Assembly: GCF_030540775.2 (NCBI RefSeq)
Contig: NZ_CP141266.1
Coordinates: forward strand, 399,501 to 463,500
Direction: 5' to 3'
Length of the DNA stretch: 64,000 bases
Source of the DNA: Flavivirga abyssicola
Lineage (GTDB): Bacteria; Bacteroidota; Bacteroidia; Flavobacteriales; Flavobacteriaceae
Part shown: piece after piece, positions 1-64,000 of the stretch
Layout of the letters: each line of letters begins with the position of its first letter
How positions within the stretch are numbered: the first letter of the stretch is position 1
Notes under the pieces: model-generated
The model's database searches: none
Told to the model about the DNA's origin: nothing
Seen by the model: the letters and a program-made list of their open reading frames with translations, nothing else
Program-made: the position numbers and the translations under genes

Positions 1-192
1 ATCAGATAATGGTAAGCCATCATTAATTTTTGGTTCCTCTTCCTTAGGCTCTTCTTCTTTAGGTCCTTCTTCTTTAGGGTCTTCTTCAATGGTGTCGTTA
101 TCGCTACTGGAACAAGCATAAAACAATAAAGACACTATACTAAATATTAGCATGACTTTGCTAAACTTCCATGTAATTTTCTCTTTTTTCAT
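1..192 (-). CDS. Lipoprotein, N-terminal part only (runs off the window)
   Basis: The ATG is at 192 and the frame stays open to base 1, giving 64 residues with no stop. Residues 1-27 are a lipoprotein signal peptide: charged start MKKEK, hydrophobic core, lipobox ending FYAC with Cys27. SSSDND follows and then an acidic, proline-spaced linker with the repeat PKEE(G/E) at about residues 39-55. Such linkers often tether surface lipoproteins of Bacteroidota. The mature domain lies outside the window, so no function can be given. It lies 53 bp beyond the aldehyde dehydrogenase stop and is probably in the same transcript. By analogy with the locus it could be a carbohydrate-binding lipoprotein or another enzyme; this is only inference. 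Confidence 0.75.
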   Translation of the reverse strand, partial: MKKEKITWKFSKVMLIFSIVSLLFYACSSSDNDTIEEDPKEEGPKEEEPKEEEPKINDGLPLSD

Positions 193-245
193 CGCTTTCT
201 CTTTTTCATGTTAGTTTTGGGATAATAAGTTTCGTCCTCGACCAA

Positions 246-1709
246 TTAATCCAAGGCCGCAGAAACTCGTTTCTTTACTAAGTAATCTTCTAAGGCTAAA
301 TGCGAACAATCATGGCCAATACCACTATTTTTGAATCCGCCATGAGGCAGATAAATAGCATACTTAACACCATTTATTTGTATTTCTCCAAACTCTAATT
401 CCTCAGTAAATCTTGCAATTCTTTGATGATTGTTTGTGAAAATATATGATGCAAGTCCAAATTCTGTATCATTTGCCAATTCAAGAACCTCATCATCCGT
501 ATCGAAAGGCATAATACCTGCAACCGGTCCAAAAGTTTCCTGTCTAAAAAGCTTCATATCTGTAGTAATTCCAGACACTACTGTAGGCTCCATCCAATAA
601 CCATTTTCTGGTAATCCTTCAGGAATCTTTCCTCCATATTCTAATTTACCACCCTTGCTAACGGCATCATCTACCAAATCAAACATACGATCTCTGTCCT
701 TCTTACTAACAACAGGCCCCATAAACACATCTTCATTCTCCTTAATACCAAATCCAATTTTTAATTCTGAAGTTTTCTGAACATAAGCTTCTAAGAATTT
801 TTTATAAATACTTTTATGAACAAAAATCCTGTTTGCAGCTACACAAATTTGACCTGTATTTCCAAACTTTAAGCCAATAGCAAGATCGACAGCTTTATCA
901 AAATCTGCATCTTCAAAAACGATAAACGGTGCATTACCTCCCAATTCCATTCCAAGTTTCTTAATGGACGTTGTACTATCAGCAATAACTTTTTGTCCTG
1001 TTGTCGTTGAGCCAATCATAGTTAACACAGCTGGAATTGTACTGGTTGTTAAAGTAGTCGCTACTTCGCTACTTGGACCTGCAAGTATGTTTATAACACC
1101 TGCTGGAAATTTAATATCGTTTAAAATTTCTCCAAGCATATAAGTTGATAACGGAGAATATCCTGATGGCTTAATGATTATTGAACATCCAGCTGCTAGC
1201 GCTGGTCCCAATTTATATCCAACATTAAGCAATGGAAAATTCCACGCTAAATAAGCAACAACGACTCCCGCTGGTTGCGATATCATCTTATGAGTGTGTG
1301 TATTTTCATAATCTGGGATTTGTTCTTCTCTTAAATTTTGCATGGCGCTAGGATACCACTCTAAGGCTTCTGTAAGCCTGTCTATATCTTCTTGGGAACC
1401 AGCATAGGTTTTACCCATTTCATGAACCATTGCCGTACGCAACTCATGCTCTTTATCTAAAATTGCTGTACGCAATTTAAGCATCCATTTAGTGCGTTCT
1501 GCCAGAGATAACTTGGACCAATACTTAAATCCTTTCTGAGCAGCTTTAAGAGCCAATTCTGCATCTGCTTTCCCTCCTCTTGCTACCTGAGCAATAGATT
1601 CCCCAGTAGCAGGACAAATAACATCATCCTTTTGCCCGTCATGTGCATCGATTAATTCACCATCGATGTAAAGTTTTTTATATCCGTAATTTTCTGTTTT
1701 CATTTTCAA
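246..1709 (-). CDS. NAD(P)-dependent aldehyde dehydrogenase, DauA-like (putative 3,6-anhydro-D-galactose dehydrogenase)
   Basis: 487 residues, the usual ALDH length, with no signal peptide, so cytoplasmic. Visible ALDH motifs are AWNFP with Asn157, IKPSG with Lys180, MELGG with general-base Glu255, and GNTGQICVAANR with nucleophile Cys289. The closest-looking subfamily is succinate-semialdehyde/lactaldehyde dehydrogenase. In known carrageenan loci an ALDH (DauA) oxidises 3,6-anhydro-D-galactose to the acid, which an enolase-superfamily cycloisomerase (DauB) then converts. Here the gene directly follows such a cycloisomerase gene (64 bp gap), which supports that role. The substrate is inferred from context; oxidation of another sugar aldehyde or lactaldehyde cannot be excluded. 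Two in-frame ATGs lie six bases apart at the start; the first is used. Confidence 0.85.
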   Translation of the reverse strand: MKMKTENYGYKKLYIDGELIDAHDGQKDDVICPATGESIAQVARGGKADAELALKAAQKGFKYWSKLSLAERTKWMLKLRTAILDKEHELRTAMVHEMGKTYAGSQEDIDRLTEALEWYPSAMQNLREEQIPDYENTHTHKMISQPAGVVVAYLAWNFPLLNVGYKLGPALAAGCSIIIKPSGYSPLSTYMLGEILNDIKFPAGVINILAGPSSEVATTLTTSTIPAVLTMIGSTTTGQKVIADSTTSIKKLGMELGGNAPFIVFEDADFDKAVDLAIGLKFGNTGQICVAANRIFVHKSIYKKFLEAYVQKTSELKIGFGIKENEDVFMGPVVSKKDRDRMFDLVDDAVSKGGKLEYGGKIPEGLPENGYWMEPTVVSGITTDMKLFRQETFGPVAGIMPFDTDDEVLELANDTEFGLASYIFTNNHQRIARFTEELEFGEIQINGVKYAIYLPHGGFKNSGIGHDCSHLALEDYLVKKRVSAALD

Positions 1710-1773
1710 TTCTCTTTCTCGAATGAGGTTAAAGTAATTTCATTAAATTTTCATTTTCACCAAAGAAACATGT

Positions 1774-2949
1774 CTATTTAACTTTGTAAATTTTCTGAAT
1801 TTCTTCTGTATTACCTGTTGGAACGGAAGCATATTTATTCAAAACATCTTCATCAATATCAATTCCTAGTCCTGGTCTTTTAGGAACTTCTATCATGCCA
1901 TCTTTCATTTCGATAGATGGAAAACACAGCTTGTCTCTCAATCCATTTTCGGTTTGGTCATATTCCATTAAAAAATCTGGCTGGTACATTCTTCCAGGAA
2001 CAGATTCTATATTGGAGATAAAGTGAAGGGCAACATGTAATCCAATAGCTGTTCCCCAAGTGTGAGGAATTAGATCTACACCATTTGCACTTGCCAAAGC
2101 GCCAATACGTTTTGCCTCGGTAAGTCCTCCACTGGCACAAATATCTGGTTGAATGATATCTACAGATTTGCTTGCTATTAATTGTTGAAATCCAAATCGT
2201 AAATATTCACATTCCCCTCCAGAAATTGGAATGGTTGTTTTTTGCCTCAACTCACTATATTGGTCATAAAATTCTGGCGATAATGGCTCTTCAAACCAAG
2301 CGATATCATACTGTTCTATCTTTCTTGCAAGTTCAGTTGCCTCTCTCAAAGTATAGGCGTGGTTAGAATCTACCATTAATTGAATTTCCGGACCGATAAT
2401 TTCACGCATAAGCTTAACGTTCTTCACGTCCTCTTTTATACCTAAACCTACTTTCATTTTCATCGCCTTAAAACCTTGAGAGATATAAAGTTTTGCTTCT
2501 TCCTCAAAAGTTTTAGTTGGGTTTTTATGATCTGTAAAGTAAAGCCCAGTCGCATAAGGACGAACTTTTGAACGATGAGCACCTCCAAGCAAAGTAGATA
2601 TAGGTAAGTTTAAAAGCTTACCTTTTAAATCCCATACCGCTATGTCAATTGCACTCATTGAAGCCACTAGTATTCCCCTTCTAGCAAAATCAAGTGTTTT
2701 ACGATACATTGTATTCCAAACAACTTCGTTTTCAAGTACATTTTCTCCTACTACGAAAGGTTCTAAAAGCTTAATCCCTGCCTCTAATACTGATGCTGGG
2801 CCATATCCTTCTCCCCAACCATAAGTACCATCTTCAGCAGTTACTTTTACTATGCAGATACACCTTTCGGAATATTCCCATTGTGAGAAGAAAAAACTCT
2901 TAGACAATTTGTCCTTTAATACGAATGTCTCAATTGATTTTATTTTCAT
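1774..2949 (-). CDS. Enolase-superfamily (mandelate racemase/muconate lactonizing) enzyme, DauB-like cycloisomerase, copy 1
   Basis: 391 residues, cytoplasmic. Enolase-superfamily hallmarks are present: KMK at 164-166 (the KxK acid/base lysines), metal ligands Asp194 (VDSNHAYT), Glu220/221 (FEEP) and Glu246 (GGECEY), and His296 in IPHTWGT as the opposite-face base. In carrageenan catabolism an enzyme of this superfamily (DauB) cycloisomerises 3,6-anhydro-D-galactonate to 2-keto-3-deoxy-D-galactonate. The neighbouring aldehyde dehydrogenase would make that substrate. A very similar paralogue (384 residues) lies at 21538-22692, next to an S1_19-like sulfatase. A sugar-acid dehydratase of the same superfamily is the main alternative. 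A 479-bp gap upstream suggests that it starts its own transcript. Confidence 0.85.
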   Translation of the reverse strand: MKIKSIETFVLKDKLSKSFFFSQWEYSERCICIVKVTAEDGTYGWGEGYGPASVLEAGIKLLEPFVVGENVLENEVVWNTMYRKTLDFARRGILVASMSAIDIAVWDLKGKLLNLPISTLLGGAHRSKVRPYATGLYFTDHKNPTKTFEEEAKLYISQGFKAMKMKVGLGIKEDVKNVKLMREIIGPEIQLMVDSNHAYTLREATELARKIEQYDIAWFEEPLSPEFYDQYSELRQKTTIPISGGECEYLRFGFQQLIASKSVDIIQPDICASGGLTEAKRIGALASANGVDLIPHTWGTAIGLHVALHFISNIESVPGRMYQPDFLMEYDQTENGLRDKLCFPSIEMKDGMIEVPKRPGLGIDIDEDVLNKYASVPTGNTEEIQKIYKVK

Positions 2950-3428
2950 ATTGTCTATTTTATAAGAAGCTAGATATCATTAAACTTTTTAATATAGTTT
3001 ATGAACCTAACTCTTTAAATTCCATGTATTATCAAATTCTTATTTATGTACTACTCTGAAATTCAAAATAAGCCAATAATAACGCTTTCAAAACAATTAA
3101 ATTTACCATGTTCTGGTATTATTTTACCCTGTTTAAATCGTATTAATGCAAGAGATTTACAACCTACAATACCAAAAATAAAGAATAAAATCAACATTAA
3201 ATGGCTTGTTTTTTTTAAGCAAAAACCACAGTAATTTAAATCAATAAGATCACTAATTCAATTGAAATTGTTTTTATGTTTAACTCTATTTATAATAGAA
3301 GAGATCATTTAATAATTAATACTATTATTTTTAGAACACACTAGTTTTTTCTAAGCCCAGCCTTCTCCTTTTTTTAGATGTTACAATCTTAAGTTCATGA
3401 TAATTGAGACCAGAATCAACACAAAATA
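2950..3428. other. Intergenic region, no gene recognised
   Basis: 479 AT-rich bases between the CstA-like stop and the cycloisomerase start. It should hold the promoter of the cycloisomerase-dehydrogenase pair. I see no ATTTAC-N7-TACA operator here and no clear terminator stem. A 10-bp palindrome TTCAATTGAA lies at 3257-3266. A 62-codon open frame at 3046-3234 on the plus strand has no recognisable protein features and I do not call it. Confidence 0.5.
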
Positions 3429-4847
3429 TTACTTTAATGGTCTTGGTTTCCAAAGGTAAAACCAAACCGAAAGCGCAATGGATACAATTATACCTACTGT
3501 ATAAGATAATTTATAATCTAAACTAAACCCTTCCGGAGCTACTAATATATAAGTGGTAACTACTCCTGACATAAAAGCTGATGGTATTAAAATAAACCAA
3601 TATGTTTTGCCTTGTTGTTTAACATATACTGCGATTGCCCAAAGGACTACTGTTGCCAGCATTTGGTTAGACCAACCAAAATAACGCCATACAATAGCAA
3701 AATCTATTTGAGTTATCGCCAATGCAACAACAAAAATTGGAATTGTAATGACAAAGCGCTTTAATAATTTAGATTGGTTAAAGTCAAAAGCATCTGCAAT
3801 GATTAATCTAGCACTTCTAAAAGCAGTATCTCCAGAAGTAATTGGTGCAGCAACTACACCAAAAATAGCAAGAATACCTCCTATTTTCCCCAAAGTAGTG
3901 TTACATATAATATTTACCACCCAAGCAGCATTATGGCCTTCTTCAGCCATTGTCGCTCCAAGTTCTCTAACACCACCAAAAAACGCCATGGCTATTGCTG
4001 CCCAAATTAATGCCACAATACCTTCAGTAATCATAGCTCCAAAAAACACTTTTTTTCCTTGAGCTTCATTGGAAATACAACGTGCCATAAGTGGAGATTG
4101 TGTAGAATGAAACCCAGAAATAGCACCACAAGCAATGGTTATAAAAAGTAACGGAAATATAGGGTAGGTTTCTGGATTAGCATGCATATTCTGTAAATTT
4201 TGAATTGATAATTCAGGAATTGTATAATCCTGAAAAAGTAACGCAAAAAACAAACCTACAGCCATGATTAGTAATGATATACCAAAAAGAGGATACACCT
4301 TACCAATCAGCTTATCAATAGGGATCATAGTTGCCAATAAGTAATACACAAATATGATTAAAATAAGAATTGAAGTGCTCATACCTGTAAGCTCATGTAG
4401 AATAGTTGCAGGCCCTTTTACGAAAACCACACCAACCAAAATAAGGAGCACAACAGAAAAGATTCGCATGAAATACTTGATGCTTGTACCCAGATATTCT
4501 CCAACAATTTCAGGAATACTATCGCCACCGTGCCTGATAGAAAGCATTCCTGAGAAATAATCATGTACTGCACCAGCAAATATTGACCCGAAGACAATCC
4601 ATAAAAATGAAACAGGTCCCCATAGAGCTCCTGCAATGGCACCAAAAATGGGACCTAATCCGGCTATATTTAAAAACTGAATTAAGAAAATCTTACTTAA
4701 AGGAAGTGGTACAAAATCGACACCATCTTCTTTTGATATAGCTGGAGTTGTTCTTTTAGGGTCTGCTCCAAATTTTCGTTCTATATAGTTACCGTAAATA
4801 AAATAGCCTAGAATTAAAATGACTATACAGGTTAAGAAACTTATCAT
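3429..4847 (-). CDS. cstA: CstA-family carbon starvation transporter
   Basis: 472 residues, almost entirely hydrophobic, with about a dozen predicted membrane segments. The family signature is clear near the N-terminus: GPIFGAIAGALWGP at about 65-78, followed by VGEYLG, and later GFHSTQSPLMARC and APITSGDTAFRSARL. CstA-family proteins are inner-membrane transporters linked to pyruvate and peptide uptake. This one is shorter than E. coli CstA (about 700 residues) and resembles the short type. It starts 15 bp after the putative SGAT flavoprotein and appears to be the last gene of a run from 13384 to 3429. Its substrate here is unknown. Uptake or export of pyruvate or another small acid from sugar breakdown is possible but not shown. 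Confidence 0.85.
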   Translation of the reverse strand: MISFLTCIVILILGYFIYGNYIERKFGADPKRTTPAISKEDGVDFVPLPLSKIFLIQFLNIAGLGPIFGAIAGALWGPVSFLWIVFGSIFAGAVHDYFSGMLSIRHGGDSIPEIVGEYLGTSIKYFMRIFSVVLLILVGVVFVKGPATILHELTGMSTSILILIIFVYYLLATMIPIDKLIGKVYPLFGISLLIMAVGLFFALLFQDYTIPELSIQNLQNMHANPETYPIFPLLFITIACGAISGFHSTQSPLMARCISNEAQGKKVFFGAMITEGIVALIWAAIAMAFFGGVRELGATMAEEGHNAAWVVNIICNTTLGKIGGILAIFGVVAAPITSGDTAFRSARLIIADAFDFNQSKLLKRFVITIPIFVVALAITQIDFAIVWRYFGWSNQMLATVVLWAIAVYVKQQGKTYWFILIPSAFMSGVVTTYILVAPEGFSLDYKLSYTVGIIVSIALSVWFYLWKPRPLK

Positions 4848-4862
4848 AGTATATTTGCGAGA

Positions 4863-5990
4863 TTAAAGTCTACTTTTATATTTTTCATAAAATGCTTGAA
4901 GTTGCTTGCTTTGCTCCAGATTAAGTTCTTGATTTTTTAAAAACCAATATGACCGCCTTGCAATTAAAATATTTGTTTCTAATAAAGGAAATACATTTTC
5001 AATAACCACTTTTGAATTTGGATTTTTATTTTCCATTAATCCTAATAAAAGTGAGACCTCTTGATAGGAACTGAGTTTGCTTATTTCTGAACTGAAACCA
5101 TCTAAATATGAACTTGGAATGTCAAAATTCGTTTTCCTTAAAGATTGTATAGCTGCCAATTTCTGTTCTTTTTCGCCTTCAAAAAATAGTCTTTTTGTAG
5201 CGTAAAAATATAGTTCTGGAGACGTTATTTTTAAATAATTAAATACCGTTCTTAGTAAAGTGTTGTCTTTTAAGGCCTTTTTTATGATAGTATCAATAAC
5301 TGGTTTTGTGTACAGACTCCGATTTTGTAATTCTCTCAAGGCAATATGAAAATAGGCGTTATTTTCGTGTAAAATATAGTCTTGAAGTTGTTGATCTGAA
5401 GCTGATAACCCGGTTTGGTTTTTAATTATAGAAATCACATTTCCATTTGCCCAATGCCATAATGTAAAACAAGTTAAAGCCGCTCCTGGTACGGTGTCTT
5501 TTTCGTCAAGTTCTAATGCTGTTGCTCCAGAAACGGCATCTACATCTTCGTTACCATGCTCGTCAGGAACGGTTAATATCTCATCAATATAAACGTCTTT
5601 AAAAGGAGAATCATCATTTGCTAATATACTTTGAAGTTTTATGTAATCTTTGGATTCAAACAAATCAGCTTCATATTTTTCTAGGGTTTCTCCTTCTGCT
5701 AATTCATATTTTTTATATACACCAATGGCATTCCAATAGAGTTTTACAGGTATAATTTTACAAACTTCCTCCAAACAAATTACAGAATACACATTCATGG
5801 TATATTCAATAGGTAGTCCTTCTTCATTTTGAATTTCTTCAAGAATTGTTTTTACAGGCTCTTTTTCACCTGGATGTTTGACAGTTACTTCGTGAGATAC
5901 TATTTTGTATGTGTTTTGTTCCAGTTTTGGACTGTTGAACAACACAATGGGAATTAGTATCCACAATACTATTTTAAGCAAGTTTATCAT
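4863..5990 (-). CDS. Exported or membrane-anchored protein with FMN-binding-like SGAT motif
   Basis: 375 residues, no family recognised over the full length. Residues 1-20 form a hydrophobic export or anchor segment. Residues 148-157 read EDVDAVSGAT. In FMN-binding-domain proteins such an SGAT motif carries covalent FMN on its Thr, attached by ApbE. Two cysteines at 72 and 77 (CLEEVC) could form a disulfide. The C-terminal half (about 190-375) is helical and could be a HEAT-like repeat region. The gene lies 65 bp downstream of the FAD oxidoreductase and 15 bp upstream of cstA, so the three are probably co-transcribed. A role as a flavin electron carrier for the oxidoreductase is inference; the SGAT match could be coincidental. 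Confidence 0.55.
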   Translation of the reverse strand: MINLLKIVLWILIPIVLFNSPKLEQNTYKIVSHEVTVKHPGEKEPVKTILEEIQNEEGLPIEYTMNVYSVICLEEVCKIIPVKLYWNAIGVYKKYELAEGETLEKYEADLFESKDYIKLQSILANDDSPFKDVYIDEILTVPDEHGNEDVDAVSGATALELDEKDTVPGAALTCFTLWHWANGNVISIIKNQTGLSASDQQLQDYILHENNAYFHIALRELQNRSLYTKPVIDTIIKKALKDNTLLRTVFNYLKITSPELYFYATKRLFFEGEKEQKLAAIQSLRKTNFDIPSSYLDGFSSEISKLSSYQEVSLLLGLMENKNPNSKVVIENVFPLLETNILIARRSYWFLKNQELNLEQSKQLQAFYEKYKSRL

Positions 5991-6055
5991 ATTTTAAGTG
6001 CAAGGTATAGCCTTAAATTTTATGCCAATTAAATGTTTTTTAGTTCTCCTCAACT

Positions 6056-7978
6056 CTAAGCATAACAGCGCACTTCAAAAAGCTTAACATCTTTTGCCCC
6101 ATAAGTTTCAGTCATTTTAATTCTTACAGCAGTTGTTTCTATAGTATCGAAATTAAACTTAATTAGTCGTGTTTTATTATTTTCTATGGTTCCAAGTTTT
6201 GTCCATTGTCCATTTACTCGCCCTTCTAAAGTTAGCGCCTTTAGCATTTCTTTTGGTACATGATTTCCATATAAATCGTTATTCCTACTATCCTTACGCA
6301 TCATAATGTTGCGTTTTACGTTAGTATCACATTTCAATTCTACTTTAGATAAAGAAATTGGAGATTCCCATTCTAATTGAACTTCAGCTGATAACCCGTC
6401 AGATTTCCAATGATTTATTTTGCCATCAATATCTCTAGATATACCATTAGTTAAATTTTTAGCATCTCCTGATGATGTTGTAGACCCAAAAATTAAGCTG
6501 GCTTTTTTTGCTAAATCATTTGAGTCATTCGCTGGTCGCTTCGGGATGAAAACATCATCTCGTAATAATTGCTCTTGCAGTTCATTGATATATGTTTTAC
6601 CAACTTCTCTTGGTAGCACATTTCTTTTGTTACAGATCGTTGCAGCAGTTCCAACTGCTTGTCCTTGTAAAGCACAAGTTGCCATAATTCTACTAGAAGA
6701 TAAGGCAATATGTGTTTGACTCACGTTTCGTCCTGCAAACATTAAGTTAGAAACATTTTTAGAGTATAGACTTCTAAAAGGGAATTGATACACTTCCTTA
6801 AAGTGATAATGGAAATAACTAGGTGGCTCCGAAATATTTTCAATACCTCCTGGATTGTGCTCATCTAGAGACCAACCTCCAAAAGCTACGGCATCTTCAA
6901 AATGCTTATGTTCGGTCATATCACGTTCAGAGAGAATATAATCGCCTATAAAACGACGAGATTCTCTTCGTCCTGGTAAAGAACCTACCCAATCCAAAGC
7001 TAAATTCTCTGCTTCTGGAAAATTTCCAGAGTTTTTAATATAATCCCAAACACCATGTAAATACCCCATTAATTTATGTCTGTTTTTTTCAGCATCAGCA
7101 ATAATATCGTCGTCACTACCTACTTCTATCCACCAGATTCCTTCGTGGAATCCTGCAAATTTTCTTCTTTTATGACCACCTTCATGTGTGTATTTAATGG
7201 CAAAAGACGGTGGACTGTATTTCATTGGTTTTCCCATATCTGTTGAAGACATTAAAAGGGTAGCCCCCATTTGCCATCCATCTGGTTCATCAGGTGCGTA
7301 AGTTTCGTTAAACTCGGCTTTTCCTTCACGTCCCGTTCTATATTCTGCACCAGACGTAGCGGCTAATAAACCATCGCCTGAACAATCAATAAATATAGGG
7401 GCGTTGATAGTATATAACATTTCAGTAGTGGCTTGCCAACATAAAGCAGATTTTATTTTATCACCATCCATCACAGCTTCTATGGCTTGTGTGTTTAGCA
7501 TTAACTCTAAGTTAGGTTCTCGTACCACAAAATCATACATCACATGATCAAAAACAGGGAATGATTCCTGTTCGTTTTCAAAACGATTAAGAAGTAACAG
7601 TTCTTCAATAATACCTGTTTCGCGCTCAGCTTTTCCTTTAATATTATTTACTCCATTTAAATGAACGCGCATTTCACTAGATGCATTTCCACCTAAAACA
7701 GGTCGGTCTTGAACTAATACTGTTTTAGAACCATTACGCGCAGCAGCGACAGCAGCACAAATACCAGCGGCTCCACCACCAATAACAGCAACATCATAAC
7801 TGACGGTTTGTTTTCTATTTGGGGTTCCGGATTTCCCGGTTCCTAAATGGTACCATTTATCTTCAACCTTATCATAAGCCATATCTTTTGAACCAGCGCA
7901 TGATGCTGTAACCATTGGAATAACTCCTGCAGCAACAGCCGCTTTGGTCCCTTTTTTAAAAAATTCTCTTCTTTTCAT
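6056..7978 (-). CDS. FAD-dependent oxidoreductase, Tat-exported, with C-terminal F5/8 type C-like domain
   Basis: 640 residues. The N-terminus MKRREFFKKG carries a twin-arginine motif followed by an Ala/Val stretch and VTASC (Cys27), so a folded, cofactor-loaded lipoprotein exported by Tat is likely. The dinucleotide-binding motif GGGAAG is at 67-72, preceded by the beta strand YDVAVI. LGGNASSEMRVHLNG follows at about 95-109, typical of the FAD_oxidored family. HIALSSSRIMATCALQGQAVG at about 420-440 is the second flavin-contact region. Residues about 490-640 are beta-rich and look like a discoidin (F5/8C) carbohydrate-binding domain. It lies 26 bp downstream of a sulfatase. The substrate is unknown; an oxidised sugar or oligosaccharide is plausible from context. 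Confidence 0.8.
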   Translation of the reverse strand: MKRREFFKKGTKAAVAAGVIPMVTASCAGSKDMAYDKVEDKWYHLGTGKSGTPNRKQTVSYDVAVIGGGAAGICAAVAAARNGSKTVLVQDRPVLGGNASSEMRVHLNGVNNIKGKAERETGIIEELLLLNRFENEQESFPVFDHVMYDFVVREPNLELMLNTQAIEAVMDGDKIKSALCWQATTEMLYTINAPIFIDCSGDGLLAATSGAEYRTGREGKAEFNETYAPDEPDGWQMGATLLMSSTDMGKPMKYSPPSFAIKYTHEGGHKRRKFAGFHEGIWWIEVGSDDDIIADAEKNRHKLMGYLHGVWDYIKNSGNFPEAENLALDWVGSLPGRRESRRFIGDYILSERDMTEHKHFEDAVAFGGWSLDEHNPGGIENISEPPSYFHYHFKEVYQFPFRSLYSKNVSNLMFAGRNVSQTHIALSSSRIMATCALQGQAVGTAATICNKRNVLPREVGKTYINELQEQLLRDDVFIPKRPANDSNDLAKKASLIFGSTTSSGDAKNLTNGISRDIDGKINHWKSDGLSAEVQLEWESPISLSKVELKCDTNVKRNIMMRKDSRNNDLYGNHVPKEMLKALTLEGRVNGQWTKLGTIENNKTRLIKFNFDTIETTAVRIKMTETYGAKDVKLFEVRCYA

Positions 7979-8004
7979 GTATTAATATGAGTTTAGTTGT
8001 GACT

Positions 8005-9645
8005 TTATATTTTTGGGGTATTGCCTTTCCATCCTTTATTAAACTGAACCATAAGTTCTGCAACTAATTTCGGATGTATATCTGCTATATTTTTAGTTTC
8101 AAATGGGTCTGTTTTGTGGTCATATAACTCAATGAAAACAGGATCTTTTTCAGGATCGGTTCTGTCTTTCCAAACTATAAAACGATAGTCTTCTGTTCTC
8201 ATCGCATAGCCCATTAAATTATTTTCAAATAAATTTCTATCCCATTTTTCACCTTGTTGTTCGATTATACGTTCTTCAACTTCTTCAAGGAGCGGTCCAA
8301 AATAGGTCTCGCGCATTGCCGGTCTAATAGGAAAAGCACCCCATTCTCTTAAGGCAGGGGACGGAAATTGACTAAACGCTGCAGATTTCCAATCAGCATT
8401 AGGGTTTTCGATCAACTTCTTAAAGCTTGTACCTTCAACATGAGCAGGGATTTCCAAACCAGTTAAATCTGCTAAAGTAGGGTACATATCTATTAATTCT
8501 ACCAAGGCATTGGTAGTTTTACCCTGACTTCCTTCTGGCATATCAGGTGTCCAAATCATCATGGGTACGCGCGTCGCTATTTCATAATTAGTGGCTTTAC
8601 CCCAAATACCCATATCTCCTAAATGCCATCCATGGTCACTCCAAACTATTATAATTGTATTATCCCTAACTCCTGCTTCTTCGAGTGCAGCAATCATTTT
8701 TCCTATTTGTGCATCTACATAACTCACGCATGCTAAATAAGCATGCTTTAAAGTAGTAGCTAGTTCTTCATCAATTTGTCCTTTTTTAGGAATACCACTT
8801 CGAACTCGTAATTCAAATGATGGATGCAACCCCATAGTAGCTCCATTTTCTGGACTTTCGGTTTGCGTTGATAGTTTTATTTTTCCCCTGTCGTATAAAT
8901 CCCAGTATTTTTTAGGAGCTACCCAATTAAGGTGTGGTTTATTAAATCCTAATCCCAGGAAGAAAGGTTTCTCTCCTTTAGCAAGCATTTCTTTCATAGT
9001 AGCAATGGCCAATTCAGTATGATAACCATCTCTATAGGTATTGTCAGGTACATCTGCACTTTCATAAGCTTGTCCCATGGCAAGACCATACTTGGCAACC
9101 TTTCCATATTTTTTTACCATTGCTTTTTTTGTTTCTGCGCGTTCCTTCATATTCTCCTCTAGCGCAAAACCAACAGGTTTTTTAATACCCTTTGATGTCA
9201 TACTATCTTTTGCGGGTTCTCTACTCCACGATTTTTCATCATCCAAATCGCCATGATGAAATATTTTCCCTGCATAAACTGTTTCGTAACCATTATTCTT
9301 AAAATACTGAGGGAGTGTGACTACATCAGGGTTTACTTCTCTAAATTTTATGTAATTATGAAAAACACCACTGGTTTCTGGTCTAATTCCTGTTAACAAA
9401 CTTGCTCTTGAGGGACCACAAATTGCTTGTTGACAATACGCATTTTCAAACAATAACCCTTGAGTTGCGAGTTTATCTAAATTAGGGCTAACTGCAACAT
9501 CAGAACCATAACAACCTAATTCTGGTCTTAAATCATCAATACCCATAAATAGTATGTTGGGTTGCTTTGGCTTTTTCGATTCTTTTGAACAACCTTGAAT
9601 TGTTAGACAAAAAAACAAAAAGACGGCTAGCTTAAAATAATTCAT
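8005..9645 (-). CDS. S1 sulfatase, iduronate-2-sulfatase-like (probably S1_7)
   Basis: 546 residues with a lipoprotein signal (IQGCS, Cys19). The active-site motif CGPSRASLLTG has Cys76, which needs conversion to formylglycine. The calcium-binding Asp pair is at 37-38 (GIDDLRPELGCYGS), and IVWSDHGWHLGD supplies the second metal-site Asp/His. The GIDDLRPELGCYG opening and WGKATNYEIATRVPMMIW are typical of the iduronate-2-sulfatase-like subfamily S1_7. An S1_7 enzyme belongs to characterised carrageenan loci. It sits between GH127 and the FAD oxidoreductase in one operon, consistent with desulfation of an anhydrogalactose or galactose unit. The position-specificity (2S, 4S or 6S) cannot be read from sequence. 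Confidence 0.9.
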   Translation of the reverse strand: MNYFKLAVFLFFCLTIQGCSKESKKPKQPNILFMGIDDLRPELGCYGSDVAVSPNLDKLATQGLLFENAYCQQAICGPSRASLLTGIRPETSGVFHNYIKFREVNPDVVTLPQYFKNNGYETVYAGKIFHHGDLDDEKSWSREPAKDSMTSKGIKKPVGFALEENMKERAETKKAMVKKYGKVAKYGLAMGQAYESADVPDNTYRDGYHTELAIATMKEMLAKGEKPFFLGLGFNKPHLNWVAPKKYWDLYDRGKIKLSTQTESPENGATMGLHPSFELRVRSGIPKKGQIDEELATTLKHAYLACVSYVDAQIGKMIAALEEAGVRDNTIIIVWSDHGWHLGDMGIWGKATNYEIATRVPMMIWTPDMPEGSQGKTTNALVELIDMYPTLADLTGLEIPAHVEGTSFKKLIENPNADWKSAAFSQFPSPALREWGAFPIRPAMRETYFGPLLEEVEERIIEQQGEKWDRNLFENNLMGYAMRTEDYRFIVWKDRTDPEKDPVFIELYDHKTDPFETKNIADIHPKLVAELMVQFNKGWKGNTPKI

Positions 9646-9699
9646 ATGCTTGTTATTTGATTCTTAAATTTGATATCATTACTATTTTTCTAGAATACA

Positions 9700-11784
9700 C
9701 TATTCCAATATTAATGGTAACCAAACACTCATTTCTGATTCTCCTCGATTTGACCATGCAAAGTATGGTACAAACTGGGCTTTATGATTTTTCCATTTTA
9801 AATTAGAAAGTTCTCTATACATACCTTTTTGATCATTTTCACGAAGCTTTACGTTTCCTGAAATTGCTGTTACACCTCCTAATAGATCAGGTTTGTAAAT
9901 GGCTGTTAATTCTGATTTTATTGGTAAATATACATCCAGGATATCTGTGTTTTTTGGTAAATCTGGAGACTCTAAACAATAAACAACAGGTCCTCTTTTT
10001 ATAGTTGCTTGATTTCTTACTTCTTCAATTAAAGGATTTCCTTCTAATAATTTGATGTTCATTGGAAGGCTTAGTGATATTACATCACCTTTTTGCCATT
10101 TACGATTAATTACTGCAAAGTTTCCAGGTTTTGCATTTGTGTTAGCCGTTTTTCCATTGATCATTATTTTAGAACTGCCTGCCCAATCAGGAATCCTTAA
10201 AAGTATATCGAAAGGGTCTTTTTTACATTCATCCATAGTGATTTTGATATTACCATCCCAAGGGTAATTTGTTTCCTGTTTTAGTTTTATGGTAGACCCA
10301 TCTATTAATTTTGTTTCTAGTTTATTCCCACCATATAAGTTAACTGCCACACCATTTTCTGATAAACTATATGCCCAAGCTGAAGATTTAGCAATGGTTC
10401 TAACTAAATTTGGTGGACAACAAAAACATGGGATATAAGGAACTCTGTCCGGGTAATCTGTAATTCCCATTTTATGGCCAGTCGTTCTTCTTAAAGGATT
10501 CGTATAAAAATAAGAATTACCTTCTAAGCTTATACCTGATAAAGCGCTATTATATAGTACAAGTTCCATAATGTCAGCATGTTTAGACTCCCCCTTTACA
10601 CCTAACATTCTGTAATTAAACATCGCATTACACAAGTTGGCACAAGTTTCATTATAGGCATGTGCATTATGCATTTCATAATCGATAGTAAAAGCTTCAT
10701 GTACAAAATCGCGATTAGAAGAGCCACCATCGTGTTTCTGTCCACAAGCACCTGTGACGAACATTTTTTTATCTACAATATTTCTCCATATTTTGTCCAA
10801 AGCATCAATCAAAGCTTTTTCTCCGGTTTCAGCATATACATCGGCAGCACCTGCATAGTAATAAAGTGCTAAAACGGCATGTCCTACAGCTTCATCAGAT
10901 TTTCTTAAAGGTGTTCTTTCCTGTGTCATATCTCCAATATGATTGAATCTAACTGTTGGGTCTGGTTTTACTTTAGATTTCCCCCTCATGTTGATAAAAA
11001 TCTCCGCTAATTCTAAATAGCGCTTGTCTTTGGTCGTTCTGTATAATTCAACTAACCCCATGATTTGCACTTGATTAAAACCAAAACGTGCTAATTCTTT
11101 TGGTTGTGGTTGAAATGTAGCATATAGGTTGTCTGCATGCTTAATGGCAATATCTAAAAAGTTAGTCTTTCCTGTAACTCTATAGTAAATACACGCTGCA
11201 ATGTATAAATGTCCACTGTTATACATCTCATGGTATCTTCTTTCAGAAAAAGGCTCTCCTTTTGTTAGTTGAATTTGAGTCTGTAAGTATCCATTATCTT
11301 GTTGTGCTTTCCCAATTATTTCAATAAGACCATCTAGTTCATTAATGATTTTTTCATCTTTATTAATAGCATATATATACGTTGCAGCTTCCATCCATTT
11401 GTAAAAATCGCCATCATGCCAGTTCATGCCTTTATGCTTACCTTCTTTTAAACTAGCAGCAACCTTGAAGTTGTTTAAAGCGTGCCCTGTATCTCCCTTA
11501 AGAACTTCCCCCATATAAGGCACCATAACTTCTTCTGCTACTTTAAATTTGTCTGCCCAAAATCCATCAGTCCATTGACAATCACCAATATTTAGGCTTT
11601 TTAGCTTAACATGTGGACTATTTGCAGTATTAATAGCTCCTTTGCTATTGTCTAAATTGAGGTCTTTACTGGTTCTAGTATTTAGTGCAATATTTTTATC
11701 TTCTGTGTTCTTTTTATTTTGTTTACAAGAAACAATCAGGGCCATACTGAATAAGACAATTAATACGTGTTTTATTAGTTTCAT
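9700..11784 (-). CDS. GH127 glycosidase (putative alpha-1,3-(3,6-anhydro)-D-galactosidase)
   Basis: 694 residues with a lipoprotein signal (MALIVSC, Cys20). The DUF1680/GH127 (alpha/alpha)6 barrel is recognisable from WTDGFWADKF, GYLQTQIQ and FVTGACGQKHDGGSSNRDF. The GH127 metal and nucleophile set is intact: Glu379 and Cys381 in AYNETCANL, and Cys455 and Cys456 in CFCCPPN. These correspond to Glu338, Cys340, Cys417 (nucleophile) and Cys418 of the bifidobacterial beta-L-arabinofuranosidase HypBA1. In carrageenan loci GH127 members release 3,6-anhydro-D-galactose from neocarrageenan oligosaccharides, and that is the likely role here. The gene lies 22 bp after a sulfatase and 54 bp before another. 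The upstream leader is A-rich with CTAAA repeats, as before susC. Confidence 0.88.
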   Translation of the reverse strand: MKLIKHVLIVLFSMALIVSCKQNKKNTEDKNIALNTRTSKDLNLDNSKGAINTANSPHVKLKSLNIGDCQWTDGFWADKFKVAEEVMVPYMGEVLKGDTGHALNNFKVAASLKEGKHKGMNWHDGDFYKWMEAATYIYAINKDEKIINELDGLIEIIGKAQQDNGYLQTQIQLTKGEPFSERRYHEMYNSGHLYIAACIYYRVTGKTNFLDIAIKHADNLYATFQPQPKELARFGFNQVQIMGLVELYRTTKDKRYLELAEIFINMRGKSKVKPDPTVRFNHIGDMTQERTPLRKSDEAVGHAVLALYYYAGAADVYAETGEKALIDALDKIWRNIVDKKMFVTGACGQKHDGGSSNRDFVHEAFTIDYEMHNAHAYNETCANLCNAMFNYRMLGVKGESKHADIMELVLYNSALSGISLEGNSYFYTNPLRRTTGHKMGITDYPDRVPYIPCFCCPPNLVRTIAKSSAWAYSLSENGVAVNLYGGNKLETKLIDGSTIKLKQETNYPWDGNIKITMDECKKDPFDILLRIPDWAGSSKIMINGKTANTNAKPGNFAVINRKWQKGDVISLSLPMNIKLLEGNPLIEEVRNQATIKRGPVVYCLESPDLPKNTDILDVYLPIKSELTAIYKPDLLGGVTAISGNVKLRENDQKGMYRELSNLKWKNHKAQFVPYFAWSNRGESEMSVWLPLILE

Positions 11785-11806
11785 TTTTGTTTAGTTTAGT
11801 TCTATT

Positions 11807-13384
11807 TTAAATATTTAGCAACTGATTCATTTGTTGCTGTAAATTCTTTTTTATTTTGTTGTATTTTTTGTCTGAAGCTAAATTATTCCATTCATAAGGA
11901 TCCTTCTCGTTATCATAAAGTTCCTCCTTACCATTTACATAACGGATATATCTATGTGTCTCAGACCTCACTGAATAACTTTGTTCCTTAACTTCGTTAC
12001 TTTTAAAGTTTCCCCTAACGACAGTTAAAGCGACATCAGGCCCCTTCCATTTAGGGTTATCAGGATTTTCCAAGAATGGCTTTAGACTATAACCGCTTAA
12101 CGGTTTACCGTTATCGTTTTTTAAATTACTTGATTTGATATTAGAAAAATCAGCAATGGTTGGATACACATCAATTAAAGAAACAGGATGGTTGATACGC
12201 ACGCCTTGGCTTATTTTCAAATCTGGTGCCTTTACTATCAGAGGAACTCTTGTGCTTTCTTCCCATAAATTATTTTTATATAAAAATTCTTTCTGTCCGT
12301 GATTATACCCATGGTCGCTAGTTAAAATAACTATAGTGTTTTCATCGAAACGGCTCTCTTTTAGAGCTTTCAAAACCTTACCAACTTGATCGTCTACGAA
12401 ACTAATACAGGCTAAGTAAGCTTGTAAATATTTACGCAATCCTTCATCCAAGGTTGGATACGATGCTTTTAATTCTTCAAAATGTTGTGCCCATGGTGGC
12501 GTCCATTTAAATGTTGTACGATAATATGTATCCTCTGTATCATTTTCTTTAATAACTGGCACTTTTAATGTTTCTAACGGATACATATCAAAATACTTTT
12601 GAGGTGCTACTAAAGGAGTGTGAGGACGCACAAAACCTACAGCCATAAAGAATGGATTATTGGATGCTGTTTTTTCTAAAGCCTTAATTTTTTCGACTAC
12701 CCATTTTGCATGTTGTTCATCATTTAGTAAATCTCTATCGTTTTCATTTATATATTTAAAGGGTTTACGATTAGCTACATCAAACCAACCATTATATCCT
12801 GGAAACTTACTATTAGCAGGAACATCTGGAACATTGGCTAAGGAAGTAAACAGTCCATCGTTTTTATTGTTAGAATATTCCTTTGGCATTATGGGGTGTG
12901 GTACAACTTTTTTACCATTGAAAGCGTAAGGACCGAAGGTATTTGCTATTCCATATTCATGCCATTCAGATTTTACTCTATCGTGCATTAATTTACCTGT
13001 AGCATAGGTATCATATCCATTGTCTCCCATAAATTGAGCAAGGGATTTACTGTTTTTTAAAACTTCATTTTCTGTCCAATTTGTAAACCAAAAATTTTGT
13101 GAAACATGGGGATAAATTCCAGTTAAAAAACTTGCTCTCGAAGGGGCACATATTGGTGCATTCGTATGAGCATTCGTAAAAACAGTACCCTCCTTAGCTA
13201 GTGCGTCCATATACGGTGTTTTTACTTGTGGATGCCCACCTAAAAAACCTGTGTAATCATTTAAATCGTCTAATACAATAAGTAGAACATTGGGTTGATT
13301 TTTATTTTGAGAATTAATATAGTATGTATTACTTAATCCAAAAAACAGCAATAGAAGACTTAAATATTTTTGGCACATCAACAT
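11807..13384 (-). CDS. S1 sulfatase, iduronate-2-sulfatase-like
   Basis: 525 residues from the ATG at 13384. A TTG nine bases upstream also opens the frame, but the ATG gives a normal signal peptide (hydrophobic to about residue 24). A second ATG lies at 13378. The formylglycine motif CAPSRASFLTG has Cys79. LDDLNDYTGFLGGHP supplies the metal-binding Asp pair and ILTSDHGYNHG the second site. The LDDLND opening and WEESTRVPLIVKAP resemble the S1_7 and related iduronate-2-sulfatase group, but I cannot fix the subfamily. It is the first gene of the run that continues into GH127, and is divergent from the regulator gene, with which it shares the upstream region at 13385-13536. Confidence 0.9.
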   Translation of the reverse strand: MLMCQKYLSLLLLFFGLSNTYYINSQNKNQPNVLLIVLDDLNDYTGFLGGHPQVKTPYMDALAKEGTVFTNAHTNAPICAPSRASFLTGIYPHVSQNFWFTNWTENEVLKNSKSLAQFMGDNGYDTYATGKLMHDRVKSEWHEYGIANTFGPYAFNGKKVVPHPIMPKEYSNNKNDGLFTSLANVPDVPANSKFPGYNGWFDVANRKPFKYINENDRDLLNDEQHAKWVVEKIKALEKTASNNPFFMAVGFVRPHTPLVAPQKYFDMYPLETLKVPVIKENDTEDTYYRTTFKWTPPWAQHFEELKASYPTLDEGLRKYLQAYLACISFVDDQVGKVLKALKESRFDENTIVILTSDHGYNHGQKEFLYKNNLWEESTRVPLIVKAPDLKISQGVRINHPVSLIDVYPTIADFSNIKSSNLKNDNGKPLSGYSLKPFLENPDNPKWKGPDVALTVVRGNFKSNEVKEQSYSVRSETHRYIRYVNGKEELYDNEKDPYEWNNLASDKKYNKIKKNLQQQMNQLLNI

Positions 13385-13455
13385 AAAATCCAATTTGATT
13401 TTTCATAAAATTAAATTTTTCATGTATTCAAACCTAATAAAAGAGATTACATAAA

Positions 13456-13595
13456 CTTAACATTACAAAAATTTATATTTATATTAGCTTAACATAAAAT
13501 ATTATTAACAATTTTAATATCAATATTAAATAACTTATTATCAATTATTTAAATAAAAAAATAACTGTTTTTAAAATTATTTACCTACTTAACAT
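13456..13595. repeat. Three CTTAACAT octamers in the divergent promoter region
   Basis: CTTAACAT occurs at 13456-13463, 13488-13495 and 13588-13595, all in the same orientation. The first two are 32 bp apart, about three helical turns. The third falls inside the predicted signal-peptide coding region of the regulator. They lie between the divergent sulfatase and regulator genes, where an operator would be expected. In so AT-rich a stretch three copies could still be chance. Confidence 0.35.
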
Positions 13596-15147
13596 AGTAT
13601 GTTTTTCAAGTTTACATGCACAACAGTTTAAAACTCATTTCCACGAAGGTTTGATCGAGTCTAATGTAGCAAGTGATTCTATATTTTATGTATTGCAAAA
13701 AACTAAAAAACAGGCTAATTTTAAAAAAGACACCACACAATTAATAAAGAGTCTAATTTCTTTGAGTACATACGAACGCTACAGGTTAAATTATAATCAA
13801 GCATTTAACAATGCTGGTGAGGCGCTTATTGTAGCCGAAGTTAAGGATGATTCTCTATTAAAAGCAAAAGCATATGAAGAGTTAGGTGTGTTGACTTATT
13901 TGTATAAACAAAATGAAGAGTCTGGTGATTATTTTTTGAAAGCTCATAAGCTTTATAAAAGTTTGTATAAAAATGGGGAATTAAATATCTCTGACTTATA
14001 TCAATCCCATTATAACTTGGTTATGCATTATCAACGTATTGAGCATCAAAGTTATTTAAAAGCACATATTGACACTTGTTATAGTTTATCTAAACAATTT
14101 AAGGCTAATGCTGTTTATAATCTTTATCTTCAAGAAAAGAAAGCTAGTTTAGAAGAATGGAATAAAAATTACAATAAGGCTATAAAATTACTTGAAAGTA
14201 TTGCATTTCAGTTGGAAAATATTGAATCTAATGTGCAATTAAGAGTAGATGATAGGCGATTTTTACTCATTGTTTATGGTAGAATATCTAATATTTATTT
14301 GAAGCTAAATAAGCTTAATTTAGCTGAAATCTATTTTGAAAAGTTTGTAAAGGTTAATGGCGTTATAGGAGAAACTACCTTTTATAGGTCTTTTTTATAT
14401 TCTCGTTATGCAGAAGTTTTGTCTAAGTTAGGAAAGTATAATAAAGCTTATGAATATGAACAACAATCGAATTCTATTGGAAATGCTTATTTAAATCCTA
14501 GAAATGATAGAAATAAAGGGTTTTTAACCGTGAAAAATCCTTATAAAGAGCAACTCGTAAAAAAAAATGAGCAAATTAATATCAAAAACTTAGAGCTCGC
14601 AAAAAACCAAGAAGAGATCCTCAGGTTCAGGATACTTTTCTTTACAATATTGCTAATCCTAGTTATTGTTGTTTTTTTAGTAAGATCTAGAATTCGATCA
14701 TTGAAGTTTCAAAAAAAGCAAGAGATTTCTAATGAACTTTTAAGTATTAAGAATAAAGAGTTGACTTCAAATACACTTCAGTTAATAGAAAAAGAAGAGG
14801 TTATTAAACAGCTAAGTTCTTATATAAAAGAGTCAAATCCAGATAAGCGTTCTCTGTCTTTATTGAAATCCATAGAGCGTAGTTCTACAAGTTTATGGGA
14901 TGCTTTTAATACGCGTTTCAAGGAACAGAACATCGGATTTTATGCCAGACTTCAGAAAAAAGTGCCTAATCTATCATCTTCTGATTTAAAATTATGTGCT
15001 TTGATTAAATTGAATTTTTCAGGAAAAGAAATGGCTTACCTTTTAGGTATTTCTCTTGGTAGTGTTCATGTTGCCAGACATAGACTACGAAAGAAAATGA
15101 ACCTAAACAGAGAGGTCAACTTAACAAATTTTATAAACTCAATTTAA
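13537..15147 (+). CDS. TPR-containing membrane-bound transcriptional regulator with C-terminal HTH; start codon unclear
   Basis: Read from TTG at 13651 the protein is 498 residues, but the frame is open upstream to the stop at 13531 and encodes a clear Sec signal peptide (FKIIYLLNIVCFSSLHA, then QQF) that no ATG, GTG or TTG precedes. I give the ATT at 13537 as the outer limit; ATA at 13561 is another option. From the TTG numbering, residues about 10-290 are TPR-like helices, 329-347 a membrane segment (ILFFTILLILVIVVFLV), 348-420 a coiled coil, and 435-498 a LuxR/sigma-type HTH (LSSSDLKLCALIKLNFSGKE, then AYLLGISLGSVHVARHRLRK). A periplasmic TPR sensor linked to a cytoplasmic DNA-binding domain is common in Bacteroidota. 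It is the only regulator in the window and a candidate for controlling the PUL. Confidence 0.8.
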   Translation: MINYLNKKITVFKIIYLLNIVCFSSLHAQQFKTHFHEGLIESNVASDSIFYVLQKTKKQANFKKDTTQLIKSLISLSTYERYRLNYNQAFNNAGEALIVAEVKDDSLLKAKAYEELGVLTYLYKQNEESGDYFLKAHKLYKSLYKNGELNISDLYQSHYNLVMHYQRIEHQSYLKAHIDTCYSLSKQFKANAVYNLYLQEKKASLEEWNKNYNKAIKLLESIAFQLENIESNVQLRVDDRRFLLIVYGRISNIYLKLNKLNLAEIYFEKFVKVNGVIGETTFYRSFLYSRYAEVLSKLGKYNKAYEYEQQSNSIGNAYLNPRNDRNKGFLTVKNPYKEQLVKKNEQINIKNLELAKNQEEILRFRILFFTILLILVIVVFLVRSRIRSLKFQKKQEISNELLSIKNKELTSNTLQLIEKEEVIKQLSSYIKESNPDKRSLSLLKSIERSSTSLWDAFNTRFKEQNIGFYARLQKKVPNLSSSDLKLCALIKLNFSGKEMAYLLGISLGSVHVARHRLRKKMNLNREVNLTNFINSI

Positions 15148-15207
15148 TTAATACAATTACAATTAGAAAGTAAATACTTTTTAGATAAGCTTATATTTAA
15201 TCTGTAT

Positions 15208-21311
<6,104 letters not shown>

Positions 21312-21537
21312 TCAATATTTATTATGTAAATTAATTGTCTCATTAAAATTTAAGACCTAAATGACTTAAGACTATTATATCAAATCAGCAAGATATTGAA
21401 TTTTAAAAAGGGTACAAAGACAGTTTTTTTCTTTTTTAGATTACACCTATACTTTTAACACATTTTCAGTTATAGTTCACCGTCTATATATGATTTTTTG
21501 TACCTAAAATTTCGTAGTATTTATTTCTAATGATATT

Positions 21538-22692
21538 TTATATAACCTCTCTTAAAACTTTCTTGTTAATTGAATATTCACTTAAAACATCTTCATCTAC
21601 ATCGATCCCTAATCCTGGTCTATTAGGAACTTCTATCATACCATTGTTCATCTTAATTTTTGGAAAAGTGAGACGCTCACGCAGTCCATTTTCTGTTTGA
21701 TCAAACTCCATTAAAAAATCTGGTTGGTACATTCTTCCCGGTACAGACTCTAAATTTGAAATAAAATGCAATGCGACATGAAGCCCGATAGAAGTACCCC
21801 ACGTGTGCGGAATTAAATCTACTCCATTTGTTGTTGCCAATGCTGATATTCTTTTGGCCTCAGTTAAGCCTCCGCATGCACAAATATCGGGTTGTAAAAT
21901 ATCTACCGATTTATTTTTTATCAACTGTTGAAATCCAAATCTTAAGTATTCGCATTCTCCTCCTGCAATTGGAATACTGGTTTTTTGTCTTAATTCATTA
22001 TACTGTCCATAAAATTCTGGAGAAATTGGTTCTTCAAACCACTTAATATCATATTTTTCGATTTTCCTTGAAAGTTCAATTGCTTCTCGCAATGTATATG
22101 CGTGATTAGAATCTATCATTAACTCAATATTATCTCCAATGGTTTCACGTATTAATTTTACATTAGCCACATCTTCTTTTATTCCCAGGCCAACTTTCAT
22201 CTTCATTGCCTTAAAACCCTGCGATACATATAGCTTAGCTTCTTCAACAAAACCTTTAGAAAAATCATTGTGATCTGTAAAATACAAACCTGTAGCATAA
22301 GGCTTAATTTTATTTCTATGTGCCCCACCCAATAGTGTAGAAATTGGAAGTCCTAAAAGCTTACCTTTTAAGTCCCAAATAGCAATATCTAATGCGCTTA
22401 TTGACGCCATTAAAGTACCTCTTCTAGCAAAGTCAAGAGTTTTACGATACATTTTATTCCAAATAACTTCATTCTCAAGAGGGTTTAGACCTATTACCAT
22501 CGGTTTTAATAAATCAATACCAGCTTCTACTAATTTTGCTGGTCCATATCCTTCCCCCCAACCATAGGTACCATCTTCTGCTGTTACTTTAACAACACAA
22601 ATACATCTTTCAGAATACTCCCATTGTGAAAAGAAAAAACTTTGTTGTAACTCATCTTTTAAGACAAAGGTTTCTATTGCTTTTATCTTCAT
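21538..22692 (-). CDS. Enolase-superfamily DauB-like cycloisomerase, copy 2
   Basis: 384 residues, strongly similar over its whole length to the enzyme at 1774-2949, with only the C-terminal tail clearly different. The KMK lysines, the metal ligands in SNHAYT, FEEP and GGECEY, and His in IPHTWGT are all kept at the same numbering. It follows an S1_19-like sulfatase with a 9-bp gap, so the two are co-transcribed. Two nearly identical cycloisomerases in separate transcripts could reflect duplication for dosage, different induction, or a shift to another sugar acid such as D-galactonate from lambda-carrageenan. None of these can be decided from the sequence. Confidence 0.85.
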   Translation of the reverse strand: MKIKAIETFVLKDELQQSFFFSQWEYSERCICVVKVTAEDGTYGWGEGYGPAKLVEAGIDLLKPMVIGLNPLENEVIWNKMYRKTLDFARRGTLMASISALDIAIWDLKGKLLGLPISTLLGGAHRNKIKPYATGLYFTDHNDFSKGFVEEAKLYVSQGFKAMKMKVGLGIKEDVANVKLIRETIGDNIELMIDSNHAYTLREAIELSRKIEKYDIKWFEEPISPEFYGQYNELRQKTSIPIAGGECEYLRFGFQQLIKNKSVDILQPDICACGGLTEAKRISALATTNGVDLIPHTWGTSIGLHVALHFISNLESVPGRMYQPDFLMEFDQTENGLRERLTFPKIKMNNGMIEVPNRPGLGIDVDEDVLSEYSINKKVLREVI

Positions 22693-22701
22693 AATTCAAT
22701 T

Positions 22702-24270
22702 TTATCTAAATACTACTTCTTTTACACCTGTTTTATAATCTTTTCCTCTTAATTCTTCAAAGATTTTAATCATTTCAGTAAGCTTTTCTGGGTTAGATTT
22801 AGCAAGATTGTTTTGTTGCCCTAAATCTTCCTTTAAATTGTATAGTTGGAATTCAGGCATATTTCCAACTTCAATACCCACTTTCTCTCTAAAATTCCTT
22901 CCCTTATATGGTGGAATCATCAACCAATTTCCATGACGTAATGCAGTCTTACCAGTTGCTTCAATAATCAAACTCTTTCTACCTTTGTTTGATTTACCCA
23001 TAAAGGCATCCAATACATTTATACTATCTGTCATTTTCTCTTCCGTTCCTACTAAATTCCCTAAAGAGGCCAAGAGATCCATTTGACAGACTATAGCATC
23101 TGAAATTAATGGCTGAATCTTCCCCTTCCAATAAACAATAAAAGGAACACGTGTACCGGCTTCAAATATGCTATATTTTCCACCCCTTAGTGGTCCAGCG
23201 GGTTTGTGTTTACCTAATTTTTCCACAGCATCATCATAATAGCCATCATTCAATACAGGACCATTATCACTTGAAAAAACAATTAAGGTATTTTCTAGCA
23301 GCCCTTCTTTTTCCAGTGTTTTCATAAATTCACCAATACACCAATCTGCCTCTAAAATCACATCTCCTCTTGGTCCCATGCCTGATTTACCAACAAATCT
23401 TGGATGTGGTGTACGAGGTACATGTGGTTGTTGCATGGCGTAATACAAAAAGAAAGGGTTGTCTTTGTGTGTTTTAACATATTCCTGGGCTTTATCCAGA
23501 AAATGGTCCGCCATATCCATATCACTCCATTTGGCAGACTGTCCTCCTTTCATATAACCAATGCGCCCAATACCATTAACAATACTATTATTATGTCCAT
23601 GATGCCACTTCATGGTAAGCATTTCTGGGTCCGATAAGGCTGTTGGCTCTCCTTCAAAATTATTGGCATAGTCTGCCTCAATAGGGTCATTTTTATCTAG
23701 ACCTACTACATTTCCGTTTTCGATATAAACTGTGGGGACACGATCCTGAGTAGCCGCAAGAATATAGGACTCATCGAAACCTACTTCATTTGGCCCTGGT
23801 GCTACATGTTCGTTCCAATTTACTACGCCTGTGCCTAAACCTAAGTGCCATTTACCAACAATAGCAGTATTATAACCCTCCTTTTTTAAAAGTTTAGGTA
23901 ATGTTTGTTGCTCAGTACTTATTAATAAGGGTGCTGTTCCAGGTAAAATTTTCGCTTTTTTATTCCGCCACGGATACATTCCTGTTAGCAAGGCATATCT
24001 ACTAGGAGTACATGTAGCTGAAGATGCATATCCGTTTGTAAATTTTACACCTTGATTAGCCAATGCATCTATATTAGGGGTTTGTAATTCTGTAGCCCCG
24101 TAAGAACTTAAGTCGCCATAGCCTAGATCGTCAAGATATATTACGACGATATTGGGCTTTTCAACCACTAGCTTTTCGCTTGAGGTTTTCTCTTTTTTGG
24201 AGGTCTCATTATTACAACTTACTCCAGCAAGAAATAATAGCACGAGTACTAAAGAATTTATTTTTTTCAT
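22702..24270 (-). CDS. S1 sulfatase, S1_19-like, copy A
   Basis: 522 residues from the ATG at 24270, chosen because it gives a clean lipoprotein signal (LFLAGVSCNN, Cys19); an ATG 30 bp upstream only adds a polar tail. The formylglycine motif CTPSRYALLTG has Cys87, and YLDDLGYGDLSSYG supplies the metal Asp pair. KPAGPLRGGKYSIFEAGTRVPFIVYW is the C-terminal part of the active site. The CTPSRY form and the AATQDRVPTVYIENG segment resemble S1_19 sulfatases, which remove galactose sulfates in carrageenan loci. Copy B at 45366-46913 is a clear paralogue. It is first in a two-gene unit with a cycloisomerase and lies just beyond the terminator of the susCDE operon. Confidence 0.88.
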   Translation of the reverse strand: MKKINSLVLVLLFLAGVSCNNETSKKEKTSSEKLVVEKPNIVVIYLDDLGYGDLSSYGATELQTPNIDALANQGVKFTNGYASSATCTPSRYALLTGMYPWRNKKAKILPGTAPLLISTEQQTLPKLLKKEGYNTAIVGKWHLGLGTGVVNWNEHVAPGPNEVGFDESYILAATQDRVPTVYIENGNVVGLDKNDPIEADYANNFEGEPTALSDPEMLTMKWHHGHNNSIVNGIGRIGYMKGGQSAKWSDMDMADHFLDKAQEYVKTHKDNPFFLYYAMQQPHVPRTPHPRFVGKSGMGPRGDVILEADWCIGEFMKTLEKEGLLENTLIVFSSDNGPVLNDGYYDDAVEKLGKHKPAGPLRGGKYSIFEAGTRVPFIVYWKGKIQPLISDAIVCQMDLLASLGNLVGTEEKMTDSINVLDAFMGKSNKGRKSLIIEATGKTALRHGNWLMIPPYKGRNFREKVGIEVGNMPEFQLYNLKEDLGQQNNLAKSNPEKLTEMIKIFEELRGKDYKTGVKEVVFR

Positions 24271-24348
24271 TCTATAACAATTGGGTTTTTGCTTTGACAC
24301 ATTTGCGCTATTTTCAAAAAGTATAACTAGTATTACTAATATAATAAC

Positions 24349-24385
24349 AAAAAAAGGTTGAACTATGTAAGTACAACCTTTTTTT
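24349..24385 (-). terminator. Rho-independent terminator after the susCDE operon
   Basis: An inverted repeat reads AAAAAAAGGTTG, a 13-base loop, then CAACCTTTTTTT. The GGTTG/CAACC stem is flanked by A and T runs, so in minus-strand RNA it gives a stem-loop followed by U residues. It lies 16 bp past the SusE-like stop, before the S1_19-like sulfatase. It could act on both strands. Confidence 0.8.
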
Positions 24386-24400
24386 ACGTGCTTTAATTTA

Positions 24401-26053
24401 TTATATTCTTGGGTTTAGAGGTATCCATTTTAAATCATCAAAATAAATTATTTGCTCTCCAGTTACCCCTGAATTAGTTTCCGTATCAACAGATAAGTCA
24501 AACCTTGTGCCAGAAGGGATATCAGAATCAACTGTTTCAATTCTACTAATTTCAACCCATTCTCCTCTTGCAATGTTCTCAATATCCCAATCCATTATAA
24601 TAGAAGGGTTTGCTAGGGTACTTCGAAAGGATTTCATAGTATTTCCATTTTCTAAATAAACCATATACGATATAAAATAAGTACCCGCAGGAATGCCATT
24701 GGGCTTTGAAAAATCAGATCCCTGCAATCTCATATTTTTTGAAATATCAAACTTATAGCGCATACTAGCCTCTCCATCTGATGCCTTATCAGTAGTTCTG
24801 AAGAAAATGGTCTCTGTTTGCCCCCCAGGGCCATCGTCATTAGTTCCTCCTACCCAAAATCCTTTAACAAAACCTCTTCTCCAATTAGTATCTTCACTTT
24901 CATAACTCGCCCATTCCTGCGATAATATGTTTGAGCCAAGTTCAATTTTAACACTTACAGGCTCAAAATCCTCGAGAGTTCTTGTATCAACAGAAGTTAC
25001 CACACCTCCTGAAAAAGAAATCTCTATTTCATCTGAATTGAATGTTGGTGCTGACAATTTAAGCTCTAAAACAGTTGCGTCATCGGCATTAATTGAGACA
25101 GATTCAACTGGAATATTCTCATCAAAATTAGCAGCAGCATTTTTTACATTTACAGTAAATCCTTGGTTAATTGCCGTATCTATCTCTCCCGATACTGAAA
25201 ACGAAAGCACGCCATCAGCACTCATATTAGGGGTTCCAACCAATTCAAAAGGCTTAGAAGATGGGATTACTTCTATTAACAGAGGAATTATCTTAATTGC
25301 TTCACCTTTTGGAGATGTAGCGCTTTCTTCTCTAGTAGATTCAATAAAACCTGCTGGATAAGTGCCCAAAGAAAAATAAGATGCCGCCGCTTCATCTTTA
25401 TTACTTGTTTCTTGTTTAGCACCAGTAAAATTCCACTTTCTGCCACTTGGCTCTCCAGTAGTGGTCAGATCAATATAAGTTAACTCCTCACCTGCTTCAA
25501 TGATTACTTTTGTCCATGAATCTATATTGTCTAAAGATGGTTCATCATTCTCAGAAACACTTAGTATCTCTTCATCTCCCTTCATTACTTTAAAACTTGG
25601 CTTAATGTTATCAAAAACTGTTATAGTAAACGCTTTTGTAATTTGCCAAACGCCATCAACTAATTCTGATCCTTGAACTTCTTCACTAAAAGTATTTCTA
25701 AGCTGTACTTCTTTAACCCCTGGTGTATTAAATAACAAATTGACTTGTTTTGTACCAACATTTGCTGGTCCATCACCAATTATAAATGGACTTAAATCAA
25801 TTTCGCTATTTGTAAACTTTGTATTTAATATACTAACACCTTCTGGAATCACCCAAGTACTAGCCAATGGATTATTAGATAAGTCATACAACCCAATAAA
25901 TTCATTTAAAGCCTTGTAATATTCTCCATCATCACCTTCAGTAGTTACCCATGAAAAACTGGAAAAGTCTCCATATGGAGCAACGTAGTCATCTTCTTCA
26001 CAACCATAAATTATGGCTAACAACAAACTTGTTAAAATTAATATTTTTTTCAT
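24401..26053 (-). CDS. SusE/SusF-position surface glycan-binding lipoprotein
   Basis: 550 residues from the ATG at 26053, which gives a lipoprotein signal (LLAIIYGCEEDD, Cys18, with acidic residues after Cys that suit surface export). An upstream ATG at 26077 overlaps the susD stop and adds only eight residues. The protein is beta-rich with several Ig-like modules, and the last 150 residues look like a carbohydrate-binding beta-sandwich. No enzyme motif is seen. Its place directly after susC and susD, and before a terminator, is the usual one for SusE/F-like proteins that hold the polysaccharide at the cell surface. I recognise no specific family; the carrageenan ligand is inferred. Confidence 0.7.
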   Translation of the reverse strand: MKKILILTSLLLAIIYGCEEDDYVAPYGDFSSFSWVTTEGDDGEYYKALNEFIGLYDLSNNPLASTWVIPEGVSILNTKFTNSEIDLSPFIIGDGPANVGTKQVNLLFNTPGVKEVQLRNTFSEEVQGSELVDGVWQITKAFTITVFDNIKPSFKVMKGDEEILSVSENDEPSLDNIDSWTKVIIEAGEELTYIDLTTTGEPSGRKWNFTGAKQETSNKDEAAASYFSLGTYPAGFIESTREESATSPKGEAIKIIPLLIEVIPSSKPFELVGTPNMSADGVLSFSVSGEIDTAINQGFTVNVKNAAANFDENIPVESVSINADDATVLELKLSAPTFNSDEIEISFSGGVVTSVDTRTLEDFEPVSVKIELGSNILSQEWASYESEDTNWRRGFVKGFWVGGTNDDGPGGQTETIFFRTTDKASDGEASMRYKFDISKNMRLQGSDFSKPNGIPAGTYFISYMVYLENGNTMKSFRSTLANPSIIMDWDIENIARGEWVEISRIETVDSDIPSGTRFDLSVDTETNSGVTGEQIIYFDDLKWIPLNPRI

Positions 26054-26063
26054 ATCGTTTTTT

Positions 26064-27821
26064 TTAATTAGAAACATTTGGATTATTTATTGTCTCACTT
26101 GCTGGAAGTGGCAAATACCCATCCGAATAAAACTGAGCTGCTTGCACATATTCTCTATTTAATTGAAGGTCATCTTCATCAGTAGTTACACCTTTAACAA
26201 CTAAACATTGTTGTCTGGTTCCAGTTCCATCAGCATCTTCATTTAAATAAGTGTAATCTGTTGCATAAAAGTCTAATTGACTTAATTCTTCAAAACGTTG
26301 CTTACCTACTCCCCATCTTCTTAAGTCTATATTTCTTGTTGAAAAACCTTCCACGCACAATTCCATAGGATATTCGTAAAACCTTAAGCGATCTGTTACT
26401 TCTTCAACTGTATCATAGTCCTCACCTTCTAAAGCTAAAAGCCCCCATCTTTTTCGAATTTCATTGATGTAAAATAGACCTTCATCCAATTTTCCTAGTT
26501 CTAATTTACATTCTGCCATCATTAAATAAACACCAGACAAACGATTTACCACGACGTTTTTAAAAGATTGAAAGCTATTTTCTCCGATATCCCTTTCATC
26601 AGCTACAAAGTCATGATTTGTATATTTTTTGAAAAAACCATATAAACCAGCAAATGCAAAATTATGCCTTACTGGTGCTGATGGTGCCAAATAGTATTCT
26701 GCATCCTCATCATTCACCACTGCTAACATTGCTGAGTTTCTTAAAGATACTTTACGCAATCTAGTTACACCTGCCCGATCTATTACAGTATTTCTAGGGT
26801 CAGAAACATCTAATTCATCACTAGCATATGCTTCTATTAACCAAGCTGCTGCTGTGAACTTTCTATTTGGATTTCTTCCACCAGCATCACGAGGAGCAGC
26901 CGTTCTCGATTTTACTTGCGAAAAATCCTCTTGGGTACCCGTCGTCCCAACAACTGGAATATGGTCACTATAATTAATTTCGAAAATAGATTCGGAATTG
27001 AAATCTCCTGCTTTAGTAAACATTAAAGTCCAATCTTGTACCAAACTATAACCATAATCTTTATTTTTATTATTAATAATATCATCAAAGACAGCTTCAG
27101 CTTCGGCAAATTCTTTTTCATAAAGATAGCTCATACCTAAAATTGTACCTGCCGCTCCAGCATCTACTCTAGTTCTTGGTTCCATTTGGCCTGGTAAATT
27201 TTCATAAGCATACTTTAAATCCTCTCTAAAAAACTCAATGACCTCACTTGATTCTGATACAGGTTTGTGAAAATCCGCAATATTTAGTGGATTCTTATCT
27301 CTCACAACAATCTTACCATGGTTATATACAGAATGTAAGTAAAAATGCCCTAAACCTCTAAAAAAGCGAGCTTGTCCCATTTGCTCTGTCCATCTAGGGT
27401 TACTTTTTAAATCTTCAGTCATACTGTCCAAACCTTCAATAACTTGATTGGCCCTAAAAATAACTTGATATATTGCATTCCACCTATCTTGTAACTGAAT
27501 CATATTCTCATCAAATTGCTGTTCGTACCAATTTCTTGCATTCTCGGTTACATCTTGTTCTTTTACAGCAGCATTATTATTAAATCTTCCTCCTGCATGA
27601 GCCTCATCAGACCTCCATGCCTCAGTATCCACAGTATAAATACGTTCGTCTAGCATAGCTCCGTAAACAGATGTTAAGTTAGATTCTGATTCTTCTAGAG
27701 TAGACCAGTAAATATCACTAGATATTTCGTTAGGGTTTTGCTCCTCTAAATAACTGTCGCATGATGTTACTGTTGCCAATACTAGCAGTAGTAAACTATT
27801 AATTATTAAATATTTTTTCAT
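26064..27821 (-). CDS. susD: SusD/RagB-family nutrient-binding lipoprotein
   Basis: 585 residues with a lipoprotein signal (LATVTSCDSYLEEQNPNEI, Cys21). The CxxYLEExxP opening and helical TPR-like core (for example ARFFRGLGHFYLHSVYNHGKI) are typical of RagB/SusD. The C-terminus has the usual LNREYVQAAQFYSDGYLPLPASE, close to the SusD end consensus. SusD sits as a lid on the SusC porin at the outer surface and captures oligosaccharides. It is 11 bp downstream of susC. This is the only SusC/D pair seen in 64 kb, so it probably serves the whole enzyme set. The symbol is used in the family sense. Confidence 0.95.
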   Translation of the reverse strand: MKKYLIINSLLLLVLATVTSCDSYLEEQNPNEISSDIYWSTLEESESNLTSVYGAMLDERIYTVDTEAWRSDEAHAGGRFNNNAAVKEQDVTENARNWYEQQFDENMIQLQDRWNAIYQVIFRANQVIEGLDSMTEDLKSNPRWTEQMGQARFFRGLGHFYLHSVYNHGKIVVRDKNPLNIADFHKPVSESSEVIEFFREDLKYAYENLPGQMEPRTRVDAGAAGTILGMSYLYEKEFAEAEAVFDDIINNKNKDYGYSLVQDWTLMFTKAGDFNSESIFEINYSDHIPVVGTTGTQEDFSQVKSRTAAPRDAGGRNPNRKFTAAAWLIEAYASDELDVSDPRNTVIDRAGVTRLRKVSLRNSAMLAVVNDEDAEYYLAPSAPVRHNFAFAGLYGFFKKYTNHDFVADERDIGENSFQSFKNVVVNRLSGVYLMMAECKLELGKLDEGLFYINEIRKRWGLLALEGEDYDTVEEVTDRLRFYEYPMELCVEGFSTRNIDLRRWGVGKQRFEELSQLDFYATDYTYLNEDADGTGTRQQCLVVKGVTTDEDDLQLNREYVQAAQFYSDGYLPLPASETINNPNVSN

Positions 27822-27832
27822 AATGTATTTTT

Positions 27833-30800
27833 TTAAAAATCAAGTTTAATTCCTAAACTATAAATAGCCGCTAAGGGATATTTTGAGCTGTCTATACCAC
27901 GTCTAGCAACGTTATTACTCCCTACTTCTGGATCAAATCCAGAATACTTAGTAAACGTTAAAGCATTTTGTGCAGATAAATAGATACGCGCTTTGTCTAA
28001 ACCAATTCTATTAGAAACGTCTTTAGGCAATGAATACCCCAAAGTTACTTGTTTTAGTCTAACATAGTCTCCATCTTCTACCCATAAATCAGTCGCTCCT
28101 ATATAATTAGGATGATTTCTTCCTTCTCCTTGAAAAAGAGGTATGTTAGAAGTTGGATTATCAGGTGTCCACATATTGGCTAAATCTTGATGACGTTGAT
28201 AGTTATATATCAATGCTTTATTTCCATTTAAAATTTCAGCACCTACAGTTGCATACCAGTTCATAGACAAATCAAAGTTTCCTATGTCCCATCTTAAATT
28301 AAGTCCTAATTCGTAATCAGGTAAACCACTTCCTTTATAAACCCTATCATCATTATCAATTTTACCATCTCCGTTTGTATCAACATACTTTAAATCGCCA
28401 AGTCGTGCCCCTTCTCTATTTCCTAAAGTTCTATATTCATCTCTTTCTTCAACAGTTTGAATAACACCATCTGTTTCGTACAAGAAAAAAGCTCCAGCCT
28501 CTCTTCCTTTTGCTATAAATGTTATATCAGGGTCTTGATTAACTAACCTTACATTTGCATTTGGAATTTTTTCAACTCCGTCTATTATTTTAGTTACTTC
28601 ATTCTCATTAGTCGTGAATGTTGCTCCAATACGCAATTTACTTTTACCTATTTTTGTCCTATAATTGGTCGACAACTCGAATCCTTTATTCTCCATATCT
28701 CCAATATTTAGCGTTAATGTTCTGGAATACAATGCACCTCCCGAACCAGGTAATGTAACTGGAAATAACATATCTCTTTTCTTTGTATGATAATAATCCG
28801 CTGTAACCGAAATCTTATTCTTAAATAATCCAAAATCTACACCTATGTTATTGGATACCGATGTTTCCCACTTTACATCTGCATTAGCATAAGATCTTAT
28901 AGAAGTACCAAATTCTTCACCACTATCAGCAGGATCAAAAACATAATCTCCAAATGGAGCAATTGTACTTGCGTATGCATAATCTCTAAAGCTATCGTTA
29001 CCAACTGTACCATGACTTAGCCTTAATTTTAATCTATTTACTGTAAGCTTTAAAGGCTTCCAAAATGGCTCATCAGAAACATTCCAAGCAAAAGATACTG
29101 ATGGAAAAGTACCCCATCTAAAATTACTACCAAACCTAGAAGAGCCATCACGTCTTACTAGGGCAGATAATAGATACTTTCCCTTGTAATTATATTGAAG
29201 TCTTCCAAGTGTTCCAACAGTTTTTTTATTGTAATTATCTTGTGTACCTGGTGCATTATTATCTTCATTAAAACCACTATTTACACTTTCACTAATACTA
29301 CCTCCATCCAAAACAGAAATACTATTGTTTAGCACCCCCTCTATATAAGCATCGAAAGATGTAAAACTATCTTCTTCGAGAGCTATAGTAGCTGATAATG
29401 TTAAAGAATGATCTCCAAATTGCTTTCTAAAATTCAAACTAGCATCCCAATTAAATTTAGTTGTACGTTGAGCAATATTAACTATGCCACTTCTAGTTGG
29501 ATCTACCTCTGGATTCAAATCATCCTCTACATCAATTAAAATAAAATTTGGTCTAAATATATTTCTCTTATCGTTAGAAATCGATGTACCAACATTTGTC
29601 ACGAAATTTAACGTATTTGATAACTTTCTATCTAGCTTTAAACTAGCATTGATCCTATCTCGATTACTATCATCTTTTCTTCTTAAAGCTTGATTTAAAG
29701 CAACCGCTGGTGTTCTAACACCACCAGTATCACCAATCTCACTTGAATCGGCATTTGGATCTATATATGGATAATATGGGCTATAACGGCTAGCTGTAGT
29801 AATAAGTCCCGTCGAAGACCTTCTTCTATTTTCTATAGTATAGGCAATACTACCTTGTATATTCCAATTATCTGTCTTATAAGTTGTGGTTGCTCTACCA
29901 TTATATCTTTTAAAATTAGAATTAATAATTGAACCATCTTGATCAAACACCCCACCAACTATACTATAGGAAAATTTATCTGCACCTCCAGAAACCGTGA
30001 AATTGTAAGTTTTCACCTCTGCAGCTCTATTCAACACAAAATCGTCAAATTCATTATCATTATTAATCCATTCTGGAAACCTTTCAATAAGCGGATTAAA
30101 ACTAATAGAAGAATAATTTCTTCTATTAACTTCATAGGTTAGTTGACTTTCTGTATTCATAAGCGGAGTACCTTCTCCATGTATAGCCTGTATACCATAT
30201 GTATAAGAGAAATCAATATTCATTTGACCAGATTTCCCTTGCTTTGTTGTAATTAGAATTACACCTGCAGCTCCTCTTGCTCCATATACTGCGGTGGATG
30301 CAGCATCTTTAAGGATATCAATTGTTTCGATTTCATTAGGAGCTAATCCAGGATCTCCAATTTGGGGAATGCCATTAACAACATAAAGCGGTGTATTAGA
30401 ACCACTTAAAGACGTAACACCTCTAATTTGTATATTTGCCGCTTCACCAGGCTCCCCTGAAGCAGCCGTAACATTTACACCTGCAATTTGTCCCTGAAGG
30501 GCATTTGATACATCTGAAGTTATAAACTGTTCAATATCATCAGATTTTACCTGAGCTACCGCACCAGTTAGTTCTTTCTTCTTCTGTGTACCATAACCAA
30601 TTACCACAACCTCTTCTAAATCTTCAAGGTCGGCATCCATAGCAACATTTATCTGGCTTTTGGTAACCTTTACTTTTTCATCTATTAATCCTAAATAGCT
30701 AAATACAAGAACATCTCCCATATTAGCCTGAATGGTGTAGTTTCCATCAAAATCTGATACAGTCCCGACGCTGGTACCTTGTACCACAATAGCAACACCA

Positions 30801-30949
30801 GGTATAGGCAGACCATCTTCTGCTCCTGTCACGGTTCCATTTACGGTCGTTTTTTGTGCAAAAGCACTAAGACTTAACACTAAAAACAGAGCTGTGAGCA
30901 ATGTCTTGTCCAGCCTCCGTCTTGTTGTAATTACATGTTTTAAATTCAT
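27833..30949 (-). CDS. susC: SusC/RagA-family TonB-dependent outer-membrane transporter
   Basis: 1038 residues with a Sec signal (LSLSAFAQ). Residues about 33-110 are a CarboxypepD-reg-like beta-sandwich (VNGTVTGAEDGLPIPGVAI). EEVVVIGYGTQKKKELTGAV at about 112-131 is the conserved SusC TonB-box and plug entry, and IQIRGVTSLSGSNTPLYVVNG is the plug. The remainder is the 22-strand barrel, ending in a Phe-terminated strand (SLGIKLDF). It imports large oligosaccharides with SusD, powered by TonB. The leader has four CTAAA-type units before the ATG, a pattern also seen before GH127. The five-gene operator motif is not found in its 140-bp upstream region, so its control may differ. Confidence 0.96.
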   Translation of the reverse strand: MNLKHVITTRRRLDKTLLTALFLVLSLSAFAQKTTVNGTVTGAEDGLPIPGVAIVVQGTSVGTVSDFDGNYTIQANMGDVLVFSYLGLIDEKVKVTKSQINVAMDADLEDLEEVVVIGYGTQKKKELTGAVAQVKSDDIEQFITSDVSNALQGQIAGVNVTAASGEPGEAANIQIRGVTSLSGSNTPLYVVNGIPQIGDPGLAPNEIETIDILKDAASTAVYGARGAAGVILITTKQGKSGQMNIDFSYTYGIQAIHGEGTPLMNTESQLTYEVNRRNYSSISFNPLIERFPEWINNDNEFDDFVLNRAAEVKTYNFTVSGGADKFSYSIVGGVFDQDGSIINSNFKRYNGRATTTYKTDNWNIQGSIAYTIENRRRSSTGLITTASRYSPYYPYIDPNADSSEIGDTGGVRTPAVALNQALRRKDDSNRDRINASLKLDRKLSNTLNFVTNVGTSISNDKRNIFRPNFILIDVEDDLNPEVDPTRSGIVNIAQRTTKFNWDASLNFRKQFGDHSLTLSATIALEEDSFTSFDAYIEGVLNNSISVLDGGSISESVNSGFNEDNNAPGTQDNYNKKTVGTLGRLQYNYKGKYLLSALVRRDGSSRFGSNFRWGTFPSVSFAWNVSDEPFWKPLKLTVNRLKLRLSHGTVGNDSFRDYAYASTIAPFGDYVFDPADSGEEFGTSIRSYANADVKWETSVSNNIGVDFGLFKNKISVTADYYHTKKRDMLFPVTLPGSGGALYSRTLTLNIGDMENKGFELSTNYRTKIGKSKLRIGATFTTNENEVTKIIDGVEKIPNANVRLVNQDPDITFIAKGREAGAFFLYETDGVIQTVEERDEYRTLGNREGARLGDLKYVDTNGDGKIDNDDRVYKGSGLPDYELGLNLRWDIGNFDLSMNWYATVGAEILNGNKALIYNYQRHQDLANMWTPDNPTSNIPLFQGEGRNHPNYIGATDLWVEDGDYVRLKQVTLGYSLPKDVSNRIGLDKARIYLSAQNALTFTKYSGFDPEVGSNNVARRGIDSSKYPLAAIYSLGIKLDF

Positions 30950-31089
30950 TTAGTTTAGTTTAGTTAATAATTTTGGTTTAGTTAATTTATTCCTTAATTG
31001 TAGAATCACAATTCTTTATTTTAATTAAAGCATGATTCAACTAGTATCAGTATTTTTTTGCACAATGTTTATTTTTATATTTTAGTTAA

Positions 31090-33003
31090 TTATCTAAATT
31101 CAATGTCCTCCCCAGATTCTTCTGTAACCAAAAGATTATCAGGTAGGGCTTCTCCTGTATAGGTATTGTTTTTAAATATTATATTCTTTGATGCCGAAAC
31201 TTTTACAACCGGATTTTCAGGATGTAATTGTTGGAAAGTCCCTGAATTTGTAATGGTGTTTCCAGTAAACTCCAGTTTATCAGTGTTTGATATTTCTAAT
31301 ATTAGATTATCAAACTGTTTAAAAGAGTTGTTTGTTATCTCTATGTTTTTAAAAGCAATATTTTCGTTGTCGTCGTCTGTAACAAAACGTATAACCCCTC
31401 TATTTTTTCCTCCATGCTGACAATCTTGAAACACATTATTTCTAATAATGACATTAGCGGCATTACCAGATTCAAACCAATAACCACTTTCAACAGGTAC
31501 TAGAATAGCTTCCATTTCAGTACTAAAAAAGTTGTTCTCAATAACTGTTTTCTTCGGATTAGAAATTAACAGTCCTCTAGCTCTGTTATTGCTTATGTTA
31601 CAGTTCTGAACTAACAAGTCTGGGTAACCATCCAGGTTCTCTATTAAATCTCCTGCTCTTAAATCTTTAGGAAGTTTTTCATTTAGGGTAATGATTTGAT
31701 ATCTGCTGTTAATATATTCGGTATTTTTAATTGTTGCTTTTTTAAATGGAAAGAAAGAATCTTCCAATCTTACAAATCCCAATGTATCATTTGCCTTACC
31801 TATAACAAATCCTTTTTGCTGGTGGTGCATCATTCTAACACCTATTTGATTTTCTGAAAGAATGTCTACTATTTTTTGATAAGTGCCATGTACGTTTGTA
31901 GCATCATCTAATTGATTGTTAAATGTGCTATTCTTTAAAACTACTTTTCCACTACATCCTACAAAGTGGGTGGCATCAGCAGTAGTGGATACCATACGTC
32001 CATTTGATGGGGTGATATTAAAATTGTCTAAGATTAAATCTGATGAGTTTTCTGCTATAATCCCCATACCACCAGCGTGGTGAATATTTATATTAAATCC
32101 ATTAAACCCATTTGTATGAGAAACCCTAAAGGCCGGTGACACTCTGTTAAAACCTTGCTCTCCTTTCATAACCAAAATCATACCTAATGGTGGCATTTGT
32201 TTTTTGTGGTTATGTACACGAACTAACCCTGGTTTAAGTTCTTCAATAAATAAATTGTCTTCCTTCCCAATGTACTTGTATTCTGGAGCTCGTTCCTCAT
32301 GTTCATATTTATATACCATTGACTCAATGTACGCTTGAGTATTGTTCTTTTTAATTGTAGAGATGCCAGTGTATGCCTCAGTATTAAAAGCAATGGCTTT
32401 TCTTTTTGGGTCGAATAAAATAGATTGTCCTAAAGTATGCTCATAATAAGGCTTTATAAAATGAATTTGCCCATTTCGAATTTCATAAGGATAGGTTTCT
32501 GATATTTGCATATCAAAAGTTTTCTTTTCTTCATCACGCCCAACAATTAATCCTTCACTATGAAATGGGTCTGCCCAATCAATTGTTAAATTCTTAACTG
32601 TAATGTTAGAACTTTTATCTATTAAAAAAGGAATCATAACGCCATGAAAGATAAAAGTAGAGCCTTGACCATCAATGATTAAATTTTTGAAATCATTTAT
32701 AGGAAATGGCGTGTTTATCATCAAATCGCAATGATTTGATATGTAAACAAATTGTTCTAACCCTTTGTCTGGGTAAAAATGGTATATTCCTTTTTGAAAT
32801 TTAATTTGAGAAATGGGTTTTTCTTTCGCTTTAAGAATTCTACTCATTACAGCTGGAGTTGCATCTTCTGAAATACTTGAATTAAATATTACGATTTCTC
32901 CCTCGTTTATTTTAGAAAAGCAACTAAATACCACCATTCCAATTAAGCCTATAAAAAATAGAGAAGTTCTACCAAGCGACTTTGTTTGTTTTAATCTTAC
33001 CAT
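31090..33003 (-). CDS. GH110 alpha-1,3-galactosidase
   Basis: 637 residues from the ATG at 33003; a TTG one codon earlier is not needed. A lipoprotein signal ends MVVFSCF. The fold is a right-handed beta-helix: many LxxNxxNxI coils in the C-terminal half. GH110-type segments are the start GIYHFYPDKG, then VYISNH, and IDGQGSTFIFHG. The acidic active-site candidates are Asp343 (TTADATHF) and Asp366/Asp367 in QLDDATNVHG. GH110 enzymes remove alpha-1,3-galactose, and a marine member has been linked structurally to alpha-1,3 bonds of lambda-carrageenan, which matches the three GH150-like enzymes here. It is probably monocistronic or leads into susC. One copy of the ATTTAC-N7-TACA motif lies 26 bp upstream. 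Confidence 0.82.
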   Translation of the reverse strand: MVRLKQTKSLGRTSLFFIGLIGMVVFSCFSKINEGEIVIFNSSISEDATPAVMSRILKAKEKPISQIKFQKGIYHFYPDKGLEQFVYISNHCDLMINTPFPINDFKNLIIDGQGSTFIFHGVMIPFLIDKSSNITVKNLTIDWADPFHSEGLIVGRDEEKKTFDMQISETYPYEIRNGQIHFIKPYYEHTLGQSILFDPKRKAIAFNTEAYTGISTIKKNNTQAYIESMVYKYEHEERAPEYKYIGKEDNLFIEELKPGLVRVHNHKKQMPPLGMILVMKGEQGFNRVSPAFRVSHTNGFNGFNINIHHAGGMGIIAENSSDLILDNFNITPSNGRMVSTTADATHFVGCSGKVVLKNSTFNNQLDDATNVHGTYQKIVDILSENQIGVRMMHHQQKGFVIGKANDTLGFVRLEDSFFPFKKATIKNTEYINSRYQIITLNEKLPKDLRAGDLIENLDGYPDLLVQNCNISNNRARGLLISNPKKTVIENNFFSTEMEAILVPVESGYWFESGNAANVIIRNNVFQDCQHGGKNRGVIRFVTDDDNENIAFKNIEITNNSFKQFDNLILEISNTDKLEFTGNTITNSGTFQQLHPENPVVKVSASKNIIFKNNTYTGEALPDNLLVTEESGEDIEFR

Positions 33004-33028
33004 CAATTTTAATTTGTTTGGTAAATTT

Positions 33029-33066
33029 TGATTTTTTCCTCACAAATTTTGTAGGCATGGGTAAAT
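33029..33066 (-). promoter_or_regulatory. Putative operator, copy 4 (GH110)
   Basis: Read on the minus strand it begins ATTTACCCATGCCTACA, keeping ATTTAC-N7-TACA. It ends 26 bp before the GH110 ATG. The other four copies are at 41725, 45242, 59839 and 62976. It is the most divergent copy in the downstream half. Confidence 0.55.
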
Positions 33067-33619
33067 TTGATGTACTTAACAGTAAAATAATTGTATTTCA
33101 GCACGAATTTAAGCCTGGTGACTTGCATAACCAGCGAAGTTTACAAATAATGGAGTTGTTTAGATTACGTTACTATTGGAAGGTATAAAAATAATATTAA
33201 AACAATGATTTTCAATTGTTTGTCATTTTCAACGGAATAAAGGATGAGAGAATAGAAATCTCATAAGGATAGGATTCTTTTCCTTCCTTCTGACAGCTAC
33301 AGTGTCCCTACATCTTTAAAAAAGATTCATTATTTACTTTTCTTTGCCCGTCCAAAGAAAAGTAACAAAAGAAAAGACGCCCCTTCGATAGGAATTTCTT
33401 CTCTTGCTCACACTCGAGAAGAACCAAGCACAAAACTTCGACGTCGCGCCGATGCGCCATCCAACGCTATGCTCCTGGGTTTCGAAGCTTTTGTCCTTTA
33501 TTCTTACGAAGGGTCGGAGCTTGCCTAACGGTCATTGCTTAACGAGCACCTTTAATCCCTTTTTAAATCTTATAATCCCCTGTTTAGGAGTCAATTGATT
33601 TATCAAGTACGTTAAGTCT
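33067..33619. repeat. Intergenic interspersed-repeat relic with a perfect hairpin
   Basis: The gap between GH110 and the next GH2 holds no credible gene. At 33334-33365 there is a perfect 13-bp inverted repeat (TTACTTTTCTTTG, 6-base loop, its complement). The following 230 bases are clearly richer in GC than the rest of the locus, for example GACGTCGCGCCGATGCGCC around 33440. This combination resembles interspersed non-coding repeats I have seen in Bacteroidota genomes. It looks like an inserted element or its remains, not native spacer. Confidence 0.55.
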
Positions 33620-35971
33620 CTAATTATTTAAAGTGAATTTACCTGTTAGCCCGTTTTTAGAGTTTGCCTCTACAACTATTGCTCCTTTTTTAGTACCCAC
33701 TTTAATTAATGCAGTCGCTACACCAGCTTCTGTAGTTATTTTTTCAACATTCAACACCTCAATATCTCCATTAATAGCTAAATTGATGTCTTCTGAAAAA
33801 TCTGGATTTATAGTATCATTATGGTCTACAGCAGCAATGTATAGGAAAATCACATCATTTACTCCGAACTCTAAATCCTTACCACTTTTATCTAGCCATA
33901 TTTTTAACTTTGTAGGTTTTTCGGGTGTTTTTATTATATCCTCAGATACTTTCTTGCCATTCACAAATCCCACAGCTTTTAATGTACCCAATTTAAAATA
34001 TGGTAATTTGAATGTAAACGGTGGATGCCTCAATTCTGAAGATATCTTATTTTTATCTGGTTTCTGACTACCTACTAGTTCATCATTTAAATAGAGTTTT
34101 ACTTCCTCAGAATTACTATACACTTTAATATCCAATGGCGATTTTTTGTTCCAGTAACTTGCAATTTTTAGAATATTGCCTTCATCTCTATCTTTTTGAC
34201 TTTGATAAAAATAATATGCGAATTTTGGCAATCTAAAAATATCCATAAGGCCTGAACGTTCAATATCATGGTGATAGCCTCGATTGTAATCATACATCAC
34301 CCAATAACTATCAGAATATGCTTTTGTTGTGAGGTTATCGTTGTGAGCTTCTTGAACATTTACTGCCTGTCTTAACATACGTTCTTCACCAAAACCTCTC
34401 GCCTGACGACTACTAAACTCATCACGCAAATCATTAGGTAACTGATCTTGATTCAATCCAGCATTTTTGGAATAGTATTCCCAATCACCATACTCTGAAA
34501 CTGAATATGGTTTATCTTTTAATTCATGCGGATGTAAAATTCTATGTTGACGTGCCTGAAGATAGATATCATACACATCGTCCATCCATCCACAAGAATA
34601 AACATGTTCTCCTGGGTATTCAGCATGAACGATTCTATCCAATTCCTCCATAAAAGGAACTGGCATTTTAGTTTCATTTAATGACACTTCCCAAGCTAAT
34701 ACACAAGGGTGGTTTCTATCTCTTCGTATTAACTCACTGGCAGAACGGTAACAGTAATTCTTGAAAGCCTCTGTATCTTTGTAAAATTGCCATCCCAAAA
34801 TCGCATCAATAACTACCAACCCTAGTTCGTCACAGGCATCCATAAATGCTGGTGAATGTGGGTAATGTGACAATCTGATATAATCAAAACCCCCATCCTT
34901 TATCTTTTTGGCATCTCGATACTGAGCGTTATCTGACAATGCGTATCCGATATAAGGGTATTCTTGATGACGATTTACACCGCGTAAAAACGTCTTTTTA
35001 CCATTGATATACAATTGATTATCCTTAAATGTAAATTCTCTTATTCCAAAACGTGTCGTTTCCTTATCTACTACATTTCCATTTACAAGCACTTTAGTTT
35101 CTAAATAATAAAGATTTGGTGATTTTGGTGACCATAAATTAGCGTTTTGAATCGTGAATTGCTTGTTTAAATTTATATCGTTTCCAGATTTAATTTCTGC
35201 AGTAGCTTTATTTTCGGCAATAAGCTGGTTATCAAAATAAATAGATTGAATTAGCTCTATTAATTTGTTTTTCTTGCTGTCATTTTCCAAATGTGTTTTT
35301 ATAACTACAACGGAAGATTCTTTTGACACCTTTGGCGTCGTTATAAAAATTCCTCCACTGGCTACTTTGTTAGCTAAATTTGCATTTGAAATATACACAT
35401 CGTCCTTAATAGTAAGCCAAGCGTTACGATAAAGCCCACCATACATATTGAAATCTAAAATCTTTAAAGGTTTAGGTCCTGTTACAGGGTTGTCTGTATT
35501 ATTCAGTCGAACTGAAATACTATTTTTTTCGCCTTTATTAAGGTACATAGTTGCATCAACCACTATGGGTAAGTAACCTCCTTGATGTACCGAAACTTTT
35601 TCACCGTTTATATAGATAATGGAGTGGTTCATAGCCGCTTCAAATTCGATAAACACCTTTTTACCTTCAGTAAAGCTAGGGACTTCAAAAGATTTGCGGT
35701 ACCAACACACTCCTTGCCATTGGTTATTTACAGTCAATGGTTCCACATTGGCAGTATGAGGTAAACTCACTGTTTCCCAACTAGAATCATCAAACGTCGC
35801 AGTTTCGAAACCTTCTTCTGAAAGGTTGGAAGCCTCCAATTTCTTAAACTTCCAATCTGAATTAAATTTTTCTCTAGAATTTTCTTTTACTTCCTCACAG
35901 GATTGCATGGTTATAAACAAAACACATGTAAAAATACTTACTATGGTGCGGTTCAATATTAAAAGCCTCAT
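33620..35971 (-). CDS. GH2 glycoside hydrolase (beta-galactosidase-like), 783-residue type
   Basis: 783 residues, lipoprotein signal (FITMQSCEEVKE, Cys25). Domains in order: jelly roll (about 35-195), Ig-like (200-315), TIM barrel (317-600), two C-terminal beta domains. Acid/base Glu433 lies in WEVSLNETK and nucleophile Glu493 in YSVSEYGDWEYY. FLRGVNRHQEYPYIGYAL is the barrel entry. It is shorter than LacZ and lacks its fifth domain; such forms act on beta-galactosides or beta-glucuronides, so substrate is not fixed. It is the last gene of a run from 41660 (sulfatase, relic, sulfatase, TlpA-like, sulfatase, GH2), starting 7 bp after the sulfatase stop. It probably trims desulfated carrageenan oligosaccharides. 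Confidence 0.88.
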   Translation of the reverse strand: MRLLILNRTIVSIFTCVLFITMQSCEEVKENSREKFNSDWKFKKLEASNLSEEGFETATFDDSSWETVSLPHTANVEPLTVNNQWQGVCWYRKSFEVPSFTEGKKVFIEFEAAMNHSIIYINGEKVSVHQGGYLPIVVDATMYLNKGEKNSISVRLNNTDNPVTGPKPLKILDFNMYGGLYRNAWLTIKDDVYISNANLANKVASGGIFITTPKVSKESSVVVIKTHLENDSKKNKLIELIQSIYFDNQLIAENKATAEIKSGNDINLNKQFTIQNANLWSPKSPNLYYLETKVLVNGNVVDKETTRFGIREFTFKDNQLYINGKKTFLRGVNRHQEYPYIGYALSDNAQYRDAKKIKDGGFDYIRLSHYPHSPAFMDACDELGLVVIDAILGWQFYKDTEAFKNYCYRSASELIRRDRNHPCVLAWEVSLNETKMPVPFMEELDRIVHAEYPGEHVYSCGWMDDVYDIYLQARQHRILHPHELKDKPYSVSEYGDWEYYSKNAGLNQDQLPNDLRDEFSSRQARGFGEERMLRQAVNVQEAHNDNLTTKAYSDSYWVMYDYNRGYHHDIERSGLMDIFRLPKFAYYFYQSQKDRDEGNILKIASYWNKKSPLDIKVYSNSEEVKLYLNDELVGSQKPDKNKISSELRHPPFTFKLPYFKLGTLKAVGFVNGKKVSEDIIKTPEKPTKLKIWLDKSGKDLEFGVNDVIFLYIAAVDHNDTINPDFSEDINLAINGDIEVLNVEKITTEAGVATALIKVGTKKGAIVVEANSKNGLTGKFTLNN

Positions 35972-35978
35972 TTTATGT

Positions 35979-37499
35979 TTACTTTTTATTTTTCTTAATG
36001 TGTTCCTTGTATAAATTCATGATACGTTTAAAGCCTATTTCTTCACCTGCCAGCATCCTTTTGTAATCGTTAGGTAATTCTTTTTTCATCCATACTAAGG
36101 CTTTCGGACTTGTCATTTTCACTGGCTCATACACATCGCTTACTGGTTTCATAAGCTTATCAAACTGTTGTTTCTCCTTGCGCAATTTGTTTAAAACTGA
36201 TTCGTACTCCGGATTATCAATCAGGTTATTTAATTGATGGGGATCTTCTTTCATGTTAAATAATTGCTCTATAGGTTTTGAAGGTTCAAAAAAGAGTTTT
36301 TGAGATTCGGTTAATTTACCTTCTTGGTATAATCTCCTCATAATATGCACAGCAGGTCTGTAAAACTCTAAATAAGCTTGGTGAGCATCATAAGGTACTT
36401 CTGGTTTTGCATTATAGATGTACGACCAGTCTCCTGAAACAAGTGCTTTAGAATCTTCTTCAATTTCATCCCAAAGGTCACGTGCTCCATATACATATTC
36501 GCGCTCAAAGTCCTTTGAAAAAATAGGTTGTCCTGTCATATAACCAGGTACTTCAATTCCAGCAAAGTCTATAATAGAAGCAGTAATGTCGGTAGCACTA
36601 ACCACTTCTTTTCTCACTTCCCCTGCCTTGAATTTATTTGGATAATACATTATCAAAGGAATACGCAATCCTGGATCCAGTAAATAGCCTTTACCACGGA
36701 TATTACAACGACCATTATCTCCTATAAAAATGACTATAGTATTATCTGCCATTCCTTTTTCTTCCAATTCCTTGAATATCATACCAACCTCATTGTCCAT
36801 ATACTCAATTTGGTCTAAATATTTGGCCCAATCTAATCGTATTGCTGGATGGTCTGACATGTATGGGGGCATTTCCAGAGTTTCGGTATCAACGGGATGC
36901 TTAGACTGATTTCGTACATCGGTCCACCAGTCACCTCGATGCGTTACAACAAGTTGTATCTGGGCAAAAAATGGCTCATCGGTTTTTTCAAAAGTGTCAT
37001 ACTTATCAAATAATCCAAACTTGGTTTTTCCATCCCATTCGCCCAGAGGTTTGTGCTTAAAATTGACATCAATTTTCCGCCCCTTTTTCATCACACCATG
37101 GTGCCCTAAAATTGTCGTGTACCCTGCATCCCTCAATAATTTTGTAAAGGGCTTGAATTGAGGATCTAAAGGTACATTTCTATTACTCCTATGGTGATGT
37201 GTATTGGTTTTTACTTGATGTGTACCTACCATCATCGCAGAGCGACTTGGGGAACATATCGAGTTGGTAACAAAAGCATTGTCAAATCTAATACCCTGAG
37301 CTGCCATTTTATTCAAGTTAGGTGTTTTTACATTAGGCATATCGTAACATTCTAAATCCGTACTCATATCCTCTGCCATAAGCCAAATAATGTTTGGGCG
37401 TTTAGTTTGTACCTTACCCTCTGCCAGTTTATAATCTTTCTCGTTTTTACAAGAAAACAAGAAAAAACTTAGGGTTAGAATAAAAGATAAGCGCTTCAT
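35979..37499 (-). CDS. S1 sulfatase with CSPSR motif, 506 residues
   Basis: Lipoprotein signal FFLFSCKNE (Cys17). The formylglycine motif CSPSRSAMMVGTHQ has Cys82. WLMAEDMSTDLECYD supplies the metal site, and IFIGDNGRCNIRGKGY the second half, with Arg and Lys where the pocket is formed. The MAEDMS opening and HHHRSNR after the motif look like the heparan N-sulfatase-like group (perhaps S1_8), not the iduronate-2 group. It removes one sulfate type from carrageenan by inference; the position is unknown. It lies 36 bp downstream of the TlpA-like gene and 7 bp before GH2 in one operon. Confidence 0.88.
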   Translation of the reverse strand: MKRLSFILTLSFFLFSCKNEKDYKLAEGKVQTKRPNIIWLMAEDMSTDLECYDMPNVKTPNLNKMAAQGIRFDNAFVTNSICSPSRSAMMVGTHQVKTNTHHHRSNRNVPLDPQFKPFTKLLRDAGYTTILGHHGVMKKGRKIDVNFKHKPLGEWDGKTKFGLFDKYDTFEKTDEPFFAQIQLVVTHRGDWWTDVRNQSKHPVDTETLEMPPYMSDHPAIRLDWAKYLDQIEYMDNEVGMIFKELEEKGMADNTIVIFIGDNGRCNIRGKGYLLDPGLRIPLIMYYPNKFKAGEVRKEVVSATDITASIIDFAGIEVPGYMTGQPIFSKDFEREYVYGARDLWDEIEEDSKALVSGDWSYIYNAKPEVPYDAHQAYLEFYRPAVHIMRRLYQEGKLTESQKLFFEPSKPIEQLFNMKEDPHQLNNLIDNPEYESVLNKLRKEKQQFDKLMKPVSDVYEPVKMTSPKALVWMKKELPNDYKRMLAGEEIGFKRIMNLYKEHIKKNKK

Positions 37500-37535
37500 A
37501 ATTTTTTAGATTTTTTTGTGATAAAATGATTTTAT

Positions 37536-38648
37536 TTATTCTTTTAAAAACTGTTCGATTTTATACGACATAGCCTTGGTAATATCAGATTTATACCCTG
37601 TTTTAATAAATTGATACACTCCTTTTTTATCAATGATTATATTGGTTGGGTATGAGGTTATATCAAATTTATTTGCAACCCATCTACCGTCTTCAATGAT
37701 ATTATACTCAAAAGGGGTATTCCTTAAAAACTCATCTAATTTGTATTCTAAATCTAGAGCAACAGCAATAAACTCGACCTCTTTGTCTTTAAATTTTTCT
37801 TTTAGCTCATTTAACTCTGGAATTTCCTTTTTGCAAGGCGGACAGGTAGTAAACCAAAAATTTAAAACGACTACCTTGCCTAATAAGTTTTTACTTTTAA
37901 AACTTCTCCCTCTTATACTTCTAAAAGAATAGTTTGGTGCTTTTTTACCTAAAAATTCAATATTTTTCTCTTTATTTTTATTATATCTTTCTTTAGAGCT
38001 TTCAATATATGTTTTGTGCTCTTCAGGGGTTCTTATTTTAAAGCCCTTCAAACTATAAGTTATTTGAGGTAATTTTTTATAAAATATGCTTTTTGCCGTA
38101 ACTGTGTAAGGTCCAAAACGTTTATCATTTGAAGTATATTTTAGCAAGAATCCTTCGGCTTTAAATTGCTTTACATATTTTAATCCAAACTTTTTTGTAG
38201 TTAATATCTCTTCGGTCTTCCCTTTTATGTTCGCGGTATACACTTGACATGGTATTTCTAAAAGCATTTTAGTTTTTCCATCTTGAATTGAAACATTTTT
38301 GACAGGTTCTTTAAATTTCTTTACTACCGCATTTTTAGTTTTCCCACTAACTAAACAAGAGTAAGCAAGCTGCTTGTTATAATCAAAATGATAGGATGTT
38401 TGAATGTCAACCCTATTTGAAAAACTCTTTTCAACCAGCTTATTTTTATTAAAAATAACTACAATCTCTTTTTTATAGTATATGGATTTTTTCTGCTTTT
38501 CGGTAAGTTCTTGATGATACTTTACATCATAAGTTATTATAACATCATTAACGATATTATTAGCATTTGCATATTTCCATTGCGCATGAATAGTTGGACA
38601 AAAAAGACCAATAAGTAAAACATAAAATTTAAGCACTATTTGTTTCAT
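37536..38648 (-). CDS. TlpA-like thioredoxin-fold protein with N-terminal GLPGLI-like domain
   Basis: 370 residues, Sec signal (LLIGLFCPTIHAQ). Residues 25-200 are a beta-rich domain that resembles the GLPGLI family of Bacteroidota. Residues 235-370 are a TlpA/AhpC-type thioredoxin domain: KAPNYSFRSIRGRSF, then WFTTCPPCKKEIPEL with the redox pair Cys269 and Cys272. Thioredoxin domains exported this way reduce disulfides or participate in cytochrome maturation. Presence between two sulfatases is unusual. It might keep sulfatase cysteines reduced before formylglycine maturation, or service the di-heme protein encoded further upstream in the locus (46.9-51.1 kb). Both ideas are inference. Confidence 0.78.
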   Translation of the reverse strand: MKQIVLKFYVLLIGLFCPTIHAQWKYANANNIVNDVIITYDVKYHQELTEKQKKSIYYKKEIVVIFNKNKLVEKSFSNRVDIQTSYHFDYNKQLAYSCLVSGKTKNAVVKKFKEPVKNVSIQDGKTKMLLEIPCQVYTANIKGKTEEILTTKKFGLKYVKQFKAEGFLLKYTSNDKRFGPYTVTAKSIFYKKLPQITYSLKGFKIRTPEEHKTYIESSKERYNKNKEKNIEFLGKKAPNYSFRSIRGRSFKSKNLLGKVVVLNFWFTTCPPCKKEIPELNELKEKFKDKEVEFIAVALDLEYKLDEFLRNTPFEYNIIEDGRWVANKFDITSYPTNIIIDKKGVYQFIKTGYKSDITKAMSYKIEQFLKE

Positions 38649-38666
38649 AATTGTTTTTTAGTCTAA

Positions 38667-40088
38667 TTAGTTCTTGAAAACACCTCCTGAAAATGGGTAA
38701 TTTTCACTTTTATTACTTTCTCTTTTTAAAATTTCATTTGCTTTTTTAACAATTTTTGGGTGCAGGTTAGAAACATCAAATTTTTCATGTTTATCTTTTC
38801 CTAAATCGTAAAGTTCTGTATGATAATTGTTTCCATAGCGTACTGCTTTCCAATTACCTATTCGGGTAGCTTGACGGAATCCTTTTACTGATTTTCCTTC
38901 TTGAATTTCCCAATACAAAAAGTCATGTTTTTTTTGAGGTTTACCTAAAAATTCTGGTAGTAATGAAATACCATCAATATTTTTTGGGGTTTGTGTACCA
39001 GCAACCTGAGCCAATGTTGGCATGATATCATAAAAGGTGCTTTGATGGCCGCTTACAGTACCTGGTTTTATTTTGCCTTCCCAGTAAGCCAACATAGGAA
39101 CTCTTACACCGCCTTCATAAACATCACGCTTATGGCCTTTAAGCCCTCCTGAACTGTTGAAGAACTTGTAATTGTGATGATTTTCGTTAGTGGGTCCATT
39201 ATCGCTGGTATAAATAACCAATGTGTTTTCTAATTCACCTCGTTCTTCTAAACTGTCTATCAATCTTCTAATTTGTGCGTCCAACATGGTAACTCTTGCT
39301 GCATGACGACGCTCAATTTCTGGCCATTCTTCAATTTTGTCGGAATACAAATCCGTTTTGCTAAGAAAATATTCATGTGCATGTGGAATTCTATAAGACA
39401 TATATAAAAAGAATGGTTTATCATCATCCTTTTTATCGAGATACTCTAAAGCAAAATTTGTCCTGAATTCATCTAAACACTTATAATCATTGTAGTTATA
39501 AAAAATTGAATCTTCAGTATTATTAACCCAATGGATACGCTCATCAATCTCGTTACCTTTAGCATCTTCACCCCATTGTTCTTGTACCGCATAATCAAAA
39601 CCACGCCCTTTTGCCCATGTGGAATAATCTTCTGGAACTCCCAAATGCCATTTCCCTATCATTGCGGTTTGATAGCCTGCCTTTCTCAAAACCTCAGCAA
39701 TTGTTATTTCTGATTTTTTAAGGGGCACCCTGTCCCATTTGCCATTAATAAGACCTTTATTGCCACGAATACTAAGATGCCCTGTGTGTAGACCTGTCAT
39801 TAAAACAGCTCTAGAAGGAGAACACACTGAAGTTCCAGCATAAAAGTCGGTAAAACGCATTCCTCTTGATGCAAACTCATCTAAAAAAGGGGTTTTAATT
39901 GTTTCTTGTCCGTAAGTTCCTAATTCCCCATAACCCATATCGTCTGCCAATAATAACAAAATATTGGGTTTGCTTCGTTTTTTAGAGATCGTTTTTACGG
40001 GTACTTTCTCTGTTTCTTTCGTTTTATCACCACAAGCCCCTATAATAATAAGCAACAATACCAATATCCCCCCTTTTCTAATGGTCAT
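38667..40088 (-). CDS. S1 sulfatase, S1_16-like
   Basis: 473 residues, lipoprotein signal (LIIIGACGDK, Cys19). The motif CSPSRAVLMTGLHTGHLSIR has Cys89. LADDMGYGELGTYG is the metal site and IYTSDNGPTNE the second. LHTGHLSIRGNKG after the motif is typical of arylsulfatase-A/GalNAc-sulfatase-like enzymes placed in S1_16. It is 50 bp after the sorting-domain relic and 18 bp before the TlpA-like gene. The sulfate position it attacks is unknown; galactose 2-sulfate or 6-sulfate of lambda-type units is one option. Confidence 0.88.
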   Translation of the reverse strand: MTIRKGGILVLLLIIIGACGDKTKETEKVPVKTISKKRSKPNILLLLADDMGYGELGTYGQETIKTPFLDEFASRGMRFTDFYAGTSVCSPSRAVLMTGLHTGHLSIRGNKGLINGKWDRVPLKKSEITIAEVLRKAGYQTAMIGKWHLGVPEDYSTWAKGRGFDYAVQEQWGEDAKGNEIDERIHWVNNTEDSIFYNYNDYKCLDEFRTNFALEYLDKKDDDKPFFLYMSYRIPHAHEYFLSKTDLYSDKIEEWPEIERRHAARVTMLDAQIRRLIDSLEERGELENTLVIYTSDNGPTNENHHNYKFFNSSGGLKGHKRDVYEGGVRVPMLAYWEGKIKPGTVSGHQSTFYDIMPTLAQVAGTQTPKNIDGISLLPEFLGKPQKKHDFLYWEIQEGKSVKGFRQATRIGNWKAVRYGNNYHTELYDLGKDKHEKFDVSNLHPKIVKKANEILKRESNKSENYPFSGGVFKN

Positions 40089-40138
40089 TTTAAAAACTTA
40101 ATTTTTTATGGTTAGTAATTGTTTTGAAACCTGCCTTT

Positions 40139-40252
40139 CTATTGCAATACAATTCTTTTAGCAATGCCATCTTCAATGCTTAGGAAATACATTCCTTTTT
40201 GTAAATGGCTTACATCGATTGCTAACAAAGTGATAAAACAAGTGTGTTTCAT
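40139..40252 (-). pseudogene. 37-residue relic: start of a signal peptide joined to a T9SS C-terminal sorting-domain end
   Basis: A 38-codon frame with ATG at 40252 and TAG at 40139. It begins MKHTCFITLLA, like a signal-peptide start, then reads IDVSHLQKGMYFLSIEDG and ends AKRIVLQ. The second part matches the last beta strands of a type IX secretion (Por) type A sorting domain: usual form L-pkGxYfv...k...kkiv. No cargo protein remains. The simplest reading is an internal deletion of a secreted protein that kept its first codons and sorting tail. It lies between two sulfatase genes, 16 bp after the upstream stop, and is too short for standard gene calling. Whether it is translated is unknown. 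Confidence 0.65.
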
Positions 40253-40268
40253 TTTAATAATTTTATGG

Positions 40269-41660
40269 TCAGTAGATAGGTACGGCTTCTTTTTCCCATT
40301 TAGCGATTTCTTTTTTTAATTGATTTTCAATTTCTAATCCTTTACCAATTAGGTTATTTTTTTCACTTATATCTTCAACTACATTAAATAGATGAAATTT
40401 TCCGCTGTGATATTTTATAAGTTTCCATTGACCCGAAATCACTGCAGCGTATTGATCTTCATAACTTCTAAAGAAATATAAATTACGCGGTGAAATATCT
40501 TCTCCTTTTAATATTGGCAGTAAACTTACGCCTTGAATATTCTCATTTTGATATTTTTCTCCCGAAGCTATTTCCATCAAAGTTGGAAAAACATCAATGG
40601 ACTGAACAGGAATGCTAGTTTCGGCATTTGCTTTAGTAATACCAGGATAATTGACAATAAATGGCACCCTTGCTCCGCCTTCACCTAAAGTATTCCCTCC
40701 TTTTTTTCCACCACTTAATGGTGTATTCTTATATGCTCCTCCTTGATCGGAGAGTACAATTACAATTGTATTATCTGCTATTCCTTTGTCCTTGATTGCT
40801 TTTCTTACCCTACCAATCGATTCATCCATAGCCTCAACCATAGCCGCATGATGCGCATATTTACCTTCCAAGCCTGCATCTTGGTATTTTTTGAGTAAAT
40901 CCTTTCTACCTATAGAGGGGCCGTGTACGGAATAGTACCAAAAAGATAGCATGAATGGTTGGGTCTTATCATAATTCTTAATGAAGTCAACGGCACCATC
41001 TGTAAGGACATCTGTTAAATAATCTCCTTCTTTATAATTTTTCTGAAATTCTTTTGGGTCTCCACTCTTAAAAAAGGGATAATAATAATTTTTGGGATGA
41101 CCATTATCAGTTGTTCCAAACGTTTTATCAAACCCTTGATGTTCTGGATAGTATTTATCATCTCCTAAATGCCATTTGCCAATAAACATATTGTAATATC
41201 CGTACTCCTTCAACTTTTCTGCATAAGTCACTTCTTCATGCGGAAGATAATTTCTAGAAGGTCTTTTCATAGGATCTTTTGGCCAAATATTGTATTCAGA
41301 ATTTATAAAATGTTTTTCTTCTGGGATATGCCTTGACATTTCTAACCTCACAGATTCTTTACCTGTGAGTAAACTTGCTCTACTCGGACTACAAGTTGGT
41401 GTTGGAATATAGGCTCGTTGAAAATCTAGACTTTCTTTTTTGAATTGATTCAAATTTGGAGTTTGAAACGTGGTATTTCTATAACCGACATCAGACCACC
41501 CCCAATCATCTATAAACAACAACACTATATTAGGTTTTGGGGCTAAAGCAGTTTGTTTAACTGAAGTATTTTCGGTTGTGTATTCTCCTTTATTTTTACA
41601 TGAGAATACAAGTATGCTACACAAGATAGCTAAGGTAATTTTAAGATGAATTAATTTCAT
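40269..41660 (-). CDS. S1 sulfatase with CSPSR motif, 463 residues
   Basis: Lipoprotein signal (CSILVFSCKN, Cys21). The motif CSPSRASLLTGKESVRLEM has Cys90; FIDDWGWSDVGYR is the metal site. VLSDQGGAYKNTPLSGGKKG is the distal site. The subfamily is not clear to me; WGWSDVGYR with SVRLEMSRH resembles marine sulfatases of groups such as S1_14 or S1_30. It is the first gene of a run that continues to GH2 at 33620. The 346-bp upstream region carries the regulatory motif 65 bp before the ATG, so it is probably co-induced with both iota-carrageenases. Confidence 0.87.
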   Translation of the reverse strand: MKLIHLKITLAILCSILVFSCKNKGEYTTENTSVKQTALAPKPNIVLLFIDDWGWSDVGYRNTTFQTPNLNQFKKESLDFQRAYIPTPTCSPSRASLLTGKESVRLEMSRHIPEEKHFINSEYNIWPKDPMKRPSRNYLPHEEVTYAEKLKEYGYYNMFIGKWHLGDDKYYPEHQGFDKTFGTTDNGHPKNYYYPFFKSGDPKEFQKNYKEGDYLTDVLTDGAVDFIKNYDKTQPFMLSFWYYSVHGPSIGRKDLLKKYQDAGLEGKYAHHAAMVEAMDESIGRVRKAIKDKGIADNTIVIVLSDQGGAYKNTPLSGGKKGGNTLGEGGARVPFIVNYPGITKANAETSIPVQSIDVFPTLMEIASGEKYQNENIQGVSLLPILKGEDISPRNLYFFRSYEDQYAAVISGQWKLIKYHSGKFHLFNVVEDISEKNNLIGKGLEIENQLKKEIAKWEKEAVPIY

Positions 41661-42006
41661 TTGTTACTGTATTGATTAAGTATACCCTATTTGAAGTAAA
41701 TATGTATTTAAATTATAATAAAGCTGTTTCTCTAAGTTTAGAAAATGTAGTTAAGGGTAAATTAATTGCTACATTTCATCCAACTTATTTTGTAAAAATA
41801 GTACGTTTAAAACAAAATTACTCCTGTTGATTAATTATTGTACACTAAAACTCCAAACTTACCCCTTGGCTTGTACTACTTTACCTTTCCTTGGCAACAC
41901 TTCTCGGCAATAATTAATTTTCCCCTATAACTTCTCCATCATTAATATCATCTCCATCAAAGAATGTCGACTAGCTTTTTTATAATGTCTTTTTTTAATT
42001 CTGTGC
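41661..42006. other. Intergenic region with one operator copy
   Basis: 346 bases between two minus-strand sulfatase genes. It holds the putative operator at 41725-41762 and a longer inverted repeat, AAATGTAG at 41743-41750 paired with CTACATTT at 41769-41776. The part from about 41850 to 42000 is unusually rich in C and T on the plus strand. I see no gene and no clear terminator there. Confidence 0.5.
41725..41762 (-). promoter_or_regulatory. Putative operator, copy 1 (sulfatase operon 41660)
   Basis: Minus-strand reading starts ATTTACCCTTAACTACATTT. It matches copies 2 and 3 without gaps over 38 bp and keeps ATTTAC-N7-TACA. It ends 65 bp upstream of the sulfatase ATG. A second half-site makes an 8-bp inverted repeat, AAATGTAG/CTACATTT, over 41743-41776. 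Confidence 0.65.
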
Positions 42007-43485
42007 TTAATGAATAATATCTTTTAACTTCTTTCTAAATAATTTTAAAATGGCTTTATTAGCATTGTTAGAGGCGATATTACACCATTCATTTGGGTCG
42101 TTTTTATGGTCGTACAATTCTTCAAAACCATTAGGGTATACTGTATATCTGTATTGTTCATTTCTCAAAGAATGCATTCTCTTTTTTTTAGAAGTTAGTG
42201 CCCAATCATTCCAGTTTGCGCTTTCATCTTTTAAAAGTGTAGCCATACTTTGTCCTTCAACTTTTTCATTTTTGGGCAATCCACACAATTCGACCAATGT
42301 CGGATAAACATCCAACAACGAAACAACTCTTGTGCTCACACGTTCTTTTTCATTTCTAGGATCAAAAATCAATAATGGGGTTTTTGCTGCTCGTTCCCAA
42401 AGTACGTTTTTAGACCAGTGTTCTTTTTCACCTAAATGATATCCATGATCTCCCATAAGGACTACTATCGTATTTTCATTATACTTACTGTTATTAAGAG
42501 CGTCCATAACACGTCCTACACAAGCATCTGCAAATGATAAGTTAGCCAAATACGCACGTACAGCCTCTTTCCATTTTCCCTCTTCAACAACTGCTTGATG
42601 AACACTTTTTTTAGCCATATTATTTCCCATATTACCAACATCGTCTAAATCATTTTTTAAAGTTTCCGGAATGTTAATATCATTAAGGTCATATAAGTCA
42701 AAAAACTGCTTTGGTGCGAACCAAGGTAAATGTGGTCTGAAAATGCCACATGCTACAAAAAACGGCTTGTCATGTTCCTGCTGTAAAAATTGTGCACAGT
42801 AATCCGCATTTTTCCAATCGTGATTATCTTCCAATGCAACATCAACAGGGTACCAATCAAAACTTCGGATGAATGATCCTTTTACCCCTCGCTTTTTTAA
42901 TTCTAATCCATGTGTTTGCTTATTTTCTTTTGATGGAGAATCCGCTCCAATATTTCCAACTCGTTCTACTTGAAAAGAACCTGGATCACTACCTGGTCTG
43001 GGTTCTTTTTTTTGACCTCTTGGGCTATGGAAAATTTTACCAGCTGCTGCGGTTTTATATCCATTTTGTTCAAAATACTGTGGTAATGTTACTGTATTTT
43101 CAAAACCTTTTATTTCTCTAAAATGCTCTGAGTTTCCATATACTCCGGTTGTAGATGGCAAGTAACCTGTTAGCAAACTTGTTCTAGATGGGTTACAAAG
43201 TGCGGCAGAGCAATAGGCATTTTTAAAAATAACACTTTTGTTTGCCAGAGCATCCATATTAGGTGTGATAGCCTGTTGATTTCCTCCAAATGCGCCCACC
43301 CAATCGTTCATATCATCTACCATTATGAGCAAAATATTTGGTCTTTCTTTGTTATCATTAGTATAGATTTTACTTGAGTCGACAACCTTATTGCTATTGC
43401 CTTTTGTTGAGGCACAAGATACTAGTGATAAAAGCAATAAAATGATTGACATGTTTATTACTCTTTTGATTATACTATTATTCAT
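42007..43485 (-). CDS. S1 sulfatase, iduronate-2-sulfatase-like, CNPSR motif
   Basis: 492 residues, lipoprotein signal (LLLSLVSCAS, Cys24). The motif is CNPSRTSLLTGYLPS with Cys97; Asn after the Cys is less common than Ser, Thr, Ala or Gly but keeps C-x-P-S-R. MVDDMNDWVGAFGGN gives the metal Asp pair and LMGDHGYHLGEKEHW the second site. The overall pattern, including FFVACGIFRPHLPWFAPKQFFDLYD, matches the iduronate-2-sulfatase-like S1_7 group, as in the sulfatase at 8005. It is separated from GH82 upstream by a 291-bp gap that contains the palindromic element, so it may have its own promoter. Confidence 0.88.
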   Translation of the reverse strand: MNNSIIKRVINMSIILLLLSLVSCASTKGNSNKVVDSSKIYTNDNKERPNILLIMVDDMNDWVGAFGGNQQAITPNMDALANKSVIFKNAYCSAALCNPSRTSLLTGYLPSTTGVYGNSEHFREIKGFENTVTLPQYFEQNGYKTAAAGKIFHSPRGQKKEPRPGSDPGSFQVERVGNIGADSPSKENKQTHGLELKKRGVKGSFIRSFDWYPVDVALEDNHDWKNADYCAQFLQQEHDKPFFVACGIFRPHLPWFAPKQFFDLYDLNDINIPETLKNDLDDVGNMGNNMAKKSVHQAVVEEGKWKEAVRAYLANLSFADACVGRVMDALNNSKYNENTIVVLMGDHGYHLGEKEHWSKNVLWERAAKTPLLIFDPRNEKERVSTRVVSLLDVYPTLVELCGLPKNEKVEGQSMATLLKDESANWNDWALTSKKKRMHSLRNEQYRYTVYPNGFEELYDHKNDPNEWCNIASNNANKAILKLFRKKLKDIIH

Positions 43486-43541
43486 TTATTTCAATTTTTG
43501 TGTAATGGCTAATAAGAAACATAGGGATTTTTCTCGTTTCA

Positions 43542-43720
43542 TTTTAACCTTAAGGTTAAAAATCTAAATTTTTGTTATTTAGATTCCCGTTTTATTCATT
43601 GATTCTGTTTTTATAATATTAAATTAAGAATCTTCAATTTCACAGGAATGACAGTTTCATCGAAACCCCGACGCTTAGCGTCGAGGAATTCTTTTCGATT
43701 AAATTATATTTATCTATGCC
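43542..43720. repeat. Palindromic REP-like element, copy 1
   Basis: A perfect 20-bp palindrome TTTTAACCTTAAGGTTAAAA (43542-43561) is followed by AATCTAAAT/ATTTAGATT (43561-43569 and 43577-43585). TTATTTAGATTCCCGTTT follows. After about 50 unrelated bases comes an inner stem CGACGC-TTA-GCGTCG (43669-43683) and the conserved tail GAGGAATT then TTTTCGATTAAATTA. The element at 62584-62739 has the same order and tail. It lies between GH82 and a sulfatase and might end the GH82 transcript. Confidence 0.6.
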
Positions 43721-43776
43721 GTATATCAATTAATTATTCAAACTCTATTTCTTTAAAATGGTGCTTCATAAGTCAT

Positions 43777-45207
43777 TTAATTACAGCTTCCATCCGAAGG
43801 TACTGTAACTTGAGGACAACCACCTATAGCATTTGTTGGAAAGATAAAAAAGTCTTCTTGTTCAAAATCTGTATTCTTTTTTCTTATATCCCCAACAACC
43901 ACTTCATAGCAACCATTATCTGGACCGGTACATCCTCCCGCTGCAGCTGCATTATCTCTTATCGCTCCAATGGAATGACCGGGTGTACTTGATTCATCAG
44001 GGTTTTTACATCTTAATATTAGCTCTCTTCTATCGTCGCAATCAAAATATTTAAAGTCTTTCCCTTTTACTTGCGCTCCTTCACCGCCAGTTACAGTAAT
44101 ATCCCCAATATATGATCTACTATCAAAAGTACCCTTGTTTTCAATTAAGCCAGGTTTATTACCTATAAAACCAGCTGCTATTTGAACTGCATGGGTTGAA
44201 TTAATCGATACTACTCTTTCAATATCTACACGTCCTTGATCTACACGATGTGGTGACATATTAAAGGCTGCGTCTCCATTTCGAGATGTAATATCTCTTC
44301 CCACTACATCATCTACACTAATTTCATTTACTTGATTAGTAGCTGCTGCACCAGTTTCTACCCTTAAAGTAACACCTCCTTCTCCATCAAGGTTTTTGTA
44401 CAATACCGTTTTTCCCGACTGCATTTGCACGACTCCATAACCCACGTGCATTCCTGTCATAACAATATCTTTAACAACACCTTGTCTTGATATCTCATCT
44501 ACATTTTCACTTGATGGTAAGTTGAGCACAATATTTGAAAATTTTGAATACGAATCAGTTAAACTCATGCCTGAAAACTTAAAATTTTTGACATAACCAT
44601 ACTCAACAAATCGTACACCGCCGTAATCTCCCTCAGGAATATTTGCTTTAAACCAGGTACTAGGGTCCATGTTATCTTCATCTGAATTTGTAATAGCTAC
44701 ATTTTCAACATAAAAATCCTCTCCTACTAAAAACATACGTAAATTTTTACCCGAAGGCCATCCAACCAAATCTGGTTGTATAGTTACGTCTGTATCTATT
44801 TTTAAATGAATATTAGACCTTAGTACTACTTCAGTGAAACAATAGGTTCCTGCTGTAATTCTAATGATGCCTCCTCCAGAATTTGACACATCTAATATTT
44901 GCTGACTTAATAAATCGCTGTCTTGTGGACTACAGTTACCATTAAGATTTGCAATTACTTCTGTTGAAGGAATTTTATTTTCATAGAATCTATCTTCATT
45001 ATCTGTTAATCTATCAGTAGTAGTTTCTCCAGAAAGAAATAAATCGTCTGTATTGTTGTTTTCTTCCTCCTCATTCTCCTCAGTAAGATCTTCTTGTTGA
45101 ACATCATCACCACTTGGATTAGAGGAACAAGCAAAAAATACCATTGAAAAAATAGCAATTAACCATATTCTAAAAAAATTAAAACTTCGTCTTTTCATAT
45201 GCTTCAT
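43777..45207 (-). CDS. cgiA: GH82 iota-carrageenase, copy 1 (lipoprotein)
   Basis: 476 residues. Lipoprotein signal MVFFACSSN (Cys27), then an acidic linker (residues 37-55) and a right-handed beta-helix from about 85. Candidate GH82 site residues: Gln261 (VGYGVVQMQS), Glu284 (GGVTLRVETG) and His320 (NMSPHR). Their spacing, 23 and 36 residues, equals that of Gln222, Glu245 and His281 in Alteromonas fortis CgiA as I recall them. Asp247 of that enzyme would fall on Gly286, so the base is not conserved. The enzyme would cut beta-1,4 bonds of iota-carrageenan. Cysteines near the end could form disulfides. An operator copy lies 35 bp upstream. Closest relative in the window: the partial gene at 63059. 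Confidence 0.8.
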   Translation of the reverse strand: MKHMKRRSFNFFRIWLIAIFSMVFFACSSNPSGDDVQQEDLTEENEEEENNNTDDLFLSGETTTDRLTDNEDRFYENKIPSTEVIANLNGNCSPQDSDLLSQQILDVSNSGGGIIRITAGTYCFTEVVLRSNIHLKIDTDVTIQPDLVGWPSGKNLRMFLVGEDFYVENVAITNSDEDNMDPSTWFKANIPEGDYGGVRFVEYGYVKNFKFSGMSLTDSYSKFSNIVLNLPSSENVDEISRQGVVKDIVMTGMHVGYGVVQMQSGKTVLYKNLDGEGGVTLRVETGAAATNQVNEISVDDVVGRDITSRNGDAAFNMSPHRVDQGRVDIERVVSINSTHAVQIAAGFIGNKPGLIENKGTFDSRSYIGDITVTGGEGAQVKGKDFKYFDCDDRRELILRCKNPDESSTPGHSIGAIRDNAAAAGGCTGPDNGCYEVVVGDIRKKNTDFEQEDFFIFPTNAIGGCPQVTVPSDGSCN

Positions 45208-45241
45208 TTTACGTAAAGATCAATAAATAGAAAGGAGTAAA

Positions 45242-45279
45242 TGTTTTTTTGAATAATAAAAATGTAGCTAAGGGTAAAT
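45242..45279 (-). promoter_or_regulatory. Putative operator, copy 3 (GH82)
   Basis: Minus-strand reading starts ATTTACCCTTAGCTACATTT, identical to copy 1 over these 20 bases except for one. It ends 35 bp before the GH82 ATG. It keeps ATTTAC-N7-TACA. Confidence 0.65.
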
Positions 45280-45365
45280 ATGAACTAATTATTCTTAATC
45301 AAGAAGATCAACATCTACCCTGCTTAAAAATTTAAGCTTGAGCCATCTAATTAAGTTTAGCGTAT

Positions 45366-46913
45366 TCAAATACGTAACCCATTAGAGTCAATTAAGCTCT
45401 CAATTTGTTTTTTAAGTTCTTTGGCCTTATCTGGATGTTTCTCAATAATATTGTCTTTTTCAGAAGGATCTTGTTTTAAATTATATAATTCTGGAGAGAA
45501 TTTCTTTTTACCTCGCTTATATCCTTTAATATATTTCCAATCTCCAACTCTTATAGCTCGATTATACCTGGTTTCCTCTAACATAAATGGCAATCCTTTT
45601 GCGTCATTACCTAAATAGGCATCTAAGGTGTTTCTGCTATCACGTGCCTCTCCTTCAGGAATATCTATAGATAGTAATTTTGAAAAAGAACCAATCAAAT
45701 CAATTTGATTAACTAATGCATCTGATTTTCCCGGTTGTATTTTTGCAGGCCATTTAATAATAAAAGGCACTCTTGTTCCTCCTTCATAAATTTGATATTT
45801 CCCCCCTGTATAAATACCAGATGCGTCATGACCTCTATCATTTTCGGCTTCAGATTTAACTACTGTTGTTCCGTCTACGTAACCGTCATCATAAACTGGT
45901 CCGTTATCACTAGAAAAAATAACAATAGTATTTTCTGTAAGTCCATTTTCTTCTAAGGACTTTAAAATTTCACCTACTGCCCAATCAAACTGCACCATGG
46001 CATCACCTCTATAGCCTAATGTTGTTTTTCCCTGAAAACGTGGATGTGGCGCTCTTGGCACATGAATATCTTGTGCCGCATAGTATAACATAAAAGGTTC
46101 TTCTTTATGTGCTTCTATATATGTTTTTGTTCTTTCGATAAATGTATCGGTCATCGTCTCGTCATTCCATAATGCTGATTTTCCTCCAGACATATAACCT
46201 ATTCTTCCAATACCATTTATTATACTGTTATCATGCCCTCTCGTACTTTGATAATAGGTCATGGCCTCTCTATTAGTTTTGCCATCAGGATATTGTGTAC
46301 TGCCTTCAATTTGAACATCTTTCAATTCTTTACTTACATAAATAGGATCGTTTGCATCATAATTCAATACCCTGTGTCCGTCTAAATACACACAAGGCAC
46401 ACGATCATTTGTCGATGGTAACAGAAAAGAATAATCAAATCCAATTTCTAAAGGTCCTGGAGACACTTTTCCGTTCCAATCAGTAACGCTATCTTCTTCT
46501 CCAATTCCCAAGTGCCATTTGCCAATGACTCCAGTAGTATATCCTGCTTTCTTAAATAGTTTTGGTAAGGTATAAGCATCAGTAGGAATAGTTAATGGTA
46601 CATTGGGCGGTAAAATGTTTATATTATCTCTAAACCCATGAATCCCTGTTAAAAGTGAGTACCTGCTTGGTGTACAGGTTGCTGCAGAGCAATGTCCGTC
46701 TGTAAATTGTATCCCACCTGCAGCTAGCTTATCTATATTTGGAGTTGGAATTAGTTTTGAACCATAGACTCCAACATCTGCATACCCTACATCATCACCA
46801 TAGATAATAACCACATTTGGTAACTTATCGACAGCTTCTTTAGCCTGTTTTGTCTCCGTTTTACAGCTAAAAAACAAAGCTGATAGTAATAGTAAAAATG
46901 GTATTCTTTTCAT
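45366..46913 (-). CDS. S1 sulfatase, S1_19-like, copy B
   Basis: 515 residues, lipoprotein signal (SALFFSCKTE, Cys17). The formylglycine motif is CTPSRYSLLTG with Cys80; YGDDVGYADVGVYG gives the metal site and FSSDNGPVYDDGY the second. It is paralogous to the sulfatase at 22702: same CTPSRY form, the LPSTNDRVPCVYLDG segment, NSIINGIGRIGYMSGGKSA and HVPRAPHPRFQGK. By analogy to carrageenan-locus S1_19 enzymes it would remove a galactose sulfate. It starts 8 bp after the di-heme protein gene, so it is co-transcribed with it, and is followed by a 158-bp gap before GH82. Confidence 0.88.
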   Translation of the reverse strand: MKRIPFLLLLSALFFSCKTETKQAKEAVDKLPNVVIIYGDDVGYADVGVYGSKLIPTPNIDKLAAGGIQFTDGHCSAATCTPSRYSLLTGIHGFRDNINILPPNVPLTIPTDAYTLPKLFKKAGYTTGVIGKWHLGIGEEDSVTDWNGKVSPGPLEIGFDYSFLLPSTNDRVPCVYLDGHRVLNYDANDPIYVSKELKDVQIEGSTQYPDGKTNREAMTYYQSTRGHDNSIINGIGRIGYMSGGKSALWNDETMTDTFIERTKTYIEAHKEEPFMLYYAAQDIHVPRAPHPRFQGKTTLGYRGDAMVQFDWAVGEILKSLEENGLTENTIVIFSSDNGPVYDDGYVDGTTVVKSEAENDRGHDASGIYTGGKYQIYEGGTRVPFIIKWPAKIQPGKSDALVNQIDLIGSFSKLLSIDIPEGEARDSRNTLDAYLGNDAKGLPFMLEETRYNRAIRVGDWKYIKGYKRGKKKFSPELYNLKQDPSEKDNIIEKHPDKAKELKKQIESLIDSNGLRI

Positions 46914-46921
46914 GAGTCTGG

Positions 46922-49900
46922 TTAGTTATAATTTTTAAGTTGGCTATCTAATTCTTCTATTCTTTTTTGCTCTGTTGCACTTAATTTTTTACCTCCATCT
47001 ATTTTAAGATGTAAGCGTTTAAGCTCATTCAACTCTTGAGTTCTTATAGGGATGTTTGGAAAAGTAACATTAAAGGTTATGTTTGTAGTATCTCGCTTTA
47101 CAATATCTCCGTTATCCTCAACCAAAACCTGAAAATTGAATGTTTTCTTTGTTGTTAATACCATATTAGATATGTTTTTCAAATACAACTCTTTAAACTT
47201 ATAATGCATCTCTCCTGTTAAGGAATCTATAGTAAACATCTGGGCATGAACGGAAGGAATAATTCTATAAACCAACTCTTGTTCTTGGTCTTTGTCCGTA
47301 GCACTAACTTTTCCAATATGGTATTCTATATCCTCATATTTGTAATCGTAATCAATTACATATTCGCTTAAATTAAATTCAGGTTTTATGTTTTTACTTC
47401 CTAATTCATCTGGTGTTATCCCTTCTTCATTATCTAGCTCCTTTAAAAATGCTATGAGTTGCATTTTTTCTTTTTTGCTTAATGTATTTGCCCTCCTATG
47501 AACTTTTACTAATTCACCTTGTCCTGTATTAAACACCTCTTCTAATGTTTTAGCAGATCCATCATGTAAGTATGGTGCACTTTGCCAAATACTTATTAAT
47601 GTTGGTGTATCTATACCATTTAGTTCTTTCCCTAGCCTATTCCCACTATTTTTGGTAATCGTTCCTACATCATGCATGACTCCAAATCCACTATCGGTAA
47701 ATGTTGATCCTGAATGACAGGTATAACATTCTAAATTGATAAAATGTGAACGGCCTTTTTTTGCTGCTTTTGTCATAGTGCCATCATCATTTTTGTAAGG
47801 ACTCTTAGGGTAGTCTGAAAGAGACGTTACATATTTTGCTAAGTTATCTAACCCAACATGCAAACCTGACTTACTAGGAAAAAACGGTTTATGCGCCTTT
47901 CTAAGCACATCATAAAGAAACCCTGTTCCCTCATTTAAGTTTCTAATTTGGTCATCAAAATCTTGAACTTCGTCAAAATTAGCAGACCAATGCAAGGTTC
48001 CATGCTTCATCCCTTCTTTTCCTCTTAAATCGATAGTATTTCTTAATCCTTCACCTAAATTAGATAAATCCCAAATACGTCCATCGTGGCTTCCATCTAT
48101 ATGACAGCTTGCACAACTCATATACCCTTCGCGCGATAAATTGCTAATATTGGTTCTATTGAATATTCGTTTACCATCCAATATGTCTGCATCTAATAAC
48201 TCGTTAGTTACGGTTCTCCATTTAGTAAGATATTTTAGTTCTCCATTTGGCTGAGATTCAAAAACCGCTATGTTTCTAGACAATTGATTATGAACGTATA
48301 ATCGGGTTCCATCATTATTTGCAACTAATGCTCTTGCGCCATCTCCATAAGAATTAAAAATGGATTGATTATTTGGATTGAACGCATCTACCGAAGTAAT
48401 AGTTTGACTACCATGTGTAGTAACATATAATATATTTCCAAAAGCATTATAAGTAGCTGCTGAAGCAAAATCACTATTATCTAAGTCTAAACGATTTTCG
48501 TCAACTTCTTGTTCTTTATCTAAATCTATATTAATTACAGTACTTCTTACGGTATGGTCAAAAACCAACGGTTTTCCATCACGTTTCAACCCTCTAAATA
48601 AATTATCCTTTTTTGCTGGTATCCATAAGTCTGTCTGTTGTGGGTTTACCGCCATAGCTCCTAAATAGTTTGGGTAACCTCTACCATTGGATAAGCCGTC
48701 ATTTACCATTGTTGGCTTTAAAACCTTGTTGTATGATACTTCCCAATTTTTCACATCTACCCATTGTACTCTTGCTCCCTCTTGATTAGACGCAATAAGT
48801 TGATTTGCTACAACTCTGTTTTTCTTTGGAATAAATGCCACATGCCTTAATGGACCTTCTAATTGAATATTACGCAACATTTTATAACTATCTGTATCTA
48901 TTTCTTGTAGGGTATTCGTTGCTGACAGGGCAACATAAGCAAATTTCGACTCTTTATTTAGTGTTAGACCATATGGTGCAGATCCATAACCTAACGAAAT
49001 TGTTTTTAGGTGCTTGCCTGACTCTACATCATGCACAAAAATAGCATCACTTTTTGCACAACTAATCCATAGTTCATTATCTTCTTTAATGATTGAAGTA
49101 GGTTCTTTGCCTGTAGGTTTTTCATATATAGACTTACCTGTTTTCGTATTAAAGGCTGTAAATGAATTATTATCTGGATTTACCACATAAAAACGATTAT
49201 CATTTTCATCTAAAATAACAGTACTACTTGAAATTGGCAGGTTATTTTCTAATGGCGCATAAACGACTTGTACCGCAGAACTTTTTATAAGCTTATCACT
49301 TCCTTCTTTTTTTGTAGTTAACGTAACGCTATAATTACCCGGCTTTGAAAAGGTCTTTTTTATGGATGTGCTTGATGAAAAAGGCGTGCTATGGCTACCA
49401 TCTCCAAAATCCCATGAGTAACTAATTTTTGACTTTCCTTTGTTACTTATAACGGCTTTAAGAGTTATCTTATCCCCTACTTCCTTAGGTTTATCAACTA
49501 CCACCTGGGAACTATAATCTACAATCTCTGAACCTGTCGAAAATTGCGTTACTAAGGTATCTGCTTTAAAAGGATTGCCTACTAAGTCCATTAAATTGGT
49601 GGTAACATATACCTCATAGCTTGTATTCTTCTTTAGAGGCTTATATGGAATAGCGTGAACAATCCCCATACCATGGCTAAAACCACAATCTACAATTTTA
49701 TCTGTTCCCTTTTCTTTTACGTAAACAGCACCATTCTCTAAACATTCGTTATCTATAAAATCTGAAAAAGAAATTCCTATTTTACCTAAAAGTGATACAT
49801 TTTTTTTGCCGTTTTTAGGAAATACACTTCGCACTTCAGGATCTTTTAAATCGGGGGCTATTTGATGCACACCCAAGTTTAATTTACTTTCTACTTCATG

Positions 49901-51115
49901 ATCTGAAGTTATTATTGAAAGGTTTCCTAGCGGAGATACAAAAGCATAATCGTTACCCGGTGGGTGCTGTGGTTCTACCCCTATAACAAAAGACGCTTTA
50001 TCATCTTTTACGTCCCACCTTGTAAGACCAGGATAATGCCCTATGTATAAATTATCATCTTGTAGGTACATGTATTCTGGTTTAAAAATCTTATCAGTGC
50101 TTCCTAGTTCAATTTCTTTAATATCCATCGGATCGGAAAAATCGTAAGTAAGAATTTTAGAAATCTTATCTACATTCTTCTCTCCTGAAAAAGCACCATT
50201 GTAAAAACGATCGCCATATAAAATCCCTTGATATCCTATTTTAATAGCTCTATGGTTTATTAGATTAGGATGCTTTGGGTCACTTACATCCATTAAAACC
50301 ATGTGCCCTTTTGCAGTTGCTACTGCTGCTGGCGAAAGCACCAACATATCTCCAATAGCATGAACAGAGCGTATGGTTTGATTGTATAATTCGTTTTTTC
50401 GCAGATGCGATAATAATTTAGGCTCTTTAAAATTTTCTGTACTTATAATAAACAACCCGTTAGCCCCTGTTGGCGCGTAGACATATTTCCCTCCTACCCA
50501 TGCAGGTGCAAAGGTAAACCCATCATATACTGTTGATTTTTCAACTTCAGGAAAATGATAACGGCAAACTACTTTTGGTAAAGTTTTTGGATCATCATCG
50601 TATAATGGACCAATATCAAGAATTAAAAAGCCGTTGTGGTTTTTACCTCGATCTGAAAACAACATCATATCCTTGTAATAATATAATCCATGATGCTCTC
50701 CCAAATCACCTAAATAATGTTCTTTTCCCTCTACATGATATAATTCCGGATAATCTCTAGAATCAAATACCGTTTTTGGATTTCTTGGGTCATCAATATT
50801 ATAAGCGGCAAAGGCCCCATCTCCTATACCTCCTCCAAAATCAAAACTCATTGGCGCAACCATAAGCCCCTTATGGTAACCTACTGCACTTAAAGCCTTA
50901 CCACAGTCTATCCATGATAGAATTTGACCTAAATCTTCTTTGGGGTATTTCTTGTTAAAAGGCGCATGTACTTTGTTTGGTTTTTTATTGGCAACACTTC
51001 TAACCGAGGTATAATTTCCGTTTATAGGTATTAAAACAAAGGCCGGTAATGCTAGAAGCCCAAATACTAAAAGGGTTTTTATCATTAGTTTAATCAAGAT
51101 ATTTTTAGTATTCAT
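46922..51115 (-). CDS. Giant multidomain di-heme c-type protein with propeller, PKD and cadherin-like domains
   Basis: 1397 residues, probably exported (hydrophobic start MIKTLLVFGLLALPAFVLIP). Order: LVIVD-like repeats (about 70-420), Big_5-type Ig-like (about 425-535), PKD domain with SYSWDFGDGSHS (about 560-640), YVTN/NHL-like propeller (about 645-960), di-heme cytochrome region, cadherin-like tail. Heme sites are CASCH (1001-1005) and CYTCH (1130-1134). The region between them, with LHWSANFDEVQDFD and LYDVLRKAH, resembles MauG/bacterial cytochrome c peroxidase proteins. Such proteins carry out peroxide or oxidative chemistry. No carrageenan locus member of this size is known to me. It lies 6 bp after the fusion esterase. 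Substrate and electron partner are unknown; see findings. Confidence 0.8.
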   Translation of the reverse strand: MNTKNILIKLMIKTLLVFGLLALPAFVLIPINGNYTSVRSVANKKPNKVHAPFNKKYPKEDLGQILSWIDCGKALSAVGYHKGLMVAPMSFDFGGGIGDGAFAAYNIDDPRNPKTVFDSRDYPELYHVEGKEHYLGDLGEHHGLYYYKDMMLFSDRGKNHNGFLILDIGPLYDDDPKTLPKVVCRYHFPEVEKSTVYDGFTFAPAWVGGKYVYAPTGANGLFIISTENFKEPKLLSHLRKNELYNQTIRSVHAIGDMLVLSPAAVATAKGHMVLMDVSDPKHPNLINHRAIKIGYQGILYGDRFYNGAFSGEKNVDKISKILTYDFSDPMDIKEIELGSTDKIFKPEYMYLQDDNLYIGHYPGLTRWDVKDDKASFVIGVEPQHPPGNDYAFVSPLGNLSIITSDHEVESKLNLGVHQIAPDLKDPEVRSVFPKNGKKNVSLLGKIGISFSDFIDNECLENGAVYVKEKGTDKIVDCGFSHGMGIVHAIPYKPLKKNTSYEVYVTTNLMDLVGNPFKADTLVTQFSTGSEIVDYSSQVVVDKPKEVGDKITLKAVISNKGKSKISYSWDFGDGSHSTPFSSSTSIKKTFSKPGNYSVTLTTKKEGSDKLIKSSAVQVVYAPLENNLPISSSTVILDENDNRFYVVNPDNNSFTAFNTKTGKSIYEKPTGKEPTSIIKEDNELWISCAKSDAIFVHDVESGKHLKTISLGYGSAPYGLTLNKESKFAYVALSATNTLQEIDTDSYKMLRNIQLEGPLRHVAFIPKKNRVVANQLIASNQEGARVQWVDVKNWEVSYNKVLKPTMVNDGLSNGRGYPNYLGAMAVNPQQTDLWIPAKKDNLFRGLKRDGKPLVFDHTVRSTVINIDLDKEQEVDENRLDLDNSDFASAATYNAFGNILYVTTHGSQTITSVDAFNPNNQSIFNSYGDGARALVANNDGTRLYVHNQLSRNIAVFESQPNGELKYLTKWRTVTNELLDADILDGKRIFNRTNISNLSREGYMSCASCHIDGSHDGRIWDLSNLGEGLRNTIDLRGKEGMKHGTLHWSANFDEVQDFDDQIRNLNEGTGFLYDVLRKAHKPFFPSKSGLHVGLDNLAKYVTSLSDYPKSPYKNDDGTMTKAAKKGRSHFINLECYTCHSGSTFTDSGFGVMHDVGTITKNSGNRLGKELNGIDTPTLISIWQSAPYLHDGSAKTLEEVFNTGQGELVKVHRRANTLSKKEKMQLIAFLKELDNEEGITPDELGSKNIKPEFNLSEYVIDYDYKYEDIEYHIGKVSATDKDQEQELVYRIIPSVHAQMFTIDSLTGEMHYKFKELYLKNISNMVLTTKKTFNFQVLVEDNGDIVKRDTTNITFNVTFPNIPIRTQELNELKRLHLKIDGGKKLSATEQKRIEELDSQLKNYN

Positions 51116-51121
51116 AACTTC

Positions 51122-53152
51122 TTAGTTCGATAAATGCTTTTTAAAAAATTCTATTACGTAATTAAGTTCTTTCTGCTCTTTAAAAAAGGCATGTTTTGCG
51201 CCTTCTATGATAACCAAATCGCTTTCTATACCATAATCTTTTAGTTTTTCATGTAAAATGACACTTTGGTTTAAAGGCACAAGCTTATCTTGGTCTCCAT
51301 GCATCAATAAAAATGGAGGATCATCTTTTGACACATATTGTATTGGACTAGACTGTTTTGCTAATAAGGGTTTCTCTTCATTTGTACCCCCTAAAAGATT
51401 TGTAATATTAGGCACATGTGTAGTGCCATTTTGTACATTTAGATCTTCTACTATTTTAATCATATCAGAAGGTCCAAACCAATCACAAACGGCATTAACA
51501 TGGCTAGATACATCGGTCACTCCAACACTACCTTCTAGTTCATTAGTACTACCTGTAAGACCAGCAAGGGCAACCAAATGCCCCCCAGCAGAAGATCCCC
51601 AAAGCCCAAAATTATTTGGATCTATATGGTAATCTGATGCATACTTTCTCAAGTATCTTATTGCAGCCTTAGTATCATGTATTTGAGCAGGAAAGATATC
51701 ATGGCGACTCAATCGATAATTTATTGACGCCATTGCAAAACCATGTTCTAACAATATGGAATGTTTTCCAAAATCTTCTTTAGACAATTTGTTCCACCCT
51801 CCACCATGCACCCAAATCACTAACGGCATGGGTTTATCAGAGGTATAGTTTTTGGGAAAATATAGGTCTAGTGTTTGGGTTCTATGACCGTTTTCTACAT
51901 AGGGAATATTTTTATAAATTTTTATATGCTTTGGTATTAAAGCCTGTTCTGCATTCATCCTATCAACAAACTTATGATATACTCTAAACTCTTTTTTGTT
52001 AAGTGCTCCATCTATGTTTTTATCAACATGATCAACATAGTCCAGATTAAATTCAGCTAGTTCTTTCCCTTGTAATTTTTCATCGCTATTCAAATCAAAA
52101 TCAACAAATTTTGTTTTTGCTTTTTTTATAGATGATTTAATAACTGGTGTTAAAATGATATTTTTATACTTTACAGCAGTATGATCGCCTTGAAAATATA
52201 TGGGACCTGATTTGGTGTCGTCTGCACTTAATGCTCCCTTAGTTGCGCCTTCTATTGGCTGATTATCGATAACTTTCTTTCCGTTAAGTATGACCGTTAT
52301 GTGCTGATTTACTAAAGTGATATCATATTGCTGCCATTTTCCACCCTCTTTCCCTGCATTTTCTGATGCTCGAACACGTCCGAAAACAGAACCTATCCCT
52401 TGAATCCCCTGCATACGACTATCTCTATCTACAACCTGTACTTCATATCTTCCTTTAAGGTAAATGCCACTGTTACCTCCTTTTGGAACATTAACCTCAA
52501 GTTTTAAATTGAAATCTTCAAACTCTTGCTTGGTTCTTAAGTTTCCATACTTAGAAAAAGGTTCAAAACTACGCTTTGGGGTTTTATTAACCATGATTCC
52601 ATTTTCTACAATCCAGCCATTCTTTTGGTTGGGATTAGTAAGCTCCCAGCCTTCTAAATTTTTGCCATTAAAAAGTGACGGTGGTTTATCGTATTGAATG
52701 GAGTCTAAATTTGGCTTAAAGGGCAATGGTGGTAATCGTTTTCCTGTAAATGTTTCTTTTTCTTTTGTACCATCTTCTAATTGATAATTTGCAATAAGCT
52801 GCATCTCATCACCATAAATAACTGCTCGGTTTTGAATAACTACTTTTGATCCTGTTGGTGAACCTCCAACATATTTAGGTTTTCCAACCGAACTTTTGCG
52901 TTTGAAATAGAGTGTATCGCCAACTATTTTAATGTCAAAAATTTTGTTATGCTGTCCAACAGTCCATATTTCCCCTTTTACCTCAGTACTGTCTCCCTTT
53001 ACAGAAAACCACGCAGGATGTCCATTAGGTAAATCTAGAGCCCAGTTACTTTTAGAATTAGTAGACAGTTTCTTTTCTGTATGGCAAGAAAAAAGCAGCA
53101 AAACACCTGTGAATAGGCGCAAGCAATAAGCATAAAACTTATTGAACTTCAT
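51122..53152 (-). CDS. Fusion: DUF1080 (3-keto-disaccharide hydrolase-like) + EF-hands + alpha/beta-hydrolase esterase
   Basis: 676 residues, lipoprotein signal (VLLLFSCHTE, Cys23). Residues about 155-340 are a DUF1080 concanavalin-like domain (FNGKNLEGWELTNPNQKNGW, then YLKGRYEVQVVDR). Residues about 345-395 carry two EF-hand-like loops (DFDLNSDEKLQGKEL and DHVDKNIDGALNKKEF). From about 410 to the end is an alpha/beta hydrolase of the BD-FAE type: WVHGGGWNKL forms the oxyanion hole, GSSAGG (519-524) holds Ser521, and DQDKLVPLNQ and GAKHAF hold the Asp and His. The esterase could remove acyl groups from algal polysaccharide. DUF1080 members are reported to act on 3-keto sugars, which suits an oxidative route. 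Role is inference. Confidence 0.8.
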   Translation of the reverse strand: MKFNKFYAYCLRLFTGVLLLFSCHTEKKLSTNSKSNWALDLPNGHPAWFSVKGDSTEVKGEIWTVGQHNKIFDIKIVGDTLYFKRKSSVGKPKYVGGSPTGSKVVIQNRAVIYGDEMQLIANYQLEDGTKEKETFTGKRLPPLPFKPNLDSIQYDKPPSLFNGKNLEGWELTNPNQKNGWIVENGIMVNKTPKRSFEPFSKYGNLRTKQEFEDFNLKLEVNVPKGGNSGIYLKGRYEVQVVDRDSRMQGIQGIGSVFGRVRASENAGKEGGKWQQYDITLVNQHITVILNGKKVIDNQPIEGATKGALSADDTKSGPIYFQGDHTAVKYKNIILTPVIKSSIKKAKTKFVDFDLNSDEKLQGKELAEFNLDYVDHVDKNIDGALNKKEFRVYHKFVDRMNAEQALIPKHIKIYKNIPYVENGHRTQTLDLYFPKNYTSDKPMPLVIWVHGGGWNKLSKEDFGKHSILLEHGFAMASINYRLSRHDIFPAQIHDTKAAIRYLRKYASDYHIDPNNFGLWGSSAGGHLVALAGLTGSTNELEGSVGVTDVSSHVNAVCDWFGPSDMIKIVEDLNVQNGTTHVPNITNLLGGTNEEKPLLAKQSSPIQYVSKDDPPFLLMHGDQDKLVPLNQSVILHEKLKDYGIESDLVIIEGAKHAFFKEQKELNYVIEFFKKHLSN

Positions 53153-53292
53153 ATAAATAAAATTTTAAATTAATGGCTAAACAATCCTCTGGAGTAAAAG
53201 AACTAAAATTAAAAGTCTTTTTTGAGACCTTCCGTAAATTATATGTATCACTCAGTACATAAGCTATAATGCCAGTAATTTAAAATAATGAC

Positions 53293-55779
53293 TTACTTTA
53301 TAGAAGTAGATATCATAAGTTTGGAAGCCTTTAAACCCTCAGATTCTGCCGTTAAAACTATTTTTCCAGTTTCACCCTTTTTGGAACGAATAACTACAAG
53401 CGCTAATCCATTAAAAACCTTACGCTCTTTAGCTTGAAAGGATTCATGATTTGTTGGATCTCCATTTCCTATGCCAATTATTTCTCCAGGACCTTCGATA
53501 TTGTACTTTACACTATTGTGGGTTCTAGGAACTGTTTCTCCTTTTTTATCTGTAATAGAAACCGTAACAAAAGACAAATCTTGTCCATTAGCGGAAATTA
53601 CAGATCTATCTGGTGACAATTTAATTCTACTTGCTTTTTTTGTTGTTTTTACCGTTTCTTCAGCCCATTTTTGTCCATTCTTATAGGCTATCACTTTTAA
53701 TTCCCCTGGCTTGTAAACTACATCATCCCATCTTAAACGATACTGATATTTTTCTTTCTTTCTTTTACCTAAAGATTTTCCATTTAAGAATAGTTCTGCT
53801 TCATCTCCAGATGTGTACACAAAAACGGGTGTAACCTTACCCACACGCTCTGGCCAGTTCCAATGAGGTAAAATATGAGCCATAGGAAAATCTGGACGCC
53901 AATGCGCCTGATACAAATAATATCTATCTTTTGGAAAACCACATAAATCCACAATTCCGAAGTAAGAACTTCTAGGTGGAATATTTCCCCCCAGTTTTTC
54001 CAGTTCGGCCTTCATTTTTGCTTTTTCGGCTGGATCGGTAAAATTGAGTAAGTTCGTTTTGTCTTTGTTATATGGTGTTGGCTCTCCTATGTAATCAAAA
54101 CCAGTCCAAACAAATTCACCTATCATATAGGAATATTTGTCTTGAGCCTCAAACTCTTTATCTGCTGGGTAAGCCCAATTTGGAGCAGAGTAATCATAAC
54201 TACTTACTTGAAAATACCCACCGCTACCTTGTTTTTTATTATCATAATTTACTGGAAAAAAATATTCACCTCGAGAACTTATTGTTGAAGCTGTTTCACT
54301 TCCATACAATGGCATATTAGGATTATTTTTATGAAATTCCTCATACATATGCGGCTTATAATTGATCCCATGAACGTCTGTTGTTTTTTGAAAACCATTG
54401 GTTTGCGCCTCTGGTCTGCTATTCCCAAATGTTGTTGGACGTGTTGAATCCTCAGATTTTATAATATCAGCTAGTCTTAATGCCATAGGAGCATCTTGTC
54501 CTTGACGCAATTCAATCATTTCATTACCTGTACTCCACATGATAACTGATGGGTGATTCCGGTCTCTGCGAACCATAGCTCTTAAATCTCTTTCATGCCA
54601 TGCGCCAAATAAAGTGCTATAATCGTTATCTACTTTCTTTTTGTTCCAAACATCAAAAGCTTCTACTTGAACTAAAACCCCCATTTTGTCACACAAATCC
54701 AAAAACTCAGGAGCTGGTGGGTTATGTGCTGTACGAATGGCATTAGTTCCAAATTCCTTTAAAATTTCAATTTGACGCTCCATAGCACGCACATTTATGG
54801 CTGCTCCCAAAGGTCCTAAATCATGGTGTTGGCAAACCCCGTTTAGCTGTACTCTCTTACCGTTTAATAAAAACCCATCATTAGCCGTAAACTCTATCGT
54901 TCTTATTCCGAAAGATGTTTTATAATCATCAATAATTTCTCCGTTTTGAATTAAAGTCGTTCTTAATTCATACAGATTTGGGGTTTGCAAGTTCCATAAT
55001 TTTGGATTTGAGATTTCTATATCAACTTCATTTTTGAAATTTGTTTTTTGCTCTGTAACTTTTATTGAATTATTGAAGATCTCATGTAACACTTCAATCG
55101 CTTCATTTGCATTTTTCACGTCCGTTTTAATGTGAATGGTTGCTTTTTTAGAAGATACTTTTGGAGTGGTCACAAAAACACCCCATTGGTCAATATGTAT
55201 TGGATTTGTTTTTACTAAACGTACATTTCTGTAAATTCCACCACCAGGGTACCATCTTGACGATGCTTCTTTGTTATCTAATCTCACTGCAATGGTATTC
55301 TCTTCTCCTATTTTTAAGTAATGCGTAATATCAAACCTGAAGGATGAATAGCCATAGGGCCAGTCACCAACATAACCACCATTTACCCAAACAGAGGTTC
55401 CAGACATGGCTCCATCAAACTCAACAAATATTTTCTTCCCAACATCAGATTTTTGTGATTTAAATACTTTTCTATACCAACCTATTCCTGCCCAAGGTAA
55501 TTTCCCTGTTTGGTTTGGCAAATCTGCTCTAAAAGGTCCTTCAATACCCCAATCGTGCGGTACATTCAATACACGCCAATCGGAATCATCAAAGCTTGGT
55601 TCATCTAAATCTTTTGGTTCTTTTAATACAGTACCATCTGGCATAGCTCCAAATCGAGCAAACTTCCATTGATTGTTAAAGTTTTCAATACTTCTAGATT
55701 GACTATTTACATGGTTTATACCGACAATAGTTAGTATAAAAATGTAATACAAGGGAATGACTTTGAATGAAAATTTCAT
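53293..55779 (-). CDS. GH2 beta-galactosidase-like, 828-residue type
   Basis: 828 residues, Sec signal (IVGINHVNSQ). Acid/base Glu420 is in MWSTGNEMIEL and nucleophile Glu495 in LYGSETASTI. NVPHDWGIEGPF, WYRKVF and YPGGGIYRNVRL are GH2 sandwich motifs; residues about 290-580 are the barrel. The C-terminus has the GH2_C4/DUF4982-like type of beta-domains (GEIIGIGNGDPTNHESF). It belongs to the common Bacteroidota beta-galactosidase group and differs from the other two GH2 enzymes in domain order and length. It begins 16 bp after the SASA esterase and is followed after 140 bp by the fusion gene, so a promoter may lie in that gap. Likely action: exo-beta-galactosidase on desulfated carrageenan ends. 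Confidence 0.88.
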   Translation of the reverse strand: MKFSFKVIPLYYIFILTIVGINHVNSQSRSIENFNNQWKFARFGAMPDGTVLKEPKDLDEPSFDDSDWRVLNVPHDWGIEGPFRADLPNQTGKLPWAGIGWYRKVFKSQKSDVGKKIFVEFDGAMSGTSVWVNGGYVGDWPYGYSSFRFDITHYLKIGEENTIAVRLDNKEASSRWYPGGGIYRNVRLVKTNPIHIDQWGVFVTTPKVSSKKATIHIKTDVKNANEAIEVLHEIFNNSIKVTEQKTNFKNEVDIEISNPKLWNLQTPNLYELRTTLIQNGEIIDDYKTSFGIRTIEFTANDGFLLNGKRVQLNGVCQHHDLGPLGAAINVRAMERQIEILKEFGTNAIRTAHNPPAPEFLDLCDKMGVLVQVEAFDVWNKKKVDNDYSTLFGAWHERDLRAMVRRDRNHPSVIMWSTGNEMIELRQGQDAPMALRLADIIKSEDSTRPTTFGNSRPEAQTNGFQKTTDVHGINYKPHMYEEFHKNNPNMPLYGSETASTISSRGEYFFPVNYDNKKQGSGGYFQVSSYDYSAPNWAYPADKEFEAQDKYSYMIGEFVWTGFDYIGEPTPYNKDKTNLLNFTDPAEKAKMKAELEKLGGNIPPRSSYFGIVDLCGFPKDRYYLYQAHWRPDFPMAHILPHWNWPERVGKVTPVFVYTSGDEAELFLNGKSLGKRKKEKYQYRLRWDDVVYKPGELKVIAYKNGQKWAEETVKTTKKASRIKLSPDRSVISANGQDLSFVTVSITDKKGETVPRTHNSVKYNIEGPGEIIGIGNGDPTNHESFQAKERKVFNGLALVVIRSKKGETGKIVLTAESEGLKASKLMISTSIK

Positions 55780-55795
55780 ATATATTGTTTAATTT

Positions 55796-56728
55796 TTACT
55801 TTTTATTACAAAGATTAATTAATGCTTTTCCAAAAGCAATACCTAAGCGTTTTTGACCTTCTGTATTATAATGCAAATTATCTGAATGTTTTGGATAATC
55901 CAACCAATCTGCATTAGTTGATGTTTTTATGATTTCTATATAATCGTCTCCTTCAGCAACGGCTTCCATAGCTGCTCTAACTAATTCTGGGCCTTCTTTA
56001 AATTTTCTTGATAAAGGATTCACTTGACCAATGACTATGGGCAGATTATCAAGAGACAACGTTTTTCTGTAACTCGTTACTAAATTATTAAGATTTATTT
56101 TATAGTTAGATGCTGTTATCTCTTTATTTGTATCACTTTCGCCTTGTAACCAACCTAGTCCAATGACTTTATAGGATTGACCTGTTTTTTCAAGCATATT
56201 GAGATTATTTTTGATATTTAAAATATGTGATTCAAATAACCTTAGGTTTTTTCGTTTTGCCCCTCGTTCAGCTAAATTAGCTTTTTCTGTAGTCCATTCC
56301 GGATTCCAGGCTCCATATAATGAAGTACCTCCTACTGCTTTCTTTATTAAAAGATAGTACTGATTTGGGTTCGCTTCAGCAAGCGTTAACCCCAATAATA
56401 GCTCAGGGCCAAAATGCATATCAAAAGAATACTTGTCACTTACAGCCACATAATACGATAAAGGTTCTGCCTGTTTTTTCGGATTGTCGGATGTACTCAA
56501 TAATACTCGATTTGACACTTTTTCAATCCGCTTTTTAATATCATAGCTTAAAGCACTATAATTTCCATGACCTACCATATTAGATTGTCCTGCCAATAAA
56601 ACTACATGAATATCTTTTTTGTCATTAGTTTGAGCGGCAGTATCTTTTAAATTAAATGATAAAAACAAACTAATACACAATACACATACAAAGAGAAAAA
56701 ACAGTTTATTCTTATATCTTACAATCAT
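55796..56728 (-). CDS. SASA-type carbohydrate esterase (sialate O-acetylesterase-like)
   Basis: 310 residues, Sec signal or anchor (FFLFVCVLCISLFLSF). Motif LLAGQSNMVGHG has nucleophile Ser49, LGWLQGESDT is the block II equivalent, and DNLHYNTEGQKRLG supplies the Asp/His dyad. These are the marks of the SASA (PF03629) SGNH-type esterases. The enzyme would remove acetyl or similar esters from glycans. Carrageenans are not usually acetylated, so the substrate is uncertain; methyl- or pyruvate-decorated red-algal galactans are other options. Its ATG overlaps the stop of a 35-residue reading frame (TAATG). It lies 16 bp before GH2. Confidence 0.82.
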   Translation of the reverse strand: MIVRYKNKLFFLFVCVLCISLFLSFNLKDTAAQTNDKKDIHVVLLAGQSNMVGHGNYSALSYDIKKRIEKVSNRVLLSTSDNPKKQAEPLSYYVAVSDKYSFDMHFGPELLLGLTLAEANPNQYYLLIKKAVGGTSLYGAWNPEWTTEKANLAERGAKRKNLRLFESHILNIKNNLNMLEKTGQSYKVIGLGWLQGESDTNKEITASNYKINLNNLVTSYRKTLSLDNLPIVIGQVNPLSRKFKEGPELVRAAMEAVAEGDDYIEIIKTSTNADWLDYPKHSDNLHYNTEGQKRLGIAFGKALINLCNKK

Positions 56729-56835
56729 TACTTTTTAATATTTTTATTGCTATTCCCTTTTTCAAAAACTAGCTTAATATCCTTTTTCTTGGCATCCTCA
56801 TTAGCTTCTCTCACTAGTTGTAAAAATATCTTCAT
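56728..56835 (-). CDS. Small ORF, 35 residues, translationally coupled to the esterase
   Basis: ATG at 56835, TAA overlapping the next ATG as TAATG. The product begins MKIFLQLVREANEDAKKKD and ends NIKK; it is lysine-rich and helical. I recognise no family. It may be the tail of a deleted larger enzyme, as its sequence looks like a C-terminal helix, or a leader peptide. The coupled stop-start favours real translation. No signal peptide or membrane segment is seen. The distance from the GH150-like stop is 117 bp. Confidence 0.4.
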   Translation of the reverse strand: MKIFLQLVREANEDAKKKDIKLVFEKGNSNKNIKK

Positions 56836-56952
56836 TTGTTTACTAAATATTAATTATCTCCAAAGTCTGAGAACCAAATGAAAATATATCTAAAAAAACT
56901 GTTGTGTATTTCATTCAAAATGACACGAATTATTTCCTTTAATTTACAAAGT

Positions 56953-59787
56953 TTACAGTTTCTCGTTTAATTCAATATCAATAAATCTAAAACCACCTAA
57001 AGGGATTTCAATATCTAATGTGGAATCAGAATTCAATTTGAACTCCTCTCCACTTAAAATATCTTTAATTTTTTTAACTTCAATATTGTTGATTTTAACC
57101 TTTGCAGTTTCTTTATTTGGATTGATATAACCATTTTCAACAATGGTTAAACGTAATTGTTTTGCTCCTACCTGAGCAACTACCCATCCTACATTTCCTG
57201 ATACATTTACCGGAATTAGAGACGAACTTTTCTTTATATCTTCTTCAATTACTTTGTAATACTCATCAGGGGCATAAGTTTCTTTTCCATCTGCTGAATA
57301 ATAATTCTTACCATCAGAATAATACTCCTTCATGATATTTTTATACCAAGGATGAATATTTTCTTTAAGAAGTTTACGGTACACTTTTTTTGCTGCAAAG
57401 ACACCTTTTTGAGGTGGTGTAATTAACACCATACCATTATTATACTTAGGAATAAAATTTAAACGTCTCTCATTGGCACCAGCAGCATACTTCGAAAAAT
57501 CCCATTCAGTTAATGGAGCTCCAGGCCATGTGCCATTTAATCTGCTAAATACATAGGGGTCATTTTCTGTTTTTTCTTTATCAAAAAATGTTAACCATTT
57601 TACGTTACTAGCTCTACTTAGATATTCATGTTCTGGATTAGCAATACTTAAATGTACCGGCGAAAAGCTTAAAATATCTGAACGCTTTGGAACGTAAATA
57701 GCACCCTCTGCAATCAAGTCCCATAACAAACTCATATATTCTTGATCTACAGGAAAATTATCTATAAACTGAGCACCGCTAGAAATGGTATACACCATAG
57801 TTCTTAAAAAATGATTCGGTAAAGTTTGATTTGAGTGTTGACGCAAACGATCAAAACTGGCATTATCCCTTGCACAACGCGCACCCCAACTATCTACAGC
57901 ACCTGCAGCCCAAATCCCTAATCTGGAAGTAAAACTTAATTCCATCGATTTATCTGTTGTTTCTTCCATGGCTGGCACAAAAACGTTAGCGTATTTACCA
58001 GAAACTAAAGGTTCCCATTTTTTCATATAAACGCTAGATTGCCAGAACAAATGTTTATTTCTCAAATACATATTGGCATTTCTGGTTTTGGCATAGTCTG
58101 CTAATGGCAATATCAAATCATTCATTACAAACTTAAATTCATCAGAATGGTCTTCAACTTCAGGATAAATAATTACGGTTTTATTTCCATTGGCAATATC
58201 AAACCCTTTTTTTGTTGTTTCCACTTGATACATATAAGGGTCATTACCATGTCCAGCCCAATAAGAAATTCCTTTCCCTTTAGATTGATCGTGCCTTTTT
58301 TTAATTTTTTCTAAAACTTCTTCTTGAGTAAGTTTATATTTCATTCTGCGGTCACGTTTGTTTTTATAAATTTCACTTGACATAGCAGAACGGTCCCATT
58401 TTTCTTTATCAAAATTCCCTCCATTCAAGAAAACTGGATTATCATGGTTAGCTTCAATGCGTTCAATACTTTTTCTAGCCTCAGGTTTCTTTCTGTTCTC
58501 AGACATAAAATAAACAGTAGCAGATTTCTTTTGATACTTGGGCTTTTTAAACTTTATCAAGTTGTTTTTTATACCGCTAGTGTTAGCTAGAATATCTTGA
58601 ATTTTTCCAGGAGGATTTAATTCTCTAAATTCTTTTTTCCATTTTTTACTATCAAAATCAATAATATGAATAGCACTACCTCCACTTTGAGCACTTGCCA
58701 AAATTACTTTATTAGAATTTGGATCTTTAAACATGTCGTTAAAAGAAAATCGTGTTGGTAGCACTTCGGCATCGGCCTCTTCATCTCCAAAATCAGAAAT
58801 AACAAGGTTACTTCCTTGTAAAACTATATGCGCTTTTTTTCCTTTGTTACTAACAACTTCTGGCTGAATTACACGATACATCCCTCGATTAAGCACCTTT
58901 CTTTCTTTAATCTTATTCAAATCGAAAAGAGACTGCTTATTTGTCTTCGTATCAATAATTGTAAAATAGTTTCCTTTTGCTTTTGCACCAACTCGCCCTA
59001 ATAATATCTCGCTATTGCCATCATTATTGACATCTACTACCTTTAGGTCTCCAAATGGCCCTCTTTTTTTCAATTTAATAGTTTGATAAGGTTTAGCTTC
59101 TAAAGGTTTGAAAAAGTAAACAGACCCTGGACCACTCATGCTATTTTGCACACCATGTACAACTAGAATTTCTTCTCCATTAGCTAATTTGGCTGGTCTT
59201 AAAAAGTTAGTAACATGTAGTCCTTTAGGAGGGTGTACTTTATGTAATGCTTTACTAAAGGGTTTTTCAATTGAATACGTTTTAGACGCTACTTCGCTTA
59301 TTAGTTCTCCTTTCGGGGATAAATAATAATAGCTATTATCATAACCACCACAAACCGCATAAGATTTACCATCTTTTTGTATCACACATACCGAATACAT
59401 TGGTGCTTCATTTTGCTTGAATTCCCATAACAATTTGCCATTGCTATTTAAGCAGTATATTGAACCATCTGCATTCGCTGCAAAAATTTCATCTACTCCA
59501 TCCATATCAACATCTCCAGCCCAAATATCATGATTCATAAATCCTGATAGTTTGTTTTCCCAACGAATTTCACCATCATAACCTACTGCTAAAATGGTAC
59601 CTTCATAACTTGTACAAGCTACATAAGTCCCTTGTTTATCTACTGCTGTTCTAACTTTTGTAATGGTATACTTTGTATTAATACTTTTTACACCACTATC
59701 AAAACTATTTGAAATTGCAAATGAGCTATTATTTAGAAAAATAATTAGCAAACATATTTTTTGTAATATATTGATTTTTAAATCCAT
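56953..59787 (-). CDS. GH150-like lambda-carrageenase homologue 2
   Basis: 944 residues with a Sec signal (CLLIIFLNNSSFA). The propeller half (about 30-400) includes GDVDMDGVDEIFAANADG; the catalytic half includes WAGHGNDP (510-517), VPAMEETTDKSMELSFTSR, and WDFSKYAAGANERR. It resembles the 950-residue homologue along its full length, in the same order, and has the length of the founding lambda-carrageenase (about 942). It would cleave beta-1,4 bonds of lambda-carrageenan, releasing sulfated oligosaccharides. The upstream gap holds an operator copy 52 bp before the ATG, so this is the GH150-like gene most clearly tied to the regulon. It may lead a transcript with the small ORF, SASA esterase and GH2. 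Confidence 0.74.
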   Translation of the reverse strand: MDLKINILQKICLLIIFLNNSSFAISNSFDSGVKSINTKYTITKVRTAVDKQGTYVACTSYEGTILAVGYDGEIRWENKLSGFMNHDIWAGDVDMDGVDEIFAANADGSIYCLNSNGKLLWEFKQNEAPMYSVCVIQKDGKSYAVCGGYDNSYYYLSPKGELISEVASKTYSIEKPFSKALHKVHPPKGLHVTNFLRPAKLANGEEILVVHGVQNSMSGPGSVYFFKPLEAKPYQTIKLKKRGPFGDLKVVDVNNDGNSEILLGRVGAKAKGNYFTIIDTKTNKQSLFDLNKIKERKVLNRGMYRVIQPEVVSNKGKKAHIVLQGSNLVISDFGDEEADAEVLPTRFSFNDMFKDPNSNKVILASAQSGGSAIHIIDFDSKKWKKEFRELNPPGKIQDILANTSGIKNNLIKFKKPKYQKKSATVYFMSENRKKPEARKSIERIEANHDNPVFLNGGNFDKEKWDRSAMSSEIYKNKRDRRMKYKLTQEEVLEKIKKRHDQSKGKGISYWAGHGNDPYMYQVETTKKGFDIANGNKTVIIYPEVEDHSDEFKFVMNDLILPLADYAKTRNANMYLRNKHLFWQSSVYMKKWEPLVSGKYANVFVPAMEETTDKSMELSFTSRLGIWAAGAVDSWGARCARDNASFDRLRQHSNQTLPNHFLRTMVYTISSGAQFIDNFPVDQEYMSLLWDLIAEGAIYVPKRSDILSFSPVHLSIANPEHEYLSRASNVKWLTFFDKEKTENDPYVFSRLNGTWPGAPLTEWDFSKYAAGANERRLNFIPKYNNGMVLITPPQKGVFAAKKVYRKLLKENIHPWYKNIMKEYYSDGKNYYSADGKETYAPDEYYKVIEEDIKKSSSLIPVNVSGNVGWVVAQVGAKQLRLTIVENGYINPNKETAKVKINNIEVKKIKDILSGEEFKLNSDSTLDIEIPLGGFRFIDIELNEKL

Positions 59788-59838
59788 AAAAGGTTTTTAT
59801 TATTTTGTATGCAAATTATGCTACCTATTTAAATAAAG

Positions 59839-59876
59839 TGTTTTTCTAAGTTTAAATAGTGTATCTATTAGTAAAT
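59839..59876 (-). promoter_or_regulatory. Putative operator, copy 2 (GH150-like)
   Basis: Minus-strand reading starts ATTTACTAATAGATACA and ends AAACTTAGAAAAACA, which nearly equals the end of copy 1 (AAACTTAGAGAAACA). It keeps ATTTAC-N7-TACA and ends 52 bp before the ATG. Confidence 0.6.
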
Positions 59877-59887
59877 GAAATCAAAAA

Positions 59888-62542
59888 TTAATATGTTATG
59901 TCTATAAACCTTAGCGAACCAGCAGGAACTTTTATTTTTATATCTTCAGTATTTACACTGAAATTCTTATTGCTAAGTATATCTCTCACTGATTTTGGTT
60001 TTATATTTTGAAATGTAATTTTTGCTTCAGTCTTTTTAGGGTTAATATATCCAGGGTCAACCAATATTAGCCTACTATAATTTTTATCTAATTTTATTAA
60101 ACTCCAAGAAGCTCCTGAAACCAAAACCGGTAATTGTTTCTTTCCTTTTAAGACTTCTTTTTTGATTGTTTTACCAAATTTTGTTGCGGGTATCTTCGCC
60201 CCTTCTCTAAATCCAGTCTTACCATTTGACACAAAATATGGAATATTTTTATTTTCTAAGATCGATTTTAATTCAATTGGAGCTATAGGAACCATTCCAT
60301 GTGGCATTTCTGGCATATAATTTAACCATCTGTATTTAACACCTAAAGCAGCATTGGAAAAATCATGTTCTGGAATATTTGTACCTGCCCAATGCATTTG
60401 AGCTAGAGAAAATACTGCATTATCATCATCTTGTCTATATTGTTTTAAATTATGATGATTATCAACTGAATGAATCAGTTTTTCATCCACATCTTTTATT
60501 AAATGCCAAGAGCTAATGGATTGAATATTTTCTTTTTCAACTACAGGAAGCACACCTGATTTCATAAGTGCAAATAAGACATTAAGACCCGGAGATTCAA
60601 CGAATCCGCTTGTTGATACTATTCCATAACGTGCACCATAGGCTGCCATTATTACACCTTGTCTTAAATATGGGGATACTGAATTTTGCCCACCGGGTGA
60701 TAATGGCCGCCAGCTGGTTGGATTATCATCAATTAAGCGCATAGCAAAGTCGTTTACATACCCTCCTGAATACATACCTATACGCCCTGCTAAATTTAAA
60801 TCTTGAATTCTATTACTAGTGTCTTCAGAAGCTGGCACTAAAAAATCGTTGTATTTGCCTGAAAAAAACATGTCTTTCCATAATGGTAAATGCGATGTTG
60901 CTGCCCAAAACATATTTTTATACCTGAAGTATAATTTTGCTCGATTATGCTTTCGAATCGCTTTTGCTAATCTTGGAAGGTATTCTTTAATAAAATGAAT
61001 CACTCTTGGGTCTTCTACCTTATCCATTTCTGCATACACGAAGCCATAGCATGTATTTGGCGCAACCTCTAATATTTTTTCTAGGGTTTCAATTTGAATA
61101 TAAAATGGATCATTACCATGACCAGCCCAAAATGTAAAGGGTTGTTTTCTGGCTTCAAAATCTCTAGCCATTTGGATGATATCTTCACGGGAGTCTTGAT
61201 ACGCTCCTCGCTTGTCTTTTTTTAAGGCTATATTTCCTAAAACAGCTACCAAATGAGAGCGATCGGTACGCTCTTTTGGAGATTTTTGAATTACAAACTT
61301 TACATCTGTACCATTTAATGATTTTAGTTTTGGGTCGATTTTTTCCTTTGTTATCATTACCCATTCTTGTTCAGATGGCTCTTGATATTCTGGTAATTCA
61401 AAATTTAATATTTGCTGGTATAAAACGTCCAGGTTTTTTTCAACCTCAAGCATTCTACCTTGCTTTTTATGTGTTGTGAGCCACCATTTAGGCTGTTCTA
61501 AATCATAAAAGCATATGGTATTTCCACCATCTACAGAACCTGCTGCTACCAACTGATTTGATCTTGGTTCGAATGCAAAATCACTGAAAACATTTTTACC
61601 ATATTTAGAACCTGATGTTCCTATATGATTGCCCTTGGCATCTAAAACTATTAAAAGACCTCCATGCTGTAGTATAATTTCATTTCTAGTGGCTAAGAAA
61701 GCACCTTGAGTATGAGCATATCGTTGTACTTGCTTTTTATTCCCTAAGTACTCAGCCAAAACATCGAAATTACTATTTAGAGCAGTAAATAGAGGTTTGA
61801 ATTTGTCATCACCAAAAAATAGAATATCTGTCTTAGAATCATTATTTATATCTCTTACTGAAATATCAGTAACCATTGCTCTTCGCAAATTTTTAAGCCT
61901 TCTATCTGTATAATTAACACTTTTTATGACTGCTTTTGTTTCTACATCTAAAAACCCCATAAATTCCCAACGAAATTTATCATGTGCATAAGTCATTACA
62001 AAAAGGCTTTGTGTATTGGCATCAATAAAATTACCACCTTCAATCTTTCGAACTACACCTTCAATTGGTGTTTTTGAAACTAGCTTTCCATTGGCATCTA
62101 ATTCATATAATTGATAATCATTACCTCCTGCAAAAATTTGAACTTTACCATCATTCTTTATCACTGCTACTTCAGAAAATCGCACTTTATGTTTTGGTTG
62201 AAACTTCCATAATAACTTGCCTATACTATTATAACAAGAAATATATCCGTTAGCATGTGCTGTTATTAATTCATCATTACCATCACCATTAATATCTGAA
62301 GCTTCTATTTCAAATAATACCGCTGGTTCATCTGTTTTTTTGTGCCATAATTCCTTGCCTTCAATTGTGTGGCTTGATAAGCTACCATCTAACTCTCCCA
62401 AAAACAATATGCTTTCACCATTAACTTCAGCGATAACAGAATGTCTTATTGCATTTCCTTTTGTAGAAAAATTTTGAGCTAAACCTATTTGAACTAAAAA
62501 GGAGGTAAGTAATAATATTATAGTTTGTTTTATTTTATTCAT
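59888..62542 (-). CDS. GH150-like lambda-carrageenase homologue 3, shorter and divergent
   Basis: 884 residues, Sec signal (FLVQIGLAQ). The fold order is the same: propeller (SDINGDGNDELITAHANG) and a catalytic half with WAGHGNDP (472-479), VPASEDTSNRIQDLNLAGR and HDFSNAALGVKYRW. It is shorter because parts of the propeller and the linker are reduced. In the AGR-type block it keeps the first acidic residue (Glu) but has Asn where the others have Asp, and later IDDNPTSW replaces ARDN. This suggests different subsite preference, for example a less sulfated or hybrid chain. It is possibly the first gene of the cluster; no operator copy is found upstream, but a hairpin element is. Confidence 0.65.
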   Translation of the reverse strand: MNKIKQTIILLLTSFLVQIGLAQNFSTKGNAIRHSVIAEVNGESILFLGELDGSLSSHTIEGKELWHKKTDEPAVLFEIEASDINGDGNDELITAHANGYISCYNSIGKLLWKFQPKHKVRFSEVAVIKNDGKVQIFAGGNDYQLYELDANGKLVSKTPIEGVVRKIEGGNFIDANTQSLFVMTYAHDKFRWEFMGFLDVETKAVIKSVNYTDRRLKNLRRAMVTDISVRDINNDSKTDILFFGDDKFKPLFTALNSNFDVLAEYLGNKKQVQRYAHTQGAFLATRNEIILQHGGLLIVLDAKGNHIGTSGSKYGKNVFSDFAFEPRSNQLVAAGSVDGGNTICFYDLEQPKWWLTTHKKQGRMLEVEKNLDVLYQQILNFELPEYQEPSEQEWVMITKEKIDPKLKSLNGTDVKFVIQKSPKERTDRSHLVAVLGNIALKKDKRGAYQDSREDIIQMARDFEARKQPFTFWAGHGNDPFYIQIETLEKILEVAPNTCYGFVYAEMDKVEDPRVIHFIKEYLPRLAKAIRKHNRAKLYFRYKNMFWAATSHLPLWKDMFFSGKYNDFLVPASEDTSNRIQDLNLAGRIGMYSGGYVNDFAMRLIDDNPTSWRPLSPGGQNSVSPYLRQGVIMAAYGARYGIVSTSGFVESPGLNVLFALMKSGVLPVVEKENIQSISSWHLIKDVDEKLIHSVDNHHNLKQYRQDDDNAVFSLAQMHWAGTNIPEHDFSNAALGVKYRWLNYMPEMPHGMVPIAPIELKSILENKNIPYFVSNGKTGFREGAKIPATKFGKTIKKEVLKGKKQLPVLVSGASWSLIKLDKNYSRLILVDPGYINPKKTEAKITFQNIKPKSVRDILSNKNFSVNTEDIKIKVPAGSLRFIDITY

Positions 62543-62583
62543 AATTATTAGAATTTCGCTTTTTAGACTCTAAAAAAGAAAAA

Positions 62584-62739
62584 AGGCTTAATCTAAAAAA
62601 ATAAAGAATTTCGGTTTTTGACCTTTTGGGTCAAAAACCGAAATTCTGTTATTTAGATTCCCGTTTACACGAGAATAACAACTTCAACGGAAACCCCGAG
62701 GCAGAACCTCGAGGAATTATTTTCGATTAAATTAAGCCT
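62584..62739. repeat. Palindromic REP/MITE-like element, copy 2
   Basis: Outer terminal repeats are AGGCTTAAT at 62584-62592 and ATTAAGCCT at 62731-62739. Inside is a perfect 19-bp hairpin (62605-62623 and 62629-62647, 5-base loop). Then come TTATTTAGATTCCCGTTT, an inner stem CGAGG-CAGAA-CCTCG (62697-62711), and the tail GAGGAATT then TTTTCGATTAAATTA. It shares order and tail with the copy at 43542-43720. As it lies between divergent genes it is not simply a terminator. Confidence 0.65.
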
Positions 62740-62975
62740 ACACTTTAATTTCTATTATTTCTAGAATTAAAACTTACAAATCATTAAAACTAAATCTTTA
62801 ATTTTTCTATTCATTTTTAAACAGATTGTAGTATTAATTTAATTTCATCTCTCCAAAATGAGGACAATCTTCCTTAAATCACGAGTCAACTTCAACGATG
62901 TTGCGACTTCCGAGCATTAGAACGTTATTCACTGATTATCTGATAGTTAGTTAAAATATTTTTTAGATACATTTT

Positions 62976-63013
62976 ATTTACTCTAGAATACATTTAACAA
63001 TTTATATATCTCC
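62976..63013 (+). promoter_or_regulatory. Putative operator, copy 5 (GH82 copy 2)
   Basis: Plus-strand reading starts ATTTACTCTAGAATACATTT. It keeps ATTTAC-N7-TACATTT and ends 46 bp before the ATG at 63059. It is the only copy in plus orientation, in keeping with the orientation of its gene. Confidence 0.6.
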
Positions 63014-63058
63014 AATTTTATATAATCAATAAAAATTTAACAATTAAACTAAGAAATT

Positions 63059-64000
63059 ATGAAATTAAAACTATTTATTTTGCTCTTATGCTTAAATGCA
63101 ACGATAATGTTTGCACAAAACGAAAGCAACTTTTACAATCCAAACAAAAATGGAAATGCAACTGTAACTATTAACAATTTAACAGGTGTTAAAAGTAATG
63201 CTGACAGTAATAGGCTTAACAATGCCATAGCATCACTTTCTAATACTGTTTCACCAAATGGTAAAAAGGGAGGTACACTAACCTTATTACCTAATGGAGG
63301 GATTAAAACGTTCTATCTAGAAAGAGTTAATATTTTAAGTAATGTTCATCTTAAAATAGACCCTTCGATAACTATTGAATCTGTAACCAATTCTACTATG
63401 ATTTTTAGGATAGGAGAATCTGCTTTTGCAGAAAATGTAGCACTAACTAATATTGATGAAAATTCTAATGATAGAAGTAAGGCTTTTAAGGTTAGACTTA
63501 GAGCCGCAGTAAATACAAAAGAGTTTGTTGTTAAAGTTGGGCATGTTACAAACTTTAAAATATCCGGAATCGATATTACTGACAATTATACTAAAATAGC
63601 TGGAATTGGAATGTCCACGCAAGCGCAATCTTCAGATAAGAATAAAATACCAAGAAATGGTGTGGTAAAAAACTTAAGAATTAGAAATGCACATGTAGGC
63701 TATGGCTTAATTCAAGCACAAGCTTCTAAAAATGTGTACTTTAGAAACTTAAATGGTAAGGGCGGGATTACGTTACGTTTAGAATCAGGTGACGACCCAT
63801 TGTTAAAAACGACAGGATCTTCTATAGATCGAGTTTTTGGAAGAAACATTGTTGTAACAAATGGAGATGCTGCTGTAAATTTATCTCCACATAGATCAAA
63901 TCAGGGTTCTGTTGATGTTAAAGGTATTAAAGCCTTTGGTTCTACTTGGGCAGTACAGTGTTCTGCTGGTTTTATTGGTAGAGAAGGTACATCAAATGGA
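63059..64000 (+). CDS. cgiA: GH82 iota-carrageenase, copy 2, N-terminal 314 residues (runs off the window)
   Basis: The ATG at 63059 opens 314 residues without a stop. Sec signal MKLKLFILLLCLNATIMFAQ, so it is secreted and not a lipoprotein. The beta-helix follows. The candidate active-site residues are Gln219 (VGYGLIQAQ), Glu242 (GGITLRLESG) and His278 (NLSPHRS), again spaced 23 and 36. Gly244 is at the position of the expected Asp. It shares with copy 1 the blocks HVGYG, GRxI...NGDAA and SAGFIG. It lacks the acidic linker of copy 1. An operator copy lies 46 bp upstream. The C-terminus, and any sorting domain, is outside the window. Confidence 0.78.
   Translation, partial: MKLKLFILLLCLNATIMFAQNESNFYNPNKNGNATVTINNLTGVKSNADSNRLNNAIASLSNTVSPNGKKGGTLTLLPNGGIKTFYLERVNILSNVHLKIDPSITIESVTNSTMIFRIGESAFAENVALTNIDENSNDRSKAFKVRLRAAVNTKEFVVKVGHVTNFKISGIDITDNYTKIAGIGMSTQAQSSDKNKIPRNGVVKNLRIRNAHVGYGLIQAQASKNVYFRNLNGKGGITLRLESGDDPLLKTTGSSIDRVFGRNIVVTNGDAAVNLSPHRSNQGSVDVKGIKAFGSTWAVQCSAGFIGREGTSNG

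Follow-up and report, generated by a model that had tools for sequence, protein, structure and literature searches.

A giant polysaccharide locus of Flavivirga abyssicola carries a short sequence that recurs upstream of several carrageenan genes, which raises the question of what this sequence is, which genes it marks and which regulator reads it. A pattern search of the 64-kb window (the whole stretch of DNA analyzed) with ATTTAC-N7-TACA yielded exactly five matches, located at 33050-33066 (-), 41746-41762 (-), 45263-45279 (-), 59860-59876 (-) and 62976-62992 (+), whereas 100 shuffles averaged 0.31 matches and gave at most 3. All five were intergenic and oriented toward the next gene, with the copy before the second GH82 gene on the strand opposite to the other four, in agreement with the first-pass annotation, which had described five such sites, each 5' of a gene. 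This clustering alone is unusual (Poisson P of about 1e-4 to 2e-4 for at least 5 matches in 64 kb). Genome-wide, the bare pattern occurred near background, with 37 matches in 4.68 Mb vs 30 for the reversed pattern, and was rejected on this count as a genome-wide regulon marker.

The pattern captures one of the two halves of the actual element, which is a tandem direct repeat of 38 bp. Without a seed, we ran a motif discovery over 260 upstream regions of 18 relatives, leaving out the genome of the window, and recovered this repeat with a period of exactly 21 bp and a log-likelihood of 681.6, vs 288.5 for the best unrelated motif. When each genome was left out in turn, 65 of the 72 matches scoring at least 17 fell between genes and preceded a gene of the same orientation. 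Behind the operator, a -7-like promoter box lies at a fixed spacing: TAnnTTTR-like columns follow the operators at a constant distance, single boxes being degenerate, and position +25, which is outside the columns of the model, is a T in 82/82 aligned operators (in the relatives alone, TT at +25/26 in 73/74 operators). For comparison, the flavobacterial primary-sigma consensus is given as TAnnTTTG at -12 to -5 in the available text of PMC9723704.

Patterns were used for genome-wide scans, and the 72-column model combining operator and -7 box was scored on selected stretches. Over the 164-kb locus, this model gave nine matches with scores of 20.3-39.5, corresponding to eight operators, one of them in two registers, and no match between 10 and 20.3. 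The highest control scores were 15.1 in 30 shuffles and 14.0 in 320 kb of control stretches from the same genome, so that on these samples the element is not comparably frequent in the rest of the genome, comparable frequency being the outcome that the first-pass annotation had named as refuting its proposal; L201 scored 12.6. A match in a coding sequence at about window position -14993 reached 21.3 with the operator-only model and fell below 10 after adding the -7 box, and was dropped. Genome matches with three mismatches (29 vs 6 and 24 vs 10 for the reversed patterns) were taken as background except for those named here.

Six operators lie in the window and two further ones outside it. The highest-scoring, at 33050..33087 (-), reached 32.6 with the operator only and 39.5 with its -7-like box, which was recognized by its column pattern at 33022..33029 (-), 20 bp past the operator; a third, weaker half-site creates an overlapping alternative register at 33071..33108 (-), scoring 24.4 with the -7 box. 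It precedes the GH110 alpha-galactosidase gene (31090..33006, -), whose initial assignment was borne out by Pfam GLAA-B domains and matches to the GH110 structures 9beh and 7jw4. Because susC starts 140 bp past this gene on the same strand, it may belong to the GH110 operon. The operator at 41725..41762 (-), scoring 32.7 with its -7-like box (41697..41704, -), lies before a sulfatase gene (40269..41660, -), and that at 45242..45279 (-), scoring 31.9 with its -7-like box (45214..45221, -), before copy 1 of the GH82 iota-carrageenase (43777..45207, -), which has no Pfam family and matched 1h80 with an E-value of 2.9e-27. The operator at 53223..53260 (-), which had been overlooked in the first pass, scored 25.5 with its -7-like box (53195..53202, -) and precedes a gene with 3-keto-disaccharide hydrolase / BD-FAE esterase domains (51122..53152, -), and possibly also the subsequent genes. 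At 59839..59876 (-), an operator scoring 23.6 with a degenerate -7-like box (TAATTTGC, 59811..59818, -, out of register by one base) lies before 56953..59787 (-), which encodes a full lambda-carrageenase family protein (CGLA_M, 642.7 bits). The weakest operator of the set, at 62955..62992 (+), scored 16.9 with the operator only and 20.3 with its -7-like box (63013..63020, +), and precedes copy 2 of the GH82 iota-carrageenase (63059..64000, +), which runs beyond the window end and matched 3lmw with an E-value of 2.7e-28 over its in-window part. Both iota-carrageenase genes therefore carry the element, as initially proposed, their GH82 identities being upheld by these structural matches.

With respect to the 38-bp intervals of the first-pass annotation, 41725-41762, 45242-45279 and 59839-59876 were exact, while 33029-33066 and 62976-63013 were displaced by one 21-bp unit, the second half-site having been taken and extended in the wrong direction. 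Accordingly, the operator-only score was 4.2 for 33029-33066 vs 32.6 for 33050-33087, and -2.7 for 62976-63013 vs 16.9 for 62955-62992. Its distances to the ATG (26, 65, 35, 52 and 46 bp) were measured as 22, 64, 34, 51 and 45 bp; the last four hold after subtracting one, and so does the first if the ATG at 33003 is taken as the start (25 rather than 22 bp). No model match of at least 10 was found before susC, GH127 or the large GH2, from which the motif had indeed been reported missing. The proposed five-gene carrageenan regulon proved right in that the element is operator-like and marks carrageenan genes, and too small, since the locus holds eight operators and distal ones exist. The latter precede a lone lambda-carrageenase gene at C1:4237564-4240707 and a galactonate-dehydratase cassette, the distal operator pair being located at C1:3856316-3856502. 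Both were picked out by the operator without use of annotation. No operator was detected with the operator + -7 model near the AraC gene of the locus or in its left part.

A sugar-sensing switch protein very probably lands on the 38-bp repeat. The best candidate for it is a hybrid two-component system (HTCS), encoded at 89904-94037 in window coordinates (C1:489404-493537 in the genome), 26 kb to the right of the window end. This regulator unites a periplasmic propeller, a kinase, a receiver and an AraC-type domain in a single protein (Reg_prop, Y_Y_Y, HisKA, HATPase_c, Response_reg and HTH_18 domains), with the receiver plus DNA-binding domain at about residues 1120-1377. Its nearest solved chains include 4a2l and 12aw, and residues 1192-1195 read SHIP, matching the (S/C)HIP contact motif described as conserved in typical HTCS receivers in the accessible part of PMC11253607. 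Using a pattern designed partly from these same genomes, we counted 102 matches (reversed pattern, 16) in the 15 genomes with an HTCS ortholog of at least 47% and 12 matches (reversed, 4) in the 13 genomes without one. The motif thus follows the HTCS ortholog across genomes, with G237a, G017, G014, G005 and G004 as exceptions: the last four are control genomes without the ortholog and have 2-3 pattern matches each, and the G237a stretch gave no held-out match of at least 17, its sites looking somewhat different. A residue change in the DNA-binding domain accounting for these sites was sought, and no defensible one was found. In G036, G388 and G180, the HTCS and the lambda-carrageenase are on separate contigs. 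Among the relatives, the motif tracks HTCS orthologs more closely than it does the TPR-HTH or the AraC protein. We consider it probable, with good confidence, that the HTCS at 89904-94037 is an activator acting through the 38-bp operator. It would fit the suggestion in the first pass of a regulator outside the window, as a candidate for binding; the operator had also been attributed there to an undescribed regulator, and the operator part is supported, while this kind of regulator and operator has already been described, though not this one in the literature searched.

Several other readings were weighed against the HTCS. It is unlikely, if the least so among them, that some other regulator, for instance an unlinked AraC-type protein or an HTCS paralog, reads the site and that the HTCS is a mere neighbour. 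Any regulator travelling with these loci could do so, association with the HTCS being no proof; the window genome is rich in homologs (37 HTCS and 27 AraC matches), and some pattern matches in G072, G051 and G180 are on contigs without the HTCS. This is countered by the genome-level association of the motif with the HTCS ortholog, by scans around five other HTCSs of this genome, none of which detected an operator, and by the two DNA-reading helices, which are largely constant among motif-linked HTCSs and differ in those other HTCSs. Slightly less probable still is that the operator belongs to a cupin-AraC regulator of the same family as Zobellia CgrA, encoded about 4-5 kb left of the window (C1:394421-395278). 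It has AraC-type domains, AraC-family proteins also bind direct repeats, and CgrA is required for normal growth on carrageenans according to the available text of PMC5698469; moreover, the ortholog of the cupin-AraC regulator is on the HTCS contig, 54-71 kb away, in G002, G403 and G323, so that the two are not always separable. Yet the AraC ortholog is absent (best among the matches listed, 33-41%) from nine genomes where HTCS and motif persist (G168, G051, G180, G334, G388, G405, G408, G400 and G019), is on a different contig from the HTCS in six (G397, G398, G401, G072, G084 and G036), and only 3 matches of at least 17 were found around nine AraC orthologs (341 kb). The AraC protein was rejected as the binder on this distribution and these neighbourhood scans.

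The first-pass annotation had put forward a TPR-TM-HTH (LuxR-like) protein at 13.5 kb (13651-15147) as the binder, which we regard as very improbable. Its gene is in the same locus and encodes a weak GerE/LuxR-type HTH, and orthologs lie about 11 kb (G237) and about 26 kb (G403) from the HTCS ortholog. Against it, only weak or partial matches (29-40%) were found in eight genomes that all have the HTCS ortholog (G019, G036, G168, G323, G334, G383, G388 and G400) and that contain the motif by pattern count except G400, where it was seen in L042; the match in G051 covers 34 residues only, and in G072, G084, G397, G398 and G401 the contig that carries the TPR-TM-HTH ortholog also carries the AraC ortholog but not the HTCS. 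This protein was therefore rejected on distribution. Chance matches in AT-rich intergenic DNA, to which the near-background count of the bare pattern (37 vs 30) might point, are scarcely credible, as the full element with its -7 box stands clearly apart from shuffles and controls and the cross-genome and fixed-spacing results already refute chance.

If the HTCS is the regulator, oligosaccharides released from carrageenan, with the lambda type as the most likely source, would switch its kinase on. Two HTCS DNA-binding domains would then occupy the two tandem half-sites (TTTACt-N3-ArnTACA, 4 bp, atnTAyt-N3-ArnTACA), which, being 21 bp or two helical turns apart, would present them on the same DNA face. 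Counted from the expected transcription start, the last base of the operator would be near -33, next to RNA polymerase, and the bound HTCS would activate transcription from the -7 box at its fixed spacing; we infer here that the HTCS binds the site and activates rather than represses, as well as the nature of the inducing sugar. The half-sites I1-I2 of E. coli AraC have the same layout, as two promoter-adjacent 17-bp half-sites in direct orientation with a 21-bp period; they are set apart by their sequence, the class of the regulator, the sigma factor and the signal.

In Bacteroides thetaiotaomicron, HTCS operators have been predicted as direct repeats whose sites are on average 21 bp apart (Ravcheev et al. 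2013, PMC3878776, available text), so that the operator described here joins an already-known class. As far as that text goes, both systems share a direct repeat with two conserved sites upstream of polysaccharide-use genes, a regulator that combines sensor, kinase, receiver and AraC-type domains, and local plus some distal targets; organisms and polysaccharide differ, motifs differ for each HTCS, the likeness noted here is one of geometry, and the fixed -7 spacing is a feature of the present operators for which we saw no counterpart there. The CgrA (ZGAL_3159) regulon of Zobellia galactanivorans is carrageenan-induced, as the present one would be, and spans a locus plus distal genes, among which is a distal susCD pair; in contrast, CgrA is a stand-alone AraC protein for kappa-family carrageenans, whereas the present site accompanies an HTCS and lambda/iota enzymes, and no operator was seen for CgrA in the accessible text (PMC5698469). 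In a Pseudoalteromonas cascade, GH150, GH110, GH2 and sulfatases convert lambda-carrageenan to galactose (PMC12549532, available text); these families are also represented behind or next to the present operators, although the organism is from another phylum and the word "regulator" is absent from the main text. No HTCS operator for carrageenan was found in the titles, abstract openings and text passages covered from the open-access literature; such a switch, known from gut Bacteroides, has apparently not been described for carrageenan, as far as these searches show.

Taken as a whole, it appears reasonably probable that one HTCS, through a 38-bp operator and a -7 box whose strict spacing is kept family-wide, commands the lambda-/iota-carrageenan programme as a split regulon, made up of the eight operators of the giant locus, a lambda-carrageenase gene standing alone at another place of the chromosome and two galactose-oxidation operons arranged back-to-back, with the part of the locus around the AraC regulator run separately. 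This would name a likely candidate regulator for lambda-carrageenan use and suggests two regulators sharing one giant locus. For HTCS activation, the constant distance between operator and promoter offers a rule open to testing. Gene content is what most assignments of polysaccharide loci in marine Bacteroidota rest on; with a conserved operator, members of a regulon can be recognized in the sequence itself, even at a distance from the locus, and, if the split regulon is real, its fixed geometry would make it possible to derive HTCS regulons in marine Bacteroidota straight from the sequence.

The first-pass annotation had reported five ATTTAC-N7-TACA sites upstream of genes, and the search recovered exactly 5 in the window, each facing the next gene, vs 0.31 expected. 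In the genome as a whole (4.68 Mb), the pattern by itself gave 37 matches vs 30 for the reversed pattern, which is near background, so that the cluster alone is unusual (Poisson P about 1e-4 for clustering in the window). A matrix built from the five window sites indicated further sites in flanking DNA, and a half-copy search placed a second half-copy best at -21 (27/50 letters, the highest count at any offset other than zero between -45 and +45).

For motif discovery, we used the neighbourhoods of HTCS (hybrid two-component system) and lambda-carrageenase genes in relatives, the named ones including Lutibacter, Maribacter, Cellulophaga, Mariniflexile and Flavivirga. An unseeded mixture-model search of 260 upstream regions (21 stretches from 18 genomes, leaving out the window's genome) yielded TACt...Aaa.ACA....AT..Att...Aaa.ACA as the top width-38 motif, with a log-likelihood of 681.6 and about 73 sites; the best unrelated motif of the same search reached 288.5. 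The operator is a tandem direct repeat of 17 + 4 + 17 bp with a period of 21. A 44-column model, whose refinement began with a seed transcribed from this result, ranked centres 33066, 41741, 88747, 45258 and 59855 (window coordinates) highest in the 164-kb locus, and 20 Markov shuffles peaked at 9.2-16.5. A coding-sequence match ranked after these five (21.3) later proved false. In a leave-one-genome-out test, 65 of the 72 matches scoring at least 17 fell in intergenic DNA ahead of a gene on the same strand and 7/72 did not, the intergenic share being 9% of the 800 kb scanned. Some entries, among others G334/G399 and G072/G411, were judged from identical HTCS-match positions to be the same assembly, and one per pair was kept for motif discovery, the leave-one-out test, the alignment of operators and the 72-column model described below. 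Among 20 named loci, NTTTAC-N7-TACA occurred in a gene-facing intergenic stretch in 11 (the reversed control being one base stricter than the pattern), and in no such stretch of L044, L048, L051, L052, L053, L054, L056, L057 and L058.

We aligned 82 operators (74 rows from relatives and 8 from the window's genome) and inspected columns +21 to +28, which lie outside the 44-column model. T occupied +25 in 82/82 and +26 in 99%; 62% carried T at +21, the same share carried A at +22, and position +28 was a purine (A or G) in 92%. In the relatives alone, TT was present at +25/26 in 73/74 rows, at the overlapping offset 26/27 in 58, and at the remaining offsets in 0-30. These columns resemble the TAnnTTTG -7 box, which Flavobacterium psychrophilum has at positions -12 to -5 (PMC9723704, accessible text); on that scale, the last operator base would fall at about -33. 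The median distance from operator to start codon was 58.5 bp. A 72-column model of operator and -7 box, trained on relatives only, gave nine matches in the locus (20.3-39.5), every one in an intergenic stretch upstream of a gene; the score range from 10 to 20.3 was empty, with ceilings of 15.1 over 30 shuffles and 14.0 over 320 kb of control stretches. Checked against the rate elsewhere in the genome, the bare pattern does not stand out genome-wide; the operator + -7 box model is separated from shuffles and controls.

In the window, the model placed operators at 33050-33087 (with an overlapping register at 33071-33108), 41725-41762, 45242-45279, 53223-53260, 59839-59876 and 62955-62992 (+). 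Upstream of GH110, 33050-33108 holds three consecutive half-sites, and each of its two overlapping registers has a -7-like box in phase with it. Outside the window, operators were found at 81788-81825 (window coordinates), before an EF-hand gene, and at 88731-88768, where the next gene is small and weakly matches a secretion tail; beyond it, two lambda-carrageenase genes lie 431 bp on. The surrounding polysaccharide locus spans roughly 140 kb (C1:359501-503500 on the genome contig, window -39999 to 104000). Besides numerous sulfatases, it includes at least two pairs of susCD genes and two regulators with AraC domains; the 72-column scan found no operator copy in its left part. The locus also encodes a 1397-aa protein with Ig-like, PKD, cadherin and cytochrome-peroxidase-like domains (46922-51115) and a divergent lambda-carrageenase-like protein (59888-62542, CGLA_M 203.5 bits) that has no operator of its own. 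A perfect 19-bp inverted repeat with a 5-bp loop, seen by eye, lies directly upstream of the latter (62605-62647). Relatives also have divergent copies, of which that of L079 is preceded by a half-motif at 58 bp.

Searched genome-wide with at most 2 mismatches, the operator + -7 box pattern matched at eight positions. Six belong to the locus, where one operator accounts for two of them through its overlapping registers, and the other two lie outside it. One distal operator (C1:4237461-4237498, score 31.7) has its end 65 bp upstream of an isolated lambda-carrageenase of 1047 aa (C1:4237564-4240707, L220:7565-10708; CGLA_M 461.6 bits), which lies with a small secretion-tail gene far from the carrageenan locus. 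The other (C1:3856465-3856502) lies 218 bp before a galactonate dehydratase gene (NCBIfam PRK14017, 631.6 bits, cut-off 311). Back to back with it, C1:3856316-3856353 (three mismatches, model score 21.9) lies 64 bp before a short-chain dehydrogenase gene, followed by an SMP-30-type lactonase gene, so that C1:3854672-3857878 (L246:14673-17879) holds two operators between the dehydratase and the dehydrogenase/lactonase pair. Together, these three genes suggest a putative oxidative galactose catabolism. In relatives, we hand-picked 20 further stretches among the better matches of the genome-level pattern, and the sample is therefore not random. The 19 first genes scanned behind these operators, a count that leaves aside the gene of L252, comprised 6 with GH110 domains, 6 sulfatases, 2 SusC, 1 lambda-carrageenase, 1 sodium-solute symporter, 2 without family and 1 with a secretion tail only. 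In Pseudoalteromonas, the accessible text of PMC12549532 describes degradation of lambda-carrageenan via GH150, GH110, GH2 and sulfatases with galactose as end product.

The candidate regulator is the HTCS encoded in the locus (C1:489404-493537), whose orthologs share 47-67% identity over full length. Ortholog and lambda-carrageenase lie on one contig within about 54 kb in G072, G168, G323, G084, G051, G002, G383, G237 and G334, and on separate contigs in G036, G388 and G180. With at most 2 mismatches, 15 genomes with an HTCS ortholog held 102 pattern matches (reversed pattern 16) vs 12 (reversed pattern 4) in 13 genomes without one (Mann-Whitney P 3e-6), the pattern having been designed partly from the tested genomes. 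G001 had been picked as a control and was moved to the ortholog group once two HTCS orthologs (52% and 50%) were found in it; 3 of its 4 matches lie within 24 kb of an ortholog on the same contig. G001 (4 matches) and G019 (7) were outside the first training set, as was G000 (8), which nevertheless had rows among the 82 aligned operators when the pattern was written. Against the HTCS stand G017 (3 matches) and G014, G005 and G004 (2 each), all without ortholog, as well as G237a, which had no held-out match of at least 17. The two DNA-reading helices of the window's HTCS, which we take to be LYLNRTHFYQKVK and GFKSRTHF, vary little among motif-linked HTCSs and differ from those of the other HTCSs of the window's genome, and no match of at least 17 was found in 320 kb of that genome holding five other HTCS genes.

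Two other proteins are less probable binders of the operator. The cupin-AraC gene of the locus (C1:394421-395278) has orthologs of 58-68% identity, located 54-71 kb from the HTCS in G002, G403 and G323, more than 100 kb from it in G237 and G383, and on a different contig in G397, G398, G401, G072, G084 and G036. The ortholog is absent from G168, G051, G180, G334, G388, G405, G408, G400 and G019 (best match among those listed, 33-41%). The 341 kb around nine AraC orthologs held 3 matches of at least 17. G237, in which the AraC gene adjoins a further HTCS homolog (43%), accounts for two of the three. The first-pass annotation had proposed, as one option, the TPR-TM-LuxR-like protein at 13651-15147, which we consider an unlikely binder: several motif-bearing genomes have weak or partial matches to it only. 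Its orthologs, often on the AraC regulator's contig, lie there apart from the HTCS in G072, G084, G397, G398 and G401, and about 11 kb (G237) and 26 kb (G403) from an HTCS ortholog. With the HTCS as the candidate, its binding to the operator, the direction in which it acts on the genes, and the inducer are predictions that we infer from computed evidence.

Predicted HTCS operators of Bacteroides are direct repeats on average 21 bp apart (PMC3878776, accessible text), and Zobellia has a carrageenan regulon with the AraC regulator CgrA (PMC5698469, accessible text); in the open-access literature, as far as its accessible text goes, we found no HTCS operator for carrageenan. In G019, which shares its genus with the window's genome, an operator (L141-L142, 27.3) lies close to an HTCS ortholog (53-54%) and no lambda-carrageenase was found, so that the switch may serve some other galactan there. 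The kind of operator is known already from HTCS direct repeats, of which the carrageenan operator would be a further member; it stands out by its constant spacing to the -7 box, by how deeply it is conserved and by its distal members.
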